A DNA stretch of 64,000 bases. It comes from Knoellia sp. S7-12. GTDB taxonomy: Bacteria > Actinomycetota > Actinomycetes > Actinomycetales > Dermatophilaceae. Shown in pieces: positions 1 to 64,000 of the stretch. The DNA lies in assembly GCF_040518285.1 (NCBI RefSeq), contig NZ_CP155449.1, positions 3,410,001-3,474,000 on the forward strand, read 5' to 3'. The position numbers and the translations under genes are program-made. Numbering within the stretch: the first letter of the stretch is position 1; each line of letters starts with the position of its first letter. The notes below the pieces were generated by a model. The model had not been told where the DNA came from. It saw only the letters and a program-made list of their open reading frames with translations, and made no database searches.

Positions 1-1
1 C

Positions 2-322
2 GGCCACTGGGAGCGCCAGGCACGGCAGGCAGCCCGGATGCTCACGACAAGTGCTGTCGCGCATGGTTTGAGGCCTGTTGCGCTGCATGAGGCTCTTGAG
101 GCGCAAGGACTTCGGGCGATGCTCAACCAGTACGCGGCCGACTGGTTCCACCCCAACGATCGCGGACACCGCGTCTGGGCGGACGCCTTTTGGCAGCAGA
201 TGTCGGCGGAACGCGGCGACCAAGTCGGCTTGCCGCTGCCGGTACCCGTCTTTCAAGGGGGCCGGTCAAGCTCGTCCAGAGTCAACAGTGGAGTTCATGA
301 GCCTCGACTCCAAGGCGAATGA
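2..322 (+). CDS. SGNH/GDSL-type hydrolase, 3' end only
   Basis: The reading frame is open from the left edge and closes at a TGA at 320-322, so only about the last 106 residues are present. The tail contains ADWFHPNDRGHRVWADAFW, the block V signature of SGNH/GDSL esterases in which the Asp and His of DxxHPN complete the catalytic triad. The Ser (block I) and oxyanion residues must lie outside the window. After the motif the protein ends in a low-complexity tail. It converges on the sensor kinase gene with 22 bp between the stops. Family assignment is reasonably firm from one motif; the substrate cannot be told. Confidence 0.7.
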   Translation, partial: GHWERQARQAARMLTTSAVAHGLRPVALHEALEAQGLRAMLNQYAADWFHPNDRGHRVWADAFWQQMSAERGDQVGLPLPVPVFQGGRSSSSRVNSGVHEPRLQGE

Positions 323-344
323 CATCGCCAGCGGACAGCGCAGG

Positions 345-1475
345 CTACGCCCGGCTGAGGGGAAGTCGAATGGTGAATGCCGTTCCGCCGCCGGGGCCAG
401 GGCTCGATGCGGACAGGCCTCCACCATGGGCTTCGACGAGTGCCTTGCTGATGGTCAAGCCGATGCCGCTGCCGCCTCGCACGCGACTGCGGGCCGGGTC
501 GGCACGATAGAACCGCTCGAAGATGTGAACCAGATGTTTGGCGTCAATGCCTTCGCCGTTGTCTGTCAAGGTGATCTCGACCCAGTCGGGGTCGGGCTTG
601 CGCACGGAGACCCGAACGCGGCCGCCCGGCGGGGTGTGCTGCAGTGCGTTGTCGAGCAGGTTGGCGAGCACCTGAGCCATGCGGTCCGGGTCGGCCAGCA
701 CGGAACCCGTTGGCCGGGTGTCCACTTCGAGGGCCACCTGTTTTTCGTTGTACGCGTTGTGTGCAGCGGCCGTCGCCGACTCGACCAGGGTGTTCGTGTC
801 CGTGGGCACCGGTCGGAGGTCGAGTCCACCTTCCTCCGCACGGGCGACGGCGGTGATGTCCTCGGCGAGGCGCTGCAGGCGTGAGGTGTTGCCGCGCAAC
901 ACCTCCAGGGTCTCGTCGTCAAGATTTCGAACGCCGTCCTCGATCGCCTCCAGGTGTGCCTCGATGCTGCCCAGAGGTGTGCGCATCTCGTGCGCGAGGT
1001 CGGCCAAGAGGCGGCGACGGGTGGTTTCAACGTCGCCGAGGCGCTGGGCGAGATCGTTGATGGTGGTGGCGAGCTGGTCGAACTCAGCGCCCAGACCGGG
1101 GCTGGGGACCTGTGACTGGTAGTGCCCACTGGCGATCCTGGAGGCGGAGTGGGCGACGGCAGCGGTCGAGCGCTGTACGCGCCGGGTGAAGAACGCAGTC
1201 ACCCCAAGAGCGAGAAGCACGGACGCCGTCAACGCCACACCCAGCGCGATGAGCAGGGCAGACCCGAACGCCTCCTCCACATGGGCAGCCTCGCTGGGTG
1301 AGTGACCGACTCCGGCTTGGCGCAAGTGGTCATGAAAGATGCTCGGTCCGACGACAAAAGCAACCAGCCAGGTGGTCACGGCACCCGCGACCAGTACGAG
1401 CGTCTGAGCGATGAGCAAGCGCGGCGCCAAACCAGCCCGTCCCAACCTCCGTGCCTCCATCTGATGCCGCGTCAC
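345..1475 (-). CDS. Sensor histidine kinase (HAMP-HisKA-HATPase), copper-locus type
   Basis: This is a 376-residue membrane histidine kinase. Two membrane helices near residues 19-43 and 73-96 enclose a short extracytoplasmic loop, then follow a HAMP segment, the H box LLADLAHEMRTPLGS with the phospho-accepting His, the N box LANLLDNALQHTP, the G1 box DNGEGID and the G2 region GGSGIGLTISKALVEAHGG. It starts at a GTG whose codon overlaps the TGA of the upstream response regulator (GTGA), so the pair is translationally coupled. The short sensor loop and the surrounding oxidase, DUF305 and CopZ genes suggest that it senses periplasmic copper or related envelope stress; the ligand is inference. 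Confidence 0.93.
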   Translation of the reverse strand: MTRHQMEARRLGRAGLAPRLLIAQTLVLVAGAVTTWLVAFVVGPSIFHDHLRQAGVGHSPSEAAHVEEAFGSALLIALGVALTASVLLALGVTAFFTRRVQRSTAAVAHSASRIASGHYQSQVPSPGLGAEFDQLATTINDLAQRLGDVETTRRRLLADLAHEMRTPLGSIEAHLEAIEDGVRNLDDETLEVLRGNTSRLQRLAEDITAVARAEEGGLDLRPVPTDTNTLVESATAAAHNAYNEKQVALEVDTRPTGSVLADPDRMAQVLANLLDNALQHTPPGGRVRVSVRKPDPDWVEITLTDNGEGIDAKHLVHIFERFYRADPARSRVRGGSGIGLTISKALVEAHGGGLSASSPGPGGGTAFTIRLPLSRA

Positions 1476-2215
1476 TCGCCCGTCCCCATCCGGTAGCCAA
1501 CGCCACGCACCGTCCGAATGAACCGGGCGGCGCCTGCGTCGTCGCCGAGCTTGCGCCGCAGATGTCCCACGTGAACATCAACCAGATGTTCGTCACCCAC
1601 CCACGTCTCTCCCCACACCTGATCGATGAGCTGGCGTCGACTGAAGGCCATCCGGGGACGCGCTGACAGGACGGCCAGCACGTCGAACTCCGTTCGCGTC
1701 AGGGGCACCGTTTCATCTTCGAGCCAGACGTCGCGTCCGGTGGGGTCGATGGTCAGTGTCCCGAACCTACGGAAGGTGGGACCGGCGTCGGAACCGTCCA
1801 GCGGGCGGGGCCGCCGCTGCATGGCTCGAAGACGTGCCACGAGCTCGCGCGGGCTGAAGGGCTTCGTCATGTAGTCGTCCGCACCGACCGACAAACCGAT
1901 CAGGGTGTCCAGCTCGTCTGCCCTCGCGGTCAGCATGACCACGTAGGCGTCGGAGAAGGTGCGCAGCTGTCGGCACACCTCGATCCCGTCCTGACCCGGC
2001 AGGCCCAGGTCGAGCACCACCACGTCGGGATCGAGTCCGCGAGCCGCCTGCACGGCTGCCACACCGTCATGGCTCAGGCGGACCTCGTAACCCTCGCGTT
2101 CCAAGTAGTGGCCGATGAGGGTCGCCATGGGCACGTCATCCTCAACGACCAGCGCCCGGACGCCGCGGGACTGTGCTGGGGGGGCCGGTTGCCCGGTTGG
2201 CGTGTCGTGGACCAT
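1472..2215 (-). CDS. OmpR/PhoB-family response regulator of the copper block
   Basis: This is a two-domain regulator of about 247 residues: a receiver domain with acidic pocket EDD, the phospho-accepting Asp in VVVLDLGLPG (about residue 69) and the switch Lys in MTKPFS, followed by a winged-helix DNA-binding domain ending RTVRGVGYRMG. The frame opens further upstream to 2296, but the ATG at 2215 gives a natural start shortly before the receiver domain, and the upstream extension would run across a regulatory repeat. It is co-transcribed with the kinase (4-bp overlap) and divergent from the SHOCT/oxidase operon. OmpR-family regulators bind 11-bp direct repeats, and such a repeat lies 60 bp upstream of this gene at 2276-2291, with two further copies in the locus. 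Confidence 0.92.
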   Translation of the reverse strand: MVHDTPTGQPAPPAQSRGVRALVVEDDVPMATLIGHYLEREGYEVRLSHDGVAAVQAARGLDPDVVVLDLGLPGQDGIEVCRQLRTFSDAYVVMLTARADELDTLIGLSVGADDYMTKPFSPRELVARLRAMQRRPRPLDGSDAGPTFRRFGTLTIDPTGRDVWLEDETVPLTRTEFDVLAVLSARPRMAFSRRQLIDQVWGETWVGDEHLVDVHVGHLRRKLGDDAGAARFIRTVRGVGYRMGTGE

Positions 2216-2275
2216 CTGCCCATCGTGCAGGACGCGATCACCACGACCCGACGAGACGGGACGGCGTGAGCGGAT

Positions 2276-2291
2276 CTTCAGCGAACCTTCA
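2276..2291. promoter_or_regulatory. Copper-locus 11-bp direct repeat, site 1
   Basis: The site reads CTTCAGCGAACCTTCA, two CTTCA half-sites starting 11 bp apart. It lies in the divergent intergenic region between the response regulator (start 2215) and the SHOCT/multicopper oxidase operon (start 2362), so it could control both. An 11-bp spacing is the usual arrangement for OmpR/PhoB-type regulators. Binding by the neighbouring regulator is inference. Confidence 0.6.
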
Positions 2292-2361
2292 CACAACCGC
2301 AGCCGCGCGAACCGGGTCGCCGATCGACAGTGGGGGCATCGACACGAAGGAGCTGAGGACC

Positions 2362-2604
2362 ATGATGTGGAACGACGGGATGGGTTGGACGGGGTGGCTG
2401 TTGATGAGCCTGACGGCCATCGCCTTCTGGGCGCTGGTGGTTGTTGCTGTCGTGGCCCTGTTCAGGGATGCGCGCAGCGATCCGAAACAGACCCGGGAAG
2501 GGAACGACGACGCCCGTCGCATCCTCGACCAGCGGTTCGCCCGCGGCGAGATCGACACCGACGAATACCACGCTCGCCAGGTAGTGCTGCGCTCGGCGCA
2601 CTGA
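2362..2604 (+). CDS. Small SHOCT-domain membrane protein
   Basis: This is an 80-residue protein with one strongly hydrophobic N-terminal helix (about residues 11-33) and a C-terminal SHOCT motif: DDARRILDQRFARGEIDTDEY, the short domain found at the ends of many bacterial proteins and thought to mediate oligomerisation. A good Shine-Dalgarno (GAAGGAG) precedes two adjacent ATG codons at 2362 and 2365; I use the first. It is the first gene of the operon leading into the multicopper oxidase, 47 bp downstream. Short SHOCT proteins commonly accompany copper-resistance genes in actinobacteria, but the molecular role is unknown. Confidence 0.85.
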   Translation: MMWNDGMGWTGWLLMSLTAIAFWALVVVAVVALFRDARSDPKQTREGNDDARRILDQRFARGEIDTDEYHARQVVLRSAH

Positions 2605-2651
2605 GACCACCGGCAACGAAGCACCCCAACCCCTTTGAGGAGACGCACAGC

Positions 2652-4148
2652 ATGCCCGCCATCAACAGACGTGCCGTCTTGCTCGGCTCCGCTGGCGGGC
2701 TGCTGACTCTCGGGGGACTGCCAGCGTGCAGCACCTCCACCGGTACTGCGGTCACCTCCTCATCCCAGGCCGTCGCCATGGCCGAGCGGGCACGAAGGGT
2801 GGCCGGGCAACGCACCGTCACCACGCGCTTGGTTCCGCGCCCAGCGACCTTGGATCTGGGCGGTCCCATGGTCCGCAGCTGGGCCTATGGCGACAGTGTT
2901 CCCGGCCCGTTGCTGCGCGCCACAGCGGGTGACCGCGTGGTGGTGATAGTCGACAACGCGCTTCCCGAATCAACCAGCGTGCACTGGCATGGAGTAGCCC
3001 TGCGCAACGACATGGATGGCGTACCTGGGATGACCCAGAGCCCCATCGGGACCAACAGCCAGTTCACCTATGACTTCACCGTTCCTGACCCGGGCACGTA
3101 CTTCTACCACCCGCACTCGGGCGTGCAACTCGACCGCGGCTTGTACGGCGTTCTCGTCGTCGACGATCCGGCCGAGCCCGGTGACTATGACGCGGAATGG
3201 ATCGTCGTCCTCGACGACTGGGTCGACGGCACCGGCCAGACGCCCGATGACGTCCTCGCCGCACTGAGGAAGGGAGGCGCGGGTTCGGGCGGCATGGACC
3301 ACGGCTCCATGGGCGGGATGCCAATGGGCGGCATGGGCGCGGAAATGCAATCACCGCTCCTTGGCGGCGCCGGTGATGTGACCTACCCCCACTACCTCAT
3401 CAACGGACGGGTTCCGGCGTCTCCCGTCACCTTGAGTGCGAAGCCCGGCCAGCGAGTGCGCATTCGTATGATCAACGCGGCATCGGACACTGCCTTCCGC
3501 GTCGCGCTTGGTAGCCACCGCCTGACGGTCACGCACAGCGACGGCTTCCCTGTGGTCCCGACTGATACGGATGCGTTGCTGATCGGGATGGGGGAGCGCT
3601 TTGACGTTGTCACTACCTTGGGCGATGGGACGTTTCCGCTGGTCGCGTCCGCCGAGGGGAAATCGGGCCAAGGCTTGGCCTTGGTTCGTACAGCGGGCGG
3701 TGACGTTCCCGCTCCCGGAGAGACCCCCGCTGAACTGCGAAAGCAGGTCGCGCTCGGCACTCAGCTCCGCGCTACCCCTGAAGTGGCCCTGCGCGCACAG
3801 GAACCCGACCGCACTCACGATCTGGTCCTGGGCGGCTCGATGACGAAGTATCGGTGGACCATCAACGGCAAGACCTTCGACGAGGCAGAACCCCTCGAGA
3901 TCCGCCAAGGCGAGCGGGTCAGGCTGCGGCTGCGAAACATGTCGATGATGTTTCACCCCATGCACGTGCACGGCCACACCTTCGGACTTCGCAATACAAA
4001 AGCACGCAAGGACACCGTGATCGTTCGCCCCATGGAGTCCGTCGAGGTCGACCTCGACGCTGTCAACCCCGGGCAATGGGCGACACACTGTCACAACATC
4101 TACCACGCCGAGGCCGGCATGATGACGACCCTGTCCTACCGTGCCTGA
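2652..4148 (+). CDS. Periplasmic multicopper oxidase (CueO/laccase-like), probable lipoprotein
   Basis: This is a 498-residue three-cupredoxin-domain oxidase, probably oxidising Cu(I) or metal/phenolic substrates outside the membrane. All copper-ligand motifs are visible: HWHG and HPHS in domain 1, and HPMHVHGH with HCHNIYHAEAGMM in domain 3, the last Met being the likely type-1 axial ligand. A Met/His-rich insertion near residues 215-233 (MDHGSMGGMPMGGMGAEM) resembles the Cu(I)-binding insert of CueO-type enzymes. The N-terminus carries a twin-arginine motif (NRRAVLL) and a lipobox-like GLPAC, suggesting TAT export followed by lipid anchoring. ATG 2652 is chosen because the signal peptide begins there; the longer upstream frame is non-coding. 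Its stop overlaps the next gene by 8 bp. Confidence 0.95.
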   Translation: MPAINRRAVLLGSAGGLLTLGGLPACSTSTGTAVTSSSQAVAMAERARRVAGQRTVTTRLVPRPATLDLGGPMVRSWAYGDSVPGPLLRATAGDRVVVIVDNALPESTSVHWHGVALRNDMDGVPGMTQSPIGTNSQFTYDFTVPDPGTYFYHPHSGVQLDRGLYGVLVVDDPAEPGDYDAEWIVVLDDWVDGTGQTPDDVLAALRKGGAGSGGMDHGSMGGMPMGGMGAEMQSPLLGGAGDVTYPHYLINGRVPASPVTLSAKPGQRVRIRMINAASDTAFRVALGSHRLTVTHSDGFPVVPTDTDALLIGMGERFDVVTTLGDGTFPLVASAEGKSGQGLALVRTAGGDVPAPGETPAELRKQVALGTQLRATPEVALRAQEPDRTHDLVLGGSMTKYRWTINGKTFDEAEPLEIRQGERVRLRLRNMSMMFHPMHVHGHTFGLRNTKARKDTVIVRPMESVEVDLDAVNPGQWATHCHNIYHAEAGMMTTLSYRA

Positions 4149-4515
4149 CCAGAAGCCCAGCCGCCTGGTAGCCGTCAGGGACACCACCGGCACGGTCGTC
4201 GGTGCCGTTCTGGGGCTCGTACCTCACGTCCTGCACCACGTCGGGCTGATCGCAGGCACCGCGTTCCTGACGGGGGCGGGCGGTAACGCTGCGCTGTACC
4301 TCGTGGGCCTCCTCCTGTCCATCCCGATGCTCAGGCGCATCCACGGCAGGTTCCGGACATGGCATGCACCGGCAATCGCAGTAGCCGTCTTCACAGCCAT
4401 GTTCCTCATCTCGGCCCTTGTTGTGGGGCCAGCAATTAGCGCGGACAGCGGCACGACCGATGCGCCGAGCCCTGGCCCAACGCCAACGGTGCAACACACC
4501 GAGCACCACACGTAG
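4141..4515 (+). CDS. Small membrane protein with His-rich tail, copper operon
   Basis: This is a 124-residue protein starting at GTG 4141, overlapping the oxidase stop by 8 bp and so translationally coupled to it. Two or three hydrophobic helices are visible (about residues 16-40, 46-60 and 76-96), with histidines at the first helix boundary (PHVLHH) and a C-terminal tail ending QHTEHHT. I cannot assign a named family. The position directly behind a multicopper oxidase and the exposed His residues suggest copper handling at the membrane. This is inference from context. Confidence 0.75.
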   Translation: MPDQKPSRLVAVRDTTGTVVGAVLGLVPHVLHHVGLIAGTAFLTGAGGNAALYLVGLLLSIPMLRRIHGRFRTWHAPAIAVAVFTAMFLISALVVGPAISADSGTTDAPSPGPTPTVQHTEHHT

Positions 4516-4518
4516 GGC

Positions 4519-4534
4519 CTTCAGCAAACCTTCA
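4519..4534. promoter_or_regulatory. Copper-locus 11-bp direct repeat, site 2
   Basis: The site reads CTTCAGCAAACCTTCA, differing from site 1 at one base and keeping the 11-bp period. It lies just after the stop of the His-tailed membrane protein and about 60 bp before the first possible start (4596) of the following gene, a promoter-proximal position. Confidence 0.6.
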
Positions 4535-4712
4535 CGACAGGCCCGCCGCTACCTCTACTCGAGTGGATCACTGTGGAGATAGAAGGAAGGAAGACATGGG
4601 CATCCACAGACCCTCCGTGAACATCACCCCCACTGAACGCATCGCAGATGTTGTGCTCGGCGCAACCGCCGTAGTCGCGGCACGTTCCAGCATCACTGAA
4701 AGGACGACCGCT

Positions 4713-5525
4713 ATGAGCACCACGCCGAACGGCGACAGCACGCCGGTCCACTGGCACGACGAGACACCCACTGCGACGTCCACATCCGAGCACATGACCG
4801 GTCAGCCCGAAGGCCGAGCCTCAAACCAACCTCACGGTCATGGTCGCGGTCACGGTCTGATGATGCTGGTCTGCTGTATTCCGATGCTGCTGATCGTCTT
4901 TGCGCTCGTGGCGACCGGCGCTGCGGGAACGGGCGCCATCGTCTACGCACTCCTGTGCACGGCCATGATGGCCGCGATGATGTTCTTCATGCCCGGGCGA
5001 GGTCGCGGCGCTGTCGATGTCCGGATCAAGCGTCATCGTCGCCGTCAACGCCCTGATGCTCAAAAGGCTCCGCCTCCCAGCCCCGCCGCAGGCGGTCGAC
5101 GGCACCAAGCCCACGCGACGTGCAGCCGAGCCAACCGCTCACCACGGCGGCTGACGCGAATCCCGATCAGTCGACCTAGGGCCGACCAGCCGTGCCAAGG
5201 CCATCTTCATCAAACCTTCAGGAAATCCAGATCAGAGGCCCATCGTGCGCACCGCATGGTGGACACCGGTGCGCACCTGACTTCCCCTTCACCGGGTGCG
5301 CACCACCACGATCGAAAACGCAACTCAAGGAGCAAACTCTCGTGCACCTCAACAAGCGGTACCCCATCCTTGCCGGGCTCGGCATCACGGCCGTCCTCAC
5401 GCTCAGTGCCTGCGGAACGGACGAGGCCGGGTCCGGCGCGAGTGGTGGGACGAGCCCCACGAAGTCGAGCATGTCCGAGAACGCTGACGCTGGTCAGAGA
5501 GGCGACGTCATGTTCGCCCAGATGA
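4713..5525 (+). CDS. DUF2933-like membrane protein, 3' end disrupted by out-of-frame fusion
   Basis: From ATG 4713 the protein has a His-rich N-terminus (HWHDE, HGHGRGHG) and two hydrophobic helices containing LMMLVCCIPMLLIV and CTAMMAAMMFFM, the pattern of small DUF2933-like proteins in copper loci. That resemblance ends at about nt 4990. Beyond it the frame is an Arg/Ser-rich translation with no domain character, and it runs 184 bp into the DUF305 gene before stopping at 5525. In another frame the same DNA encodes the end of a P1B ATPase, so the 3' end looks like a deletion junction. A second start with a strong Shine-Dalgarno (GAAGGAAGGAAG) lies in frame at 4596 and would add 39 residues. 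Function is probably lost or altered. Confidence 0.55.
   Translation: MSTTPNGDSTPVHWHDETPTATSTSEHMTGQPEGRASNQPHGHGRGHGLMMLVCCIPMLLIVFALVATGAAGTGAIVYALLCTAMMAAMMFFMPGRGRGAVDVRIKRHRRRQRPDAQKAPPPSPAAGGRRHQAHATCSRANRSPRRLTRIPISRPRADQPCQGHLHQTFRKSRSEAHRAHRMVDTGAHLTSPSPGAHHHDRKRNSRSKLSCTSTSGTPSLPGSASRPSSRSVPAERTRPGPARVVGRAPRSRACPRTLTLVREATSCSPR
4993..5154 (+). pseudogene. 3' remnant of a P1B-type metal ATPase
   Basis: In the frame one base away from the DUF2933-like gene, nt 4993-5154 encodes a fragment containing GEVAALSMSGSSVIVAVNAL followed by MLKRLRLP and a His-ended tail before TGA 5152-5154. The MSxSSVxVxxNALxLxR pattern is the last membrane helix of heavy-metal (P1B) ATPases. No other part of such an ATPase (CPC helix, DKTGT, HP, GDGxND) exists in the window, so this is the stub of a deleted metal exporter. 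Assignment rests on one conserved helix. Confidence 0.6.
5205..5220. promoter_or_regulatory. Copper-locus 11-bp direct repeat, site 3
   Basis: The site reads CTTCATCAAACCTTCA, again with two CTTCA units 11 bp apart. It is about 120 bp upstream of the DUF305 lipoprotein start, downstream of the ATPase remnant, and would place DUF305 and the following lipoprotein gene in the same regulon as the oxidase. Confidence 0.6.
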
Positions 5526-5938
5526 TGATCCCGCATCACCAGCAGGCCGTCGAGATGGCGGACCAAGCTCTGCAGAAGGATGCTTCCCCGAAGGTGACGG
5601 AACTGGCAGAGCAGATCAAGGCGGCGCAGGGTCCTGAGATCGAGACCATGACGAAGTGGCTCCAGGAGTGGAAGGCCCCCATGACGGCGGAGGAAGGTCA
5701 TGGGGGACACGGCGGCGGCGGCATGATGGCCGATGGAGACATGAAGGACCTGTCCGCAGCAAGTGGTGCGGCCTTTGACGAGATGTGGCTCACGATGATG
5801 ATCGAGCACCACGAGGGCGCCGTCGATATGGCGGGGGACGTTCTCAAGACGACCAGCAACCCTGAGGTCAAGGAGATGGCCCAGGCAATCGTCGATGGGC
5901 AGAACAAGGAAATCGCCATCATGAAGGCCCTCCTCTGA
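5342..5938 (+). CDS. DUF305 lipoprotein, probable copper-binding
   Basis: This is a 198-residue exported protein. The GTG at 5342 has an AAGGAG Shine-Dalgarno and begins a signal peptide ending in the lipobox LSAC. The mature part has the paired DUF305 histidine motifs: MFAQMMIPHHQQAVEMAD and MWLTMMIEHHEGAVDMA, separated by a Gly/His/Met-rich linker (EEGHGGHGGGGMM). DUF305 is a four-helix ferritin-like fold repeatedly found beside copper oxidases and copper ATPases. It is preceded by regulatory repeat site 3 and followed 46 bp later by another lipoprotein gene. Confidence 0.92.
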   Translation: MHLNKRYPILAGLGITAVLTLSACGTDEAGSGASGGTSPTKSSMSENADAGQRGDVMFAQMMIPHHQQAVEMADQALQKDASPKVTELAEQIKAAQGPEIETMTKWLQEWKAPMTAEEGHGGHGGGGMMADGDMKDLSAASGAAFDEMWLTMMIEHHEGAVDMAGDVLKTTSNPEVKEMAQAIVDGQNKEIAIMKALL

Positions 5939-5984
5939 CAGCCCGCCGGCACGCCCACCGACGATCTCGACCCGAAAGGCTCCA

Positions 5985-6857
5985 ATGCACCGGCCAGCCC
6001 ACCACGGCATAAGCGCAATAGTCGCGGTGGCCAGCTCGCTGGCATTGCTGGCTGGTTGTTCGGCGAAAGCCAGCGACGACGCAGACGCGGCGCCAACCGT
6101 TTCGGTCGGCGTCGCCAGCGCAGCGCTGCCGTCTGCGCACGTCCACGGTGTGGGCCGAGACCCGGGGGACGGCACACTGCTCCTAGCGACGCACGAAGGC
6201 CTCTTCCAGTACGGCGCGGACGGCCCCATCAGGGTCGGCCCGACCATCGATCTCATGGGTTTTGCCATTGCTGGCGCCGGACACTACTACGCCTCAGGAC
6301 ACCCGAACGCGGTGCGCGAACTCCCCCAACCCATGGGCCTCATCGAGAGCACCGACAGCGGCAGGACCTGGACGGTCCTCTCCCGTGGAGGACTTTCGGA
6401 CTTCCACACCCTCACGCAAGCCGGTGACATCCTCATCGCGTTCGACGGACAACTGCGGCGCACGAGGGACCACCGAACGTGGTCAACTGCCGACCTCCTC
6501 GGGGAGCCGCGAACACTCTCCTCCGACCCGGAGGGCAAGACCGTTCTGGCCACCACCGAGGAAGGCCTCATGGCGTCCAAGGACCGGGGGGTCACATGGG
6601 CACCCGTCACAGGTGCGCCGCGGCTGCAGCAGGTCGCATTTGGCGACACGCGAACGGCCGTGGGCATCACACTCGACGGAGCAGTGGCGATGAGCACCGA
6701 CGGCGCCAAGACATGGCGCCTCACTGGGGCGAGAGTTCCTCCACCCCAAGCGATGAGCGTCAGCATGACCACTTCGGGCATCGAGGTTCTCGTCGTCACC
6801 GAAAAGGACGTCCTCAGTTCCAGGGATGGGACCAAGTTCACCGCCATCAGTGAATAG
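5985..6857 (+). CDS. BNR/sialidase-fold lipoprotein (F510_1955-type)
   Basis: This is a 290-residue protein with a signal peptide ending LLAGC (lipobox) and a beta-propeller-like repeat pattern. BNR/Asp-box elements are visible as STDSGRTWTV, SKDRGVTWAP and STDGAKTWRL, with HVHGVGRDP near the start of the mature domain. Proteins of this kind recur next to DUF305 and copper genes and are usually named exo-sialidase-like or F510_1955-family. Enzymatic sialidase activity is not supported because an Arg triad cannot be recognised. ATG 5985 has a GAAAGG ribosome site. It is the likely last gene of the DUF305 transcript. Confidence 0.8.
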   Translation: MHRPAHHGISAIVAVASSLALLAGCSAKASDDADAAPTVSVGVASAALPSAHVHGVGRDPGDGTLLLATHEGLFQYGADGPIRVGPTIDLMGFAIAGAGHYYASGHPNAVRELPQPMGLIESTDSGRTWTVLSRGGLSDFHTLTQAGDILIAFDGQLRRTRDHRTWSTADLLGEPRTLSSDPEGKTVLATTEEGLMASKDRGVTWAPVTGAPRLQQVAFGDTRTAVGITLDGAVAMSTDGAKTWRLTGARVPPPQAMSVSMTTSGIEVLVVTEKDVLSSRDGTKFTAISE

Positions 6858-7000
6858 GCCCGCGATTCGCGGACGAAAGGGTGACGGTCACCGTCTCAAG
6901 AGCTGATCCTGCGTGGTTCCGCCACTTGCATCCGATTCTCGCATGCATGCTGAACGCAATTCGCACGATCCCACCCTGTAATTGAGCTCACGGCATACGC

Positions 7001-7017
7001 ATACCCCCTAAGGGTAT
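7001..7017. promoter_or_regulatory. CsoR-type copper operator ahead of copZ
   Basis: ATACCC-CCTAA-GGGTAT is an inverted repeat of the form recognised by the Cu(I)-sensing repressor CsoR (ATACCCC/GGGGTAT half-sites). It overlaps a -10-like TATAGA at 7015-7020, about 50 bp before the copZ ATG, so bound CsoR would block the promoter. No csoR gene is in the window. A GGCATAC heptamer lies immediately upstream at 6992-6998. Confidence 0.75.
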
Positions 7018-7069
7018 AGACTCCAGCGTTCGATAGAAGTTGGGAAGCCCACAACGAGAGGATCCACCC

Positions 7070-7270
7070 ATGAATACCACCACCATCACCGTCAACGGCA
7101 TGACCTGCGGCTGCTGCTCCACCAAAGTCAGCGCCGCAGTCGAGTCCGTTCCCGGCATCTCAGGCGCCGAAGTGGACCTGGACGCCTCGACAGTGACCGC
7201 CACCGGTAACGATGTTGACGAAGCCGCAGTGCGTACCGCGATCGCCTCCGCTGGATATAAGCCCGCCTGA
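7070..7270 (+). CDS. copZ: Copper chaperone CopZ (heavy-metal-associated domain)
   Basis: This is a 66-residue single HMA domain: TITVNGMTCGCCSTKVSAAV at the N-terminus and the typical end IASAGYKPA. The metal motif MTCGCC keeps the CxxC ligands and has an extra Cys between them where many homologues have His or Gly. CopZ proteins bind Cu(I) in the cytosol and pass it to ATPases or the CsoR repressor. The start is ATG 7070; upstream in-frame codons lie within the operator/promoter region. It sits behind a CsoR-type operator and 100 bp before a YibE/F gene. No intact copper ATPase partner is in the window. Confidence 0.95.
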   Translation: MNTTTITVNGMTCGCCSTKVSAAVESVPGISGAEVDLDASTVTATGNDVDEAAVRTAIASAGYKPA

Positions 7271-7370
7271 CCCCAACCCAGCCCTCCAGGACGACCCGTA
7301 GTATCGGCCGACAGTGCCGCCCACGTGGCTCCTTCAGTGGGGTTCGATCTCGCAAAGGAAGTCTCTGATC

Positions 7371-8552
7371 ATGGGCCACCACTCACGTCACGCCGGTGCA
7401 GACACGCAACGGATGCGGACCATCGCACTGGCCGTCATCGTCCCCACTGGGCTCATCACGCTCCTCGCCCTGATCTGGCTCTGGCCCCCTCCCAGCAACG
7501 TCGCCGACCAGTCCGGGCGCGCCGCGCAGCACCAAGGTGTCGTCACCGGTGTGACAAAACAACCGTGCCCCGAAACCCCCGCAGGCCAAGAGCCGCTCCC
7601 CGGCGGAGCCACTTTGGACGTCAACGGCTGTGGAACCGCACAAGTGAAGGTCTCCGACGGCCCCGACCAGGGCCTCGACGTCGTGGTCACTCTGCCCAAC
7701 GGGCCGGGTGCGCCCACCGTCGAAGACGGTGACGAGGTCATTCTCGTGTTGACCGAGAATCCTGACGGCGGTCAGTACGACATCGTGGATCATCAGCGCA
7801 CCAAGGGTTTATGGCTGCTCGGGATCGCCTTCACCCTGGCCGTGGTCGCATTTGGGCGGTGGCGCGGATTCTCCGCCCTGATCGGTCTGGTCGCGACCTT
7901 CGCCCTGCTTCTCCTCTTCGTCGTCCCCGCCATCCTTGCCGGCGAATCACCCCTCCTCGTGGCGATCGTCGGTGCCTCCGCGATCATGCTCACTGTCCTC
8001 TACCTCACCCACGGACTCACGTTCTCCACCTCGGTCGCGGTCCTGGGAACACTGGCAAGTCTGCTCCTCACTGGACTCCTCGCAGCGGCATCAGTGGCCG
8101 GCATGCACCTCACCGGGTTCGCCGACGAATCATCGACCTTCCTGGCCACCTCCCACAGCGTCAACCTGCAAGGGCTGCTGCTCGCGGGAATCATCATCGG
8201 GTCTCTCGGCGTCCTGGACGACGTCACCGTCACCCAAGCCGCCACCGTCACCGAACTCGCGCGCGCCAACCCCGAGTACGGAATGCGCGAGCTCTATCGC
8301 GCCGGGACCCGAGTCGGCAGAGCCCACATCGCCTCCGTCATCAACACAATCATTCTCGCGTACGCCGGCTCCTCCCTTCCGCTGCTCATCCTGATCGCTG
8401 CCAACAACAGCTCCATCGGCAACGTCATCACCACGCAGGTCATCGCGCAAGAGATCGTTCGCAGCGTCGTGGCCACGCTGGGGCTGATCGCCGCCGTCCC
8501 CATCACCACGGCCTTGGCGGCGGCTACCGCCCGCAGAACCATCACCTCGTGA
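7371..8552 (+). CDS. YibE/F family multi-pass membrane protein
   Basis: This is a 393-residue protein. An N-terminal helix anchors a small extracytoplasmic domain (about residues 35-140) with repeated Gly/Asp turns, followed by about seven membrane helices. The segment LGVLDDVTVTQAATVTELA and the following MRELYRAGTRVGRAHIASVINTIILAYAG are hallmarks of the YibE/F family. The molecular role is unknown; the position after copZ and a CsoR-type operator suggests copper control of expression. ATG 7371 is chosen because it precedes the first helix and has an AAGGAAG ribosome site; the frame extends further upstream. Confidence 0.9.
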   Translation: MGHHSRHAGADTQRMRTIALAVIVPTGLITLLALIWLWPPPSNVADQSGRAAQHQGVVTGVTKQPCPETPAGQEPLPGGATLDVNGCGTAQVKVSDGPDQGLDVVVTLPNGPGAPTVEDGDEVILVLTENPDGGQYDIVDHQRTKGLWLLGIAFTLAVVAFGRWRGFSALIGLVATFALLLLFVVPAILAGESPLLVAIVGASAIMLTVLYLTHGLTFSTSVAVLGTLASLLLTGLLAAASVAGMHLTGFADESSTFLATSHSVNLQGLLLAGIIIGSLGVLDDVTVTQAATVTELARANPEYGMRELYRAGTRVGRAHIASVINTIILAYAGSSLPLLILIAANNSSIGNVITTQVIAQEIVRSVVATLGLIAAVPITTALAAATARRTITS

Positions 8553-8574
8553 AGTCGGGCCCGAGGGCGGCCCT

Positions 8575-9174
8575 TCAGACGGTGGTCCGACCTGCGATGA
8601 GTGCGAGGTAGGCCTCGGCGCTCGCCGGGCCACCGAGCCTGGCGTGATGGTCGACCACGAGGCAGGGCGTCTCCGTGACGTCACCGTCACGTGCGGCAGC
8701 CACATCGGCGGCCACCTCTGCCGAGCGCTCTGACGACGCAAGCACGTCACCCACTCGGTGCTCCTCCAGGCCGGCTTCGGCCGCCAAGCGCTGCAGGATC
8801 CGGTGTGAGCTGACGTCGAGTCCCTCGGTGAACACTGCGGCATACAGCCGTTCGAGCATCGCGCCCTGAAGCGCCGGACCACCGAGGGTGAGGCCCAGCG
8901 CGACGAGCCGGTGAGCATCCGTCGTGTCGGCGTCGGGAGGCTCCGTCACGGCGATGTCGATGCCATCCGGCCTCGCGGCGACCGCCACCCGCCGGAGCTC
9001 ATCGCGAGTCACCGCGGCCCCAGGGAGGGCGTGATGGACGAGGACGATGTCGTGGGGCCGCTCGGACGCCATCACCGCCGCTTCGACTCGACGCTTCGCG
9101 ACATAGGACCACGGGTCCGTGATGTCGCCCCAGAGATCAAGCGGGAGGTCGGCCATCGCTCCACTGAACCACAT
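8575..9174 (-). CDS. DsbA/FrnE-fold oxidoreductase-like protein without CxxC
   Basis: This is about 199 residues with the thioredoxin-like DsbA fold used by FrnE and HCCA-isomerase/GST-kappa proteins: an N-terminal beta strand running into ITDPWSYVAKRRVEAA and a C-terminal GVTETPCLVV-type element (GDVTETPCLVVDHHARLGG) carrying the cis-Pro. The N-terminal position where DsbA has CxxC is DPWSY, so disulfide chemistry at that site is not expected. The frame opens to 9258, but GGAGG eight bases before ATG 9174 and a terminator hairpin lying in the longer version favour 9174. It converges on the YibE/F gene. Confidence 0.75.
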   Translation of the reverse strand: MWFSGAMADLPLDLWGDITDPWSYVAKRRVEAAVMASERPHDIVLVHHALPGAAVTRDELRRVAVAARPDGIDIAVTEPPDADTTDAHRLVALGLTLGGPALQGAMLERLYAAVFTEGLDVSSHRILQRLAAEAGLEEHRVGDVLASSERSAEVAADVAAARDGDVTETPCLVVDHHARLGGPASAEAYLALIAGRTTV

Positions 9175-9192
9175 GACCACGCCCTCCAACGA

Positions 9193-9232
9193 CGAACGTC
9201 CCCGGGCCATGCTGCGGGCCTGGGGACGTTCG
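9193..9232 (-). terminator. Terminator of the NlpC/P60 gene
   Basis: Two 16-base arms (9193-9208 and 9217-9232) are complementary apart from one G-U pair, with an 8-base loop. The hairpin follows the NlpC/P60 stop at 9282 by about 50 bases and ends just before the ribosome site of the DsbA-fold gene. Confidence 0.7.
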
Positions 9233-9281
9233 TTCGGCGGGGTATGCCGGGTGGTCACCTTCGTGAGGCGACCGGGCTCCC

Positions 9282-10109
9282 TCAGAAGCGGCCGTAACCC
9301 GTGGGGGTCTGCCAGATTGCACGCTCGCTCGAAAACTTGCCGGTGCGCGGCGAGTCGATGAACTTGCCGTCACCGGTGTAGATGCCGACGTGCCACGCGG
9401 GGCTACCCATGAAGACGAGGTCGCCGGGGCGCGGGCTCGACACCGGCGTGGCAGCGGCCTGCTGGGCCGAGGCGGTGCGGGGGATCGAGACGCCGGCCTT
9501 GCGGAAGACGTACTGGGTGAAGCCGGAGCAGTCGAAGCCGGCCGGCGTGGTGCCGCCATAGACGTAGGCGATGCCGAGCAGGCTCCGAGCGATGTTGACG
9601 ACTCCGCTCGCGGACTGTGCCACGTTCTGCGTGACCGGCTTGCGGGCCACGGACCGGCTCGCCGACTTCGCGCTGCGCGTCGAGGACGCGGTCGAGCGCT
9701 GATTCGAACGCTGACTCGAACGCTCTGCGGCGGCCGGGCGAATCTCGGTCGTCTCTTCACGCACGACGACAGGCCTGGGCTTGGGCTTCGGCTTCGGCTT
9801 GGCGACGACCGTGACACCGGTGACGCCGACGACCTCGGCCTTGACCGGGGTCGAGACAGCCGGGGCGCTGATGGCCGGGGCTGCAGGCGCGGCGATCGGG
9901 GTTGCCGGGACGCTGGTCGTGACCTTCGCGGCGGTGTCGGGGGCAGCCGACGCGGGGAGGGCGAACGCGGCCACGAGTCCACCCGAGGCAGCAAGCACCG
10001 CGGAGGCCTTGGCGCCGGAGACACCGGCGCGCGTGGCAATGACGGACAGTTCGGAGACAGGGTTGTGTCGTCCGGGCGCGCGGTGACGCCCATGGGTGGA
10101 GTGAGCCAC
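9282..10109 (-). CDS. Secreted NlpC/P60 cell-wall endopeptidase
   Basis: This is a 275-residue exported peptidoglycan hydrolase. After a long basic N-terminus and a signal segment ending ASAA comes an Ala/Pro/Val-rich region, a Lys-Pro repeat linker (VVAKPKPKPKPRPVVV) suited to spanning the wall, a Ser/Arg linker, and the C-terminal NlpC/P60 domain with catalytic Cys in GFDCSGFTQYVF, His in WHVGIYTGDG and the following polar region. It starts at GTG 10109 with GAGAGG as ribosome site. A c-di-AMP-type riboswitch lies immediately upstream, with its 3' end running into that ribosome site. It would cleave stem-peptide bonds during growth or cell separation. Confidence 0.93.
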   Translation of the reverse strand: MAHSTHGRHRAPGRHNPVSELSVIATRAGVSGAKASAVLAASGGLVAAFALPASAAPDTAAKVTTSVPATPIAAPAAPAISAPAVSTPVKAEVVGVTGVTVVAKPKPKPKPRPVVVREETTEIRPAAAERSSQRSNQRSTASSTRSAKSASRSVARKPVTQNVAQSASGVVNIARSLLGIAYVYGGTTPAGFDCSGFTQYVFRKAGVSIPRTASAQQAAATPVSSPRPGDLVFMGSPAWHVGIYTGDGKFIDSPRTGKFSSERAIWQTPTGYGRF

Positions 10110-10116
10110 GTGTGAA

Positions 10117-10245
10117 CCTCTCGATGCCTACGGGGTGAGCTGTCGGGTTCGGGCGGAGGTTCTGCCCGGCCAGTCGAAACTGACTTAACCCCAAGGAGCA
10201 ACTGGCGGTTGCCCCAGAATTGGGTCCCCCGCTCCTGTCAAGCGG
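10117..10245 (-). promoter_or_regulatory. ydaO/yuaA-type c-di-AMP riboswitch
   Basis: On the minus strand the leader contains the conserved ydaO blocks in order: GGGGGACCCAATTCTGGGG near 10213-10230, then CGAACCCGACAGCTCACC and GTAGGCATCGAGAGG next to the start codon (10117-10151). These elements and their placement before a secreted cell-wall hydrolase match the c-di-AMP OFF riboswitch of actinobacteria. High c-di-AMP would be expected to lower expression of the hydrolase. The 5' boundary is approximate. Confidence 0.85.
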
Positions 10246-10417
10246 ATTGCGATGCAGTCGCCAACGGTGACAGGACTCAGCAATCCGTCGCGACAACTCA
10301 CCCCAGGGGAGGACGAGCCGATGCCACGGTACCCAACCCCATGGGCAAAGTCACGTTTGGGTCACGACGAGTCGCTGATGCGCCCGAAACAGCGCCTGGC
10401 GAGCCGCCAGTCCGGGG

Positions 10418-10460
10418 ACGACGAAGGGCGGGGACCGTCAGGTTCCCCGCCCTTCGTCGT
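10418..10460 (-). terminator. Terminator of the secreted KP-linker protein gene
   Basis: Perfect 17-base arms (10418-10434 and 10444-10460) flank a 9-base loop. The hairpin sits 16 bases beyond the stop of the minus-strand gene ending at 10476. The stretch 10246-10417 shows no gene and no other clear structure. Confidence 0.8.
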
Positions 10461-10475
10461 GGCGTTGGACGCGAG

Positions 10476-11354
10476 TCAGCTCACGGAGATGTGCACGTGG
10501 TCGTAGTGGTTGGCGGTGACCGATCCCCGGTCGTCCATGGAGCGCCAGCCCGACGAGCCGGCGAGCCAGATGCGCTGCTCCCAGATGACGTAGGTGATGT
10601 TGAGCCTGCCCATGTTGTTGGTGGCCCACTGGGCGACAGCGTCGCCCGTCGAGCCGGACACCATGACGTCGACAGCCTTGCCGGTGCCGTGGTCGCCGGC
10701 TCCGGCGCGAAAGCCGCCAATGTTGGTGATGCCGAAGTTCGAGCGGACTGCCGAGCAGACCGTTGACGCGCCATTGCCCAGGCCCTTGCCGCTGCACCAG
10801 CCGACATAAGCACCGGAGCCGACGCCGGAGGGAACCGACGACGATGACGAGGACGACTTCGAGGAAGAGGAAGAGGAAGAGGAAGAGGACGACTCATCGG
10901 TCTTCGTCGTGGCCTTCTCGGAGGGCTCGGCGCTCTTCTGCTCGGGCTTCTGCTCGGGCTTGGGCTTGGGCTTGGGCTTGGGCCTGGGCTTCGCGACGGC
11001 GGTGACGCCGACGGGGCCTGCCGCGACCTTGACGCTCTCGGCAGCGGCCGGGGCGGTCACCGATGTGCCCGCTTTGGCCACACCGGCGCGGGCCGAGCTG
11101 CGGGAGGCGGTGCCCTGCACGGCGTCGGCGCGGTCGCGGGCAACCAGGGCAGAGGTCTGGCTGGACAGCTCGACCTGCTCGGGGGCCGCTTGGACCGGGA
11201 TCGCCAAGGCAGCAGCAACGCTGGTGGCCAGGCCAAGGCCGACAAGACTCTTGACCGCGGTGGGTCTCGAGATCGACGAGAAAGTGCTGAGATCGGGGAG
11301 TCGGCTGCGCTTGTCAGCGCGGCGGCGACCGGAACGGGTGACAGGGAAAATCAC
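10476..11354 (-). CDS. Secreted protein with KP linker, Ser-run and M15-like C-terminal domain
   Basis: This is 292 residues starting at GTG 11354. A basic N-terminus and hydrophobic segment (VGLGLATSVAAALAIPVQAA) form the signal peptide. A Lys-Pro linker (AVAKPRPKPKPKPKPEQKP) and a run of some 18 Ser residues, encoded by a (GAGGAA)n-type microsatellite around 10861-10889, lead to a C-terminal domain of about 115 residues. That domain has GFRAGAGDHGTGKAVDVMV and ends HYDHVHISVS; the spaced H..G...D and HxH resemble the zinc site of M15/D-Ala-D-Ala-type or extensin-like domains. A peptidoglycan or wall role is likely. It shares linker and layout with the adjacent NlpC/P60 protein but lacks the riboswitch. 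Confidence 0.8.
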   Translation of the reverse strand: MIFPVTRSGRRRADKRSRLPDLSTFSSISRPTAVKSLVGLGLATSVAAALAIPVQAAPEQVELSSQTSALVARDRADAVQGTASRSSARAGVAKAGTSVTAPAAAESVKVAAGPVGVTAVAKPRPKPKPKPKPEQKPEQKSAEPSEKATTKTDESSSSSSSSSSSKSSSSSSSVPSGVGSGAYVGWCSGKGLGNGASTVCSAVRSNFGITNIGGFRAGAGDHGTGKAVDVMVSGSTGDAVAQWATNNMGRLNITYVIWEQRIWLAGSSGWRSMDDRGSVTANHYDHVHISVS

Positions 11355-11432
11355 GAAAGAGAACCTCTCGGGCGGATCAGGGATGACTCCACGGTAACGG
11401 TGGGATCAGCCAAAGTCACATTCCGATAACAG

Positions 11433-11453
11433 CCCCTGGCTTATCCGCAGGGG
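11433..11453 (-). terminator. Possible short terminator after the ideR-like gene
   Basis: CCCCTG and CAGGGG form a 6-bp stem with a 9-base loop, 50 bases beyond the IdeR-like stop. It is weak compared with the other terminators in the window. Confidence 0.35.
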
Positions 11454-11459
11454 CCCTCA

Positions 11460-11503
11460 GGGTCGATCTCGGGTTGATCGTGGGTCGATCGTGGCTCGAT
11501 CCA
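11460..11503. repeat. Four 11-bp tandem repeats
   Basis: Four consecutive 11-mers, GGGTCGATCTC, GGGTTGATCGT, GGGTCGATCGT and GGCTCGATCCA, end 3 bp before the IdeR-like stop codon and lie about 105-150 bp upstream of the secreted-protein start at 11354. One unit per helical turn puts every TCGATC core on the same DNA face, which would suit cooperative protein binding. Confidence 0.6.
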
Positions 11504-11506
11504 GAG

Positions 11507-12214
11507 TCAGGCTGGTGCTGCGGCTCGGGCCACGAAGACGTGCGAAGCGATGTCATCGGGCAGAGAGACACCGGTCGACTCATCAGCACCGGCGAGCGCG
11601 GCAATGACCCGTCCACCCTCGCGGCGCACCACGGCCAACTGCCCGGGCAGGAGACCCGCGGCGGTGATGAGACCGAGCGCTTCGTGGTCGACCTGGGCGG
11701 GCTCGCCGATGCGCCGGACGGTCACGGTGGTGGGCTGGATCTCGGCCACCTCGCTCAGCGTCGACAGGCCCAGTCGGAAGTCCTCTCCGAGCGCCTCCCC
11801 GAACTCGTCGAGCCCGGGGATCGGGTTGCCGTAGGGCGATTCGGCGTGGTCGGCGAGGAGGGCGAGGATCTTGACCTCGACCCGGTCGGACATGACGTGC
11901 TCCCAGCGGCACGCCTCGTCGTGGACGTACTCCCACTCGAGGCCGATGACGTCGACGAGGAGGCGCTCGGCGATGCGGTGCTTGCGCATGACCCGCGTCG
12001 CGAGGCGGCGACCCTCGACGGACAGCTCGAGGTGTCGGTCACCAGCAACGGCCAGCAGACCGTCGCGCTCCATGCGCGCGACTGTCTGCGAGACGGTGGG
12101 ACCGGAGTGGCCGAGACGCTCGGCGATCCGGGCGCGCAGCGGCGTGATGCCTTCTTCTTCAAGTTCGAAGACGGTGCGGAGATACATCTCCGTGGTGTCG
12201 ATGAGATCGGTCAC
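11507..12214 (-). CDS. ideR: DtxR/IdeR-family iron-dependent regulator
   Basis: This is 235 residues with the three-domain layout of IdeR/DtxR. The N-terminal helix-turn-helix (LIDTTEMYLRTVFELEEEG, GHSGPTVSQTVARMERDGLL) is close to textbook IdeR. The metal/dimer domain contains RHRIAERLLVD-like RKHRIAERLLVDVIGLEW, HDEACRWEHVMSD with the Cys/Glu/His ligands, and a C-terminal SH3-like domain follows. Charged with Fe(II), such proteins repress siderophore and iron-uptake genes and activate storage. It starts at GTG 12214, overlapping nothing, and its stop abuts four 11-bp tandem repeats. No obvious iron-transport gene is adjacent. Confidence 0.93.
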   Translation of the reverse strand: MTDLIDTTEMYLRTVFELEEEGITPLRARIAERLGHSGPTVSQTVARMERDGLLAVAGDRHLELSVEGRRLATRVMRKHRIAERLLVDVIGLEWEYVHDEACRWEHVMSDRVEVKILALLADHAESPYGNPIPGLDEFGEALGEDFRLGLSTLSEVAEIQPTTVTVRRIGEPAQVDHEALGLITAAGLLPGQLAVVRREGGRVIAALAGADESTGVSLPDDIASHVFVARAAAPA

Positions 12215-12229
12215 GACCCCAGTCTCTCA

Positions 12230-13474
12230 TCACGATCGGACAGGCCCGACCGCTGCGCGGCGTGGATCGTATGCCGGCAGCCATCGTGCGAGCCACGGTG
12301 CACCTGCCAGGACGACCAGGCCGAGAACAACACACGCGGCGCCCAAGCTTGCAAGGACAGTGACAGCACTGACGAGCAGAGGCGCACCGTTCTGGCCGAT
12401 GAGCGAGAGGAACCTCCAGACAGAGAGGAACTGCGCTCGACCGACGACAGGGGCGGCATCGGCGCCGAGCGTCTGCACGATGCCCGAGCCCAGCCCGTTG
12501 CCGACTCCTATCAGCGTCGAGACCACTGCGACTGTGGCGAAGCCTTGGGCCAGCGGGAGCAGCACCATCCCGACGCCGAGCACGAGGAGGAAGGGCACCG
12601 CGACCCACACGCGACCGAACCGGTCCATGACCGAACCGGCTGGATAGAAGAGAAGCACCTCGGCACCTCCGGCTATCCCGAAGATCAGCGCCGTCTGACT
12701 GTCCGTGACGCCGACCGACTCCGCCCACAAAGGCACGATGACGAACCGTCCCTGACGTGCGGCCCCGATGAGCAGGACACCCACGCCGATCGTCAGGAGC
12801 ACGCGGCGGTGCTCGCGCAGGAGGCCGGGCAGGCTGATGCGCTCCCCCACGCCGCCGGGCCGCTCCACCCCAGACGCCGCCCGGTCGCTGGCGCCGTCGT
12901 GATCCCGCAGCCCGACCCACGCCCAGACTGCAGCCGACAGGCCGGCGACGACAGCGACGGCATACGCCGCCTGTGTGCCCCACACGAGGATGAGGGGCGC
13001 CGCGATGAACGGGCCGACGAAGAGTCCAACGCGCTGCACCCCACCCATCGTCGACATTGCTCGTGCGCGGATCCGCACCGGCGCGCGAGCCGTGAGCCAC
13101 GACTGGCGAGCCAGCAGGAAGACCGAACCCGTCATTCCCATGAGGCCGATGGCGATGCCGAGCGTCCACAGATTCGGCGCGAAGACCGCGAGCGCGGCTC
13201 CCAGAGCGTCCACGACGGCGGCCCCAGCGAGGGCTCTGCGCTCGCCGATGCGGGCCACGAGCGAACCCGCTGGCAGCGTCGAGACAAAGGCTGCGATGCC
13301 CTCGATGAGGACGAACGCCGCCGCCACCGCAACGCTCGCCCCGAGGTCCCGGGCGCTCAGCGCGACGATGGGCAGCGAGGCACCCACTCCGACCGACCAC
13401 ACGGCCGTGGGTCCGAACGCCGGCAACGCGATGCTGCGCAACGAGAAGTCGTCAGTGGCTGACACGACCGCCAC
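12230..13474 (-). CDS. MFS transporter
   Basis: This is about 414 residues with twelve hydrophobic helices and major-facilitator loop motifs: GSLVARIGERRALAGAAVVDALG between helices 2 and 3, and GSVMDRFGRVWVAVPFLL after helix 8. Substrate is unknown; the pattern fits drug/metabolite efflux. The reading frame is open far upstream to 14053, across the divergent gene on the other strand, but that part has no transporter character. I place the start at GTG 13474 because a -10-like TACGTG lies 5 bases before it; GTG 13465 is the alternative. The promoter region is shared with the divergent gene at 13496. Confidence 0.88.
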   Translation of the reverse strand: MAVVSATDDFSLRSIALPAFGPTAVWSVGVGASLPIVALSARDLGASVAVAAAFVLIEGIAAFVSTLPAGSLVARIGERRALAGAAVVDALGAALAVFAPNLWTLGIAIGLMGMTGSVFLLARQSWLTARAPVRIRARAMSTMGGVQRVGLFVGPFIAAPLILVWGTQAAYAVAVVAGLSAAVWAWVGLRDHDGASDRAASGVERPGGVGERISLPGLLREHRRVLLTIGVGVLLIGAARQGRFVIVPLWAESVGVTDSQTALIFGIAGGAEVLLFYPAGSVMDRFGRVWVAVPFLLVLGVGMVLLPLAQGFATVAVVSTLIGVGNGLGSGIVQTLGADAAPVVGRAQFLSVWRFLSLIGQNGAPLLVSAVTVLASLGAACVVLGLVVLAGAPWLARWLPAYDPRRAAVGPVRS

Positions 13475-13483
13475 CCTGACACG

Positions 13484-13489
13484 TACGTT
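13484..13489 (+). promoter_or_regulatory. -10 hexamer TACGTT, leaderless start
   Basis: TACGTT ends six bases before the GTG at 13496, the spacing of a leaderless transcript. It lies inside the palindrome ACGTACGT, whose other strand could serve the divergent MFS gene. Confidence 0.5.
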
Positions 13490-13495
13490 GGACGC

Positions 13496-14182
13496 GTGCA
13501 CGTGATGATCCCTCGTCGATACAACGGGCCCCCGACGTCGGGCAATGGCGGGTGGGTGAGCGGCCTCGTGGCCGCGCACACCCCCGTGTCGCCCGAACGG
13601 CCTGCGGTGTCCGTGCGTCTGCACCTGCCACCACCCCTCGATCGCGAGCTGGCCCTCGAGACAGGGGAACTCACGACCCTGCGTGACGGTGATGCGGTCG
13701 TCGCCAGCGCCTCTCACGCGCCCACCCCTGCCGGCGACCTGCCACAGCCGGTCACTCTCGTCGAGGCGCGTGACGCCGAGACCCGGGCGATCACGCCTCA
13801 GGAGCACCCGTTCCCCACGTGCTACGGCTGCGGACCAAACCACCCGACCGGCCTGCGGCTGCGCTCCGGACCCGTGGACGACACGAGCGGCCGGTATGCC
13901 GCCACCTGGACTCCGCTCGACGTGTCCGGTCCGGTGGTGTGGGCCGCGCTCGACTGTCCGGGTGGCAAGGCGGCCGGTTTCCCCACGACGCTCATGGTGC
14001 TCGGCACGATGACCGCTCAGATCTTCACCGCTCCGGTCGCCGGGGAGGAGCACATCGTGCTGTCATGGTCACGTGGCGACGACGGCCGCAAGCGCCACGC
14101 AGCGTCCGCGCTGTTCACGGCCGACGGGCGCCTGCTCGCCCGGGCCGACCAGACCTGGATTGCCATCGATCCACCCGCTTGA
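13496..14182 (+). CDS. Hotdog-fold thioesterase-like protein
   Basis: This is 228 residues with two hotdog-like halves. The opening RRYNGPPTSGNGGWVSGLVAAH and the central FPTCYGCGPNHPTGLRLRSG are typical of a thioesterase-superfamily group in actinobacteria that carries the CxxCG....GL motif. Acyl-CoA thioester hydrolysis is the family expectation; the substrate is unknown. No Shine-Dalgarno is visible, but TACGTT sits six bases before GTG 13496, supporting that start as leaderless; ATG 13505 is an alternative three codons in. It precedes the citrate synthase gene by 70 bp. Confidence 0.75.
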   Translation: MHVMIPRRYNGPPTSGNGGWVSGLVAAHTPVSPERPAVSVRLHLPPPLDRELALETGELTTLRDGDAVVASASHAPTPAGDLPQPVTLVEARDAETRAITPQEHPFPTCYGCGPNHPTGLRLRSGPVDDTSGRYAATWTPLDVSGPVVWAALDCPGGKAAGFPTTLMVLGTMTAQIFTAPVAGEEHIVLSWSRGDDGRKRHAASALFTADGRLLARADQTWIAIDPPA

Positions 14183-14252
14183 CCCACCCCAACCAGTGGC
14201 GGCGTGCACAATGATGCTGCCCGACACCGGAAGACCCGAGACGAGGGAACTT

Positions 14253-15401
14253 GTGACACCGCAGGCCCAGACCCAACAGCCCGCCGCTGCCCAGCCCGCC
14301 ACCGCGGATCCTGACTTCCGGCCGGGCCTCGAAGGCGTCATCGCGTTCCAGTCGACCATCGCTGAACCCGACAAAGAAGGTGGCGCGCTGCGATATCGCG
14401 GCGTCGACATCAAGGACCTCGTCGGACGCGTGAGCTTCGGCCAGGTGTGGGGGCTCCTCGTCGACAACGAGTTCGACCCCGGCCTGCCGCCGGCCGAGCC
14501 GTTCCCGCTTCCGGTCCACACCGGCGACATCCGCGTGGACGTGCAGTCCTCTCTCGCCCAGCTCGCGCCGGTCTGGGGCTTCAAGCCGCTGCTCGACATC
14601 GACGCGACCGAGGCCCGTGACAACCTTGCTCGCGCCTCGGTCATGGCGTTGTCGTTCATCGGCCAGTCCGCGCACGGCCAGTCGTCGCCGATGGTTCCGC
14701 AGAGCCGGGTCGACGAGGGCAGGACCATCGTCGAGCGCTTCATGATCCGGTGGCGCGGCGAGCCCGACCCCAAGCACGTCGAGGCCATCGACGCCTACTT
14801 CATCTCCGCGGCCGAGCACGGCATGAACGCCTCGACCTTCACCGCACGCGTCATCGCCTCGACCGGCGCCGACGTCGCGGCCTGCATGTCCGGCGCGATC
14901 GGCGCCCTGTCGGGGCCGCTGCACGGCGGTGCCCCCTCGCGAGCCCAGCACATGATCGAGGGTGTCGAACGCACGGGTGACGCCACGGCATACGTCAAGG
15001 ATGTTCTTGACCGTGGCGACCGCCTCATGGGTTTCGGCCACCGCGTCTATCGCGCCTACGACCCGCGCGCCGCTGTCCTGCGCGACACCTGCAAGCGACT
15101 CGGCGCCCCCCGCTATGAGGTCGCCGTCGAGCTCGAGAAGGCGGCCATCGCGGCCCTCGCGGAGCGCCACCCCGAGCGGGTCATGGAGACCAATGTCGAC
15201 TACTGGGCGGCCGTGCTCCTCGACTTCGCCAAGGTCCCCGGCGACATGATGACCCCGCTGTTCGTCGCCGCACGTACGGCTGGCTGGGCGGCGCACATCC
15301 TCGAGCAGAAGGAGACCGGGCGGCTCATCCGCCCGAGTTCTCGCTACGTCGGTGAAGCCACCCGCGGCATCGAGTCGGTCAAGGGCTACCGCGCGAGCTG
15401 A
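14253..15401 (+). CDS. citA: Citrate synthase II
   Basis: This is 382 residues with the citrate synthase fold: GALRYRGVDIKDLVG near the N-terminus, MSGAIGALSGPLHGGAPSRA and GFGHRVYRAYDPRA with the two catalytic His residues, and METNVDYWAAVLLDFAKVP with the catalytic Asp. It condenses acetyl-CoA and oxaloacetate at the entry of the TCA or methylcitrate cycle. The length and motif spelling match the second actinobacterial citrate synthase (GltA2/CitA type). GTG 14253 follows a GAGGGA ribosome site; two in-frame ATGs at 14211 and 14214 have none. A GGCATAC-bearing terminator follows. Confidence 0.95.
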   Translation: MTPQAQTQQPAAAQPATADPDFRPGLEGVIAFQSTIAEPDKEGGALRYRGVDIKDLVGRVSFGQVWGLLVDNEFDPGLPPAEPFPLPVHTGDIRVDVQSSLAQLAPVWGFKPLLDIDATEARDNLARASVMALSFIGQSAHGQSSPMVPQSRVDEGRTIVERFMIRWRGEPDPKHVEAIDAYFISAAEHGMNASTFTARVIASTGADVAACMSGAIGALSGPLHGGAPSRAQHMIEGVERTGDATAYVKDVLDRGDRLMGFGHRVYRAYDPRAAVLRDTCKRLGAPRYEVAVELEKAAIAALAERHPERVMETNVDYWAAVLLDFAKVPGDMMTPLFVAARTAGWAAHILEQKETGRLIRPSSRYVGEATRGIESVKGYRAS

Positions 15402-15428
15402 ACCGGCACCCGACCCGTTGACGACGCC

Positions 15429-15466
15429 GACACGGCATACCCGAAATTCTTGGGGTATGCCGTGTC
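15429..15466 (+). terminator. Citrate synthase terminator built from inverted GGCATAC motifs
   Basis: Perfect 14-base arms (15429-15442, 15453-15466) with a 10-base loop. The arms contain GGCATAC and its complement GTATGCC, so the stem is made from one inverted pair of the window's most abundant heptamer. Between here and the serC start at 15608 I see no gene. Confidence 0.8.
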
Positions 15467-15565
15467 TCTCGTTGGTGAGTGGCGTTCAGCAGAACTCGGG
15501 GAACCGTGCCGTGCCGTCGGTGACCGTCTCGCCAGCCGGCAGGCGGGGCGACGTCCGGTGGGTGA

Positions 15566-16732
<1,167 letters not shown>

Positions 16733-16748
16733 CCTGAGCTGACCCTCT

Positions 16749-16816
16749 CAAAACGCGACCTACCCCTCAGTAAGTGTGGTGATCACCACGCTTACTGAGG
16801 GGTAGGTCGCGTTTTG
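16749..16816. terminator. 68-bp near-perfect palindrome between convergent genes
   Basis: Arms 16749-16782 and 16783-16816 are complementary except T16775/G16790, which still pairs as G-U in one RNA orientation. There is no unpaired loop; the centre is GTGGTGATCACCAC. It lies between serC (+) and the small-peptide/MFS operon (-), the place for a bidirectional terminator, but is far longer than a terminator needs to be. Confidence 0.75.
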
Positions 16817-16850
16817 GGGGATGTTGAGCGCGAGGCGACGTGCTGCCCGC

Positions 16851-16937
16851 TCAGGTCAGGACGGCATACGCGATCGCCACGATGAGGACGATCGCCAGGA
16901 CGCCGAGCGTCATCCGCCGACGAAAGGTGGGCGTCAT
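16851..16937 (-). CDS. 28-residue single-helix membrane peptide
   Basis: ATG 16937 to TGA 16851-16853 encodes a peptide with a basic start (MTPTFRRRMTL) followed by one hydrophobic helix (GVLAIVLIVAIAYAVLT). Its ATG overlaps the TGA of the MFS gene upstream (ATGA), the same coupling used between marR and that MFS gene. The helix and overlap argue for a real gene: possibly a small accessory subunit of the transporter. No family is recognised, and the peptide is too short for motif evidence. Confidence 0.55.
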   Translation of the reverse strand: MTPTFRRRMTLGVLAIVLIVAIAYAVLT

Positions 16938-18235
16938 CGGGCAGCCTCAGGGGCGGGCTCGGTGACGATGTCCCGCACTGCCGGGAGCGTCTCGATGGTG
17001 ATGCGCGGGGACCGCTGCGACTCGTAGCTCACCCGGACATTCTCCCTGCGGGCCAGCCACCACAGGACAACGACCAGCGTGCTGCCGATGGCGATCGGTC
17101 CGATGGCGATGGTCCAGCGCGGACCCCAGACCTCCCCGATCCAACCGATGAGGGGCGCCCCGATCGGCGTGCCGCCCATGAAAATCGCCATGTAGAGCGC
17201 CATGACCCGACCGCGCACGAGCGGGTCGGTGCGCAGCTGCACCATGGCGTTGGCCGTGGTGAGCGCAGTCAGGGCGGACAGCCCGACAGGAATGAGGGCG
17301 AGCGCAAACAGTTCGTAGGTGGGGGCCAGGGCAGCTGCCGCTGTCGACACCGTGAAGCCCGCGAGCGCGAGGAGCAGGACGCGCAGCCGCGGTTCGCCTC
17401 GACGCGCGCTGAGCAGGGCCGCCGTGAGCGAGCCGACCGCCATGATCGAGCCGAGGATGCCGTACTCGGTGGGGCCCTTGTCGAACTCCAGGGTCGCCAT
17501 GAGCGCCGTGGTCACCTGGAAGTTCATCCCGAAGGTGCCCAGCACGAAGACGAGGAGCATGACCAACTTGAGGTCCGGGCGGTTCCGGACGTAGCGGATG
17601 CCGTCCCGGATGGCGCCCTTTCCGCGCGTGAGGGGCGACGGCACGAGCTCACTGACCCGCAACCTCGACAGCGCCGCGAGGACGAAGACAAAGGTCAACA
17701 CGTTGACGAGCAGAGTCCAGCCGGTGCCCACGGTCGCGATCATCAGGCCGGCGAGGCCGGGGCCGATGAGCCGGCCACCGTTGAAGGAGGCGCTGTTGAG
17801 CGCGACCGCGTTGGCCAACTTGTCGCGCGGGACCATCTCGGAGACGAAGGACTGTCGGGCCGGGTTGTCGACGGCAGTGATGACGCCCTGCACGAGGGCG
17901 ATCGCGTAGACCTGCCACAGGGTCGCGGTGTCCGTGAGGACGAGCGCGGCGAGCACGAGGCTGCTGACGAGGAGTAGTGCCTGGGTGACGAGGAGGATCT
18001 GACGCTTGGGGTAGCGGTCGGCGATCGCACCCGCCCAGGGGGCGAGGACGAGGAATGGAAGGAACTGGAGACCAGTGACGATGCCGAGCGCCTGGCTCGA
18101 GTGATCGGTCAGCTCGGTCAGGACGAGCCAGTCCTGGGCGACCCGGCCCATCCATGTGCCGATGTTGGAGACGAAGGATCCGGCGTAGTAGATCCGGTAG
18201 TTGCGTTCGGTGAAAGAGGTGAAGGTCGGACTCAT
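16934..18235 (-). CDS. MFS efflux transporter of a marR operon
   Basis: This is a 433-residue MFS protein (MFS_3/enterobactin-exporter-like group) with twelve helices. The N-terminus FTERNYRIYYAGSFVSNIGTWMGRVAQDWLVL and loop APWAGAIADRYPKRQILL are characteristic. ATG 18235 overlaps the marR stop by ATGA, and its own stop overlaps the next small ORF by ATGA, making a three-gene coupled operon. The ORF is open much further upstream, across marR in another frame, which is coincidental. Likely MarR-controlled export of a toxic small molecule; substrate unknown. Confidence 0.92.
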   Translation of the reverse strand: MSPTFTSFTERNYRIYYAGSFVSNIGTWMGRVAQDWLVLTELTDHSSQALGIVTGLQFLPFLVLAPWAGAIADRYPKRQILLVTQALLLVSSLVLAALVLTDTATLWQVYAIALVQGVITAVDNPARQSFVSEMVPRDKLANAVALNSASFNGGRLIGPGLAGLMIATVGTGWTLLVNVLTFVFVLAALSRLRVSELVPSPLTRGKGAIRDGIRYVRNRPDLKLVMLLVFVLGTFGMNFQVTTALMATLEFDKGPTEYGILGSIMAVGSLTAALLSARRGEPRLRVLLLALAGFTVSTAAAALAPTYELFALALIPVGLSALTALTTANAMVQLRTDPLVRGRVMALYMAIFMGGTPIGAPLIGWIGEVWGPRWTIAIGPIAIGSTLVVVLWWLARRENVRVSYESQRSPRITIETLPAVRDIVTEPAPEAAR

Positions 18236-18684
18236 TCGGCCGCCACCCGGGTGAGGATCACGGTGGCCCGCTGCAGGATGGCCTGCTCCTCGGGTTCCAG
18301 ATGGGACACGCGGACCGACATCCAGGCATCCCGCTTGCGGCGAATCTCCTTGAGGACCCGGCGGGCCTCGGGGGTGAGGGTCACAATGACCTGACGTTTG
18401 TCCGTGGGGTGCTGAGCGCGCTGGACGAAACCGAGCTCGGCAAGACCACCCACCGTGCGGGTCATGCTTGGCGCACTGACCCGCTCGATCTCGGCCAGCT
18501 CGCCGGGGGTGCGAGGCGCCTCCTCGAGGCGGCACATGACGGAGAAGTGGTGTGGCGCAACGGCGTCCGTGCTCTCGTATCGGACACGGCGCGAGATCCG
18601 CATGCAGGCCAACCGGAGCTCACCGGCGAGGGAAGACACCGCGGCGGGCCGCAGGGCGGCATACGTAGGCGGTTGTTCACTCAT
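18232..18684 (-). CDS. MarR-family repressor
   Basis: This is 150 residues with the MarR winged-helix core: LRLACMRISRRVRYE, TPGELAEIERVSAPSMTRTVGGLAELGFVQRAQHPTDKRQVIVTLT with the DxR wing motif. It probably represses its own operon with the MFS transporter and releases DNA on binding the exported compound. There is no Shine-Dalgarno; a TAGGCT -10 element lies seven bases before ATG 18684, so the mRNA is probably leaderless. A 9-bp inverted repeat overlaps that promoter, consistent with autoregulation. Confidence 0.93.
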   Translation of the reverse strand: MSEQPPTYAALRPAAVSSLAGELRLACMRISRRVRYESTDAVAPHHFSVMCRLEEAPRTPGELAEIERVSAPSMTRTVGGLAELGFVQRAQHPTDKRQVIVTLTPEARRVLKEIRRKRDAWMSVRVSHLEPEEQAILQRATVILTRVAAE

Positions 18685-18685
18685 G

Positions 18686-18719
18686 ATACTTAGCCTAACT
18701 CATTACCTGTGCTAAGTAT
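18686..18719. promoter_or_regulatory. MarR operator and leaderless promoter
   Basis: ATACTTAGC (18686-18694) and GCTAAGTAT (18711-18719) form a perfect 9-bp inverted repeat with a 16-bp spacer, immediately before the marR ATG. The -10 TAGGCT of marR (minus strand, 18692-18697) lies within it, so a bound dimer would occlude transcription. Confidence 0.65.
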
Positions 18720-18791
18720 TTCCGGTCTCAACCCGCGACCGTGCGTGACACCGAGTGAGCCCTTTGTCTGCCGCTCGCCCCTGCCGCTCGC

Positions 18792-18797
18792 TAGGGT
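18792..18797 (+). promoter_or_regulatory. -10 hexamer TAGGGT, leaderless start of the purine permease
   Basis: TAGGGT ends six bases before ATG 18804. No ribosome site precedes the ATG, so transcription and translation probably begin at the same position. No purine riboswitch is visible in 18720-18803. Confidence 0.5.
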
Positions 18798-18803
18798 TCC
18801 CGC

Positions 18804-20291
18804 ATGCCGACTGCCACCACAGCCGACCCGCAGAGCACGGGGTCCTCCACCATCGACCGCTACTTCAAGATCAGCGAGCGCGGCTCGACGATCAGCCGGG
18901 AGGTGCGTGGCGGGGTCGTCACGTTCTTCACGATGGCCTACATCGTTGTGCTCAACCCGCTCATCCTCGGCTTCGCGCCGGACGTCAACGGGGACTTCCT
19001 CGGCGGCGGTCCCGGCGACGGCTCGAACCTGCCGGCCATCGCCGCCGGCACCGCGCTCGTGGCGGGACTCCTCACGATCCTCATGGGGGTCGTGGCGAAC
19101 TTCCCGCTCGCGCTGGCGACCGGGCTCGGACTCAACGCCTTCGTCGCCTTCGCCGTCGCCTCGCAGATGACCTGGGCCGACGCCATGGGGCTCGTCGTGC
19201 TCGAGGGCATCATCATCCTCGTGCTGGTCCTCACCGGCTTCCGGCAGGCGGTCTTCCACGCCGTGCCCAAGCAGCTCAAGGTCGCGATCTCGGTCGGGAT
19301 CGGCCTGTTCATCGCCCTCATCGGCTTCGTCGACGCTGGCTTCGTGCGCCGCACGGGACAGGGGCCGGTGCCGGTCCAGCTCGGCGTCGACGGCTTCCTC
19401 GGCGGGTGGCCGACGTTTGTCTTCGTCACGGGCCTCATCGCCCTCATCGTGTTGTGGGTGCGCAAGGTCCGCGGCGCGATCCTCATCGCCATCGTCGGCA
19501 CGACCATCCTCGCGATCGCCATCGAGGCCATCGCCAAGATCGGACCGATGGTTCTCCCCGATAACAAGGTCAACCCCACCGGCTGGGGCCTCGTCGTGCC
19601 CACGCCGCCTGACAAGGTCATCGGCTCCCCCGACCTCGCGACGGTCGGACAGTTCTCGTTGCTCGGCTCGTTCCAGTCCGTTGGCATCGTCGCGGCCGCC
19701 CTGCTCATCTTCACGCTCATGCTCGCCGACTTCTTCGACACCATGGGCACGATGACCGCGATCGGTCACGAGGCCGACCTGCTCGACGAGAACGGTCTGC
19801 CGCCCAACACCGACCGCATCCTCGTCGTCGACTCCCTGGCCGCCGCTGCGGGTGGCGCCGCTGGAGTCTCGTCGAACACGAGCTACATCGAGTCCGCGTC
19901 GGGTGTCGGCGAGGGTGCGCGCACGGGTCTGGCCTCCGTCGTCACCGGGCTGCTCTTCCTCGCGTCGATGGTCTTCGCACCCCTCGTCCAGGTCATCCCG
20001 TCCGAGGCCGCGGTTCCGGCCCTCGTGCTCGTCGGCTTCCTGATGATGCAGCAGGTCAAGGAGATCGACTGGGACGACGTCGAGATCGCCCTCCCGGCGT
20101 TCCTCACGATCGTGCTCATGCCGTTCACCTACTCGATCACGGCAGGCATCGGCGCCGGCTTCGTCGCCTACGTCCTCATCAAGGTGGTGCGCGGCAAGAG
20201 CTCAGCCATCCACCCGCTCATGTGGCTTGTCGCCGGACTCTTCGTCCTGTACTTCGCCATCGACCCCATCAAGACGGCCCTCGGCGTCTGA
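18804..20291 (+). CDS. NCS2 purine permease (AzgA-like)
   Basis: This is a 495-residue transporter for adenine, guanine or hypoxanthine. Family marks are RYFKISERGSTISREVRGG, FFTMAYIVVLNPLIL, the GLGLNAFVAF segment, DFFDTMGTMTAIGHEADLLD and SSNTSYIESASGVGEGARTG, which carry the substrate-site residues of AzgA/PbuG proteins; about 12-14 membrane helices are visible. The start is ATG 18804 with a leaderless-type promoter. It is a single gene ending at a long hairpin. Confidence 0.95.
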   Translation: MPTATTADPQSTGSSTIDRYFKISERGSTISREVRGGVVTFFTMAYIVVLNPLILGFAPDVNGDFLGGGPGDGSNLPAIAAGTALVAGLLTILMGVVANFPLALATGLGLNAFVAFAVASQMTWADAMGLVVLEGIIILVLVLTGFRQAVFHAVPKQLKVAISVGIGLFIALIGFVDAGFVRRTGQGPVPVQLGVDGFLGGWPTFVFVTGLIALIVLWVRKVRGAILIAIVGTTILAIAIEAIAKIGPMVLPDNKVNPTGWGLVVPTPPDKVIGSPDLATVGQFSLLGSFQSVGIVAAALLIFTLMLADFFDTMGTMTAIGHEADLLDENGLPPNTDRILVVDSLAAAAGGAAGVSSNTSYIESASGVGEGARTGLASVVTGLLFLASMVFAPLVQVIPSEAAVPALVLVGFLMMQQVKEIDWDDVEIALPAFLTIVLMPFTYSITAGIGAGFVAYVLIKVVRGKSSAIHPLMWLVAGLFVLYFAIDPIKTALGV

Positions 20292-20299
20292 TTCTCCCC

Positions 20300-20371
20300 G
20301 ACTTATTGCCCGTTTGGACAGCACGGAGAGGCGCTGCGCGCCGACTGGGCCATCCAAACGGGCAATAAGTC
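20300..20371. terminator. GACTTATTGC-type hairpin, bidirectional terminator
   Basis: Perfect 19-base arms (20300-20318 and 20353-20371) enclose a 34-base GC-rich loop. The outer ten bases GACTTATTGC/GCAATAAGTC are identical to those of the hairpin at 26466-26530 while the inner stem differs. It lies between the convergent purine permease and DUF2530 genes. Confidence 0.75.
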
Positions 20372-20376
20372 TGTGG

Positions 20377-20634
20377 TCAGCCGGCGTCGTGGGCGTTGCC
20401 GCGGCCACGACGGACATAGAGCAACCCGATCGAGCCGAGCACGAACCCGGCCACACAGGCCCACGGCCACCAGTCCCGGGACCCGGTGTGCAGCGCGGGC
20501 ACGAGCAAGGTCACGAGCAACGCGATGGCCCAGAGAACAAGGCCGATCGCGATGATCCGCTGGGTCGGGACCTCGAGCGCCCTCAGCGTCTCCACCTCGA
20601 CCCTGCGCTCGCCCGCGCCGTCGCGCTCACTCAT
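20377..20634 (-). CDS. DUF2530 small membrane protein
   Basis: This is an 85-residue protein with two membrane helices (about residues 25-47 and 58-75), matching the actinobacterial DUF2530 pattern including ALEVPTQRIIAIGLVLWAIAL and GSRDWWPWACVAGFVLGSIGLLY. I start at ATG 20634, eight bases after the DUF3027 stop; a TTG at 20655 inside the previous gene would add seven residues. It is the third gene of the cold-shock/DUF3027 operon. Function unknown. Confidence 0.8.
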   Translation of the reverse strand: MSERDGAGERRVEVETLRALEVPTQRIIAIGLVLWAIALLVTLLVPALHTGSRDWWPWACVAGFVLGSIGLLYVRRGRGNAHDAG

Positions 20635-20641
20635 GGTGGCG

Positions 20642-21379
20642 TCAGACCCGCTCAAGCGCGTTGTCGTCGAGCACGATCGGCGCGATCACCTCGGGCTCGG
20701 GGCCCTGCATGTCCACCTCGGAGTGTGCACCGCACCCGTGGTCAAGGCTTACGACGCGACCGTCGGAAGGTGACCAGGCGCTGGCGCACACGCCGAAAAA
20801 ATCCCGCAGGGCACCTGCCATCGGCACGAAGAAGCCACACGAGGAACACGGAGCCGGAGCCTTCTGGGCGACCGGGGCGTTGGGGCCGTGGTCGCCGTCG
20901 TACCAACGCTGGGCAGCGACCTCGCGACCTTCAGCGGACAGGACGCGGGGGCGACCGAGGCCGAGCTCCCACTGGGCTGCCTGATCCACGTCCTGGTCGC
21001 CCGTGGCCTCGAAGCCGGCCACGAGCAGCGGGTCGTCGTCGATCTTGGGGGTGACATCGCCAGGTCCGACGTCTCCGGGAGCCAGCCGGTCGGCATACGG
21101 AAGCCACTCCGGTGACAACAGCGCACCGTCACCGGGGACGAGGTTGGCCTCGCAGACGGTGACGGTCTTGGAGCGCGGCACCCGCGCGACGGTGATCGCC
21201 CAGCGCCAGCCGGGGTAGGCGCCAGCGGTGCACGCAAAATAGTGAGTGGCGAGGCGGTCCTCGACCATCTCCATGGCGAGGTGCTCACCGACCGTCCCCG
21301 ACTCCGCGATCGACTCGGCGGCCTCGCGGGCGAGGTCGACGGCTGCGCGCAGGGTGGCGTCGGGCTTGACGGCGGGCAT
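20642..21379 (-). CDS. DUF3027 protein with zinc-ribbon-like motif
   Basis: This is a 245-residue soluble protein conserved in actinobacteria. The middle has HYFACTAGAYPGWRWAITVARVPRSKTVTVCE, diagnostic of DUF3027, and the C-terminal part has APCSSCGFFVPM and FGVCASAWSPSDGRVVSLDHGCGAHSE, spaced Cys/His residues that look like a metal-binding ribbon. Its ATG overlaps the stop of the cold-shock gene (TGATG). Function is not established. Confidence 0.9.
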   Translation of the reverse strand: MPAVKPDATLRAAVDLAREAAESIAESGTVGEHLAMEMVEDRLATHYFACTAGAYPGWRWAITVARVPRSKTVTVCEANLVPGDGALLSPEWLPYADRLAPGDVGPGDVTPKIDDDPLLVAGFEATGDQDVDQAAQWELGLGRPRVLSAEGREVAAQRWYDGDHGPNAPVAQKAPAPCSSCGFFVPMAGALRDFFGVCASAWSPSDGRVVSLDHGCGAHSEVDMQGPEPEVIAPIVLDDNALERV

Positions 21380-21783
21380 CAGATCTCGAGGTCGTCAGCG
21401 ACTGCGCGCAGCACCTGGGCGACCTTGGAACCGTGGTCCTTGTCCGGGTAGTGACCGCGGCGCAGCGAACTCTGGACCGAGTCCAGGAGGGTGATGACGT
21501 CCTCGACGATGACGACCATGTCCTCGGAGGGCTTGCGATCTCGCACCTTGCGGTTCACGGCGACGCTCGCTGCGGGCTCGAGCAGTCGCACGGACAGTGC
21601 CTGCGCGCCGCGTCGACCTTCGACGATCCCGAACTCGATGCGAGCACCGTTCTTGAGCGCGGTCACACCCTCGGGGAGCGCGCTTGAGGGCACGAAGACG
21701 TCGCCGCCCTCGGTGGGATCGTCGGTGGACACGAATCCGAAGCCCTTCTCGGAGTCGTAGAACTTCACCTTGCCAGTCGGCAC
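21379..21783 (-). CDS. Cold-shock domain protein with C-terminal extension
   Basis: This is 134 residues starting at GTG 21783 with an AGAGG ribosome site. Residues 1-66 are a cold-shock OB fold with RNP motifs [15 protein letters not shown] and [10 protein letters not shown] 65-residue helical tail ([25 protein letters not shown]) follows, as in the longer mycobacterial CspB. It binds single-stranded RNA or DNA. The open frame continues upstream to 22065, but that region lies antisense to the next gene's 5' end and is not coding. It heads the operon with DUF3027 and DUF2530. Confidence 0.9.
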
Positions 21784-21944
21784 GGAGCACCTCTGTGTTT
21801 GCTGCGGGTGGTCCGGAGTGCGGGCATCGCATTTCCGGGCTAACCAGCACAGGCTATCTCGGACCACGTATGCCGCGCGCACGCCTTTCGCTTGGCGTCG
21901 AAACTCGGTTGGGTGGTGTCGGTCGTCCCTGCGAGAGTTCTCCG

Positions 21945-23213
21945 GTGAGTGCGACGACCGATCGACCCAAAGTGAGCCTGCGACAGTTCTGGGCGGACCT
22001 GCCGACCCCCGGCCGTTGGTTGCTCTCGACGGTCGCGATCCAGACGCTCGGACGCGGTCTGACACTGCCCTTCACCGTCATCTACATCAACGAGGTGCGC
22101 GGCATCGGCCTCGGGACCGCCGGCACCCTGCTCGCCCTCATCGCCGTCGTCGCGCTCGTCGTCACCGGTCCCGGCGGCTCCCTCACCGACCGCATCGGCG
22201 CGCGCCGCATGCTCATCGCCGGCACGACAGCCCAGCTCGTCGGGTGCACGGTCCTGGCCTTCGCCACAACGGTGCCGATGTTCGTCGTCGGCTTCGTGCT
22301 GCTCGGATTCAACTTCGGTGTCTCGTGGCCGGCGTTCAACGCGCTCATCGCATCGGTGGTGTCCGGGCCTCTGCGCCAGCAGTACTTCGGGGTCAACTTC
22401 GCCCTCGTCAACCTCGGCATCGGCCTCGGTGGAGTTGTCGGCGGACTCTTCGTCGATGTCAACGAGCCGATGACGTTCACCTACATCTTCCTCGCCGACG
22501 CGCTCAGCATGCTTGTCCCGATCGGCCTCCTGATGGGCCCGCTGCGTCACGTGCACGGTCGGGCGAAGCGACCCGAGGGGGCGCCGACAGTCGGCTACCT
22601 CAGCCTGCTGCGCCGCCCACCCGTGCTGTGGCTGACCTTCGTCACGTTCCTCTGCACCTTCATCGGCTACGGACAGATCGAGTCGGGGTTCCCGGCGTTC
22701 TCACGTCAGGTCGGCGAGGTGTCGACCCGCACCATCGGACTGGCGTTCGCCATCAACACCCTCGTCATCGTCGCGATGCAGTTCACCGTCCTCAAGTACG
22801 TCACGGGTCGACGCCGCACGCGCGTCCTGCTCGTCATGGTCGCCGTGTGGATCGCCTCGTGGATCATCCTGTCGGCGGCCGGCATCAGCCCCTCCTCGCT
22901 CGGCGCCATGGTCGCCGTCGTGGGGTTCATGGCGGTCTTCGGCTTCGGCGAGATCTTCATGCAGATCGCGATCCCCGCCATCACCAACGACATGGCCGAC
23001 GATCACATCCGGGGTCGGGCCAACGCGGTGAATGCCGGGGCCTTCCAGGGTGGTGCGATCCTGGGCCCGATCGTGTCGGGGCTGTTGCTCGAGCACGACC
23101 TCTCGGGAGTGTTCATCACCGCGATGCTGGCCGGGCTCGTGGTCATGGCCGTGGCGATCTTCTCCCTGGAGCGGCAACTCACCCCGCTCGAGAACGGCGT
23201 CACCTCGGGCTGA
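21945..23213 (+). CDS. MFS transporter
   Basis: This is about 422 residues with twelve helices and an MFS loop motif [17 protein letters not shown]. Further marks are [16 protein letters not shown] and [26 protein letters not shown] in the second half, typical of drug-proton antiporter-like exporters. GTG 21945 is the first start giving a sensible N-terminus ([18 protein letters not shown]) before helix 1; its ribosome site is weak. It is divergent from the cold-shock operon and overlaps the aldose-epimerase gene tail-to-tail by 14 bp. Confidence 0.88.
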
Positions 23214-24120
23214 TGCCCCATGTCCCCTGCCACGTCTGACCCGGCGCGAGCTCGAGCAGCGAGTCGCCCGAGTTGAAGGCATCGGCCGGGCAGCTCATCG
23301 GCTCGACCGCGATGCCGTGCTCGCCGGCCTGGTCGGCCTCTGCCTTGCCCGAGAAGACCTGCGCCCACGGGAGCGACAGGGCGTCGGCCCACACGTCGAC
23401 GACCGGGCGGCCGGGCGTTGCGATGGTGACGGTCCAGCGCCCGTCAACGACGTCAAGATCCGTGTATGCCGTGTTCACGCGATGCGTCCCGATCGCCTTC
23501 CGCTCACGGAGGTCGGTGACCTCGCCCTCCACAGGGCTCGTCCGGATCGGGAGGAGGCGCTCGTCGACCTCGATGTAGTTCGCGGCCGGCACCGTGATCT
23601 CGACGTCGCCCACGGGAGTGTCACCGATGGCGATGTAGGGGTGGGCGCCATAACCGAATGGCGCCGTGCCCTCTCCGACGTTCGTCACGCAGGTCGTGAC
23701 GGTCAGACCGTCGGGCGCCACGGCATACGTCGTGGTCGACTCGAGGTGCCATTCCCATCCCGGCAACGGGAAGAGTCGGTGACCCACCGTGATCGAGGTG
23801 TCAGTGCGCTCCACGAGCCGCCACGGGGCCCAGCGGACGAGGCCGTGGCTCGCGTTGCCGAGGTCGACCTCGGTGAGCGCCAGCTGACGCTCCACGCCGC
23901 CAAAGGTGTAGCGGCCGTCGCGGATCCTGTTCGGCCACGGGATGAGCTGCTGGCCGCGCGCGCTCGTGCAGGGGCCATCGCTCTCGTACCCCGCGAGGAT
24001 GTCCACTCCGTCACGAGTCCAGGTGCGGAGTCCGCCTCCGACCTCGACGACGGTGATTTCGTCGGCGCCGGCCGTGAGCCGCCACTGCTCGCCGGTGGGT
24101 GCGGTCTCGTGTGAGCTCAT
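23200..24120 (-). CDS. Aldose 1-epimerase family protein
   Basis: This is 306 residues of the galactose-mutarotase fold. Conserved parts are GYESDGPCTSARGQQLIPWPNRIRDGRY, NASHGLVRWAPW with the catalytic His, PFGYGAHPYIAIG with the second His, and FSGKAEADQAGEHGIAVEPMSCPADAFN carrying the catalytic Glu. It interconverts anomers of aldose sugars or sugar phosphates. ATG 24120 is used; a TAGATT element lies eight bases upstream. The open frame to 24858 is spurious, as it lies antisense to the WYL-like gene. Confidence 0.92.
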   Translation of the reverse strand: MSSHETAPTGEQWRLTAGADEITVVEVGGGLRTWTRDGVDILAGYESDGPCTSARGQQLIPWPNRIRDGRYTFGGVERQLALTEVDLGNASHGLVRWAPWRLVERTDTSITVGHRLFPLPGWEWHLESTTTYAVAPDGLTVTTCVTNVGEGTAPFGYGAHPYIAIGDTPVGDVEITVPAANYIEVDERLLPIRTSPVEGEVTDLRERKAIGTHRVNTAYTDLDVVDGRWTVTIATPGRPVVDVWADALSLPWAQVFSGKAEADQAGEHGIAVEPMSCPADAFNSGDSLLELAPGQTWQGTWGISPR

Positions 24121-24162
24121 GGCTGACGAATCTACGCGGGACCTGGGGAGCCGTGCGGGACG

Positions 24163-24168
24163 TACGGT
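24163..24168 (+). promoter_or_regulatory. -10 hexamer TACGGT, leaderless start
   Basis: TACGGT ends exactly six bases before GTG 24175 of the XPB-associated gene; no ribosome site is visible. Confidence 0.5.
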
Positions 24169-24174
24169 AGGGCA

Positions 24175-26460
24175 GTGCTGCCCGAGTCTTCTACCCCGAT
24201 CCGTTCCCTCGCTGATGACATCAGGGGACGATCCGACGAGGAGCTCGCCGCCCTGCTCGCGGCCCGCCCCGACCTCGCCCGGCCCGCACCGAGTGACCTC
24301 ACTGCTCTCGCCTCTCGCAGCTCGACACGCGCCAGCACCACCAGGGCTGTCGACGGCCTCGACGCCGCACACCTGCACGCCCTCGAGGCCGCAGCCGTGG
24401 TGTCGGACGCCGTCACCGCCGAGGCTCTCGCCCGGCTGCTCGACGATGCCGACCTGGACCGGGTCACAACCCTCGTCGACGACCTGTGGCGCCTCGCGCT
24501 CGTCTGGCGCGCACCCCACGGCCTCGTCGTCACCCGCACCGCCGCCGATGTCCTCGGCGAGGGTGTTGCCGGGCTTGGGCTCCCGGCCGATGACCTGCCC
24601 GGGCCAGCCGCACCCGACGACGAGGCGCTTCGCGCCGAGATCGCCCTCGCGCCGCCGCGAGCCCGCGCCATCCTCGATCGACTGACCTGGGGCCCGTCGG
24701 TCGGGATCGTGCCCGCCGCAGATGCCCCCGGGCGTCGCGGCCCCGCCGACGACGGACCCCGCTGGCTGCTCGCCCACGGTCTCGTCCGCGCCGTGGCCGC
24801 CGACCAGATCGCCCTGCCTCGCGAGGTCGCGCTGGTGCTGCGAGAGGGTCGCGTGCACCGCAACCCTCAGCTCGAGCCCCCGCAGGTGCCGGGCGCCGAA
24901 CGCCAGGTCGACCAGGTCGACGCCGCGGCCGGCGCCTCCGCCAGCGAGGTGCTGGCCCTGCTCGACGAACTGCTCGACTCGTGGTCGCAGACGCCCCCGC
25001 GCGTCCTGCGCACCGGTGGGCTCGCGGTGCGCGACCTCAAGGCCGCAGCAGCCCAGCTCGACACGTCAGCCGAGCACACGGCATACCTCGTGGAGCTTGC
25101 CCTCATCGCCGACCTCGTCGCCGACGACGGCGAAGTCGACCCGCACTGGGTGCCGACCGCTGAGTACGACATCTGGCAGACCGAACCCGGTGGCGAGCGC
25201 TGGGCCCGGCTGGCGCTCGCGTGGCTGACCACGACTCGGGCACCGCACCGGGTCGGCAGTCGCACCGACACCTCGGCCGTCATCAACGCGCTCGGAGCCG
25301 ACGGGCAATGGCCGCCCATCCGCACCCTCCGTCGCGGCGTGCTCGACCTCCTGGCCGCTGTTGACCAGGGCATCGCACCCATCGCCACCGACATCGCCGA
25401 GGCCGTGCGGTGGCGTCGGCCACGACGGGTCCCCCGCACCCTCAACGAGGTCGTCGACGCCGTCCTGCGCGAGGCATCCTGGCTCGGCGTGACCGGCCAC
25501 GGAGCTCTCAGCGTCGGCGGACGCGCCCTGCTCGCCAGTGACGGCGACATCAAGGCTGTCGCCGACTCGATCCACCCGCACCTGCCCGCGCCCGTCGATG
25601 CCGTCCTCCTGCAGGCAGACCTCACCGCCATCGCTCCGGGGCCGGTCACGGGATCTCTCGCAGCCTTCCTTCGACTCGTCGCCGACGTCGAGTCGCGCGG
25701 CGGCGCCACGGTGCACCGCTTCAGCGAAGACTCGGTCCGCCGTTGTCTCGACACCGGCTGGACGGGCGAGGACATCCTCGCCGGACTGCGTGATGCCAGC
25801 AGCACCCCCGTGCCACAACCCCTCGAGTACCTCGTGCGCGACGTCGCGCGCCGCCACGGCACGATCCGCGTGCGCGGCGTGAGCGCCGTCATCCGCAGCG
25901 AGGACGAGGGCGGGCTCGACGTCATGCTCGCCAACCGCAAACTCGCCGCCCTGCAGCTGCGCCGCATCGCCCCGACCGTGCTCACGTCGCCGGTCGGCCC
26001 CGAGGTCGTGCTCGAGATGCTCCGCGAAGAAGGTTTCGCGCCCGTGACCGAGTCCCCCTCGGGCACGGTGACCGTGCCGACGCGTCCGGTGCGTCGTGCC
26101 GTGCGTCAACGGGCCGTCGACCCAGCACTCGTCCAGGCCATGGACCTCGCGCAGCTCGACTCACTCGTCGCGGGCCTGCGCGCGGCTGAATCTGAGGCGA
26201 GCACCCGCGCCAGCGTAACGATGGACGGCCGCGCCGGACCCGCCATCCCCGCCAACGACCCGACGACCTCGATGGCCGTGCTCCGCGAGGCCATCGCTGA
26301 CGGACGAGCAGTGTGGTTGGGCTACTCCGACGGCATCGGTCGCACCCAGCGTGTGCTCTTCTATCCGGAGCGGATCGACGGCGGCCGGGTCTCTGGCGTC
26401 AGCGAAGGCGTGACGCGCACCCTCTCGATCCACCGCATCACCGGCGTCGTCGCCGACTGA
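24175..26460 (+). CDS. XPB-associated helicase C-terminal/WYL-like protein
   Basis: This is a 761-residue protein of the actinobacterial family called helicase-associated or helicase C-terminal (helicase_C_3), found with XPB-type helicases. It has a long Ala/Leu/Asp-rich helical N-terminal part (about 1-330), a middle region with LASDGDIKAVADSIHPHLPAPVDAVLLQADLTAIAPGP, and a C-terminal WYL-like segment: SMAVLREAIADGRAVWLGYSDG ... TLSIHRITGVVAD. WYL domains sense ligands or nucleic acid. No ATPase motifs are present, so it is probably a partner of the XPB helicase encoded 1.8 kb downstream. The start is a leaderless-type GTG 24175. Confidence 0.85.
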   Translation: MLPESSTPIRSLADDIRGRSDEELAALLAARPDLARPAPSDLTALASRSSTRASTTRAVDGLDAAHLHALEAAAVVSDAVTAEALARLLDDADLDRVTTLVDDLWRLALVWRAPHGLVVTRTAADVLGEGVAGLGLPADDLPGPAAPDDEALRAEIALAPPRARAILDRLTWGPSVGIVPAADAPGRRGPADDGPRWLLAHGLVRAVAADQIALPREVALVLREGRVHRNPQLEPPQVPGAERQVDQVDAAAGASASEVLALLDELLDSWSQTPPRVLRTGGLAVRDLKAAAAQLDTSAEHTAYLVELALIADLVADDGEVDPHWVPTAEYDIWQTEPGGERWARLALAWLTTTRAPHRVGSRTDTSAVINALGADGQWPPIRTLRRGVLDLLAAVDQGIAPIATDIAEAVRWRRPRRVPRTLNEVVDAVLREASWLGVTGHGALSVGGRALLASDGDIKAVADSIHPHLPAPVDAVLLQADLTAIAPGPVTGSLAAFLRLVADVESRGGATVHRFSEDSVRRCLDTGWTGEDILAGLRDASSTPVPQPLEYLVRDVARRHGTIRVRGVSAVIRSEDEGGLDVMLANRKLAALQLRRIAPTVLTSPVGPEVVLEMLREEGFAPVTESPSGTVTVPTRPVRRAVRQRAVDPALVQAMDLAQLDSLVAGLRAAESEASTRASVTMDGRAGPAIPANDPTTSMAVLREAIADGRAVWLGYSDGIGRTQRVLFYPERIDGGRVSGVSEGVTRTLSIHRITGVVAD

Positions 26461-26465
26461 GGAGA

Positions 26466-26530
26466 CCGACTTATTGCGCAATCCGTCGGGAGGAGCGCAG
26501 CGAGGGACGACGGATTGCGCAATAAGTCGG
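26466..26530. terminator. GACTTATTGC-type hairpin, bidirectional terminator
   Basis: Perfect 23-base arms (26466-26488, 26508-26530) with a 19-base loop lie between the convergent WYL-like and HMG-CoA lyase genes. The ten bases GACTTATTGC near the outside are shared with the hairpin at 20300. Confidence 0.8.
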
Positions 26531-26533
26531 GGG

Positions 26534-27475
26534 TCAAGAAGGGGTGGTGAGGGCGCGGACCACGGCGGAGGGTGAGGGACGCCCGAGCTGCTGCGCCATC
26601 CAGGCACTCGTCTCCAAGAGCGACTCGAGGTCGACGCCGGTGCGCACCCCGGCACCCTCCATGGCCCACACGAGGTCCTCGGTGGCGAGGTTGCCCGTGG
26701 CGCTCTCGGCATAGGGACACCCACCGAGACCGCCTGCGCTCGAGTCGACGACGGTCACACCGTGGCGCAGGGCGACGAGGGTGTTGCTCAGGGCCTGACC
26801 GTAGGTGTCATGGAAGTGCACTCCGGTGCGCTCGACGCCAATACCCCTGTCCGCCAAGGCATCCAACAACCGCGAAACATGACCTGAGGTCGCGACCCCG
26901 ATCGTGTCACCGAGCGACAGCTGATCACACCCCAGGTCCATGAGGCGCTCACACACGTCGACGACCTGCTCGACCGGAACCGGACCCTCCCACGGATCTC
27001 CGAAGCACATCGAGACGTAGCCCCGGACCCACAGCCCCGCGTCCCGAGCCCGGGTGACGACCGGACGGAACATCTCGATCGACTCGTCGACGGTGCGGTT
27101 GAGGTTCTTGCGCGCGAACGTCTCCGTCGCGCTCCCGAAGATCGCGATCGCACCGACTCCAGCCTCGAGGGCGCGGTCGAGACCACGTTCGTTGGGGACG
27201 AGTACGGGGCGCTTCGGGCCCCGACCCTCATCACCGAGGAGGTCCAGCACTTCGCTCGCGTCAGCGAGTTGAGGCACCCACTGGGGGTTGACGAACGATG
27301 TGGTCTCCACTGTCGCGAGCCCTGCAGCGCCGAGGCGGCGGATGAACTCGGCCTTGACCTCAGCCGGCACGATCGCCTTCTCGTTCTGCAAACCGTCACG
27401 CGCCCCGACCTCATAGATCGTGATCTCGGGCGGAAGGGTCGGATCCGCCTCGACCTGCGGCGTGCGCATGCTCAT
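26534..27475 (-). CDS. Hydroxymethylglutaryl-CoA lyase
   Basis: This is 313 residues of the HMGL/DRE-TIM family. It cleaves HMG-CoA to acetoacetate and acetyl-CoA in leucine breakdown. The catalytic Arg-Asp pair is in VGARDGLQNE, the metal ligands in GVHFHDTYGQALSN, and the mobile Cys loop in GLGGCPYAESATGNLATEDLV. ATG 27475 (AGGATCAGG ahead) is preferred; a second ATG lies two codons later. The frame extends to 27730 without coding character. No other leucine-degradation gene is adjacent, so it may be an isolated copy. Confidence 0.93.
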   Translation of the reverse strand: MSMRTPQVEADPTLPPEITIYEVGARDGLQNEKAIVPAEVKAEFIRRLGAAGLATVETTSFVNPQWVPQLADASEVLDLLGDEGRGPKRPVLVPNERGLDRALEAGVGAIAIFGSATETFARKNLNRTVDESIEMFRPVVTRARDAGLWVRGYVSMCFGDPWEGPVPVEQVVDVCERLMDLGCDQLSLGDTIGVATSGHVSRLLDALADRGIGVERTGVHFHDTYGQALSNTLVALRHGVTVVDSSAGGLGGCPYAESATGNLATEDLVWAMEGAGVRTGVDLESLLETSAWMAQQLGRPSPSAVVRALTTPS

Positions 27476-27557
27476 GCCTGATCCTGACACGGGACCGACG
27501 TCCCAGTCAGCAGGGCCAGAAGGGCGGACCGGGCCACCGACCCCCCGCTGGGCGGGA

Positions 27558-27563
27558 TACCTT
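27558..27563 (+). promoter_or_regulatory. -10 hexamer TACCTT, leaderless start
   Basis: TACCTT ends six bases before ATG 27570. GAGG in the gap could also serve weakly as a ribosome site. Confidence 0.4.
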
Positions 27564-27569
27564 GAGGCC

Positions 27570-28292
27570 ATGAGCGAGAACGACAAGGACCCGCGTTCCG
27601 GGGAATTCACGGATCCGACGGCCAGCCCGGACTGGACCGCACCGTCGGGGTCCCAGGACCCGGCGCCGTCCCCGCCCGGAGCCACTGACGCACCGCAGAC
27701 CTCGCCGACCGAGCAGATCCCGCAGGGCACTCAGGTTCCGCCACCCCCTGCTGTGGATGCGCCCTACTCGCCCAACTACGACGCGCCCTACCAATCGCCG
27801 CGTAGCGACAGCAATCCCTACGCCGGCTCGAGCGCGCAGCCGACGAACCCGTATGCCGCGACGCCGCCACCCGCAGGAGATCCCTACGCCGCGCAACAGC
27901 CGGCCTACGACCCCTACGCCGCGACCGGCGGGTCGGCACCGCAAGGTGGCTACCCGGCATACAACGCTCCTGGTCAGTGGCAGGCCCCGCCCGCCTACGG
28001 TGCGGCGCCGCCCCAGAACACCAGCGCTCTCGTCCTCACGATTCTGTCGGGAATCGGGCTCGTGCTGTGCTGCCAGGTCTTCATGATCGGTTCCCTCATC
28101 CTCGGCATCATGGGGCTCACCAAGAACGCGGATGACCCTGAAGGTGCCCGCAAGATGGCGAAGTGGGGCTGGGTCGTCTTCGCGGCGAGCATCGTCCTCA
28201 GCATCATCGGCATCGCCATCTTCATTGCCCTCGGTGCATCCGGGGCGCTGGACGGCGGCGGCTACAGCTCCGACTCCGACTACACCTACTGA
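27570..28292 (+). CDS. DUF4190 membrane protein with Pro/Tyr-rich repeats
   Basis: This is 240 residues. The first 150 are disordered and Pro/Ala/Tyr-rich with a recurring (N/D)PYA unit (SNPYAGSS, TNPYAATPP, GDPYAAQQ, YDPYAATGG). The last 90 residues form the two-helix DUF4190 domain (SALVLTILSGIGLVLCCQV ... GLTKNADDPEGARKMAKWGW). Such proteins are common in actinobacteria; the repeats resemble extracellular or cytosolic Pro-rich tails that bind other envelope proteins. It lies 7 bp ahead of the XPB helicase and may share its transcript. Function unknown. Confidence 0.85.
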   Translation: MSENDKDPRSGEFTDPTASPDWTAPSGSQDPAPSPPGATDAPQTSPTEQIPQGTQVPPPPAVDAPYSPNYDAPYQSPRSDSNPYAGSSAQPTNPYAATPPPAGDPYAAQQPAYDPYAATGGSAPQGGYPAYNAPGQWQAPPAYGAAPPQNTSALVLTILSGIGLVLCCQVFMIGSLILGIMGLTKNADDPEGARKMAKWGWVVFAASIVLSIIGIAIFIALGASGALDGGGYSSDSDYTY

Positions 28293-28298
28293 GGTCGC

Positions 28299-29936
28299 GT
28301 GACTGACGGCGCACTGATTGTCCAGAGCGACAAGACCCTCCTGCTCGAGGTCGACCACCCCAAGTCGGCGGAGGCACGGCGCGCCATCGCACCTTTCGCT
28401 GAGCTGGAGCGAGCGCCGGAGCACATCCACACCTATCGCATCACTCCTCTGGGGCTGTGGAACGCACGCGCGGCCGGCCACGATGCGGAGCAGGTCGTCG
28501 ATGCACTGGTCACGCACAGTCGCTACCCCGTGCCGCATGCCCTGCTCGTCGATGTCGCCGACACGATGGCGCGCTACGGCCGCCTGACGCTCACCAAGGA
28601 CGGCGATCGTCTCGTCCTGCGCACCACCGACCGCGCCGTGCTCACCGAAGTGTTGCGGCACAAGCGAATCAAGCCCCTCATCGGCGAACGCATCGACGAG
28701 GACACGGTCGTCGTGCACCCGAGCGAGCGCGGCCACCTCAAGCAGGAGCTGCTCAAGGTGGGGTGGCCGGCCGAGGACGAGGCAGGCTACGTCGACGGCG
28801 AAGCGCACAAGATCACCCTCGACCAGAGCGACGGCTGGACCATGCGCCCCTACCAGGAGCAGGCGGTTGACGGCTTCTGGGACGGCGGCTCGGGCGTCAT
28901 CGTGCTCCCCTGTGGTGCAGGCAAGACCCTTGTGGGCGCGGGCGCGATGGCCAAGGCGTCGGCGACGACCCTCATCCTCGTCACCAACACGGTCTCGGCG
29001 CGTCAGTGGAAGGACGAGCTGATCCGCCGCACGAGCCTCACCGAGGAAGAGATCGGCGAGTACTCCGGTGCCCGCAAGGAGATCCGCCCCGTCACGATCG
29101 CGACCTACCAGGTGCTCACCACTCGTCGCAAGGGCGTCTACACGCACCTCGACCTGCTTGACGCCCGCGACTGGGGGCTCGTCGTCTATGACGAGGTGCA
29201 CCTGCTCCCGGCGCCGATCTTCCGGATGACTGCGGACCTCCAGGCCCGACGCCGATTGGGGCTCACCGCAACGCTGGTGCGCGAGGACGGGCTCGAGTCC
29301 GACGTCTTCTCCCTCATTGGCCCGAAGCGTTTCGACGCCCCGTGGAAGGACATCGAGGCGCAGGGCTACATCGCGCCGGCCGACTGCGTCGAAGTGCGAG
29401 TCACGCTGCCTGACGGACAGCGCATGGCGTATGCCGTCGCTGAAGCCGAGGACCGCTACCGCCTCGCCTCCTGCTCGGATGCGAAGCTCCCTGTCGTCGA
29501 GAAGCTCGTCGAGAAGCACCGAGGCGAACCGACACTCGTCATCGGCCAGTACCTCGACCAGCTCGACGAGCTCTCCACCCGATTGGGTGCCGAGGTCATC
29601 ACGGGGGCGACCACGGTGACCGAGCGACAGCGGCTCTACAGCGCGTTCCGCGACGGCGAGATCAGCCTGCTCGTCGTCTCGAAGGTCGCCAACTTCTCGA
29701 TCGACCTGCCCGAGGCCAGCGTCGCCATCCAGGTGTCAGGGACCTTCGGGTCGCGCCAGGAAGAGGCCCAGCGACTTGGTCGCGTCCTGCGGCCCAAGGG
29801 CGACGGTCGGACGGCGCACTTCTACACCGTCGTCGCACGGGACACCGTCGACGCCGACTTCGCCGCCCACCGCCAGCGGTTCCTCGCCGAGCAGGGCTAC
29901 GCCTACCGCATCGTCGACGCCGACGACCTCACCTGA
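28299..29936 (+). CDS. XPB/ERCC3-type DNA helicase
   Basis: This is a 545-residue superfamily 2 helicase. An N-terminal damage-recognition-like domain (about 1-170) precedes Walker A VLPCGAGKT (about 203-210), the DEVH box YDEVHLLPA (about 297-304), motif III LTATLVRED, and C-terminal helicase motifs including SKVANFSIDLPEASVAIQ and QEEAQRLGRVLRPKGDGR. The RED residues after LTATLV match the XPB signature. It starts at GTG 28299, seven bases after the DUF4190 stop. Bacterial XPB proteins unwind DNA 3' to 5' and are linked to repair; its usual partner is encoded at 24175. Confidence 0.96.
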   Translation: MTDGALIVQSDKTLLLEVDHPKSAEARRAIAPFAELERAPEHIHTYRITPLGLWNARAAGHDAEQVVDALVTHSRYPVPHALLVDVADTMARYGRLTLTKDGDRLVLRTTDRAVLTEVLRHKRIKPLIGERIDEDTVVVHPSERGHLKQELLKVGWPAEDEAGYVDGEAHKITLDQSDGWTMRPYQEQAVDGFWDGGSGVIVLPCGAGKTLVGAGAMAKASATTLILVTNTVSARQWKDELIRRTSLTEEEIGEYSGARKEIRPVTIATYQVLTTRRKGVYTHLDLLDARDWGLVVYDEVHLLPAPIFRMTADLQARRRLGLTATLVREDGLESDVFSLIGPKRFDAPWKDIEAQGYIAPADCVEVRVTLPDGQRMAYAVAEAEDRYRLASCSDAKLPVVEKLVEKHRGEPTLVIGQYLDQLDELSTRLGAEVITGATTVTERQRLYSAFRDGEISLLVVSKVANFSIDLPEASVAIQVSGTFGSRQEEAQRLGRVLRPKGDGRTAHFYTVVARDTVDADFAAHRQRFLAEQGYAYRIVDADDLT

Positions 29937-30039
29937 ACTTGGTCTGACTCCGATCAGCACCCAAGGGGTGGCAGACGCCTTGGTCACAGGCCATGCAGTC
30001 AGACGAAAAGCAAACAGTCCGCCCCCGTGAGATAACCAG

Positions 30040-30082
30040 TTCTTGGCGAGGCGATCACCTCTGCGTGGTCGCTCGCCAAGAA
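30040..30082. terminator. Hairpin downstream of the helicase gene
   Basis: TTCTTGGCGAG (30040-30050) pairs with CTCGCCAAGAA (30072-30082), and the stem continues inward with one mismatch to a 5-base loop. It ends the XPB transcript about 100 bases after the stop. The rest of 29937-30187 shows nothing else except a GGCATAC at 30150. Confidence 0.65.
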
Positions 30083-30187
30083 GTGGACATGTCGAAGGCA
30101 GGGATGACCCGGAGCGGACCCGGAGGGTGACCCTGGAAGGTGGGCACCCGGCATACGCCGAGGTTGCGCGTGTGTGAGAGTGGCGCA

Positions 30188-30814
30188 ATGACGCAGCCGC
30201 CGCAGGAGAACTCGACCGCACAGCCCACCCGCTTCCGGGTGCGGCAGAAGCTCACGATGATGGTCAACCGCTACGAGGTCCACGGGGTGGGCCCGGATGG
30301 CACCGAGGTCGGGCTCTGGGCCTTCGCCGAGCAGAAGCGGATGGCGTTCAAGGAGCAGGTCACCTTCTTTGCCGACTCGGGCAAGAGTCAGCCGGTGTTC
30401 GGGTTCAAGGCCCGCACGCGCATGGACCTTGGCGCGACCTACGACATCACCGATGCGACCGGGGCCTCGATCGGCCAGTTCCGCAAGGACTTCGGGAAGT
30501 CACTGCTGCGTTCGACGTGGCACCTCACCACTGCCGACGGACGGGTCTCTCTCGGCCAGGAGCGCAACCAGGGCATTGCCATCCTGCGCCGCGTCTGGGG
30601 CCTCATCCCGATCATCGGCGACATCCCGGTGCCGTTCCTCTTCCACTTCGACTTCACCCTGCCTGACGGCCAGGTCGTCCTGAGCAGCATGAAGAAGCCG
30701 GCGCTGCGTGACGTCTACGAGGTCGAACTCCCGGTCATTGACGGACAGCAGCCGATCGACTGGCGCATCGGCGCAGCCATGTCGGTGGCCCTCGACGCCC
30801 TCCAGTCCCGCTAG
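30188..30814 (+). CDS. LURP-one-related (tubby-like fold) protein
   Basis: This is a 208-residue cytosolic protein. The segments TRFRVRQKLTMMVNRYEV, FAEQKRMAFKEQVTFFAD, FGFKARTRMDLGATYDITDATG and IGQFRKDFGKSLLRSTWHL alternate strands and turns as in the LURP-one-related family, a tubby C-terminal-like beta barrel around a hydrophobic helix. Bacterial members have no defined role. ATG 30188 is the natural start; the frame reaches back to 30140. Confidence 0.75.
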   Translation: MTQPPQENSTAQPTRFRVRQKLTMMVNRYEVHGVGPDGTEVGLWAFAEQKRMAFKEQVTFFADSGKSQPVFGFKARTRMDLGATYDITDATGASIGQFRKDFGKSLLRSTWHLTTADGRVSLGQERNQGIAILRRVWGLIPIIGDIPVPFLFHFDFTLPDGQVVLSSMKKPALRDVYEVELPVIDGQQPIDWRIGAAMSVALDALQSR

Positions 30815-30820
30815 CCGAAT

Positions 30821-30851
30821 CATGCCACAACTGTGGCATGATTGTGGCATG
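30821..30851. promoter_or_regulatory. Toxin-antitoxin operator with three half-sites
   Basis: CATGCCACA (30821-30829) and TGTGGCATG (30832-30840) form a perfect inverted repeat with a 2-bp spacer, and a third TGTGGCATG (30843-30851) includes the antitoxin start codon. A -10-like CATGAT (30837-30842) sits between, six bases before the ATG. This is a compact autoregulatory site. Confidence 0.7.
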
Positions 30852-31088
30852 GCACGGACGCGAGTCAGCACCACGGTCGACGAACAGCTCCTCAGCGCGG
30901 CCAGGCGCACCATGCCCGAGGCGCGCGACAGTTCTGTGCTGGAAGCCGCGTTGGAGGCCCTCCTGCGATCCCACCGCAGCGCGGAAGTCGATGCGAGCTA
31001 CGCCGAGGCCTACTCGCGCACCCCTATCGATCAGCCCGACGAATGGGGCGACTTGGCGAGCTGGCGCTCGGCGGTCAGCTCCCGATGA
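30849..31088 (+). CDS. Ribbon-helix-helix antitoxin (MazE/VapB-like)
   Basis: This is 79 residues: an N-terminal ribbon-helix-helix (RVSTTVDEQLLSAARR) and an acidic C-terminal tail (EAYSRTPIDQPDEWGDLASWR) that would wrap the toxin. ATG 30849 follows a -10-like element by six bases and lies within the third operator half-site. Its TGA overlaps the toxin ATG (ATGA), the normal coupling in type II systems. Confidence 0.85.
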   Translation: MARTRVSTTVDEQLLSAARRTMPEARDSSVLEAALEALLRSHRSAEVDASYAEAYSRTPIDQPDEWGDLASWRSAVSSR

Positions 31089-31408
31089 GCCTCCCCGCCC
31101 GCGGTGAGGTCTGGTGGTGCGAGACACCGCAATTCCCCCGTCGTCCGGTCGTGCTCCTGTCTCGATCGGCCGCGGTCCACGGCTTGCGACGTGCGTTGGT
31201 CGCACCCTGCACCACGACCGTTCGAGACCTCCCCAGCGAGGTGGTGCTGACGCCGGAGAACGACCCTGTCCCGCGCCCATGCGTTGCGAACCTGGACTCA
31301 GTCGAGTCGGTGTCCGTCGCCCTGCTGGTTGAACGGCTCGGTCGCCTCAGTGACATGCGCATGCAGGAGATGTGCCGGGCATTGGGAATTGCCGTCGACT
31401 GCGCCTGA
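31085..31408 (+). CDS. MazF/PemK-family toxin
   Basis: This is a 107-residue endoribonuclease-type toxin with the PemK/MazF fold: LPARGEVWWCETP at the start, RRPVVLLSRSAAV, LVAPCTTTVRDLPSEVVL with the conserved Thr strand, and CVANLDSVESVSVALLVERLGRL at the end. It would cleave RNA when freed from the antitoxin encoded just upstream. ATG 31085 overlaps the antitoxin stop. Confidence 0.88.
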   Translation: MSLPARGEVWWCETPQFPRRPVVLLSRSAAVHGLRRALVAPCTTTVRDLPSEVVLTPENDPVPRPCVANLDSVESVSVALLVERLGRLSDMRMQEMCRALGIAVDCA

Positions 31409-31450
31409 TCGCACCGCTCGACGAGTCCGGGTCTCGCCGGCCTCACCGCG

Positions 31451-32344
31451 TCACTGATCGTGATCAGCCTTCACTGTCGTGCCGGGCGGCAACGTGACGC
31501 CGGGTTCTCCGTCTGCGTTGATCCGGGCCTGGATGGCGTCGCCCAGACCAAGGACCTCGAAGTAGGTCGTAGACCGGCCATCACTCCATTCGACGGTGAG
31601 CAACTTGCCCCGACGGGGACGAGTGACCCGTGCGATCGGCTTCCCCGGCCGAAGTGAACCAAGCCTCCAGGACCTCAGGCGAGCCACACCGAAGGGCGCG
31701 ATCATCAGAGCCAGCCACAGCCCCACGGCCGCAGGAAGCAACTCGAGCGTGGATCGAGCTGACCTCCACGCGTCCAGGGCCATGACCCGTTGCGGATCGG
31801 CGGGGTCGTAGACGACGACGGGAGTCTCTCTCAGGGAGTTATGGGGGTCCACGAGCCAGGCATCTACGGTGTGCCCGTCCACCTCGAACCGCACCTTGGA
31901 GCGATCAACGTCGCCTCGACTGTCCGCGTCGACGAAACTCACCGACTCCGCAGAGGCCTGCATGGGACTGTCCCCGAGGATCAATGCAGGCACACGAGTG
32001 TCGATGACGAACGTCAGCCCCACCAACACGGCGATCCATCCCACGGTCGCAATGCTCCACAACCATGTCGGCTGGAGCAGTGGCCACCGTCGTCGGCCGC
32101 GCTCAATGTCGGCTTGCCGCGCGCTGGCGCGGGTGACGAAAAAGGTGACGAGGCCTAGCAAGCCCACGAGCAGCCACAACCCGATGGCCCACCGAACATT
32201 GCCCGAAAGGAAGGCTGGCGGGATGCCGGAGACATACCAGACGAGGGCGATCGCGGCGAGGAGTCCCAGGCTCGAGGCAAGGCGACCGGCGATCTGATTC
32301 AGCGCTCGCGCCTGCTCGGCCGTGTCTCGCTCCCCCGGGTTCAC
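31451..32344 (-). CDS. DUF3592-like membrane protein
   Basis: This is about 297 residues with membrane helices near the N-terminus (two pairs) and again near residues 205-228. An extracytoplasmic segment contains VRFEVDGHTVDAWLVDP and VVVYDPADPQRVMAL, the DUF3592 pattern. The frame is open to 33211. GTG 32344 is preferred because a TAGGCT -10 lies seven bases upstream; ATG 32386 adds a Trp/Arg-rich stretch that looks non-coding. It is divergent from the MprA-like regulator. Function unknown. Confidence 0.75.
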   Translation of the reverse strand: MNPGERDTAEQARALNQIAGRLASSLGLLAAIALVWYVSGIPPAFLSGNVRWAIGLWLLVGLLGLVTFFVTRASARQADIERGRRRWPLLQPTWLWSIATVGWIAVLVGLTFVIDTRVPALILGDSPMQASAESVSFVDADSRGDVDRSKVRFEVDGHTVDAWLVDPHNSLRETPVVVYDPADPQRVMALDAWRSARSTLELLPAAVGLWLALMIAPFGVARLRSWRLGSLRPGKPIARVTRPRRGKLLTVEWSDGRSTTYFEVLGLGDAIQARINADGEPGVTLPPGTTVKADHDQ

Positions 32345-32351
32345 AACGCCG

Positions 32352-32357
32352 AGCCTA
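32352..32357 (-). promoter_or_regulatory. -10 hexamer TAGGCT, leaderless start
   Basis: On the minus strand TAGGCT ends seven bases before GTG 32344, identical in sequence and spacing to the marR promoter at 18692-18697. It decides the start of the DUF3592-like gene. Confidence 0.45.
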
Positions 32358-32449
32358 GGGCGAACCCAACGCAACAGGTGGGGCATTGCGGAGGCAAGCA
32401 CACGGCATACATCCAGCGAACTCCCAGATTCTGGGGCGACACTGAGCGA

Positions 32450-33163
32450 GTGACTGCACCCAACGCGACCCCCGAGGCCACACTGCTCGTCGTCGAGGAC
32501 GAGCCCAACATCCGTGAGCTCCTCGCGACCTCGCTGCGTTTCGCCGGCTTCGAGGTCGTCACGGCTGCCACCGGCGGCGAGGCCGTCAAGCTCGCCGACC
32601 AGCACCACCCGGACCTGTGCGTTCTCGACGTGATGCTGCCCGACATGGACGGCTTCGCCGTGACCCGCAAGCTGCGTGAGTCCGGACGCCGTCTCCCCAT
32701 CGTCTTCGTCACCGCGCGTGACTCGGTCGATGACAAGATCACGGGCCTCACCGTCGGCGGAGACGACTACGTCACCAAGCCGTTCAGCCTCGAAGAGGTC
32801 GTCGCCCGCATCCGCGCTGTCTTGCGACGCACCCGCGGGGACCTCGACGACAGCTCGGCCCTGCACTTCGAGGACCTCGAACTCGACGAGGACAGCCACG
32901 AGGTGCGCCGCGCCGGTCGGGTCATCGAGACGAGCCCGACCGAGTTCAAGCTCCTGCGCTACCTCATGCTCAACCCCAACCGCGTGTTGTCGAAGGCGCA
33001 GATCCTCGATCACGTGTGGGAGTACGACTTCCGCGGCGAGAGCGGCATCGTCGAGTCCTACATCTCCTACCTCCGTCGCAAGATCGACACCGAGGGCCAG
33101 CCTGCGCTGATCCACACCAAGCGCGGTGTCGGCTACGTGCTTCGCCTTCCCCCGCAGGGCTGA
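32450..33163 (+). CDS. OmpR-family response regulator (MprA-like)
   Basis: This is 237 residues: a receiver with EDE acidic pocket, phospho-acceptor Asp about residue 60 in CVLDVMLPDMDG, Thr in VFVTARDS and Lys in DYVTKPFSLEE, then a winged-helix domain ending HTKRGVGYVLRLP. GTG 32450 is the best start. Its stop overlaps the kinase ATG (TGATG). The trio regulator-kinase-HtrA matches the MprAB-PepD envelope-stress arrangement of mycobacteria. Confidence 0.94.
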   Translation: MTAPNATPEATLLVVEDEPNIRELLATSLRFAGFEVVTAATGGEAVKLADQHHPDLCVLDVMLPDMDGFAVTRKLRESGRRLPIVFVTARDSVDDKITGLTVGGDDYVTKPFSLEEVVARIRAVLRRTRGDLDDSSALHFEDLELDEDSHEVRRAGRVIETSPTEFKLLRYLMLNPNRVLSKAQILDHVWEYDFRGESGIVESYISYLRRKIDTEGQPALIHTKRGVGYVLRLPPQG

Positions 33164-34623
33164 TGGCCAGCACCCCCGGCACTCAGGCGGTCGTGCGCCG
33201 CCTCGAGGCAATGCCCTTGCGCGTGCGGCTTGTCACGATCGTGCTGCTCGTCCTCACGGCCGCGCTGCTCTTCTCGAACCTCGCCACGGCCTACCTCATG
33301 CAGCGCGACCTCATGGGACGGATCGACGAGGAGCTGCGCAGCGTGGCCGCGCCCGTGGCCAGCCAAGCGATCGATGAGCTCCGCAAGCGAGACGTGGACG
33401 CGACGCCCACCAACTACGCCTTCGTCCTCTTCCCCGTCAATGGGGAGGCGACGACGGTCAACCCGACCGGCGAGAGCCAGCACCCGGCCGTGCCGCGCCT
33501 CGCCCTGAACGACCTCCGGGTGACGACAAGTCGCCCCTTCACGGTGAAGTCCATCGATGGCGAGATGTCATGGCGCTTCATCGCTGGCACGGTCGACGAG
33601 AACAGGGGGACCTTTGCGGTCGGTGTCCCGCTTCGCTCGGTGAAGCACACGGTGACGCGGCTTCTCGTGACGACGGGTGCGCTCAGTGCTTTCGTTCTCG
33701 CCGGTTCGGCACTGCTCGGCTGGTATGCCGTCCGCCGGGCTTTCCGTCCCCTCAACCAGATCGAGGACACGGCCGCTGCCATCGCTGGCGGCGACCTGAC
33801 CAAGCGCATCCCGATGCGGGCTGCCGAGGACGAGGTGACGTCGCTGTCGCGCAGCCTCAACGCGATGCTCGCCCAGATCGAGACGTCCTTCGCGGTGCGG
33901 GAAGCATCGGAGGACCGCATGCGGCAGTTCGTCGCCGACGCCAGCCATGAGCTCCGCACTCCCCTGGCGACGGTCCGCGGCTACGCCGAGCTGCACCGGC
34001 AGGGCGCCCTTTCGAGCACCGACGACACCCGCGCAGCGATGGAGCGCATCGAGTCCGAGTCCACTCGGATGAGCGGACTCGTCGAGGACCTCCTCACCCT
34101 GGCGCGGCTCGACGAGGAACCCACGACCGCGATGGGCGAGGTCGACCTCACCGTCCTCGCCGCCGACGCCACGTCCGATGCCCGCGTGCGCGCCGGTGGT
34201 CGGCGGATCACCCTCACCGGCCTGGGCGGGCCGCTCGACCCGACCGTGGTCTGGGGGTCCGAGTCGAGACTCCGGCAGGTGGTGACGAACCTCGTTGCCA
34301 ACGCCGTCCGGCATACCCCGCAGGGAACCCCGATCGAACTGGCCGTCGGCATGGACAGCACCGACGGTGTCGTCGAGGTGCGCGACCACGGTGACGGAAT
34401 CCCTTCTGGCACAGCGCATCGCGTGTTCGAGCGGTTCTATCGCGCCGACCCCTCGCGTGGTCGCAGCGCCGGTGGCGGCAACGGTCTCGGGCTCGCCATC
34501 GTCGCGGCCATCGTGGCCGCACACCACGGTCGGGTCGGCGTCCAGGAGACCCCTGGAGGAGGCGCAACGTTCGTCGTGCGCATACCCACAGGCCCCTCAC
34601 AGGCCAGGTCCAGCGGCTCTTGA
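33163..34623 (+). CDS. Sensor histidine kinase (MprB-like)
   Basis: This is 486 residues: helix near residues 20-42, an extracytoplasmic sensor of about 125 residues, a second helix (LVTTGALSAFVLAGSALLGWY), HAMP, H box FVADASHELRTPLATVRGYAEL, N box VTNLVANAVRHTP, G1 RDHGDGIP and G2 GGGNGLGLAIVAAIVAAHHG. It is coupled to the response regulator by TGATG and followed 48 bp later by an HtrA protease, a combination known for sensing misfolded envelope proteins. Confidence 0.94.
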   Translation: MASTPGTQAVVRRLEAMPLRVRLVTIVLLVLTAALLFSNLATAYLMQRDLMGRIDEELRSVAAPVASQAIDELRKRDVDATPTNYAFVLFPVNGEATTVNPTGESQHPAVPRLALNDLRVTTSRPFTVKSIDGEMSWRFIAGTVDENRGTFAVGVPLRSVKHTVTRLLVTTGALSAFVLAGSALLGWYAVRRAFRPLNQIEDTAAAIAGGDLTKRIPMRAAEDEVTSLSRSLNAMLAQIETSFAVREASEDRMRQFVADASHELRTPLATVRGYAELHRQGALSSTDDTRAAMERIESESTRMSGLVEDLLTLARLDEEPTTAMGEVDLTVLAADATSDARVRAGGRRITLTGLGGPLDPTVVWGSESRLRQVVTNLVANAVRHTPQGTPIELAVGMDSTDGVVEVRDHGDGIPSGTAHRVFERFYRADPSRGRSAGGGNGLGLAIVAAIVAAHHGRVGVQETPGGGATFVVRIPTGPSQARSSGS

Positions 34624-34671
34624 TGTGGAGGCGCTTGAGTGTCTAGTGCCAGCCCGACGAAGGAGACGCAG

Positions 34672-36072
34672 ATGAGCAGCAACGAACCAGGACAGACCGG
34701 ACCGTCGACCAGCACCACCCCCGACACCCCGGCTCACCAGGACGGAGCAGTGACCCAGGCGCTCCCGCAGCATGCCGCTCTGACGGCTCCTTCGTCGCAG
34801 CCCGGCCACGACGCGCCGACCACGTGGTACGGCGCCCACGAACCCGCCGGGCCGGTGTTCCCCCCGCCTCCGGTCCCCGGGGCAGCCCCGCAGAACCCTG
34901 AACCGCAGCCTCGCCAGCGGCGTCGGGTGGGGGAACTCTTTGCGGTGGCTGCACTCACTGCCGCCCTCGCATCGGGCGGCACGTACGCCGCGACCCAGCT
35001 GGGGTCGCAGGATTCGCAGAACCCCTCCTCCGCGGCTTCCTCCTCCAGTCTGGGTCGCGGCGCATCGACCGCACCCGTCTCGCAGACCGACTCGCAGGCA
35101 CCGAATTGGACCGCCACGGCCGCCGCGGTCTCACCCAGCGTCGTCGCGATCAAGACCGACAGCGGGGAGGGCTCGGGCGTCATCATCGACGACTCCGGTC
35201 ACGTGCTCACCAACAACCACGTCGTCGCCGGCGCCGAGGAGCTCACCGTCACTCTCTCGGACGGCCGGGCTTTCAAGGCCAAGATCCAGGGCACCGACCC
35301 GTCCACTGACCTCGCTGTAGTGACGATCGAGAGTGCACCCAAAGACCTCGAGCCCATCTCGATCGGTGACTCAGACGCCCTCAAGGTCGGCGATCCGGTC
35401 ATGGCCGTCGGCAACCCGCTCGGACTTGCGGGCACCGTGACGACCGGCATCGTGAGTGCCCTCAACCGTCCGGTCACGACCGACGCCGCACAGGAGCAGC
35501 AGCCGCAGGGTCAGAATCCCTTCGGCAACCAGCAGCCTCAGCAGCAGCAGTCGAGCAGCGAACCCGTGGTCACCAACGCCATCCAGACCTCGGCCGCAAT
35601 CAACCCCGGCAACAGTGGCGGTGCGCTCGTCAACGCCAACGGGCAGCTCGTCGGGATCAACTCCTCGATCGCGTCCCTCGGATCCTCGAGCGGGTCGAGC
35701 GGCAACATCGGCATCGGTTTTGCCATCCCCGCCAATGAGGCCGCGTCCATCGCCGATCAGCTCATCAAGGACGGCAAGGCTGTGCACGCCTACCTCGGTG
35801 TCGCACCGGTCGACGGCTCTGCCTCCGACGGCAACGCCACCCGCGCCGGAGCCGAGATCAAGACCGTCTCGCCCGACACTCCGGCCGCCAAGGCAGGGCT
35901 CAAGGTCGGCGACGTCGTCACCGCGGTGAACGGCGAAGGCGTCGAGTCGGCGGAGTCGCTCGTTGCCCACATCCGCGAATACGCCGTCGGCGACACCGTG
36001 AAGCTCACGGTGCTGCGCGACAACAAGAGCCAAGAGCTCTCCGCGACCCTCGCCACCGTTCCGACGGGCTGA
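34672..36072 (+). CDS. HtrA/DegP-type serine protease with PDZ domain
   Basis: This is 466 residues: a Pro/Gln-rich cytoplasmic N-terminus, one membrane helix (ELFAVAALTAALASGGTYA), a trypsin-like domain with catalytic His in HVLTNNHVV, Asp in DPSTDLAVV and Ser in INPGNSGGALVN, a Gln-rich loop (QEQQPQGQNPFGNQQPQQQQ) inserted before the Ser, and a C-terminal PDZ domain (AYLGVAPVD ... GLKVGDVVTAVNGEGVES). ATG 34672 follows GAAGGAG; an upstream GTG at 34639 is weaker. It would degrade or refold damaged exported proteins, probably under the adjacent two-component system. It ends before a 13-bp terminator stem. Confidence 0.95.
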   Translation: MSSNEPGQTGPSTSTTPDTPAHQDGAVTQALPQHAALTAPSSQPGHDAPTTWYGAHEPAGPVFPPPPVPGAAPQNPEPQPRQRRRVGELFAVAALTAALASGGTYAATQLGSQDSQNPSSAASSSSLGRGASTAPVSQTDSQAPNWTATAAAVSPSVVAIKTDSGEGSGVIIDDSGHVLTNNHVVAGAEELTVTLSDGRAFKAKIQGTDPSTDLAVVTIESAPKDLEPISIGDSDALKVGDPVMAVGNPLGLAGTVTTGIVSALNRPVTTDAAQEQQPQGQNPFGNQQPQQQQSSSEPVVTNAIQTSAAINPGNSGGALVNANGQLVGINSSIASLGSSSGSSGNIGIGFAIPANEAASIADQLIKDGKAVHAYLGVAPVDGSASDGNATRAGAEIKTVSPDTPAAKAGLKVGDVVTAVNGEGVESAESLVAHIREYAVGDTVKLTVLRDNKSQELSATLATVPTG

Positions 36073-36181
36073 CCACGAGTGACCACCAACTGACCTCAAC
36101 AGCAAGCGACGGTGGGTCCGAACAGGGACGGACCCCACAACCGACCACTCAGCGCACCCGCCCGATCTGAGTGATCCGGTG

Positions 36182-36210
36182 AGTACCCCGACTCATGGAG
36201 TCGGGGTACT
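36182..36210 (+). terminator. HtrA terminator
   Basis: Perfect 13-base arms AGTACCCCGACTC/GAGTCGGGGTACT with loop ATG (36195-36197), followed by a short T-rich stretch. The loop ATG opens the reading frame of the next gene but is not a credible start. Confidence 0.85.
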
Positions 36211-36230
36211 TGTCGTTCCACCCTGTAACC

Positions 36231-38099
36231 ATGACCAATCAGCTGCAGGACGTGCGGCGCCTCGAGGGTGAGTTCGCCGACGCGATGAACCGGATGTATG
36301 CCGTGGGCAACGGGCTCGCCCGGATGCGCGCTTCCCTTGAGATGGACGACGTGACGCGGGCGGCTCCGGCTGCGACGGCCGCGACCTCGCCCATCGCCAT
36401 CACACCTGTCGCCAGCACTCCCATCGCCAGCCCTGCGATGGCCGCAGGGCCTGCTCGGACTGCGCCTCCCGCACCGGCGCAGGCTCCCCCGCGCGTGCCG
36501 ATGCAGCCTCCTGTCCCGTCGTGGTGGCAGCGCGAAGGCGCGGTCACTCGCATCCTCGCGGTGGCCGGCGCCGTCGTCACCCTCGTCGGCATCGCGATGC
36601 TGCTCGCTCTGGCGATGCAACAGGGCTGGTTCGTTCCGGAGCTGCGCGTGGGGCTCGGCGTCCTGCTCGCGGTCGCTCTCGTCGTGGCGGGCCACGTCGT
36701 CCGGGCTCGCGAGGCGTCGCGTGATCGCTTCAGTGCCGCTCCGGTCGCCCTTGCGGCCACGGGGTATGCCGCGGGCTACCTCGACGTCGTCGCCGTCACC
36801 ACCGTCTATGGCTGGGTTCCGCAGGTGGCGGGCCTGGCGATTGCTGCCGTCGTGGCCGTCACCGGACTGCTCCTGGCCCGCCGTTGGGACAGCCAGCTCC
36901 TCGCGGTCCTCACGGTCCTCGGCGCCACCCTCCTTGCGCCCGCGGTGACCGAGGAGCTGGGCAACGAGGTGTCCCTCTTCGTTGTCGTCCTCTCCGCCGC
37001 AGCCTTGCTCGCTCGCGGCGACCGCGGGTGGCCGATGCTGGCCGTGGCCCGCACCATCCCTGCAAGTGGCCTGGTCCTGCTGGGCATCGCGGTGGCCGAA
37101 GGTGATGGCGCTCCGTCCAAGATCGCGATCGGCGCCGCTGCCGTGCTGACCGGCCTCGCTCTCGTCGGTGCGGTCTCGGCTGGGCGGCACCACCGTCAGG
37201 ACCTCGTCGGCAGCGCCACGGTGGCAGCAGCCACCATCGCGCTCCTCGTCGCCTTCGGCGTGCACGGCGAGACGTTGCGCACCACGGGATACGCCCTCAT
37301 GGCAGTCACCTTCGCGGTGGCGCTGGCCGTGACGTCGCGCTCCCCCATCGGCCCGGTTCCCACGCCGCTTGCCACGACCATCGGTGCGATCTCGGGTGTC
37401 TCTGCCCTCTTCGCCGTGATGAGCGGGGCGCCTGAGCGCTGGGTGGTCACGGGCATTCTCATCACAGCTCTCGGGTATGCCGCAGCGGCCATCACGACGC
37501 GTTCTCGCGTCACGCTGTGGGTTGCCTCAGGGACCGCTGTTGTCGCGTCGATCGCCTACCTCACCCATCCGACGGCGTACTTCGAGCTGGGCATGGCCCG
37601 CGACCACGACGCCACGACCGCCCTCCTCGACAGTCTCTTGGCCGGCGGCATCGCGGCCCTCGGCGCCTGGGGCGTAGATGTCGTGCGCGGCATCCCGGCC
37701 CGCATCCGCCGGCTCGCCCGCATCGCGGCACTGATCGCAGGGCTCGCCACGTCGGCGGTGGCCGTGATCTCCATCGGCCTGCTCGTGGGCGACGCGTTCG
37801 GGGCCACGTCTGCTGGCTTCCTCGCCGGTCATGCGCTCGCCACCGTGCTGTGGATGCTCACCTCCGCCTGGTTGCTCGTGCGAGGCCTGCAGTCGGAGGC
37901 GCACAGGGCGCTGTCCCTGCGGCTGGGACTCGGCCTCGCGGCCGTCAGCGTCGCAAAGCTGTTCCTCTTCGACCTCGCCACCCTCGACGGGGTGTGGCGG
38001 GTGGTGGCGTTCATCGTCACCGGACTTCTTCTCCTCGCCAGCGGGACGGCATACGCCAAGGCTCTGGACCGGACGCGACCGCCGACGGCGGCCGCCTGA
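36231..38099 (+). CDS. DUF2339 multi-pass membrane protein
   Basis: This is 622 residues. An N-terminal coiled segment (QDVRRLEGEFADAMNRMYAVGNGLARMRASLE) and a Pro/Ala linker lead to about sixteen membrane helices with the DUF2339 features SWWQREGAVTRILAVAGAVVTLVG and, near the end, RLGLGLAAVSVAKLFLFDLATLDGVWRVVAFIVTGLLLL. ATG 36231 is chosen since the earlier in-frame ATG is the loop of the HtrA terminator; its ribosome site is weak. Role unknown, envelope-located. Confidence 0.85.
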   Translation: MTNQLQDVRRLEGEFADAMNRMYAVGNGLARMRASLEMDDVTRAAPAATAATSPIAITPVASTPIASPAMAAGPARTAPPAPAQAPPRVPMQPPVPSWWQREGAVTRILAVAGAVVTLVGIAMLLALAMQQGWFVPELRVGLGVLLAVALVVAGHVVRAREASRDRFSAAPVALAATGYAAGYLDVVAVTTVYGWVPQVAGLAIAAVVAVTGLLLARRWDSQLLAVLTVLGATLLAPAVTEELGNEVSLFVVVLSAAALLARGDRGWPMLAVARTIPASGLVLLGIAVAEGDGAPSKIAIGAAAVLTGLALVGAVSAGRHHRQDLVGSATVAAATIALLVAFGVHGETLRTTGYALMAVTFAVALAVTSRSPIGPVPTPLATTIGAISGVSALFAVMSGAPERWVVTGILITALGYAAAAITTRSRVTLWVASGTAVVASIAYLTHPTAYFELGMARDHDATTALLDSLLAGGIAALGAWGVDVVRGIPARIRRLARIAALIAGLATSAVAVISIGLLVGDAFGATSAGFLAGHALATVLWMLTSAWLLVRGLQSEAHRALSLRLGLGLAAVSVAKLFLFDLATLDGVWRVVAFIVTGLLLLASGTAYAKALDRTRPPTAAA

Positions 38100-38111
38100 C
38101 AGACTGCCCGC

Positions 38112-38750
38112 ATGCTGCGGGACGAGGTGTGGGACGAGGCCGTGCGGGCCGTCAGGGGTGACGCGCACGGCCTCGTCTCCGTTCGTGACGACGTGCTGGG
38201 GCGGTGGTCCGAGGCGCATCGCGGCTATCACGACCTGCGTCATCTCGATGAAGTCGTCGATGCACTGGCCGAGCTGCGCGACGGTGCCATCGACGGCGCC
38301 ATCGAGTGGGCCAGCGTGGTGTTTGCCGCGTGGTTCCACGACGCCATCTACGACATCACGACAGCAGCCGAGAACGAACGTCGCAGCGCCGAGCTTGCGC
38401 GAACAGCGTTGTCCGCCAATGGCATCGGGATCGACGTGGTCGGCGCGGTCGTTGCCCTGATAGAGGCTTCTGAGGTGCACGACGTCCACGAAACTCGCGG
38501 CCCGCAGGCGGTGTTCCATGACGCTGACCTGTGGATCCTTGCCGCACCGGTGGAACGGTTCGACGACTACTGCGCAGACGTCCGGAGGGAGTATGCCGCC
38601 GTGCCCGACGAGGCATACGCCCAAGCCCGCGCTGCGATCCTGGCCCCGTTCTTTGATCGCGAGGCGGTCTATCGCACGGCACATGCCCGCCGCGAATGGG
38701 AGTCTGCCGCTCGCTCCAACCTCAGGCGTGAGCTGAGCCGACTGGGCTGA
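38112..38750 (+). CDS. HD-domain phosphohydrolase-like protein
   Basis: This is 212 residues of a predicted metal-dependent HD superfamily. Metal ligands are visible in YHDLRHLDEVVDAL, the HD pair in AAWFHDAIYD, and a later His in EASEVHDVHETRG plus VFHDADLWILAAP. No nucleotide or effector specificity can be assigned. It starts at ATG 38112, 12 bp after the DUF2339 stop, so the two are likely co-transcribed. Confidence 0.88.
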   Translation: MLRDEVWDEAVRAVRGDAHGLVSVRDDVLGRWSEAHRGYHDLRHLDEVVDALAELRDGAIDGAIEWASVVFAAWFHDAIYDITTAAENERRSAELARTALSANGIGIDVVGAVVALIEASEVHDVHETRGPQAVFHDADLWILAAPVERFDDYCADVRREYAAVPDEAYAQARAAILAPFFDREAVYRTAHARREWESAARSNLRRELSRLG

Positions 38751-38764
38751 GCCTCCGCAACTGC

Positions 38765-39945
38765 TCACCCTCCCATTCGCAGACCACCAAGGGTGCCGTG
38801 TTGCACCACACGGCCGGAACGAACACCTACACAGCGTCCCAGTCGGCGGCCATCGTGCGGGGCGTGTACGCCTACCACACCAACAGTTTGGGTTGGTGCG
38901 ACATCGGCTACCACATGCTTGGTCGACAAGTACGGGCAGATCTTCGAGGGTCGCTACGGGCGCCTCGACCGTCCGGTGACCGGCGCCCACGCTCTCGGGT
39001 TCAACACCGACACCTTTGGCGTCTCGGTTCTCGGCAGCCACGACAGCGCCACCCCGACCGCGGCCGCTCTTGACGCTGTCTCCACAGCGATGGCCTGGCG
39101 GCTTCGCATGTTCTATGTCGGGGCTGCTGATCGCACCACCTTGGTGAGCGCGGACAGTGGGTCGCGTGACCCCGAAGGCACGAGCGTGAGTCTGCCGACG
39201 ATCATCGGCCATCGTGACGTCAACACGACGGCCTGCCCGGGAAACCACCTGTGGACGCGCCAGGCGTCTCTGCGCACCGCCACGGCCGCCCACAGGACCA
39301 CACCACGAGCACGATCTACAAGCGGTGGGTCGCACCCGGTGGCGCCAGCGGACGGCTCGGCACCGTCTCACGTGGAGGGGCCATGTCGCCGATCGGCTAC
39401 CGCACGATCTTCAATGGCGGCAGCCTGTGTCGCAGGCGGCGCGATGCACGAATTGAGCGATGTATTCAGCACCTATTACGAGGATCTTGGCGGCCCGGCC
39501 AGCTGGGGAAGGCCGGTGAGCAGCAGTATCCCCGTGGGTGGGGGGCAGCGAATCGACACCGTCGGTGGCTTCACCCTGACGTGGGCACCGAACATCGGCA
39601 CCCGCCGCACCAACGGCGCGCCCCGCACCTACTGGCTCTCACGAGGCGGCCCCACCGGCGATCTCGGCTTCCCGCGGACGGAGATGAGCATGCCGACGAG
39701 CGCGGGCTACGTCCAGGACTTCACCCAGGGGGCGGTGTACTACAAGTACGCCGAGGGCGCGCACGCCGTCACCGGTCCGCTCCTCACCTACTTCCGTGCG
39801 GTGGGCGGGCCCGCGTCGCCCTATGGCTATCCGAGCGCAGACGCCTTGCGAGTCAGCACGGGATGAAAGCTCCAGTGAGACACAGCGCTTCGAGCACGGG
39901 CTGGTCACCTACAACAAGGCCTCGGGAACGTTCACGGTGACCTGA
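38765..39945 (+). pseudogene. Decayed peptidoglycan-recognition amidase with LGFP repeats
   Basis: The DNA encodes, in pieces from different frames, an N-acetylmuramoyl-L-alanine amidase: LHHTAGTNTYTASQSAAIV and GWCDIGYHML, then VDKYGQIFEGRYGRLDRPV, GAHALGFNTDTFGVSVLG, IIGHRDVNTTACPGN, and C-terminal LGFP-like repeats (YYEDLGGPASWGRPV, GDLGFPRTEM, VGGPASPYGYPSA). The N-terminal signal region is missing. Frame changes are needed near 38920 (an extra T in ATGCTTGGTC), about 39293, 39425-39440 and 39866. Four shifts make it a pseudogene rather than a single error. It overlaps the dedA stop by 14 bp. Confidence 0.85.
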
Positions 39946-40549
39946 CTTCGGCCGCGCCTCCCGAGAAGCGTTGCAGCAGACGGTCGACGATGATGCCCAG
40001 GCCCCCAGCCAGCGCGATGCCACCGATCGCTCCCAGGAGCGGGTTGTCCTTCACCCAGTGGCCAGCCAGCGCGCCGATCGCCACTGAGTAGGCCGCCCAG
40101 CTCACCGCTGCCAGCCCCGACAGCAGAACGAATCGCCTGTGCCCGAACGTGCCAGCGCCCGCCGTGACGTTGACGGCGACCCGCCCCACCGGGATGTATC
40201 GCGCGACGACAATCGCCAGACCACCGCGTCGGTCGAGCTCACGTTCACCCCTGAGGAAGGCCTGGCGCAGCTTGGGCCGTGGGCTGTCGCGCAGCCCTCG
40301 AAGACGAGACCGCCTCGCCAGGAGGAAGGTGAGGTTGTCGCCGAGGAAGGCACCCAGCGCGGCCACGGCGCCGAGGGCGAGCAGGTGCGGGGAACCGCTC
40401 GCCACACCAAACGCCGCGAGGGTGATGACGACGGACTCACTCGGCACCGGCGGCAGGACAGCATCGAAGGTCGCCAGGAGGAAGAGAGCCGGAAGCACCC
40501 ACATCGCCGCGGCGTTCTGCTCGATGAGGGTGTTGATGGTCTCAAACAC
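39932..40549 (-). CDS. DedA family membrane protein
   Basis: This is 205 residues with about five helices and DedA-family motifs: LPPVPSESVVITLAAFGV (re-entrant loop), GAFLGDNLTFLLARR, ELDRRGGLAIVVARYIPVGRVAVNVTAG with the conserved Arg residues and a GA..G.H. Members support membrane-potential or lipid-carrier homeostasis (some flip undecaprenyl phosphate). GTG 40549 has a near-perfect AAGGGGAG ribosome site; the longer TTG frame (40600) does not. Confidence 0.9.
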   Translation of the reverse strand: MFETINTLIEQNAAAMWVLPALFLLATFDAVLPPVPSESVVITLAAFGVASGSPHLLALGAVAALGAFLGDNLTFLLARRSRLRGLRDSPRPKLRQAFLRGERELDRRGGLAIVVARYIPVGRVAVNVTAGAGTFGHRRFVLLSGLAAVSWAAYSVAIGALAGHWVKDNPLLGAIGGIALAGGLGIIVDRLLQRFSGGAAEVRSP

Positions 40550-40684
40550 GCGAATCTCCCCTTGGGACAGGGACGTTGAGACCGGCGAGGCGCCGGTCAA
40601 CCTGTCTCTGCCAGCCTATGAGCGCCGCGGTTGACCGACCATGGGGTGGATCCCCCGCTCGGCCCTGAGCTCGCCCGGGGGTCT

Positions 40685-41431
40685 CTAGGGGTGCGCGTGC
40701 GCCTGACCCTGTGCGTGGGGATTGATGAGCGGCCACCAGTGTCGCTCCCCCAGCTCGGCGACTTGGCTCTCAGGGGGCAGCACGATGCCCGTCGTCACCG
40801 CGCCGCCATCGGCCGCCACGCTGTAGACGGCGAAGCAGGCCGTCGGGGTCGGCCACGGATAGGCGGCATCGGGGTGTGGCACGACATTGCGCACGTAGCC
40901 CAGAAGAGCCGCGCCGCCGACCGGGACGCCGACGGTGTCGCCGAGCATCCGGAGCGCTTCCTCGACACCTTCTCCCTCGCCAACCGCCCGACCGGGGAGG
41001 TCCAGCCCACGACCGTCGGCGCGCTCGATGACGAGCAGACCGCCGGAGGCGTGAATGGCCGCGCGCACGACGACGGTGTTCGGCGGCGGGTTGTCCTGAC
41101 GTGAGGCAATGACGTCGGCCCGACTCCCCGGTGGCAGCCACGGCGCCTCCGGCGTGCTCTCCACGACGCGCTCGTGCTTGCGCTTCGAGATACGAAGTCC
41201 GCTGTCCCGCAGGCGTTTCAACAGGTCTCTCCCGCCAAGGGGGACGGCACCCGCAGCGACGACCGCGGCATACCTCTCCTCGGGGATGTCGTAGTGGTCC
41301 CCCTCGAAGCCCTGCCTCGGGATGCCGGCGCGGGCGGCAAAGGCATGCAGCTCCTCGAACGAGGTGTCACTCACAAGGTGCGACCAGAGGCGACCGTGAG
41401 CCGGCCACGCGGGCGGGTCGATGAGGAGCAT
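40685..41431 (-). CDS. DUF4031-Nudix-like fusion protein
   Basis: This is 248 residues. Residues 1-95 are DUF4031 (MLLIDPPAWPAHGRLWSHLVSD, ELHAFAARAGIP, GDHYDIPEERY). Residues 115-245 have the strand order of a Nudix domain, but the Nudix box reads LPGRAVGEGEGVEEALRMLG and lacks the REUXEE glutamates, so metal-dependent hydrolysis is doubtful. ATG 41431 has a TACGAT -10 six bases upstream. DUF4031 function is unknown; a nucleotide-binding role for the second domain is possible. Confidence 0.8.
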   Translation of the reverse strand: MLLIDPPAWPAHGRLWSHLVSDTSFEELHAFAARAGIPRQGFEGDHYDIPEERYAAVVAAGAVPLGGRDLLKRLRDSGLRISKRKHERVVESTPEAPWLPPGSRADVIASRQDNPPPNTVVVRAAIHASGGLLVIERADGRGLDLPGRAVGEGEGVEEALRMLGDTVGVPVGGAALLGYVRNVVPHPDAAYPWPTPTACFAVYSVAADGGAVTTGIVLPPESQVAELGERHWWPLINPHAQGQAHAHP

Positions 41432-41437
41432 CCAGCG

Positions 41438-41443
41438 ATCGTA
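41438..41443 (-). promoter_or_regulatory. -10 hexamer TACGAT, leaderless start, built on a GGCATAC motif
   Basis: On the minus strand TACGAT ends six bases before ATG 41431. Its first three bases are the end of a GGCATAC heptamer (plus-strand GTATGCC 41441-41447). Confidence 0.45.
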
Positions 41444-41557
41444 TGCCGTGCGTCGCACCCGGGCCTGTGGACAACTTCACGGCGGATTTCACGATTCTCC
41501 CTACCGTCGTGGGCAGTGGTCACACACCGGGTGTGACGCCAACGAAGGGGACCAGAC

Positions 41558-41848
41558 ATGGCAGCCCAGTTCCAGGTCGACACCGAGCGCATCCAGGCCG
41601 CCTCCGGTGACATCGCCCGCATCTCGAGTGAGATCGAAGGTCAGGTCGCACAGATGCTGACCAAGCTCACGGCCCTGCAGGACGCATGGAAGGGCGGAGC
41701 AGCGACCCAGTTCCACGGCGTCGTCACCCAGTGGCAGGGCACCCAGCGCCAGGTCCAGACCTCGCTCGACTCCGTGGGCCAGGTGCTCGCCGCAGCGGGT
41801 GCGCAGTACGCCGAGACCGAGGCTCAGAACATGCGCATGTTCGCCTGA
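41558..41848 (+). CDS. WXG100 (ESAT-6-like) protein
   Basis: This is 96 residues, all-helical, with the central turn WKGGAA (WxG) between two helices, and a Tyr-x-x-x-Glu-like C-terminus (QYAETEAQNMRMFA) resembling the YxxxD/E export signal. Such proteins are exported as dimers by type VII secretion. No EccC, EccD or second WXG partner is in the window, so it is an orphan copy. It is a monocistronic gene between convergent/divergent neighbours. Confidence 0.93.
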   Translation: MAAQFQVDTERIQAASGDIARISSEIEGQVAQMLTKLTALQDAWKGGAATQFHGVVTQWQGTQRQVQTSLDSVGQVLAAAGAQYAETEAQNMRMFA

Positions 41849-41922
41849 GACCCCGAGATCCCGAGACCCCGGCGGCGGGCGCGACTCCCCTGAAGTAGCG
41901 CCCACCGTCGGTTGCTCACGCC

Positions 41923-44478
41923 CTACTCGGCGGTGACGGCCCTGAGGATGTCGAGCTTCGAGGCCCGCCAACCCGGCCACCACGCCGCGAGGATCCCGAC
42001 CAGACCTGCCAGGCCGACGAAGAGCGCGAGCTGCGGCCACGGGATGGACAGGACGTCGATGCCGTCGTCGCTCAGTGAGCGCTGCAGTGCGATCCCGAAG
42101 ACCACGCCCAGACCGATGCCCAGCGCGGCGCCGAGCAGAGCGATGACGATCGACTCGAGCCGGAGCATCCGCTTGAGCTGACGGCGACTCAGGCCCACGG
42201 CCCGCAACAGTCCGATCTCTCGGGTGCGCTCGATCACCGACAGCGCGAGGGTGTTGATGATGCCGAGGATCGCGATGATGACGGCCAGCCCGAGCAGCGC
42301 ATAGATCAGGTAGAGCATCTGGTTGATCTGGCTGCGCTGCTCGTCCGCGAACTCGGCCTGATCCTTCACCGAGACGATGGGCAGGTCGGCGACCTTGGCC
42401 TCGAGCGCAGCTCCGACCCGCTCCCGTGAGGCTCCGGGCTCTATCCCGACGAACGCGAAGTTGTCGGTCTGCGCGGAGCCCAACGACTTCAGACTGTCCA
42501 GCGTCACGAGATAGTCGGTCCCGACGAAGGATGACTTCTCGAAGACGCTCGTCACGGTGAACGGGACAGTCGTCGTCCCGCGCACCAGCGTGACGGTGTC
42601 TCCCAGCGCCTGGGTGCCCGCCGCAATGACGTCGGTCGAGACCGCCAACGACCCGGCCTTCAGGTCCCCGAGGTTGCCCTCCACGACCCTGAGGCCGAGT
42701 ACGGATCCGAGCTGTCGCGCCTCCCCGGCCATGACGGTCTCCTCGGAGCCGTCGACCTTGGGTCGATCGAACCGGAAGGACGCCACATCCGCAACGCCCG
42801 GCACGGATCGCATCTCCTGCGCGATGGCCGGCGAGAAGGGAATCCCCACCGCGCTCGAGACGACGAAGTCGGACACGAACTCAGCCTCGATGGCCTTGTC
42901 GATGCTCGCCTTCGCGCTGGCTCCGAAGACCGCCATCATCGACACGAGGGTCACGCCGATCATCAGCGCGGAGGCCGTGGCCGCTGTGCGCCGCGGGTTG
43001 CGTTGCGCGTTCTGCTGCGCCATGAGGCCGACGGCGCCGAACACCTGGCGATAGATCCAGCCGATACCGGCGATGACCGGTCGCCCGACGAGCGGGCTGA
43101 TGAGGGCGACCCCGAGGACGACCCCGAGGATGCCGACGCCGACCCAGTAGGTCGGGCGTGGAACATCGACGAACAGTCCCGTGACGAGGAGTGCCGCGCC
43201 CACGATCGTGAGCAGACCACCCACGAGGATGCGCCCGCGCATGCCGCTCTCCGCGAGCACGGCGTCATCGCGCATCGCCGCGACCGGCGGAACCTTGCCC
43301 GCCTTGCGAGCCGGAAGGTATGCCGCGACGAGAGTCACGAGGAGACCGACGACGAGCGAGACCACCACCGTGCGCGGGGTGATGATGAGCGACTGCCCGC
43401 TGAGGTCCAGCCCGAACCGACCGAAGAGGACGCGGATGCCCATGGCGATCACGATGCCGAGCCCCAGACCGATGATCGATCCAATGAGCCCGATGACCAT
43501 CGCCTCGAAGAGGACCGATCGCGCCACCTGACGTCGGGTCGACCCCAACGCCCGGAACAGCGCGAGCTCACGAGAGCGCTGGGCGACGAGGATGCTGAAC
43601 GTGTTGACGATGAGGAAGGAGCCGACGACCAGCGCCACCCCGGCAAAGATCAGCAGGAACGTCGTGATGAAACCGAGCGCCTCCTGGATGTCACTCGCGG
43701 CTGCCTTGGCGGCTGCCTTGGCGGCCGCGTCGCCGGTGACTGCCTCGACGCCCTCGGGGAGCTTGGGCGCCACGGCATCGCGCAGCTGCTCCTGGCTGGT
43801 GCCGGGCGCTGCCGTCACCCAGATGTCGGTGTAGGCGTCCTTGCCCTCCATGAAGAGGGAGCGGGCCTGCGCCGTGTCGAAGATGGACAGGCTCGCACCG
43901 GCAAGCCCGCCGTCCATCGTTGCGATGCCGACGAGCCTGGCCCGGATTCTCGGCTCGGTGCCCGAGCTGACGATGTTGACCTGCTCGCCGATGAGGTAGC
44001 CCGCCTTGTCCGCGGTCTTGTCGTCGAGGACGACCTCGGCCGGTCCCTTGGGCCAGCGGCCGGCATCGAGCGTCAGCGGCTCCAGCCCCTTGGCAGCCGG
44101 TCCACCGGTGTGGTTGAGCCCGAGCCCCGGCGGGCCGAAGCCGCCGATGAGCTTGCCGTTCTTCCCCACGACGAAAGTGCCGAAGTTCGTGATGTTGCCG
44201 TCGACCCGGGCGGCACCCTCGACGCCCGCGAGCTCCTTCACGAGCGGTCCCGGGAGCGTTGCGGTCGAGGGTTGCTGCTCGATGTCTGCATCCCCGGCCA
44301 CCGGACGCACGACGACGTCACCGACCGAGCCGTTCATGATCGAGTCGAAACTCTTGCCGAGGGTGTCGGTGAAGACGAAGGACCCGGCGACGAAGGCGAC
44401 GCCGAGGATGATCGCGAAGGCGCTCATGAACAGCCGCAGCTTGCGGGCCATGAGGCTCTTCCAACTGGCACGGAGCAT
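41923..44478 (-). CDS. ABC transporter permease, two FtsX domains (MacB-like)
   Basis: This is an 851-residue permease. An N-terminal helix (LRLFMSAFAIILGVAFVAGSFVF), a large MacB-type extracytoplasmic domain (about 50-265), a three-helix FtsX core, a helix pair near 410-470, a second MacB-like domain, and a final three-helix FtsX core (LGLAVIIAILGIINTLALSVIERTREIGLLRAVGLSRRQLKRML) are visible. It is encoded 2 bp after its ATPase. Such exporters move lipids, lipoproteins or antimicrobial peptides out of the membrane. Confidence 0.94.
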   Translation of the reverse strand: MLRASWKSLMARKLRLFMSAFAIILGVAFVAGSFVFTDTLGKSFDSIMNGSVGDVVVRPVAGDADIEQQPSTATLPGPLVKELAGVEGAARVDGNITNFGTFVVGKNGKLIGGFGPPGLGLNHTGGPAAKGLEPLTLDAGRWPKGPAEVVLDDKTADKAGYLIGEQVNIVSSGTEPRIRARLVGIATMDGGLAGASLSIFDTAQARSLFMEGKDAYTDIWVTAAPGTSQEQLRDAVAPKLPEGVEAVTGDAAAKAAAKAAASDIQEALGFITTFLLIFAGVALVVGSFLIVNTFSILVAQRSRELALFRALGSTRRQVARSVLFEAMVIGLIGSIIGLGLGIVIAMGIRVLFGRFGLDLSGQSLIITPRTVVVSLVVGLLVTLVAAYLPARKAGKVPPVAAMRDDAVLAESGMRGRILVGGLLTIVGAALLVTGLFVDVPRPTYWVGVGILGVVLGVALISPLVGRPVIAGIGWIYRQVFGAVGLMAQQNAQRNPRRTAATASALMIGVTLVSMMAVFGASAKASIDKAIEAEFVSDFVVSSAVGIPFSPAIAQEMRSVPGVADVASFRFDRPKVDGSEETVMAGEARQLGSVLGLRVVEGNLGDLKAGSLAVSTDVIAAGTQALGDTVTLVRGTTTVPFTVTSVFEKSSFVGTDYLVTLDSLKSLGSAQTDNFAFVGIEPGASRERVGAALEAKVADLPIVSVKDQAEFADEQRSQINQMLYLIYALLGLAVIIAILGIINTLALSVIERTREIGLLRAVGLSRRQLKRMLRLESIVIALLGAALGIGLGVVFGIALQRSLSDDGIDVLSIPWPQLALFVGLAGLVGILAAWWPGWRASKLDILRAVTAE

Positions 44479-44480
44479 GG

Positions 44481-45263
44481 TCAGCCCGCCACGAACGAGT
44501 CGATGTTCTTCATCGTCTCGAGGATGAGCTCGGGCGTTGGCTCACGCAGCTCGGTGACGATCTTGCCGTCGGCGAGGAAGACCACGCGGTCGGTGCAGCT
44601 GGCTGCACCCGGGTCGTGGGTGACCATGACGATCGTCTGTCCGAACTCGTCGACGGAGCGACGCAGGAATCCGAGCACCTCGGCGCCCGAGGTCGAGTCA
44701 AGGTTGCCGGTGGGCTCATCGGCGAAGATGATCTCGGGCCGACTCACGAGTGCCCGGGCGCAGGCCACACGCTGCTGCTGACCACCCGAGAGCTCACCGG
44801 GCCGGTGACCCAACCGGTCGGCGAGCCCGATCGTCGAGATCACTTGGTCGAACCAGGCACGGTCCGGCTTGCGCCCGGCGATCGACAGCGGCAGGAGGAT
44901 GTTCTCCTCCGCGCTGAGCGTCGGGATGAGGTTGAACGACTGGAAGACGAAACCGATGTGGTCGCGCCGGACCTTGGTCAGGTCCTTCTCCTTGAGTGCG
45001 GTGAGCTCGATGTCGCCGAGGTGCACCGAACCGCGTGTCACCGAGTCCAGCCCGGCCGCACAGTGCATGAGGGTGGATTTGCCGGAGCCGGACGGGCCCA
45101 TGATCGCAGTGAACTCGCGACGGTTGAGGTCGAGGCTCACACCTTTGAGGGCTGTGACGGCGGTGTCGCCGGAGCCATAGGTCTTGACGAGGTCGGTGAC
45201 ACGAGCGGCAGCCCGAGCCGGAGCGGTGATGTCGCGGCGTTCGGGAGCGAGGTCAGTGGTCAT
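44481..45263 (-). CDS. ABC transporter ATPase (LolD/MacB type)
   Basis: This is 260 residues with Walker [12 protein letters not shown] loop [21 protein letters not shown], signature [15 protein letters not shown], Walker [14 protein letters not shown] and His switch VMVTHD. The DEPTGNLDS and INLIPTL-like wording places it with LolD/MacB/FtsE ATPases. ATG 45263 is used; the frame extends to 45368 without support. It pairs with the FtsX-type permease downstream. Confidence 0.95.
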
Positions 45264-45383
45264 GGTGATCACGCTAGGTGGGCGAACGGCATACGCGCTG
45301 TGGGTTTTTCCACCCAGCCGACCCTGAGATGTCCCCGGGCACTCAGGGTCCCGGGTCACCGTCCGCACTGGTGCCCGACATCG

Positions 45384-46697
45384 TCAAGCTGAATCGGTCA
45401 TGGTCGCGGTTCGTGACCCTTCGACCCCCAGCCACCGCACCGGGTCGTCGATGACGCGCTGGAGCTGCAGGTAGGCCGCACCCAAGGCAGCCGGCGCCGG
45501 GTGCGGCTCGGCGGCCCGAACCGTGGGTGGTGCCCACGCGGACGACAGGACCCGCTGGTGCAGGGTCTCCTCGACTTGGGGCCGGACGAGCTCAGCGACC
45601 TCTCGCAGATCTCCGCCGAGGACGACCACGGGGACATCGACGACGTTGATGACCGCCGAGAGCGCGTGACCAAGGGCCCATGCGGCGCTCTCGACTGCGG
45701 ACACCGCCAGCGCATCACCGTCGCGGGCGCGCGCAGCGAGTTCGGCGGCGGTGGCGTCCGGAGACAGACCGGCGGCGGCAAGCAGGGCGCGCGTGCCGGC
45801 ATACAACTCAAGACACCCGGTCGACCCACAGACGCACGAGGGACCGTGAGGGTCCACGCTCACGTGGCCGATCTCGCCGGCCCAGCCGTGACGACCGGGG
45901 AGCGGCTGGCCGTCGATGACGATGGCCCCACCGATGCCGATCTCGCCGGAGAGGTGGATGAAGTCGATCAGGCCGCTGGAGTGTCCCGGCCGGTCGAGGC
46001 TCACGGCTGCGGCAGCGAGTTCGGCCTCGTTGCCCACGGTGAGTGGTCCCGCGCCGAGCGATTGTGTGTCGAGGTAGTCGCAGAGGGTGACGTCGGACCA
46101 GTCGAGGTTGGGCGCGCGCAGCAGCAACCCGTCGTCACTGGTGACGATGCCGGGGACGGCAAGGCCAGAACCCACGATGCGCAGCCCGGTGGGAGCGGCC
46201 TTCAGTGCCTCTGAGCCGAGGGACCTCAGACGCGAAAGCACCTCTGCCGGAACGGATTTCGTGAAGTCGCCCGTCTCGATACGTTCGACGAGGACCTCTC
46301 CCGAGAGGTCGACGACCAGGGCTGCGAGGTGTCCGACGTTGACCTGCAGTCCGAGTGCCGCAAGGTGCCCGGCCCGAGCTGCGAGTGGCGTGCCGGGACG
46401 CCCTCGGCGGACACCTGACCGTTCACCCGCGCCGTGGGACGTGGCTTCCTGTTCCGCGAGCACCCCACCGTTGAGCAGATCGTCGACGAGACGCGACGCG
46501 GTCGCACGGGTCACCCCCATCGCTGTGGCCACGTCGGATCGCGTGGGTGGCATCTCGGCGGCAAGGACGGTGGCCACGACCCGCGCAAGGTTGGCGGCCC
46601 GGACTCCCGCCAGGGCCACGGACGCTGGACCGGCAGCAGCGTTGCGGCGGGCAGGAAGGGATGTCGGCACCTCTTGACAGTAGCGCGAACCACTCAT
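45384..46697 (-). CDS. ROK-family repressor (XylR-like)
   Basis: This is a 437-residue ROK regulator: an N-terminal winged helix ([29 protein letters not shown]) and a sugar-kinase-like domain with [26 protein letters not shown] and the zinc-site motif [15 protein letters not shown]. Divergent from xylose isomerase, so very probably a xylose-responsive repressor. ATG 46697 is used; no ribosome site is visible, and the operator touches this start codon. GTG 46670 is an alternative start. Confidence 0.88.
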
Positions 46698-46719
46698 TAG
46701 TTTTGCTACAAAACACTAA
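46697..46719. promoter_or_regulatory. Probable ROK operator in the xylA divergent promoter
   Basis: TTAGTTTTG-CTA-CAAAACACTAA is an imperfect inverted repeat in the 32-bp gap between the ROK gene and xylA, ending at the xylA ribosome site. The AT-rich core in a GC-rich region and the position favour repression of both genes. Confidence 0.6.
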
Positions 46720-46729
46720 GGAGTCCCCC

Positions 46730-47923
46730 ATGACAACGACGTCATCCACCTCCACCCCGACCCCCGAGGACAAGTTCTCGTTCGGCCTCTGGACGGTGGG
46801 CTGGACCGGCATCGACCCCTTCGGGTCCGCCTCCCGCCCGGCCCTCGAGCCGTGGGACTACGTCAAGGAGCTCGCTGAGCTCGGCGTCTGGGGCATCACG
46901 TTCCACGACAACGACGTCTTCCCGTTCGACGCCGACGAGAAGACTCGCAACGAGCGCGTTGGCCGCCTCGCGCAGGCCACCCAGGACGCCGGTCTCGTCA
47001 TCGAGATGGTCACGACGAACACCTTCAGCCACCCCGTCTTCAAGGACGGCGGACTCACGAGCAACGACCGCGGAGTGCGGCGCTTCGGGCTGCGCAAGGT
47101 GCTCGGCGCGGTCGACATCGCCGCCGAGCTCGGCGCCGACACCTTCGTCATGTGGGGCGGTCGCGAGGGCAGCGAGTACGACGGCAGCAAGGATCTCCAC
47201 GCCGCATTCGACCGCTACAGGGAGGGCCTCGACACCGTCGCCGGCTACATCAAGGACAAGGGTTACGGCCTCAAGATCGCGCTCGAGCCCAAGCCCAACG
47301 AGCCTCGCGGTGACATCCTCCTGCCGACCGTCGGCCACGCTCTCGCGATGATCGCGGAGCTCGAGCACGGTGACATCGTCGGCCTGAACCCCGAGACCGG
47401 TCATGAGCAGATGGCCAACCTCAACTACACCCACCAGCTGGCGCAGGCCCTGTGGAGCGGCAAGCTCTTCCACATCGACCTCAACGGTCAGCGAGGGTTG
47501 AAGTACGACCAGGACCTCGTCTTCGGTCACGGCGATCTCATGTCGGCCTTCTTCACCGTCGACCTCATCGAGAACGGCTTCCCGGGCGTCCCGGACGGAC
47601 CGCGCTACACCGGACCCCGTCACTTCGACTACAAGCCGTCGCGCACTGAGCACATGGACGGGGTGTGGGAGTCGGCCAAGGCGTGCATGTCGTCCTACCT
47701 GCTCCTGGCCCAGAAGGCGAAGGCGTTCCGCGCCGACGCGCGCGTTCAGGAAGCCATGGCGTATGCCGGTGTGCTCGACCTCGCGCAGCCCACTCTTGAC
47801 CCTGGCGAGACGATCGAGCAGTTCCTCGCGACCGATGACGGCTTCGACGCGGAGAAGGCGGCCGAGCGTGACTTCGGCTTCGTCCGGCTCAACCAGCTCG
47901 CGGTCGAACACCTCATCGGCTGA
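46730..47923 (+). CDS. xylA: Xylose isomerase
   Basis: This is 397 residues of the actinobacterial class I xylose isomerase: [32 protein letters not shown] with the catalytic His-Asp, [30 protein letters not shown] with the metal-binding Glu, [16 protein letters not shown], and [23 protein letters not shown] with further metal ligands. It converts xylose to xylulose (or glucose to fructose). ATG 46730 follows CTAAGGAG. No xylulokinase is adjacent. Confidence 0.97.
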
Positions 47924-47941
47924 GCGAAGCACTCCTCCCAA

Positions 47942-48002
47942 CCGGCATACGAAAGGGCGGCCCACCTCATGGGTGGACCGCCCTTCGTCTGGCGTATGCC
48001 GG
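47942..48002. terminator. Bidirectional terminator with inverted GGCATAC pair
   Basis: A long stem runs from CCGGCATACGAAAGGGCGGC to its complement ending GCGTATGCCGG at 48002, with a CCCACC-TCAT-GGGTGG tip and small bulges. It lies between convergent xylA and groEL. The base of the stem is GGCATACG paired with CGTATGCC. Confidence 0.85.
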
Positions 48003-48028
48003 TGTTCGGCTGCGCTCTGATCAGGAGA

Positions 48029-49741
<1,713 letters not shown>

Positions 49742-49782
49742 TCATGTCTGTGCGCGTGCCGACCCTCACCAGACTGGCCAGA

Positions 49783-49809
49783 TTGTCACTCTCATGCTGA
49801 GAGTGCCAA
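49783..49809. promoter_or_regulatory. CIRCE element 1 (HrcA site)
   Basis: TTGTCACTC-N9-GAGTGCCAA matches the CIRCE consensus TTAGCACTC-N9-GAGTGCTAA, upstream of groEL. Confidence 0.85.
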
Positions 49810-49817
49810 CGCCATTA

Positions 49818-49844
49818 TTGGCACTCTCGGGTGGAGAGTGCAAA
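49818..49844. promoter_or_regulatory. CIRCE element 2 (HrcA site)
   Basis: TTGGCACTC-N9-GAGTGCAAA is a second CIRCE 8 bp beyond the first. Tandem CIRCE sites give tight HrcA control of groEL in several actinobacteria. The remaining bases of 49667-49966 hold no gene. Confidence 0.85.
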
Positions 49845-49966
49845 CGACGTCGGTATGCCGGTCAGTCAGATTTCGCACCTGCCTCACCTCCGCGCCACAG
49901 CGATGCGTCCGCGCCGTTGGCCGAGTGGACGGCCATCGGCACGGACGCCATCGTCCAGAGGTGGAG

Positions 49967-50565
49967 TCAGCGCCTGGTGACGCGGGTGATGACGCCGGGC
50001 ATCCCATCGACGGAGATGCCGGCCACCGTGCCCGTGAACATCGCGGGACGCGCCTCCGTGGACTCGACGACCCTGGACCCATCCTCCGACTCCCAGCGGT
50101 CGGTGCGACGGGTCAGCTGACCGGCTCCAGCACATCGATGTCCACGGTCATGAGCGCGGGCGTGCTCTCGCCACCGGCGGACCACGCCCCCTCGATGGAA
50201 GCGTCAGCCGAGCCGACGGTGAGCTTGCGGTCACCGGAAACGGTGCCGCCCTCCTCGCCCAGGATGTAGGTCCGCCGCAGCGACGTGCACAGGCCCGACT
50301 CCGGGGTCGCCCCCTCAGGACACTGGAAGTCCTCGGCGCCCATGAAGGTGATGTCGGGGGTGACGGCATTGTCTTAGATCGCGAGGAAGGTCGTGTGGTG
50401 GTTGCCCGGGGCTCCCGCGAGCGCGCCCGCCTTCTCCCAGGAGCCCTCGACATAGGTGCTGACCTCAGGCGCACTCGGCCCAGCGGCGTGAGCGGGCACA
50501 GCAAGAGCCGCGAAAGAAGCGGCGGCAAAACCAGCAGCGACGATGGTGCGGATCGAACAAGACAT
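49967..50565 (-). pseudogene. Secreted-protein gene broken by a nonsense codon and a frameshift
   Basis: ATG 50565 begins a clear signal peptide (IVAAGFAAASFAALAVPAHA). The mature sequence runs 63 codons to TAA at 50374-50376, and the same frame then continues directly with NAVTPDITFMGAEDFQCPEG through a Cys-containing domain to TGA at 50113. A one-base shift there opens a further plausible stretch ([18 protein letters not shown] ... VITRVTRR) to 49967. An intact ancestor of about 195 residues is likely. I recognise no family. Confidence 0.65.
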
Positions 50566-50696
50566 GCATGTCCCCCATTTCGGCCAGTGGCCGACCTTGG
50601 TGTGAGCCGCCCCCACGGTGGCTCTGACCATCACTACGTGACAGCGGCCCGAAAGGTTGCGGAGCCATACCGCTCATTCTCGCGAGGGACGAGAAG

Positions 50697-51668
50697 TCAG
50701 GGTCGCTCGATGCCGCGCTCGTCCAGGATCGACTCGAGCAGGGTCGGCTTGGCTGGCATGATCCCGTCGGCTCCAGTGTCGATGATCCGGTTGTAGGTCG
50801 GGGCGTCATCTGGTGCCGAACCCGAGAACCAGACGTGCACGGCATACCCATCGCGGTGAGCACGCGCGACGAATTCCGGTGTCGCGACGGGAATCCCCGC
50901 AAAAGTGACCGGCACCTGGAACGCGACCACGCCAGCGGGCGGTTTCACCCCGCCGAGGAAGTAGTTGATCATCGCGTCGCGCCCGGCCGACATCGGCACC
51001 TGCGGCGCGCGGGAGTGGAAGTCCGCGAGCGCGGTGTCGTTGAACGAGCCGACGATGAGGTCGGTGCGGCCGTTCTTGTTGAGGAGCTGAGCGAGCAGGG
51101 TGCCGGTGCGGATGAAGGAGGCGGTGTCGGCGTCGCTCGTCCCCTTGATCTCGATGTTGATCGGCGTCGCCGGGAACGCCTTGAGCACCTCGCGCAGCGT
51201 CGGGACCATGAAGTCCTTGGGCTTGAAGCCCTCGACCCTGGGGCGGCCGAATCGCGCTCCGCGCAGGGGATATGCGCTCGGGTCGAGTCCGTGGACTGCG
51301 CTGCGTCCCGGGACGAACCAGTGGGCCGCGTCGAGTTCCTTGACCTCATCGAGGGTCTTGTCGAGGACCCGCCCGGTGCCGTTGGTGGTCTCGTCGACCG
51401 TCGCGTTGTGCATGACGACGAGCTCGCCGTCGGCGGTCGACTGGACGTCGAGCTCGATCATGTCGGAGCCGAGGGCGACTGCGCGCCTGAACGCGTACAT
51501 CGTGTTCATCGGCGCCTCGTCCTCTCCGCCGGAGTGCGCCATGTTGAGGACGCGCTGCTCGAGCCACGGGTTCTGGGGCGGCTCAGCCGCGACGGCCGGG
51601 GCGAGCCCGACACCGAGGGTGAGCGTGGCGGCGGACAGGAGGACAGGGAGCAGGCGGCGTCGGCGCAT
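50697..51668 (-). CDS. Secreted glycerophosphodiester phosphodiesterase
   Basis: This is 323 residues with a signal peptide (LLPVLLSAATLTLGVGLAPAVAA) and a GDPD TIM barrel: NMAHSGGEDEAPMNTMYAFRRAV, LGSDMIELDVQSTADGELVVMHNATVDETTNG with the catalytic His/Glu/Asp residues, INIEIKG, and WFSGSAPDDAPTYNRIIDTGADGIM at the end. HRGG of typical GDPDs is HSGG here. It hydrolyses glycerophosphodiesters outside the cell, releasing glycerol-3-phosphate. ATG 51668 is used; GTG 51677 is an alternative. Confidence 0.92.
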   Translation of the reverse strand: MRRRRLLPVLLSAATLTLGVGLAPAVAAEPPQNPWLEQRVLNMAHSGGEDEAPMNTMYAFRRAVALGSDMIELDVQSTADGELVVMHNATVDETTNGTGRVLDKTLDEVKELDAAHWFVPGRSAVHGLDPSAYPLRGARFGRPRVEGFKPKDFMVPTLREVLKAFPATPINIEIKGTSDADTASFIRTGTLLAQLLNKNGRTDLIVGSFNDTALADFHSRAPQVPMSAGRDAMINYFLGGVKPPAGVVAFQVPVTFAGIPVATPEFVARAHRDGYAVHVWFSGSAPDDAPTYNRIIDTGADGIMPAKPTLLESILDERGIERP

Positions 51669-51678
51669 GCTCGGCACG

Positions 51679-52386
51679 TTATCCCCCGGAACCGGCCCCT
51701 GGGTTCCTGTCAGATGAACGTTCCTCACCGACGGCCTTGCCACCAGCGACCCGGGACCGGCGCTCGTCCTGCTCGCGTCGGCGCGTGACCTCGTGCCGCG
51801 CGATGCCGATGGCGAGCAGCACTGGCCAGACGTACTTCGCCTTGTCGAGGACTGCGCGCAACCAGCCCGGTGCCTCCCAGTCCGGCCACGGGATCGCCGG
51901 CAGGTCGATCGAGGGCCAGGGGACGGAGGGGAGGTCGACGTCCGGGACAGGGAGGCCGGGCAGGTCCCAGTCGGGCAGCCACGAGAGGAGGAGCCCGATC
52001 CCCAGCAGCGGGATGAGCACCCTGGCAAGGGCTGCCGTGGTGTGCAGGATCAGGTGGCGGCCCGGGTGGGCACGGATCCGCTCCTCCCGACGGGCGGCCG
52101 CTGACCCCGCCTCCGGCACGAGGTCGATCTCGACGGCGTCGACCACGAGCGTGGCCCGCTTCACCCCGGTCAGACCGGAGCGGATCTGGATCTCTCCGCG
52201 GGCACCGGGCACCGTGGTGCGGGCCACATCGGTGGGCTTGAGGGTGACCCGGTCATCCATGGACTTGTGGGTCGCGACCTCGTCGCCGTTGCAGGACCAC
52301 TCGTACTGCCGACTCATCCCCGTGTCGGCGACCTCCACGCGGTGGTCGCGACCGGCATACCTGAGTTCGAAGTTTTGCCCCGCCAT
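51679..52386 (-). CDS. Unknown membrane protein with Trp-Pro-Asp repeats
   Basis: This is 235 residues. The N-terminal half has beta-rich segments (FELRYAGRDHRVEVADTGMSRQYEWSCNG, VVDAVEIDLVPEAG). One helix (ALARVLIPLLGIGLLLSWL) is followed by a striking run of short units rich in Trp, Pro and Asp (PDWDLPGLPVPDVDLPSVPW, PSIDLPAIPWPDWEAP) and a basic tail. I recognise no family. ATG 52386 is the natural start. It lies 10 bp upstream of the GDPD gene and may share its transcript. Confidence 0.6.
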   Translation of the reverse strand: MAGQNFELRYAGRDHRVEVADTGMSRQYEWSCNGDEVATHKSMDDRVTLKPTDVARTTVPGARGEIQIRSGLTGVKRATLVVDAVEIDLVPEAGSAAARREERIRAHPGRHLILHTTAALARVLIPLLGIGLLLSWLPDWDLPGLPVPDVDLPSVPWPSIDLPAIPWPDWEAPGWLRAVLDKAKYVWPVLLAIGIARHEVTRRREQDERRSRVAGGKAVGEERSSDRNPGAGSGG

Positions 52387-52441
52387 GCATCCACCATCTC
52401 GTGAGAGGCGAGGCCGCCACATCCATCGCTCGGATTGGGCG

Positions 52442-52461
52442 CATCAGACCGAAGTCTGATG
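52442..52461 (-). terminator. Short terminator hairpin after the receiver gene
   Basis: CATCAGAC-CGAA-GTCTGATG is a perfect 8-bp stem with a tetraloop in the 160-bp gap between the receiver-only gene and the Trp-Pro repeat gene. The rest of the gap contains one GGCATAC (52481). Confidence 0.6.
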
Positions 52462-52546
52462 TTGGCCACGCCGCACCCACGGCATACGCCACCGGAGGGC
52501 GCCAGCCCTCGATCCTGCCGCTGTCCTGAATCCCTACCCGGGAACG

Positions 52547-53008
52547 TCAGGAGCTCGGATCTTGCATGGGTCCGGACTGGCCACCGCGTACGACGGCTCG
52601 GATGCCCGAGAGAAGCGTTGCCGGGTTGCCGTCCTTGCTGAGGACGCCTGAGGCACCGGCAGCCAGCGACAGCGCCTCGTGGTCCGGGTCCGTTGAGCTC
52701 GTCAGCACGAGCACCCGGGCAGAGGGGCACGAGCGGACGATGAGTCGGGTGGCGCTCAGACCATCCGTCCCGGGCATGGACAGGTCCATGAGGACGACAT
52801 CCGGTCGGGTCGCCTCCACCAGGGCCACCGCATCGTCCCCATCAGCAGCCTCACCCACCCACTCCATGTCCTGCATGCCGAGGAGCAGGTCGCGGATGGT
52901 GTCGCGGAGCAACTCGTGGTCGTCGACCACCACCACGCGGATCGGCAACCTTGCTGCGTCCTGGGTGGGGGACGCCCAGAACGACTCCGAGGGCATGCTG
53001 GCTGTCAT
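52547..53008 (-). CDS. Receiver-only response regulator
   Basis: This is 153 residues made of a single receiver domain (acidic pocket VDDHE, phospho-acceptor Asp in DVVLMDLSMPGTDG, Thr/Ser in LVLTSSTD, Lys in SGVLSKDGN) with no output domain. The wording (MDLSMPG, SKDGN) resembles NarL-type receivers. It follows the kinase gene by 128 bp, with AAGGGG before ATG 53008. It could act as a phosphate sink or protein-interaction switch for the adjacent kinase. Confidence 0.88.
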   Translation of the reverse strand: MTASMPSESFWASPTQDAARLPIRVVVVDDHELLRDTIRDLLLGMQDMEWVGEAADGDDAVALVEATRPDVVLMDLSMPGTDGLSATRLIVRSCPSARVLVLTSSTDPDHEALSLAAGASGVLSKDGNPATLLSGIRAVVRGGQSGPMQDPSS

Positions 53009-53136
53009 CGGTACCCCTTCTGGAGTCGCTTGCCTCTGATGCGGTTGGGGACCACAGGCTGCCGGCCTTGCCTGAGCCGGAGAAATGCGCGCATTCGCGA
53101 TTGTGTCAGGACGACAATCGAAGCACATCCCCCACG

Positions 53137-54498
53137 TTAGGTGCTGCTCAGGCTCAGGTGGTTTGTGGGCAGCTCACCTTTGACTCGGGTGCCCCCGCCG
53201 ATCGAGGAGACGATGCTCATGGTGCCTCCGGCATTGGTCATCATCTCCGAGATGAGGCGCATCCCCAGGTGCCCCTCAGGGCTGGGGAGCGTCGTGTCAA
53301 ACCCCACCCCGTCGTCGAGGACCTCGAAGTTCACGCCAGCATCATCCTGTGCAATCCGGACGAGAATGGACGTGGCCCCGGCGTGCCGAACGGCGTTCTC
53401 CAGTGCCTCGCGGACGGCGCGGTAGGTCAGCCGGTCCACGAGGGGGTGCGGGTTCAGCGGCTCATCGATCTCGAAGCGGACCAGCCCAGCGGGGAGGTCC
53501 CGCTGGATCGCCAGCTCGCGGACCGTCGCGGCCAGCCCTCTGCTGGCCAGGTCCGGCGGGTAGATGTCGGTCATGAGCGTCCGCAGGGTGGCGAGGTCCC
53601 GTCGGATGATGTCTCCCGTCTGCGTCAGGTGCGCTCGCAGTACCCCTCCCTCAGGCAGTTGTCGCGTGTCCGAATCGAGCGAGTATCCGACCCCCGCGAG
53701 GTCCTGGATGACTCCGTCGTGCAGGTCCCGCGCGATGCGTCGGCGCTCGAGGTCGGAGGACTCGACGGCGTTGACGAGCAGCGCTCGCATCTGCCGCTGC
53801 CCACGGTCGACCCGGTGCGCCAAAGAAACCGCGAGGGGCAGCGTCGCCAGGGACAGGACGAGCACTGCCGCGATCGGCAGCGGGAGGATGATGCGGATGA
53901 GACTTCGCGCCTCCTCCGACAGTCCTGGAGTGGGGATGGAGACCTCGAACAGAACGGGCGCGCCTGACGCGTCTCGCGTGCCGGTGTAGACCTCGATGTG
54001 CTGATGCCCCGAACGTTCGGGCTGGCTTCCCTCGTTCTCGCCGTCGGAGATTCTGGACACGGTGGCCTGGCTGCCAAAGACGGCATACTCCTCCACCCCC
54101 AGCTTGACCGTTTGGCCCACCAGGGGGCGCTGGTCGGCCCACAGCACGGTGGCGCGACCGCCACCGGCATCCGCCCACACCTTGATGTCGCCAAGGGACC
54201 CGTCCCGGGATCGGTTCTCCATGACCTCACCCATCCGGGCCAACGCCGCCGGGTCCCGGGCATGGAAGTCGTCGTCGGCCAGCGGCACCACGATCGTCTC
54301 GGCGACGGCGCGGGCCGTGACCTCGGCGTCACGCAGTGCTTCGTTGCGCGCGACAACCCAACTGAGGAGCACGACACCGGTCACCACACCGGTGAGTGCG
54401 ACGAGGTTGCAGACGAGATACCACCGCAGTGCCCGCCGCACCGCGTCGTTCGGTGCTCTCCACCCCTTGGCCCGCACACCACGGGGCTGGGTGCTCAT
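53137..54498 (-). CDS. NarL-type sensor histidine kinase (HisKA_3)
   Basis: This is 453 residues: helix near 27-49, extracytoplasmic sensor of about 150 residues, second helix (IILPLPIAAVLVLSLATLPLAV), HisKA_3 dimerisation domain with RRIARDLHDGVIQDLAGVGY, and HATPase with REALENAVRHAGA and LDDGVGFDTTLPSPEGHLGMRL. It lies 19 bp downstream of its NarL-type regulator and upstream of the receiver-only gene. The divergent oxidase and peroxidase genes suggest an extracellular redox or metal cue. Confidence 0.93.
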   Translation of the reverse strand: MSTQPRGVRAKGWRAPNDAVRRALRWYLVCNLVALTGVVTGVVLLSWVVARNEALRDAEVTARAVAETIVVPLADDDFHARDPAALARMGEVMENRSRDGSLGDIKVWADAGGGRATVLWADQRPLVGQTVKLGVEEYAVFGSQATVSRISDGENEGSQPERSGHQHIEVYTGTRDASGAPVLFEVSIPTPGLSEEARSLIRIILPLPIAAVLVLSLATLPLAVSLAHRVDRGQRQMRALLVNAVESSDLERRRIARDLHDGVIQDLAGVGYSLDSDTRQLPEGGVLRAHLTQTGDIIRRDLATLRTLMTDIYPPDLASRGLAATVRELAIQRDLPAGLVRFEIDEPLNPHPLVDRLTYRAVREALENAVRHAGATSILVRIAQDDAGVNFEVLDDGVGFDTTLPSPEGHLGMRLISEMMTNAGGTMSIVSSIGGGTRVKGELPTNHLSLSST

Positions 54499-54517
54499 GA
54501 CCGACCTCCGAGCAGCG

Positions 54518-55225
54518 TCATTCGTCCAGCCGGATCAGGCCGGTCCGCGTGGCCACGACGACCGCCTCGAGCTGCGAGTGGACTCCGAGCTTCGCCAAGA
54601 CCCGCTTCACGTGGTCGCGGCAGGTGTGCAGACTGACGTCCAGCTCTTTTGCGATGGCCCGAGGATCGAGGCCATGCCCGAGCAGCCGGAGCACCTCCAG
54701 CTCTCGAGGGGTCAGATGCCACCGCTGCATCGTTTCGTCCTTGCTTCCGAGGCCGGACAACCGTGCCATGAGACCGTCCGGGAGGATCAGGCTTCCCGAG
54801 CGGGCTGTCTGCAGCCCATCGAGCACATCCGACAGCGAGCCGTCCTTGGCCAGGAACCCGGAGGCGCCGGCCGCTGCGGCACGTTGAATGTCCGCGACGC
54901 TGGCATAGGCAGTGAGGATGAGCACCTTGAGGTCAGGGTAGGTCGAGATGAGCTCCGCCGTGAGGCTGATCCCGTCCCGATCAGGTAGGTGCACGTCCAT
55001 GAGCACGACGTCGGGGTCCAGGCGCGCCACCTCAATGAGCGCCTCCTTCGCGTCTTGGGCATGTCCGACGCACTCCAGGTCGGACTCCGCGTCCAAGGCC
55101 CGGGAGAGGAGTTCCGCGAACGTGCGGTGGTCGTCGACGACGAGGATCCTGGCACGCTCCGGTGGCCGAGGTACGTGATCCTCGGCGGTGAGCGGCGCCT
55201 CGTCCATGAGAATCCGACTCGTCAT
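54518..55225 (-). CDS. NarL/FixJ-family response regulator
   Basis: This is 235 residues: receiver with VVDDHRTFAELL, Asp in DVVLMDVHLPDRDG, and Lys in GFLAKDGS, then a LuxR-type helix-turn-helix (LTPRELEVLRLLGHGLDPRAIAKELDVSLHTCRDHVKRVLAKLGVHSQLEAVV). It is the cognate partner of the adjacent kinase. Start ATG 55225. Upstream, 55226-55428 is a G-run-rich spacer of 203 bp without an ORF. Confidence 0.94.
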   Translation of the reverse strand: MTSRILMDEAPLTAEDHVPRPPERARILVVDDHRTFAELLSRALDAESDLECVGHAQDAKEALIEVARLDPDVVLMDVHLPDRDGISLTAELISTYPDLKVLILTAYASVADIQRAAAAGASGFLAKDGSLSDVLDGLQTARSGSLILPDGLMARLSGLGSKDETMQRWHLTPRELEVLRLLGHGLDPRAIAKELDVSLHTCRDHVKRVLAKLGVHSQLEAVVVATRTGLIRLDE

Positions 55226-55428
55226 AGGGCGCGCCGATGACCTGACGTGGTCCTGCGATCGTGCCGTCGTGGACGTGACCGAGTGGACGATTCAGGGTCG
55301 CTGCGCACCATGGTGACCAACACCTCTCCTGCACCAAAACCTTCCACCACTGTGGAGGTCGGTGAGCACGCGATCCATAGCCCGATCGGGGGGGCACGAA
55401 TGTCCCAATGTGGGGGTGCACGGGGGGC

Positions 55429-56253
55429 TCAGGCCACGTCGAGGACCCCCGCTGTCACGGGACCTGTGAGGGCAGTGGGATAGAAGGCCTGGATGATGTC
55501 TGATTCCGGGGTGTGCACGTTGATCGCGTTCAGCAATCGCTCGGTCTCAGGGTCGCAGGCGACCCCCAACTCGCGGGAAAGGAGGTCCCGGCAACGGCCC
55601 ATGGCCCGGCGTACCGCATCCTGGCGACCGAGGCCGTGGTTGGCGAGCATGACGAGACGGTAGGCCTCCTCGGAATACCGATCGCGGCGCAGGGCGAGCT
55701 CAGCATGTCGCAGACACGCGGTGCGCTCGCCCTCGACGAGCCAGTCGAGAGCCAGGTTGAGGTGCGCACGGGTCGTGCGGTCTTCATAGACCAGGCGGTC
55801 CTCCTGGGCCCACTCGTCGTAGCGGGCATCCTCGAGCAGGGGTCCGCTGGAGAGCCCGACCGCGGCCGTGAGCAGCTCAAGCCGCTCCTGCCGTGGGGCC
55901 CTCTCGGCTCTGAGCACCAGGTTGTCGAAACGGTCGAGGTCGAGGTCGACCTCCTCCAGGGCGATCCGATACGCGCCCGGCTCCGTGACGATCACCCGAC
56001 GCGCTTGGGCCTGGTCGTCGAACATGCTGTGCCGCAGGACGCACACGTAGGTGTTGATCGTCGCGACGACGTTCCGCGGCTCTTTGCTCTCGGACCAGAG
56101 CGCGGTCGCCATCATGTCGGTCCAGACCCGGTGACCGCGAGCGAGCAGCAGCAGTTCGAGAACGTGTCGGGGCTTGACACCGCCAAGGTCACGGGGACCG
56201 AGCACGCGTTCACCGTCCCGGACCAGAAGTGGTCCGAACATTGAGATCTCCAT
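55429..56253 (-). CDS. SARP/BTAD-type transcriptional activator
   Basis: This is 274 residues: an OmpR-like winged helix at the N-terminus (MFGPLLVRDGERVLGPRDLGGVKPRHVLELLLLARG) and a C-terminal BTAD tetratricopeptide-like domain (LLEDARYDEWAQEDRLVYEDR ... AYRLVMLANHGLGRQDAVRR). Such regulators activate secondary-metabolite or secreted-enzyme operons. Divergent from the multicopper oxidase with a 218-bp promoter region between; start ATG 56253. Confidence 0.9.
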   Translation of the reverse strand: MEISMFGPLLVRDGERVLGPRDLGGVKPRHVLELLLLARGHRVWTDMMATALWSESKEPRNVVATINTYVCVLRHSMFDDQAQARRVIVTEPGAYRIALEEVDLDLDRFDNLVLRAERAPRQERLELLTAAVGLSSGPLLEDARYDEWAQEDRLVYEDRTTRAHLNLALDWLVEGERTACLRHAELALRRDRYSEEAYRLVMLANHGLGRQDAVRRAMGRCRDLLSRELGVACDPETERLLNAINVHTPESDIIQAFYPTALTGPVTAGVLDVA

Positions 56254-56327
56254 GCGCCTACCCCTGTCCCTTTCTGCACCCATTCCATCTGGGTGTCAGG
56301 GAACCACTGCGCGTAACGGGGGGCCAT

Positions 56328-56355
56328 CCCCAAAGTGAGTGCCCGAAATTTGGGG
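56328..56355. promoter_or_regulatory. Inverted repeat in the SARP/oxidase promoter region
   Basis: CCCCAAA (56328-56334) and TTTGGGG (56349-56355) are 14 bp apart between the divergent SARP and multicopper oxidase genes. It could bind the SARP or the NarL-type regulator. Only one copy is visible. Confidence 0.4.
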
Positions 56356-56471
56356 GGGCCTGATGGGCGATGCCATGCGGAGTCAAGGGTGCCGAAGCAA
56401 CTAGCCCTCCATCAAAAGGATTGTCAAAGAGGATCTCCCTACGGTGAACTCCCGGATCGAAAGGCGAGGTC

Positions 56472-58055
56472 ATGTCTGTGACGAGGCGAGAGATGCTCGC
56501 GTTCGGGATGCTCTCTGGGGGGGCGATGCTCCTTCCCCTCGAGCGCAGTGTCCTGGCCGCCGGCCAGAACCGGATCGCCGAGAGCGCGCTTCCAGCGCCC
56601 TTCAGAGTGCCCTTTTCCGTGCCGCGGGTGGCCACGAAAGTGAAATCCGTCGGTACCACCGACTACTACTCATTGACGATGCGCGAACAGGCCACGGAGA
56701 TCCTCCCCGGCTTCCGGACCCGGATCTGGGGCTACGACGGGACCTTCCCCGGGCCGACTTTCGACGTCCAGCCGGGCCGGCAGCTGGTGGTGCGGCAGAC
56801 GAACAGGCTTCCTGCATCCCACCCCGTCCTGGGATACACACCCTTCACGTCTGTCCACTTGCACGGGTCGCCGTCCCTGCCCCAGTTCGATGGCTATGCC
56901 AGCGACGTCACATACCCCGGGAGCTGGAAGGACTACCGATACTCGAACCTGTATGGCTCGCGGACCCTCTGGTACCACGACCACGCGGTCCACCACACCG
57001 CCCCGAATGTCTACATGGGGCTGGTGGGAATGTTCCGGACACACGACTCCCTGGAGCAGTCCCTTCCCATCCCGCAGGGGTCCTACGACGTGCCGCTCGT
57101 CATCAGCGACGCCATGTTCGACAGGGAAGGCCAGCTGCTGTACGACGACGACGACCGGTCGGGACTCTTCGGCGACGTCATCCTCGTCAACGGCCGACCG
57201 TGGCCGGTCATGAAAGTCGAGCGACGGAAGTACCGCTTCCGCATCCTCAACGCATCCATCTCGCGAAGCTACCGCTTGCGGCTCGACAGCGGAGAGCCCT
57301 TGGTCGTCATCGGCACCGACGCCGGCCTGACCGCTGCACCGCAGCCGGTGACCAGCCTGCCGCACAGCAACGGAGAGCGCTACGAGGTGGTCATCGACTT
57401 CGCCAAGTACGCGATCGGGCGGCGGGTGACCCTGCGCAACAGCAGCCCGAGGAACAACGTCGACTACACCCACACAGACAAGGTCATGGCTTTCGACGTC
57501 GTCTCCGAGGCCCGAACCACGTCGAAGAACTCGGTCCCCAACGTGCTCAACCCGAACAACGCCATCATGGCGCTGACCCCGACGGCAACCACCCCCACAC
57601 GGAGGTTGGCCCTGGTCCGCCAGGGCGGCCAGTGGACCATCAACAACCTGACCTGGGGCGATGTCGAGGACAGTGACTACACCAGGGTCCTCGCGAACCC
57701 GGCACTGAACGCCGTGGAGATCTGGGAGATCCACAACGATTCGGGCGGTTGGCACCACCCCCTGCACATCCACCTCATCGACTTCAAGATCCTCGACCGC
57801 GAGTTCAACAGGAACGGGGTGAGGGTGGCTCCTCGCCCCCACGAGCGCGGCGCCAAGGACGTCGTGAACGTCGGTGAGAACGAACGCGTCCGGCTCATCA
57901 CCCAGTTCGGTCCACACACTGGCACCTACATGCTCCACTGCCACAACCTCGTGCACGAGGACCACGACATGATGGGCCAGTTCAGGGTGGGTCTGGGTGG
58001 CTACGACCCGATCACGACAGCTCCCGCGCGACCCCTCCCGGCGCCGGAGTTCTGA
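56472..58055 (+). CDS. TAT-exported multicopper oxidase (bilirubin oxidase/CotA-like)
   Basis: This is 527 residues with a twin-arginine signal (TRREML) and three cupredoxin domains. Copper ligands are SVHLHGSPS, LWYHDHAVHHT, HHPLHIHLIDF and HCHNLVHEDHDMMGQF. The wording (FPGPTFDVQPGRQ, GSRTLWYHDHA, HEDHDMM) places it with the bilirubin-oxidase/CotA/Mn-oxidase group, different from the CueO-like enzyme at 2652. The GTG-free ATG 56472 has AAGGCGAGG ahead. It opens an operon with a membrane protein and a signal peptidase. Confidence 0.95.
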   Translation: MSVTRREMLAFGMLSGGAMLLPLERSVLAAGQNRIAESALPAPFRVPFSVPRVATKVKSVGTTDYYSLTMREQATEILPGFRTRIWGYDGTFPGPTFDVQPGRQLVVRQTNRLPASHPVLGYTPFTSVHLHGSPSLPQFDGYASDVTYPGSWKDYRYSNLYGSRTLWYHDHAVHHTAPNVYMGLVGMFRTHDSLEQSLPIPQGSYDVPLVISDAMFDREGQLLYDDDDRSGLFGDVILVNGRPWPVMKVERRKYRFRILNASISRSYRLRLDSGEPLVVIGTDAGLTAAPQPVTSLPHSNGERYEVVIDFAKYAIGRRVTLRNSSPRNNVDYTHTDKVMAFDVVSEARTTSKNSVPNVLNPNNAIMALTPTATTPTRRLALVRQGGQWTINNLTWGDVEDSDYTRVLANPALNAVEIWEIHNDSGGWHHPLHIHLIDFKILDREFNRNGVRVAPRPHERGAKDVVNVGENERVRLITQFGPHTGTYMLHCHNLVHEDHDMMGQFRVGLGGYDPITTAPARPLPAPEF

Positions 58056-58060
58056 GCGAC

Positions 58061-58585
58061 GTGACCACTACATCGCGCACGGCCACCCCAGGCCCGACCA
58101 TGACGCCCGACTCGCGAGGAGCGGCGACCGGCACGCAGCATTGGGTCGCGTTCGCCTCGGTCCTCGGCGGGGCGATCCACCTGGCGGTGACGCCCGAGCA
58201 CCTCGAGGAGTGGTGGGTCTTCGGCACCTTCTTCATCGTCGTGGGGTGCTTTCAGCTGGCCTTCGCGGCCCTCGTGCTCCGCAGGCCCACCTGGCCCGTC
58301 GCGTTCGCCGGGATCGCCGTCAACCTCGCTGTGGTGCTCGTCTACGTAGCGAGCCGCACCACCGGCCTTCCGATCGAGCCACCGGAGGACATCACCTCGC
58401 ACGCGTGGTCACACGTTGCCGAGGGCGCGGGGCCGGCCGACCTGGCCGCCACCGGGGCCGAGCTGACGGTCGTCTGCCTCCTCGTCACCCTGCTGCCGCC
58501 GCGTCTGCGACGGATGACCGTCAACCTCGTGCTCGTCGCCGGGGCGGGCCTGTGGGTCTTGCGTCTGAGTGGCGCCTTGGGCTGA
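58061..58585 (+). CDS. Four-helix membrane protein of the oxidase operon
   Basis: This is 174 residues from GTG 58061, with about four hydrophobic helices (WVAFASVLGGAIHLAVTPEH, WWVFGTFFIVVGCFQLAFAALVL and two more). His residues near the first helix (GAIHLAVTPEHLEEWW) are the only notable polar features. No family is recognised. It starts 6 bp after the oxidase and overlaps the signal-peptidase ATG (TGATG). Confidence 0.75.
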   Translation: MTTTSRTATPGPTMTPDSRGAATGTQHWVAFASVLGGAIHLAVTPEHLEEWWVFGTFFIVVGCFQLAFAALVLRRPTWPVAFAGIAVNLAVVLVYVASRTTGLPIEPPEDITSHAWSHVAEGAGPADLAATGAELTVVCLLVTLLPPRLRRMTVNLVLVAGAGLWVLRLSGALG

Positions 58586-59091
58586 TGGTCGCTCCGGCAG
58601 GCCCTGGCGAACGGACGCCGACTGCCCCGCGCCCGTGGGCGCGCGTGGTGATCCCTTTCCTCCTTCTGGCAGCCGTTCTGCTCGCCAGCGTCGAGTCATT
58701 GCGGGTCGCGTCGGTGAGCATGGAGCCCACGCTCACGGCTGGCGACCACGTCCTCGTCGACAGGCTCACGGCGCGGTGGCACTCGCCGGGCGTGGGCGAC
58801 CTCGTCGTCTTCCGCGATCCCGAACGCCACGATCTCGTGGTCAAGCGCGTCGTCGCCCTGGAAGGGCAGACCGTGGCGTTGGAGGATGCCGTGCTGTTCG
58901 TCGAGGGTGAGGCCCGGCACGAGCCTCAGGTCGACCTGTCACGGATCGACTCCACGTACTTCGGCCCCGTCACTGTGCCGCCAAACGCCGTGTTCGTGTT
59001 GGGAGACAACCGTGCCGAGTCGATCGACTCCCGCAACTACGGGTCCATCCGCGTCGACGACCTTGTTGGACGAGTCGTCCTCACCTTCTGA
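58585..59091 (+). CDS. Type I signal peptidase (S26 family)
   Basis: This is 168 residues: one N-terminal helix (VVIPFLLLAAVLLASVESL), catalytic Ser in RVASVSMEPTLTAGDHVL, catalytic Lys in HDLVVKRVVALEGQTV, and the GDNRAESIDSRNYGSI box. Small for a housekeeping LepB and linked to the oxidase/peroxidase genes, so it may be dedicated to exported proteins of this locus. ATG 58585 overlaps the previous stop (TGATG). Confidence 0.92.
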   Translation: MVAPAGPGERTPTAPRPWARVVIPFLLLAAVLLASVESLRVASVSMEPTLTAGDHVLVDRLTARWHSPGVGDLVVFRDPERHDLVVKRVVALEGQTVALEDAVLFVEGEARHEPQVDLSRIDSTYFGPVTVPPNAVFVLGDNRAESIDSRNYGSIRVDDLVGRVVLTF

Positions 59092-59207
59092 GCCTGCAGG
59101 CGTGCGGACGTTCCGACGGCGCCGGCGCATCGCAGAAATCTAAAAGGTATGTCGAAGACGCCCCCGTCAAGGTGTCCAACATCATCACGCAGACAAGGGG
59201 TTGCATC

Positions 59208-62200
59208 ATGGGCACAAGGGTTATCGGTCGCAGTATCGAGAACGCTCTCCGGCGCCGCGTCACGGCCCGTCACTCTTCGGGCAAGAGCGGACGTGCAGAG
59301 CCCGCCGTGAGTGACACTTCCAGGACAGGACCAAGCCCACGGGGCCGGACGCGCACCAAGGTTCTGGCGCTGGGCACCGCAGCGGTCACGGCGAGCTCAC
59401 TGGCACTCGCGTCATGGTCAGGGGTCTCAGCTGCCGCCGCGCCGGTGGGGCAGGGCTTCAACCTGAACGCCTCCGACCTGCGCTTTGTACTCAAGCAGAT
59501 CAAGATCGCGGAGCAGCACGCTGACACTCTGACGGCAGCGAACCCCTGCGGGACCATGCAAGGCGCAGGTGCTGATCAGATCCCGGCAGGCGAGGTGGGT
59601 GAGACCCTTCCCTGGGGACTGCGTCTGATCGATGGGACGTGCAACAACCTCGTGGCCGGCAAGGTCACGGTCGGTGCCGCTGACCAGGACTTCCCCCGGC
59701 TGGTGCCCAAGTCGCTCCAGCCGGCGGAGGACGGCACCACCTACGCGTCCAATGGCGTCACGGTCCGCGACAGCCAGCCCCGTGTCATCAGCAACCTCAT
59801 CGTCGACCAGACGGCCGACAACCCCGCCGCCGTGGACGCGGCTGGCGAGGTGCCCGAGACGACGCCCTCTGGTGCGTTCTTCATCCCGAACGTGGCGCCA
59901 GACGTCGGCCTGTCGGCGCCCTACAACTCCTGGTTCACGCTGTTCGGCCAGTTCTTCGACCACGGCCTCGACCTGGTGAACAAGGGCGGCAACGGCACGG
60001 TCTTCATGCCGCTCAAGACCGATGACCCGCTTTACGTGCCCAACGCGCCGACGAACTTCATGGTCCTCACCCGGGCCACCCACGACGGGAACCACGAGGC
60101 CAACAACCAGACCTCGCCATGGGTGGACCAGAGCCAGACCTACACGTCGCACCCCTCGCACCAGGTGTTCCTGCGCAAGTACGACGACGCCAACCCGGAC
60201 GCGGCGATCGTCGCGCTGCCCATCCGCACCACCGGTGGGCTCCTCACCGGGCCAGGTGGCGGGATGGCCACGTGGGCCGACGTCAAGACGCAGGCCCGGA
60301 CGATGCTCGGCATCGCGCTCACCGATGCAAACGCGATGAGCATCCCGCTGCTCGCCACCGACCCCTACGGTCGCTACCTGCGCGGTCCAGCCAGAGGCCT
60401 GCCGCAGCTCGTCGTGCCTGGTGCGCCGGGAGGCCTCGTCGAGGGAAACCTGACGACTCCCGTGAGCACCGCCGGCGCGACGCCGACCGGCCACGCCTTC
60501 CTGGACGACATCGCGCACAACGCCGTGCCAAAGGCCGGCTCGACGCCCGACCCCGACAGTGTCGTGACCCCCAACCTCGTCGTGTGCGAGGCGCCGGGGT
60601 TCCCGACGGGCTGCGTCAACCAGTACGACAACGAGATGTTGGACGCACACTTCATCGCCGGTGACGGCCGCGTCAACGAGAACATCGGTCTCACCTCCGT
60701 CCACCACGTCTTCCACTCCGAGCACAACCGCCTCGTCCAGGACATCCAGCAGAAGATCCAGGGCACGGACGCGGCACGCACCGGAGCGCTGCTGACCGCA
60801 GCCGAGGAGGCCGACTGGAAGGCGAGCCGCTACACCGCTCGTGACGGCAGTTACGACTACGGCGAGCGCCTCTTCCAGGCTGCCCGCTTCGTCACCGAGA
60901 TGGAGTACCAGCACCTGGCCTTCGAGGAGTTCATCCGCAAGGTGCAACCGCTGGTGAACCCCTTCGGTGAGGGTGGGACGGGCTACAACACGGCCATCAA
61001 CCCCGCCATCAAGGCCGAGTTCGCCCACGCGGTCTACCGCTTCGGTCACTCGATGCTCACCGAGTCCGTCGACCGAGTCCGTGCCAACGGCACCCGTGAC
61101 GACATCCCCTTGCTCACGGCGTTCCTCAACCCACCATCCTTCATGGCCGGTGGCAGGACTCCGGAGCAGGCAGCCGGCGACGTGGTGCGTGGCATGACCC
61201 GTCAGGTCGGCAACGAGCTCGACGAGTTCGTCACCGAGGCTCTCCGCAACCAGCTCCTCGGCCTGCCGCTCGACCTCGCCGCCCTCAACATGGCCCGGGC
61301 CCGTGACACCGGCACCCCGAGCCTCAACGCGGCTCGGCGCTCGTTCTACGCGGCATCGGGCAACTCGTCGCTGGCGCCGTACCAGAGCTGGGCCGACTTC
61401 TCATTCAGCATCAAGCACGCGAAGTCGCTCAACAACTTCATCGCCGCCTACGGGACACACCCGTCCATCATCGCGGCGACCACCACGGTCGCCAAGCGGG
61501 CCGCCGCGGACGCTCTCGTCTACGGCGAAGCTGGGCCTGACGGAGTGCTGACCAACGTCCCCAACGCTCCGGACCCCGAGGTCGACGAGACTCAGGACAA
61601 CATCCCGGCTGCCTCCGTGCCCGCGGACCGCTACGCCTTCCTCAACAGCGCACCGCACCAGGTGACCAACCCCACGACGGGTGTCACCACCACCGTCCAC
61701 ACGAACTGGGTCGACCCCGGCAACACGACCAACACGGGAGTGGACCGCATCGACCTGTGGACCGGTGGTCTCGCCGAGAAGCAGCACGTCTTCGGTGGCC
61801 TGCTCGGACCGACCTTCAACTACGTGTTCGAGTCGCAGATGGAGGACCTGCAGTTCGGCGACCGGTTCTACTACCTGTCCCGCACCGCCGGCCTCAACAT
61901 GCTGACCCAGCTCGAGGGGAACTCGTTCGCCGAGCTGATCCAGCGCAACACGGACGTCAGCGGCCTGCCGGCCGACTCGTTCTCTCGGCCAGCCTTCACC
62001 TTCGACCTGGCCAACCTGGGCACCACCGGCGCCGTCCTCGACGACCCGGCGACGCCCTACAACGAGTCGACCCTGCTCACGCGCATGCCGGACGGCACCA
62101 TCCGCTACGGCGGCCCGGAGCACGTCGTCTTCAACGGCACCAGCGGCAACAACCGCGTCTGGTCCAGCGAGGGTGACGACACCTACCGCGGCAACGACGG

Positions 62201-64000
62201 CAACGACTGGTTCCAGGGTGGTGACGGCAACGACAACCACATCGGTGGTCTCGGCGACGACATCCTGCTCGACTCCAACGGCGACGACACCATCAAGGGC
62301 GGCGACGGCAACGACACGCTGTCGTCCGGTCAGGGCTTCGGAGGCGACCTGCTCCAGGGTGGCCGCGACAACGACGTCATCGTCCACGGCAACGACCTGG
62401 CCGAATCCTTCGGCGGGCCAGGCAACGACTGGGTGCTCGGCGGAGCCGGTGACGACACGGTCTTCGGCGACGACGGCGACGACTGGATTGAGAGTGGTGC
62501 GACGGTCACCGGTACCGGTGGTGGCGCATTCAACCTGCTGCAGGGCGACAACGGCGCCCCGTTCCAGGACGACCCGAACGAGGCCGGACATGACGTCCTC
62601 ATCGGGTACGGCGGTGAGACCGACAACGACGCCGAAGGTGGCGACGACGTCATGCTCAACGGCCCCGGCATCCAGCGCAACGAGGGCATGCTCGGGTTCG
62701 ACTACGCCACACACGACGGGGACCTCGCAGCTGCGGACTCCGACATGGCGCTCACCGGCCTCCTGCCGCCGAGCGTCGAGACCAACAAGGACCGGTTCGA
62801 CTTCGTCGAGACGTTGTCCGGGTGGAACCTCAACGACACCCTGCGGGGCGACGACCGTGACGCGGCCGCCATGGTCGGCCACGAGCTCACTGCCGCCGGC
62901 AGTGCCCGCGTGACCGGTCTCAGCGCCGTCCTCGGTGGTGCCACGACGTTCACCGGCGGCAACATCCTCATGGGTGGTGCCGGCAGCGACCTCATCGAGG
63001 GCCGCGGTGGCAACGACGTCATCGACGGCGACTCGCAGCTCAACGTGCGCATCAGCGTCCGGAGCGGGGTCACCGAGCCGACGACCCAGATCGACAGCGT
63101 CGAGACGCTCGCCGCCGTCACGCCACGAGTGATCGCTGGCACGATCAACCCGGGTCAGCTGCGCATTGTCAGGGAGATTCAGACCCCGGCGAACGGAACT
63201 GCCATCGACACGGCGATCTTCACCGGTCCTCGTGCCGAGTACGACGTCACGTTCGGCGCGGCGGCGACGACCGTGGTGCACGCCCGAGGCACGGCCGTCG
63301 ACGGCACCGACACACTGCGTCGCGTCGAACGGCTCCGGTTCTCGGACGGCGACATCGCCGTCCCGGCACCCGCCACATTGGCCGCCGCTCCGACGGCCGT
63401 CACCGCGACAGCGGGCAACGCTCAAGCGACCGTCGCTTGGACAGCTCCCACGGACAACGGCGGCTCGCCCATCACGGGATACCAGGTCCGGGTGGCCGTT
63501 GGCACCACCCTCGTCCGGCTAGTCAACCTCACCGGAACTGCAACGAGCACGACGGTGACGGGGCTGACCAACGGTACGGCGTACAACTTCCGGATCCGCG
63601 CCGTGACCGCAGTCGGTCTCGGGGCGGTCTCCGCGCCGTCCAACACGATCACACCCATCGCCCCGACGAACCTGCCGACAGCTCCCGGGACCCCCGTGGC
63701 AACGGTCGGGAACCTTTCGGCGGGCCTCACCTGGACCGCTCCCACGAACGACGGCGGCTCGCCCATCACGGGATACCAGGTCCGGGTGTCCACGGGCACC
63801 ACCCTCGTCCGGCTAGTCAACCTCACCGGAACTGCAACGAGCACGACGGTGACGGGGCTGACCAACGGTACGGCGTACAACTTCCGGATCCGCGCCGTGA
63901 CCGCAGTCGGTCTCGGGGCGGTCTCCGCGCCGTCCAACACGATCACTGCGATTGGTGTCCCCAGCGCTCCGGGCTCGGTCACCGCGACCGCCGGTAATGC
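59208..64000 (+). CDS. Giant haem peroxidase with RTX and FN3 repeats, 3' end beyond the window
   Basis: The frame stays open for about 1597 codons to the window edge. A long basic N-terminus and hydrophobic segment (VLALGTAAVTASSLALASW) suggest export. Residues 170-770 are an animal-type haem peroxidase domain: distal LFGQFFDHGLDL (His about 252), HSEHNRLVQDIQQKI, and proximal EFAHAVYRFGHSM (His about 614). Residues 985-1110 are RTX calcium-binding nonapeptides (GGDGNDNHIGGLGDDIL, GGAGDDTVFGDDGDDW), with more near 1260. From about 1385 come two FN3 domains that are nearly identical in DNA. ATG 59208 has AAGGGG ahead; GTG 59310 is an alternative. Similar peroxidase-RTX proteins oxidise Mn(II). 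Confidence 0.9.
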   Translation, partial: MGTRVIGRSIENALRRRVTARHSSGKSGRAEPAVSDTSRTGPSPRGRTRTKVLALGTAAVTASSLALASWSGVSAAAAPVGQGFNLNASDLRFVLKQIKIAEQHADTLTAANPCGTMQGAGADQIPAGEVGETLPWGLRLIDGTCNNLVAGKVTVGAADQDFPRLVPKSLQPAEDGTTYASNGVTVRDSQPRVISNLIVDQTADNPAAVDAAGEVPETTPSGAFFIPNVAPDVGLSAPYNSWFTLFGQFFDHGLDLVNKGGNGTVFMPLKTDDPLYVPNAPTNFMVLTRATHDGNHEANNQTSPWVDQSQTYTSHPSHQVFLRKYDDANPDAAIVALPIRTTGGLLTGPGGGMATWADVKTQARTMLGIALTDANAMSIPLLATDPYGRYLRGPARGLPQLVVPGAPGGLVEGNLTTPVSTAGATPTGHAFLDDIAHNAVPKAGSTPDPDSVVTPNLVVCEAPGFPTGCVNQYDNEMLDAHFIAGDGRVNENIGLTSVHHVFHSEHNRLVQDIQQKIQGTDAARTGALLTAAEEADWKASRYTARDGSYDYGERLFQAARFVTEMEYQHLAFEEFIRKVQPLVNPFGEGGTGYNTAINPAIKAEFAHAVYRFGHSMLTESVDRVRANGTRDDIPLLTAFLNPPSFMAGGRTPEQAAGDVVRGMTRQVGNELDEFVTEALRNQLLGLPLDLAALNMARARDTGTPSLNAARRSFYAASGNSSLAPYQSWADFSFSIKHAKSLNNFIAAYGTHPSIIAATTTVAKRAAADALVYGEAGPDGVLTNVPNAPDPEVDETQDNIPAASVPADRYAFLNSAPHQVTNPTTGVTTTVHTNWVDPGNTTNTGVDRIDLWTGGLAEKQHVFGGLLGPTFNYVFESQMEDLQFGDRFYYLSRTAGLNMLTQLEGNSFAELIQRNTDVSGLPADSFSRPAFTFDLANLGTTGAVLDDPATPYNESTLLTRMPDGTIRYGGPEHVVFNGTSGNNRVWSSEGDDTYRGNDGNDWFQGGDGNDNHIGGLGDDILLDSNGDDTIKGGDGNDTLSSGQGFGGDLLQGGRDNDVIVHGNDLAESFGGPGNDWVLGGAGDDTVFGDDGDDWIESGATVTGTGGGAFNLLQGDNGAPFQDDPNEAGHDVLIGYGGETDNDAEGGDDVMLNGPGIQRNEGMLGFDYATHDGDLAAADSDMALTGLLPPSVETNKDRFDFVETLSGWNLNDTLRGDDRDAAAMVGHELTAAGSARVTGLSAVLGGATTFTGGNILMGGAGSDLIEGRGGNDVIDGDSQLNVRISVRSGVTEPTTQIDSVETLAAVTPRVIAGTINPGQLRIVREIQTPANGTAIDTAIFTGPRAEYDVTFGAAATTVVHARGTAVDGTDTLRRVERLRFSDGDIAVPAPATLAAAPTAVTATAGNAQATVAWTAPTDNGGSPITGYQVRVAVGTTLVRLVNLTGTATSTTVTGLTNGTAYNFRIRAVTAVGLGAVSAPSNTITPIAPTNLPTAPGTPVATVGNLSAGLTWTAPTNDGGSPITGYQVRVSTGTTLVRLVNLTGTATSTTVTGLTNGTAYNFRIRAVTAVGLGAVSAPSNTITAIGVPSAPGSVTATAGN
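63461..63946 (+). repeat. Tandem FN3-encoding repeat, 294-bp period
   Basis: The 192-bp stretch 63461-63652 recurs at 63755-63946 exactly 294 bp (98 codons) later, identical except for a few bases around the GTGGCCGTTGGC/GTGTCCACGGGC segment. It encodes the core of two FN3 domains. Near-identity in DNA implies recent duplication or conversion. Confidence 0.85.

Follow-up and report, generated by a model that had tools for sequence, protein, structure and literature searches.

The 64,000-nucleotide stretch of Knoellia sp. S7-12 analyzed here (hereafter, the window) raises the question of what maintains one short word, GGCATAC, on both strands at about one copy per 1.1 kb between 8.8 and 54.1 kb, and whether this word labels DNA for uptake by related cells.

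The Motif and Its Copies in the Window

An exact count gave 42 copies of GGCATAC in the window, 24 on the forward (+) and 18 on the reverse (−) strand, identical to the numbers in a preliminary description made from the sequence. Over-representation is even stronger than stated there, as 100 dinucleotide shuffles yielded a mean of 2.26 and a maximum of 7 (42 vs. about 2.3). The spacing of about 1.1 kb described between 8.8 and 54.1 kb was also recovered: 41 of the 42 copies lie within 8,839–54,088, one per 1.10 kb, and the remaining one at 6,992–6,998 (+) is isolated and adjoins a copper-gene block.

All copies are exact matches. Those on the forward strand are located at 8,839–8,845, 12,959–12,965, 14,987–14,993, 16,863–16,869 and 18,658–18,664 (both intergenic), 21,092–21,098, 23,722–23,728, 25,080–25,086, 27,956–27,962, 30,150–30,156, 32,404–32,410, 34,310–34,316, 38,048–38,054, 38,612–38,618, 41,267–41,273, 45,288–45,294, 45,798–45,804, 50,841–50,847, 52,354–52,360, 52,481–52,487, and 54,082–54,088, the last in the window. 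Reverse-strand copies are found at 9,242–9,248, 12,269–12,275, 13,894–13,900, 21,868–21,874, 23,464–23,470, 27,851–27,857, 29,429–29,435 (within an XPB-type helicase gene), 33,723–33,729, 36,296–36,302, 36,764–36,770, 37,475–37,481, 38,591–38,597, 41,441–41,447, 43,318–43,324, 47,761–47,767 (within a xylose isomerase gene), and 49,853–49,859 (intergenic). Two further copies on each strand form the inverted pairs described below.

Although the heptamer was rightly singled out as over-represented, the best unit of the motif is the 8-mer CGGCATAC, which embeds 41 of the 42 copies; only that at 38,612–38,618 lacks the preceding C. No 8-mer in the window is more strongly over-represented than CGGCATAC (41 vs. 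1.2 expected under a trinucleotide Markov model), and GGCATAC ranks second among the 7-mers, after the overlapping CGGCATA. CA often precedes the 8-mer, giving CACGGCATAC, and across the genus Knoellia the flanks show weak preferences for this CA before the core and for T-richness 8–14 bases after it. Contamination by sequencing adapters, suggested by the presence of ACGGCATACGA in an Illumina adapter, was rejected because the flanks of the copies vary and orthologous positions are conserved.

Genome-Wide Abundance and Strand Symmetry

The 4.16-Mb genome contains 2,877 GGCATAC copies (1,431 forward and 1,446 reverse), about 10 times as many as the reversed word used as a control (281; 128 forward and 153 reverse), so a genome-wide count near expectation, named beforehand as the result that would overturn a functional motif, was not obtained. 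In 464 kb of the chromosome, CGGCATAC occurs 280 times vs. 9.2 expected. Such numbers, in the hundreds to thousands and far above Markov expectation, are characteristic of uptake sequences. The 24 single-mismatch words of CGGCATAC in the same 464 kb are together at expectation with no excess, and mismatches at the first two positions reach about half of expectation; an uptake function would therefore demand fast or strong restoration of the exact word.

Copies are distributed evenly between strands, again as in uptake sequences. With dnaA/dnaN at coordinate 1 and the terminus assumed opposite dnaA, 149 of 317 sites are on the leading and 168 on the lagging strand (95% CI 41–53% leading), indicating no replication polarity. 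Across 95 motif-positive genomes of the family, the two strands carry 118,310 and 118,010 copies. Density is patchy, ranging from 0.5 to 9 copies per 10 kb across stretches of the genome. A 20-kb stretch encoding a TraG-like protein and a weak TrbL match, probably a conjugative element, contains a single copy. A plasmid origin of the motif-poor ends of the window was considered, and matches span at most 7% of either query.

Coding Copies and Site Conservation

Within the open reading frames (ORFs) that we picked, 185 copies were identified, compared with 19.5 ± 3.9 (maximum 30) in 100 within-gene synonymous-codon shuffles, a 9.5-fold excess; these shuffles control for dipeptides and codon usage but not for codon-pair bias as such. 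Codon usage plus dipeptide frequency can thus be rejected as the source of the excess; the trivial cause named beforehand was dipeptide frequency with codon-pair bias. Of the coding copies, 141 fall in Tyr-Ala and Ala-Tyr frames, and 78 are sense and 107 antisense with respect to the gene. The remark that the motif runs against codon preference holds because, among Ala codons, 10.8% are GCA and, among Tyr codons, 25% are TAT. Motif density is 0.95 per kb outside the picked ORFs vs. 0.51 per kb inside.

Sites are also retained between species. Of 20 motif sites that align with Knoellia sinensis, 19 are intact there vs. 24–25% of control 8-mers, at 80.6% identity, and in a more distant metagenome-assembled genome 7 of 11 are intact vs. 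7–16% for controls. Selection or drive acts on the motif DNA independently of codons. The preliminary description had left the choice between an uptake sequence and some other chromosome-wide functional motif; the genome count, the codon-neutral excess and the conservation bear out a functional motif.

Inverted Pairs and Hairpins

Among motif pairs 8–30 bp apart, 14 are inverted and none direct, vs. 2.5 and 2.2 expected. An excess of hairpin-forming inverted pairs is a further feature of uptake sequences, and those of Neisseriaceae DNA uptake sequences (DUS) form hairpins after genes. In the window, the hairpin at 15,429–15,466 has a 14-bp perfect stem, consists of copies at 15,434–15,440 (+) and 15,455–15,461 (−), and lies between an ORF ending at 15,401 and serC at 15,590. 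A nested hairpin at 47,942–48,002, in which copies at 47,944–47,950 (+) and 47,994–48,000 (−) flank a GC-rich stem, is located between the convergent xylose isomerase and groEL genes. Both fold strongly (z −5.6 to −7.5). They had been described as terminators, a role that their positions suit; it is a positional suggestion because a terminator scan of 9,000–19,000 did not list the hairpin at 15,429–15,466. Few motif hairpins carry a long T-run.

Relatives and Dialects

The threshold for CGNCATAC was passed by 95 of 159 genomes of the family, and relatives carry the dialects CGNCATAC, CGGCATCC, and CCGCATAC. Wherever tested, dialect words exceed their own synonymous shuffle. Two genera without the motif carry an unrelated word, GAAGGGGG. 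Presence can differ within a genus, as one genus contains two motif-positive genomes and one negative and a second has four positives and one negative, and within a genome, as one positive genome has no copies in one 20-kb stretch and eight in another. A strong CCGCATAC signal in one genome was discarded as a dialect since it represents a CRISPR-like array with a 61-base period, and codon bias as the source of the CGTACGCC words in another was not borne out by the synonymous shuffle.

Alternative Explanations

A sharp 8-mer in thousands of copies, with words that differ between species, is also typical of Chi, so CGGCATAC might be a recombination hotspot recognized by AdnAB, RecBCD or a similar helicase-nuclease. 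We consider this improbable: leading-strand bias is absent, Chi would not be expected to form inverted pairs, and RecC, the component searched for, was undetected in all nine Knoellia genomes. In the family, 29 of 95 motif-positive genomes have RecC vs. 36 of 64 motif-negative ones. A RecBCD Chi can be rejected on the strand symmetry and the RecC result, in keeping with the initial argument that symmetry speaks against Chi or FtsK motifs. KOPS/FtsK-polar and AIMS-type motifs have strong strand polarity toward the terminus, which the replichore counts do not show. An intracellular protein that organizes or segregates the chromosome without strand polarity would accommodate the symmetric spread and the intergenic enrichment, but is also improbable: some 2,800 exact sites that tolerate few mismatches, a genus in which the motif is both present and absent, dialect switching and an unrelated word in related genera fit poorly with a core chromosome protein.

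Biased mutation or repair, which has been proposed for some iterated words, or restriction-modification could generate the motif without selection for function. The predominance of Tyr-Ala and Ala-Tyr frames, which may cost little protein change, and the shortage of mismatches at the first two positions would fit such a bias. It should, however, deplete one-step neighbors, which together remain at expectation, and the motif-poor, probably conjugative element, which may be a recent arrival, shares the same chromosome; restriction normally results in avoidance of a word rather than excess. This origin therefore appears quite improbable. Least credible is a dispersed transcription terminator or RNA element: intergenic inverted pairs do make stable hairpins, but the 14 close pairs comprise only 28 of 317 sites, 185 sites lie inside ORFs in both orientations, long T-runs are rare, and conservation of single copies already disfavors it.

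A Putative DNA-Uptake Sequence

We consider CGGCATAC to be probably a DNA-uptake (self-recognition) sequence, convergent with the DUS of Neisseria and the uptake signal sequence (USS) of Haemophilus. The symmetry, the inverted pairs, the dialects, the paucity of copies in the probable conjugative element, and the machinery described below make this half of the original proposal the best-supported specific reading, itself inferred, as are the receptor, the uptake bias and transformation in this host. A surface DNA receptor would bind the double-stranded motif whichever way it faces; the most likely candidates are minor pilins of the Flp/Tad pilus and other components of the ComEA-ComEC route. 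Binding would favor import of motif-bearing DNA, and imported fragments would recombine with the homologous chromosome. Because motif alleles would be taken up more often than motif-free ones, copies would accumulate and be held at tolerated sites, and foreign DNA would stay motif-poor. A change in the receptor would shift the preferred word and create a new dialect.

Pasteurellaceae USS and CGGCATAC are alike in core length (8–9 bp), strand symmetry and weak flanking preferences, and the T-richness after CGGCATAC resembles the flanking T-tracts of USS. The sequences are unrelated, CGGCATAC differing from the GCGG core described for Hin- and Apl-USS (PMC12616744) and showing no excess of single-mismatch copies. 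Neisseriaceae DUS, as described by Frye et al. (2013, PMC3630211), consist of a short word repeated thousands of times, with dialects that follow phylogeny; thousands of copies and dialects are common to both systems, whereas CGGCATAC is unrelated in sequence, lacks GCCGTCTGAA and the CTG core, and occurs in an actinobacterial host. An uptake bias like that of DUS and USS is predicted for CGGCATAC. Like Chi, it is an exact short word in excess.

On balance, we lean towards a third uptake-sequence system of independent origin, which would be the first in Gram-positives and the first tied to the Tad/Flp route. Several related dialects would span two families within one actinobacterial order, with GAAGGGGG instead in Janibacter indicus and two other genera, and self-specificity would have switched repeatedly within one family. 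If so, sequence-labeled genetic exchange would have evolved repeatedly, also outside Gram-negative bacteria, and natural competence would be predicted in many genera. The motif could then tag DNA for the transformation of harmless laboratory strains in such genera, and the related dialects would allow a search for the receptor by co-variation.

Transformation Machinery and Receptor Candidates

The genome encodes ComEC, a ComEA-like neighbor with HHH and SLBB domains, and a Tad/Flp locus, the transformation machinery expected alongside an uptake sequence. Of the 159 family genomes, 155 have ComEC and 154 have TadE. All 20 loci compared (ten motif-positive and ten motif-negative) contain both a ComEC and a ComEA-like ORF. 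Because these genes occur with or without the motif, they cannot serve as discriminating genes, and none of those tested in the family genomes and loci, including PF07963 pilins, tracks the motif. The N-methyl pilin class PF07963, which we take to include ComP, was found in four of 159 family genomes without a link to the motif, and in none of the genus Knoellia among them. A ComP-like pilin was thus rejected, and any receptor would be of another type than ComP. A search with one Tad-locus protein recovered homologues, the named ones mostly from Knoellia or close relatives, without a link to the motif.

A library search on natural transformation of Knoellia yielded one paper, which concerns a different subject. 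A term search of a Micrococcus luteus Flp-pilus paper gave no hit for uptake sequence or uptake signal (PMC4322843). Flp pili are described as needed for transformation of M. luteus (PMC6370729), and the present host possesses Tad/Flp, ComEC and ComEA-like genes.

Abundance and Exact Unit of the Motif

The window occupies positions 3,410,001–3,474,000 of one contig, 4,163,720 bases long. The genome is probably related to Knoellia, a genus placed by NCBI taxonomy in the Intrasporangiaceae, Micrococcales: the window's XPB-type helicase shares 94% identity with the Knoellia sinensis counterpart, and a pilus protein of the genome has matches among Knoellia-named proteins. The over-representation of GGCATAC in the preliminary description was reproduced, with 42 copies (24 forward, 18 reverse) against a mean of 2.26 and a maximum of 7 in 100 shuffles, and it extends genome-wide (2,877 copies, 1,431 forward and 1,446 reverse, vs. 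281 for the word read backwards). CGGCATAC is the top 8-mer of the window, accounts for 41 of these 42 copies and occurs 2,805 times in the genome, compared with 79 for its backwards word.

A 464-kb sample, composed of the window and 20 evenly spread 20-kb stretches, contains 280 copies of CGGCATAC where 9.2 are expected. Its 24 one-mismatch variants total 316, against about 312 expected; because they are overall neither depleted nor enriched, the motif is without a cloud of decayed copies. Mismatches at positions 1–2 are low (15 vs. about 30 expected), and a few other single-mismatch words are high, such as CGGCCTAC (32 vs. 17.5). Upstream of the core, A stands at −1 in 42% and C at −2 in 52% of 325 sites, and in 40% and 60% of 255 sites pooled from further genera that share the word. 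The window's genus has an extra A at −11 and T-richness 8–14 bases downstream of the core, which the pooled set shares only in part.

Selection or Drive on DNA, Strand Symmetry, and Inverted Pairs

Within 335 open reading frames (ORFs) picked by our own simple GC-by-codon-position rule, not from annotation, 185 coding copies were found vs. 19.5 ± 3.9 (maximum 30) in 100 within-gene synonymous shuffles, a codon-neutral excess in line with the action on DNA proposed earlier. The density of the motif is 0.51/kb within these ORFs and 0.95/kb outside; a looser pick over more sequence placed 229 sites inside and 88 outside. Aligned against the window, Knoellia sinensis (80.6% identity) keeps 19 of 20 sites intact; the intact share is 24% among 692 neighbouring 8-mers of the same phase and 25% among 6,751 8-mers with three A/T. 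The alignment of a metagenome-assembled "Actinomycetota bacterium" (74.6% identity) retained seven of 11 sites vs. 7% and 16% for the controls. Eight short loci from eight congeners yielded 26 intact of 30 site comparisons, which fall repeatedly on the same four sites and lack independence.

Coordinate 1 was taken as the origin because dnaA and dnaN start the contig, and the terminus was assumed at the contig midpoint. On this assumption, 149 of the 317 sites in 507,721 sampled bases follow the leading strand and 168 the lagging strand (p 0.31), and the lack of strand bias noted earlier is upheld. Over the 95 motif-positive genomes of the family, CGNCATAC counts 118,310 vs. 118,010 by contig strand, which is not equivalent to replichore.

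Neighbouring copies 8–30 bp apart are inverted in 14 cases and direct in none, vs. 2.5 and 2.2 by random placement, and those up to 80 bp apart are inverted in 20 of 21. Perfect stems of inverted pairs span 8 to 20 bp. Two window hairpins had been described as terminators made from inverted pairs. The pairs themselves stand, one at 15,429–15,466 and one at 47,942–48,002, the latter with copies 51 bp apart, a further GC-rich stem nested between them, and convergent xylose isomerase and groEL genes on either side. The terminator role of such hairpins is suggested by their position; a terminator scan of window 9,000–19,000 did not list 15,429–15,466 as terminator-like, and long T-runs are present at few inverted-pair hairpins.

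Distribution and Dialects

Genomes were scored as motif-positive by an arbitrary rule requiring a CGNCATAC density of 100 per Mb or more and no less than double the reversed-word control. Of 159 family genomes, 95 are positive and 64 are not; by genus, 29 are uniformly positive, 20 uniformly negative and four mixed, with some (g95, g99, and g131) borderline. Among named loci, the two species of Arsenicicoccus differ, A. bolidensis having 11 copies in 14.3 kb and A. piscis none in 21.6 kb. Outside the family, CGGCATAC stays within about 180 copies per genome and about four times its control, as judged from 297 genomes drawn across the order, of which 24 belong to the family.

Samples of 15–40 kb per genome revealed related words, or dialects. 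Some genomes use CGGCATAC almost alone (e.g., G421, G350, and G403). The CGNCATAC dialect occurs in genera g115, g96, g102, and g3 and in Flexivirga caeni, CGGCATAC still being the commonest form in several; the CGGCATCC dialect occurs in genera g128, g114, and g106, and CCGCATAC in locus L028 and more weakly in genome G311. All dialect excesses tested lie above their synonymous shuffles: CGGCATCC in genomes G379 (40 coding copies vs. 7.5), G316 (28 vs. 3.8) and G308 (14 vs. 1.5), CGNCATAC in g115 (62 vs. 6.6) and Flexivirga (36 vs. 4.1), and CCGCATAC in L028 (10 vs. 1.2). Genome-wide, CGGCATCC reaches 4,480 copies in G379, 3,949 in G316, and 3,816 and 3,838 in g106, vs. 241–1,336 in family genomes other than g106, g114, and g128. 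In genus g128, CGNCATAC and CGGCATCC coexist at ratios that vary, as would be expected of a lineage in the course of changing dialect. In family f19 of the same order, the motif count is 10 or more times the reversed-word count in 12 of 22 genomes and 3.3–9.6 times in the other ten; three pooled f19 genomes show a weaker excess (55 coding copies vs. 16.6 by shuffle, maximum 26).

A further candidate dialect, CGNCGTAC, is 2–4 times above shuffle in genera g112 and g131 and in two of three g95 genomes, but in the window's genome reaches only half of what is expected (40 vs. 79.7); the g112 genome G314 (L209) has 34 vs. 9.2 by synonymous shuffle. CGTAC-type words, CGNCGTAC in G314 among them, also exceed the synonymous shuffle in genome G136 of genus g7 (L104, L114, and L156; GRCGTACG, 52 coding copies vs. 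11.8), in g131 (L212 and L200) and in g95 (L201 and L221); they may represent either codon-pair bias or another dialect whose core has G in place of A.

Unrelated Words in Other Groups

A word unrelated to the motif, GAAGGGGG, which is often embedded in ACGAAGGGGGC, was identified on both strands of motif-negative genera g8 (G178, L105 and L115, 24 coding copies vs. 2.9 by shuffle; G417, L152, 12 vs. 1.7) and g5 (G066, L102/L112/L154, 18 vs. 4.3). It is weaker in a third g8 sample (7 vs. 1.4), was also located in G286 (L110), and has 9 copies vs. 1.3 in Janibacter indicus (L013). The window's own genome, sampled over 400 kb, has fewer copies than its shuffle (4 vs. 13.4). GAAGGGGG may be an alternative uptake-like motif in genera without CGGCATAC.

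A shuffle-based 8-mer scan covered 50 groups of samples, with 12–57 kb of coding sequence each for other families, and returned no 8-mer with z above about 7.4 in samples from families other than f1 and f19. Within f1, genus g7 gave CGTACGCC (33 vs. 7.2) and CGAGCAGC (64 vs. 21), z 9.1 each. AGCAGGGC is high by a Markov test, with up to 30 copies in 21.6 kb, in Streptomyces sp. NRRL S-350 (L040) and Kitasatospora (L042 and L063), and is not among the top words of L042 after synonymous shuffling. A CRISPR-like array of 61-base period at 18082–20000 of L238 (family f3) carries CCGCATAC inside its repeat.

Transformation Machinery and Possible Function

The window's genome encodes ComEC (PF03772 at 1.9e-47; competence and metallo-beta-lactamase domains), adjoined by a ComEA-like ORF with SLBB and HHH domains. 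Matches to both were found within an 18–19-kb ComEC locus in all 20 genomes examined, this one included; ten of these score as motif-positive by the rule above, the other ten as negative. A chromosomal Tad locus encodes TadA-like, TadB-like, two TadE-like (the second below the Pfam cut-off) and TadG-like proteins, with a small ORF, lacking a Pfam match, in the Flp position. Across the 159 family genomes, none of ComEC (155), TadE (154), and PF07963 pilins (4) tracks the motif.

We favor CGGCATAC as a putative DNA uptake sequence of the DUS/USS class, for which seven features were listed. Four are found in the motif and its host genome; for a fifth, scarcity in recently acquired DNA, the observation is one copy in a single probable conjugative element, and the other two, uptake bias and a receptor, would define the function. 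A RecBCD Chi site fails as an explanation, given the lack of strand bias and the undetected RecC in nine of nine genomes of the genus. A mutational origin would need exact words to be restored at synonymous sites with neighbours not depleted overall. A binding motif for an intracellular chromosome organiser fits the spread of the motif, but not its presence and absence within genera or its replacement by an unrelated word. According to PMC12616744, discrimination of this kind is known from Neisseriaceae and Pasteurellaceae alone. A literature search on uptake sequences in Actinobacteria, Gram-positives, and Knoellia and related families, and on overrepresentation, with coverage of few subscription papers and no preprints, turned up no description of such a motif among the matches listed; one may exist elsewhere in print.

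Motif-Poor Stretches

Chromosome 700,001–720,000, with one motif copy in its 20 kb, is a probable conjugative element, judging from genes for a TraG-like coupling protein and an M23/NlpC-P60 protein and from a weak TrbL match that falls short of the cut-off. Close by, at 683,000–694,000, another Tad-like locus has one copy in 11 kb, and other low stretches at 1.9 and 2.1 Mb have 5 and 4 copies per 20 kb. The two motif-poor window ends may be acquired DNA, but their plasmid matches were short and divergent. Window 1–6,991 is a copper-type block (multicopper oxidase, DUF305, and sensor kinase), motif-free until a single copy at 6992; about 10 kb without the motif, at 54,089–64,000, contain a BTAD regulator, a second multicopper oxidase and a peroxidase-like stretch. 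A c-di-AMP riboswitch lies at window 10113–10261 on the minus strand, upstream of ORF 9282–10109.
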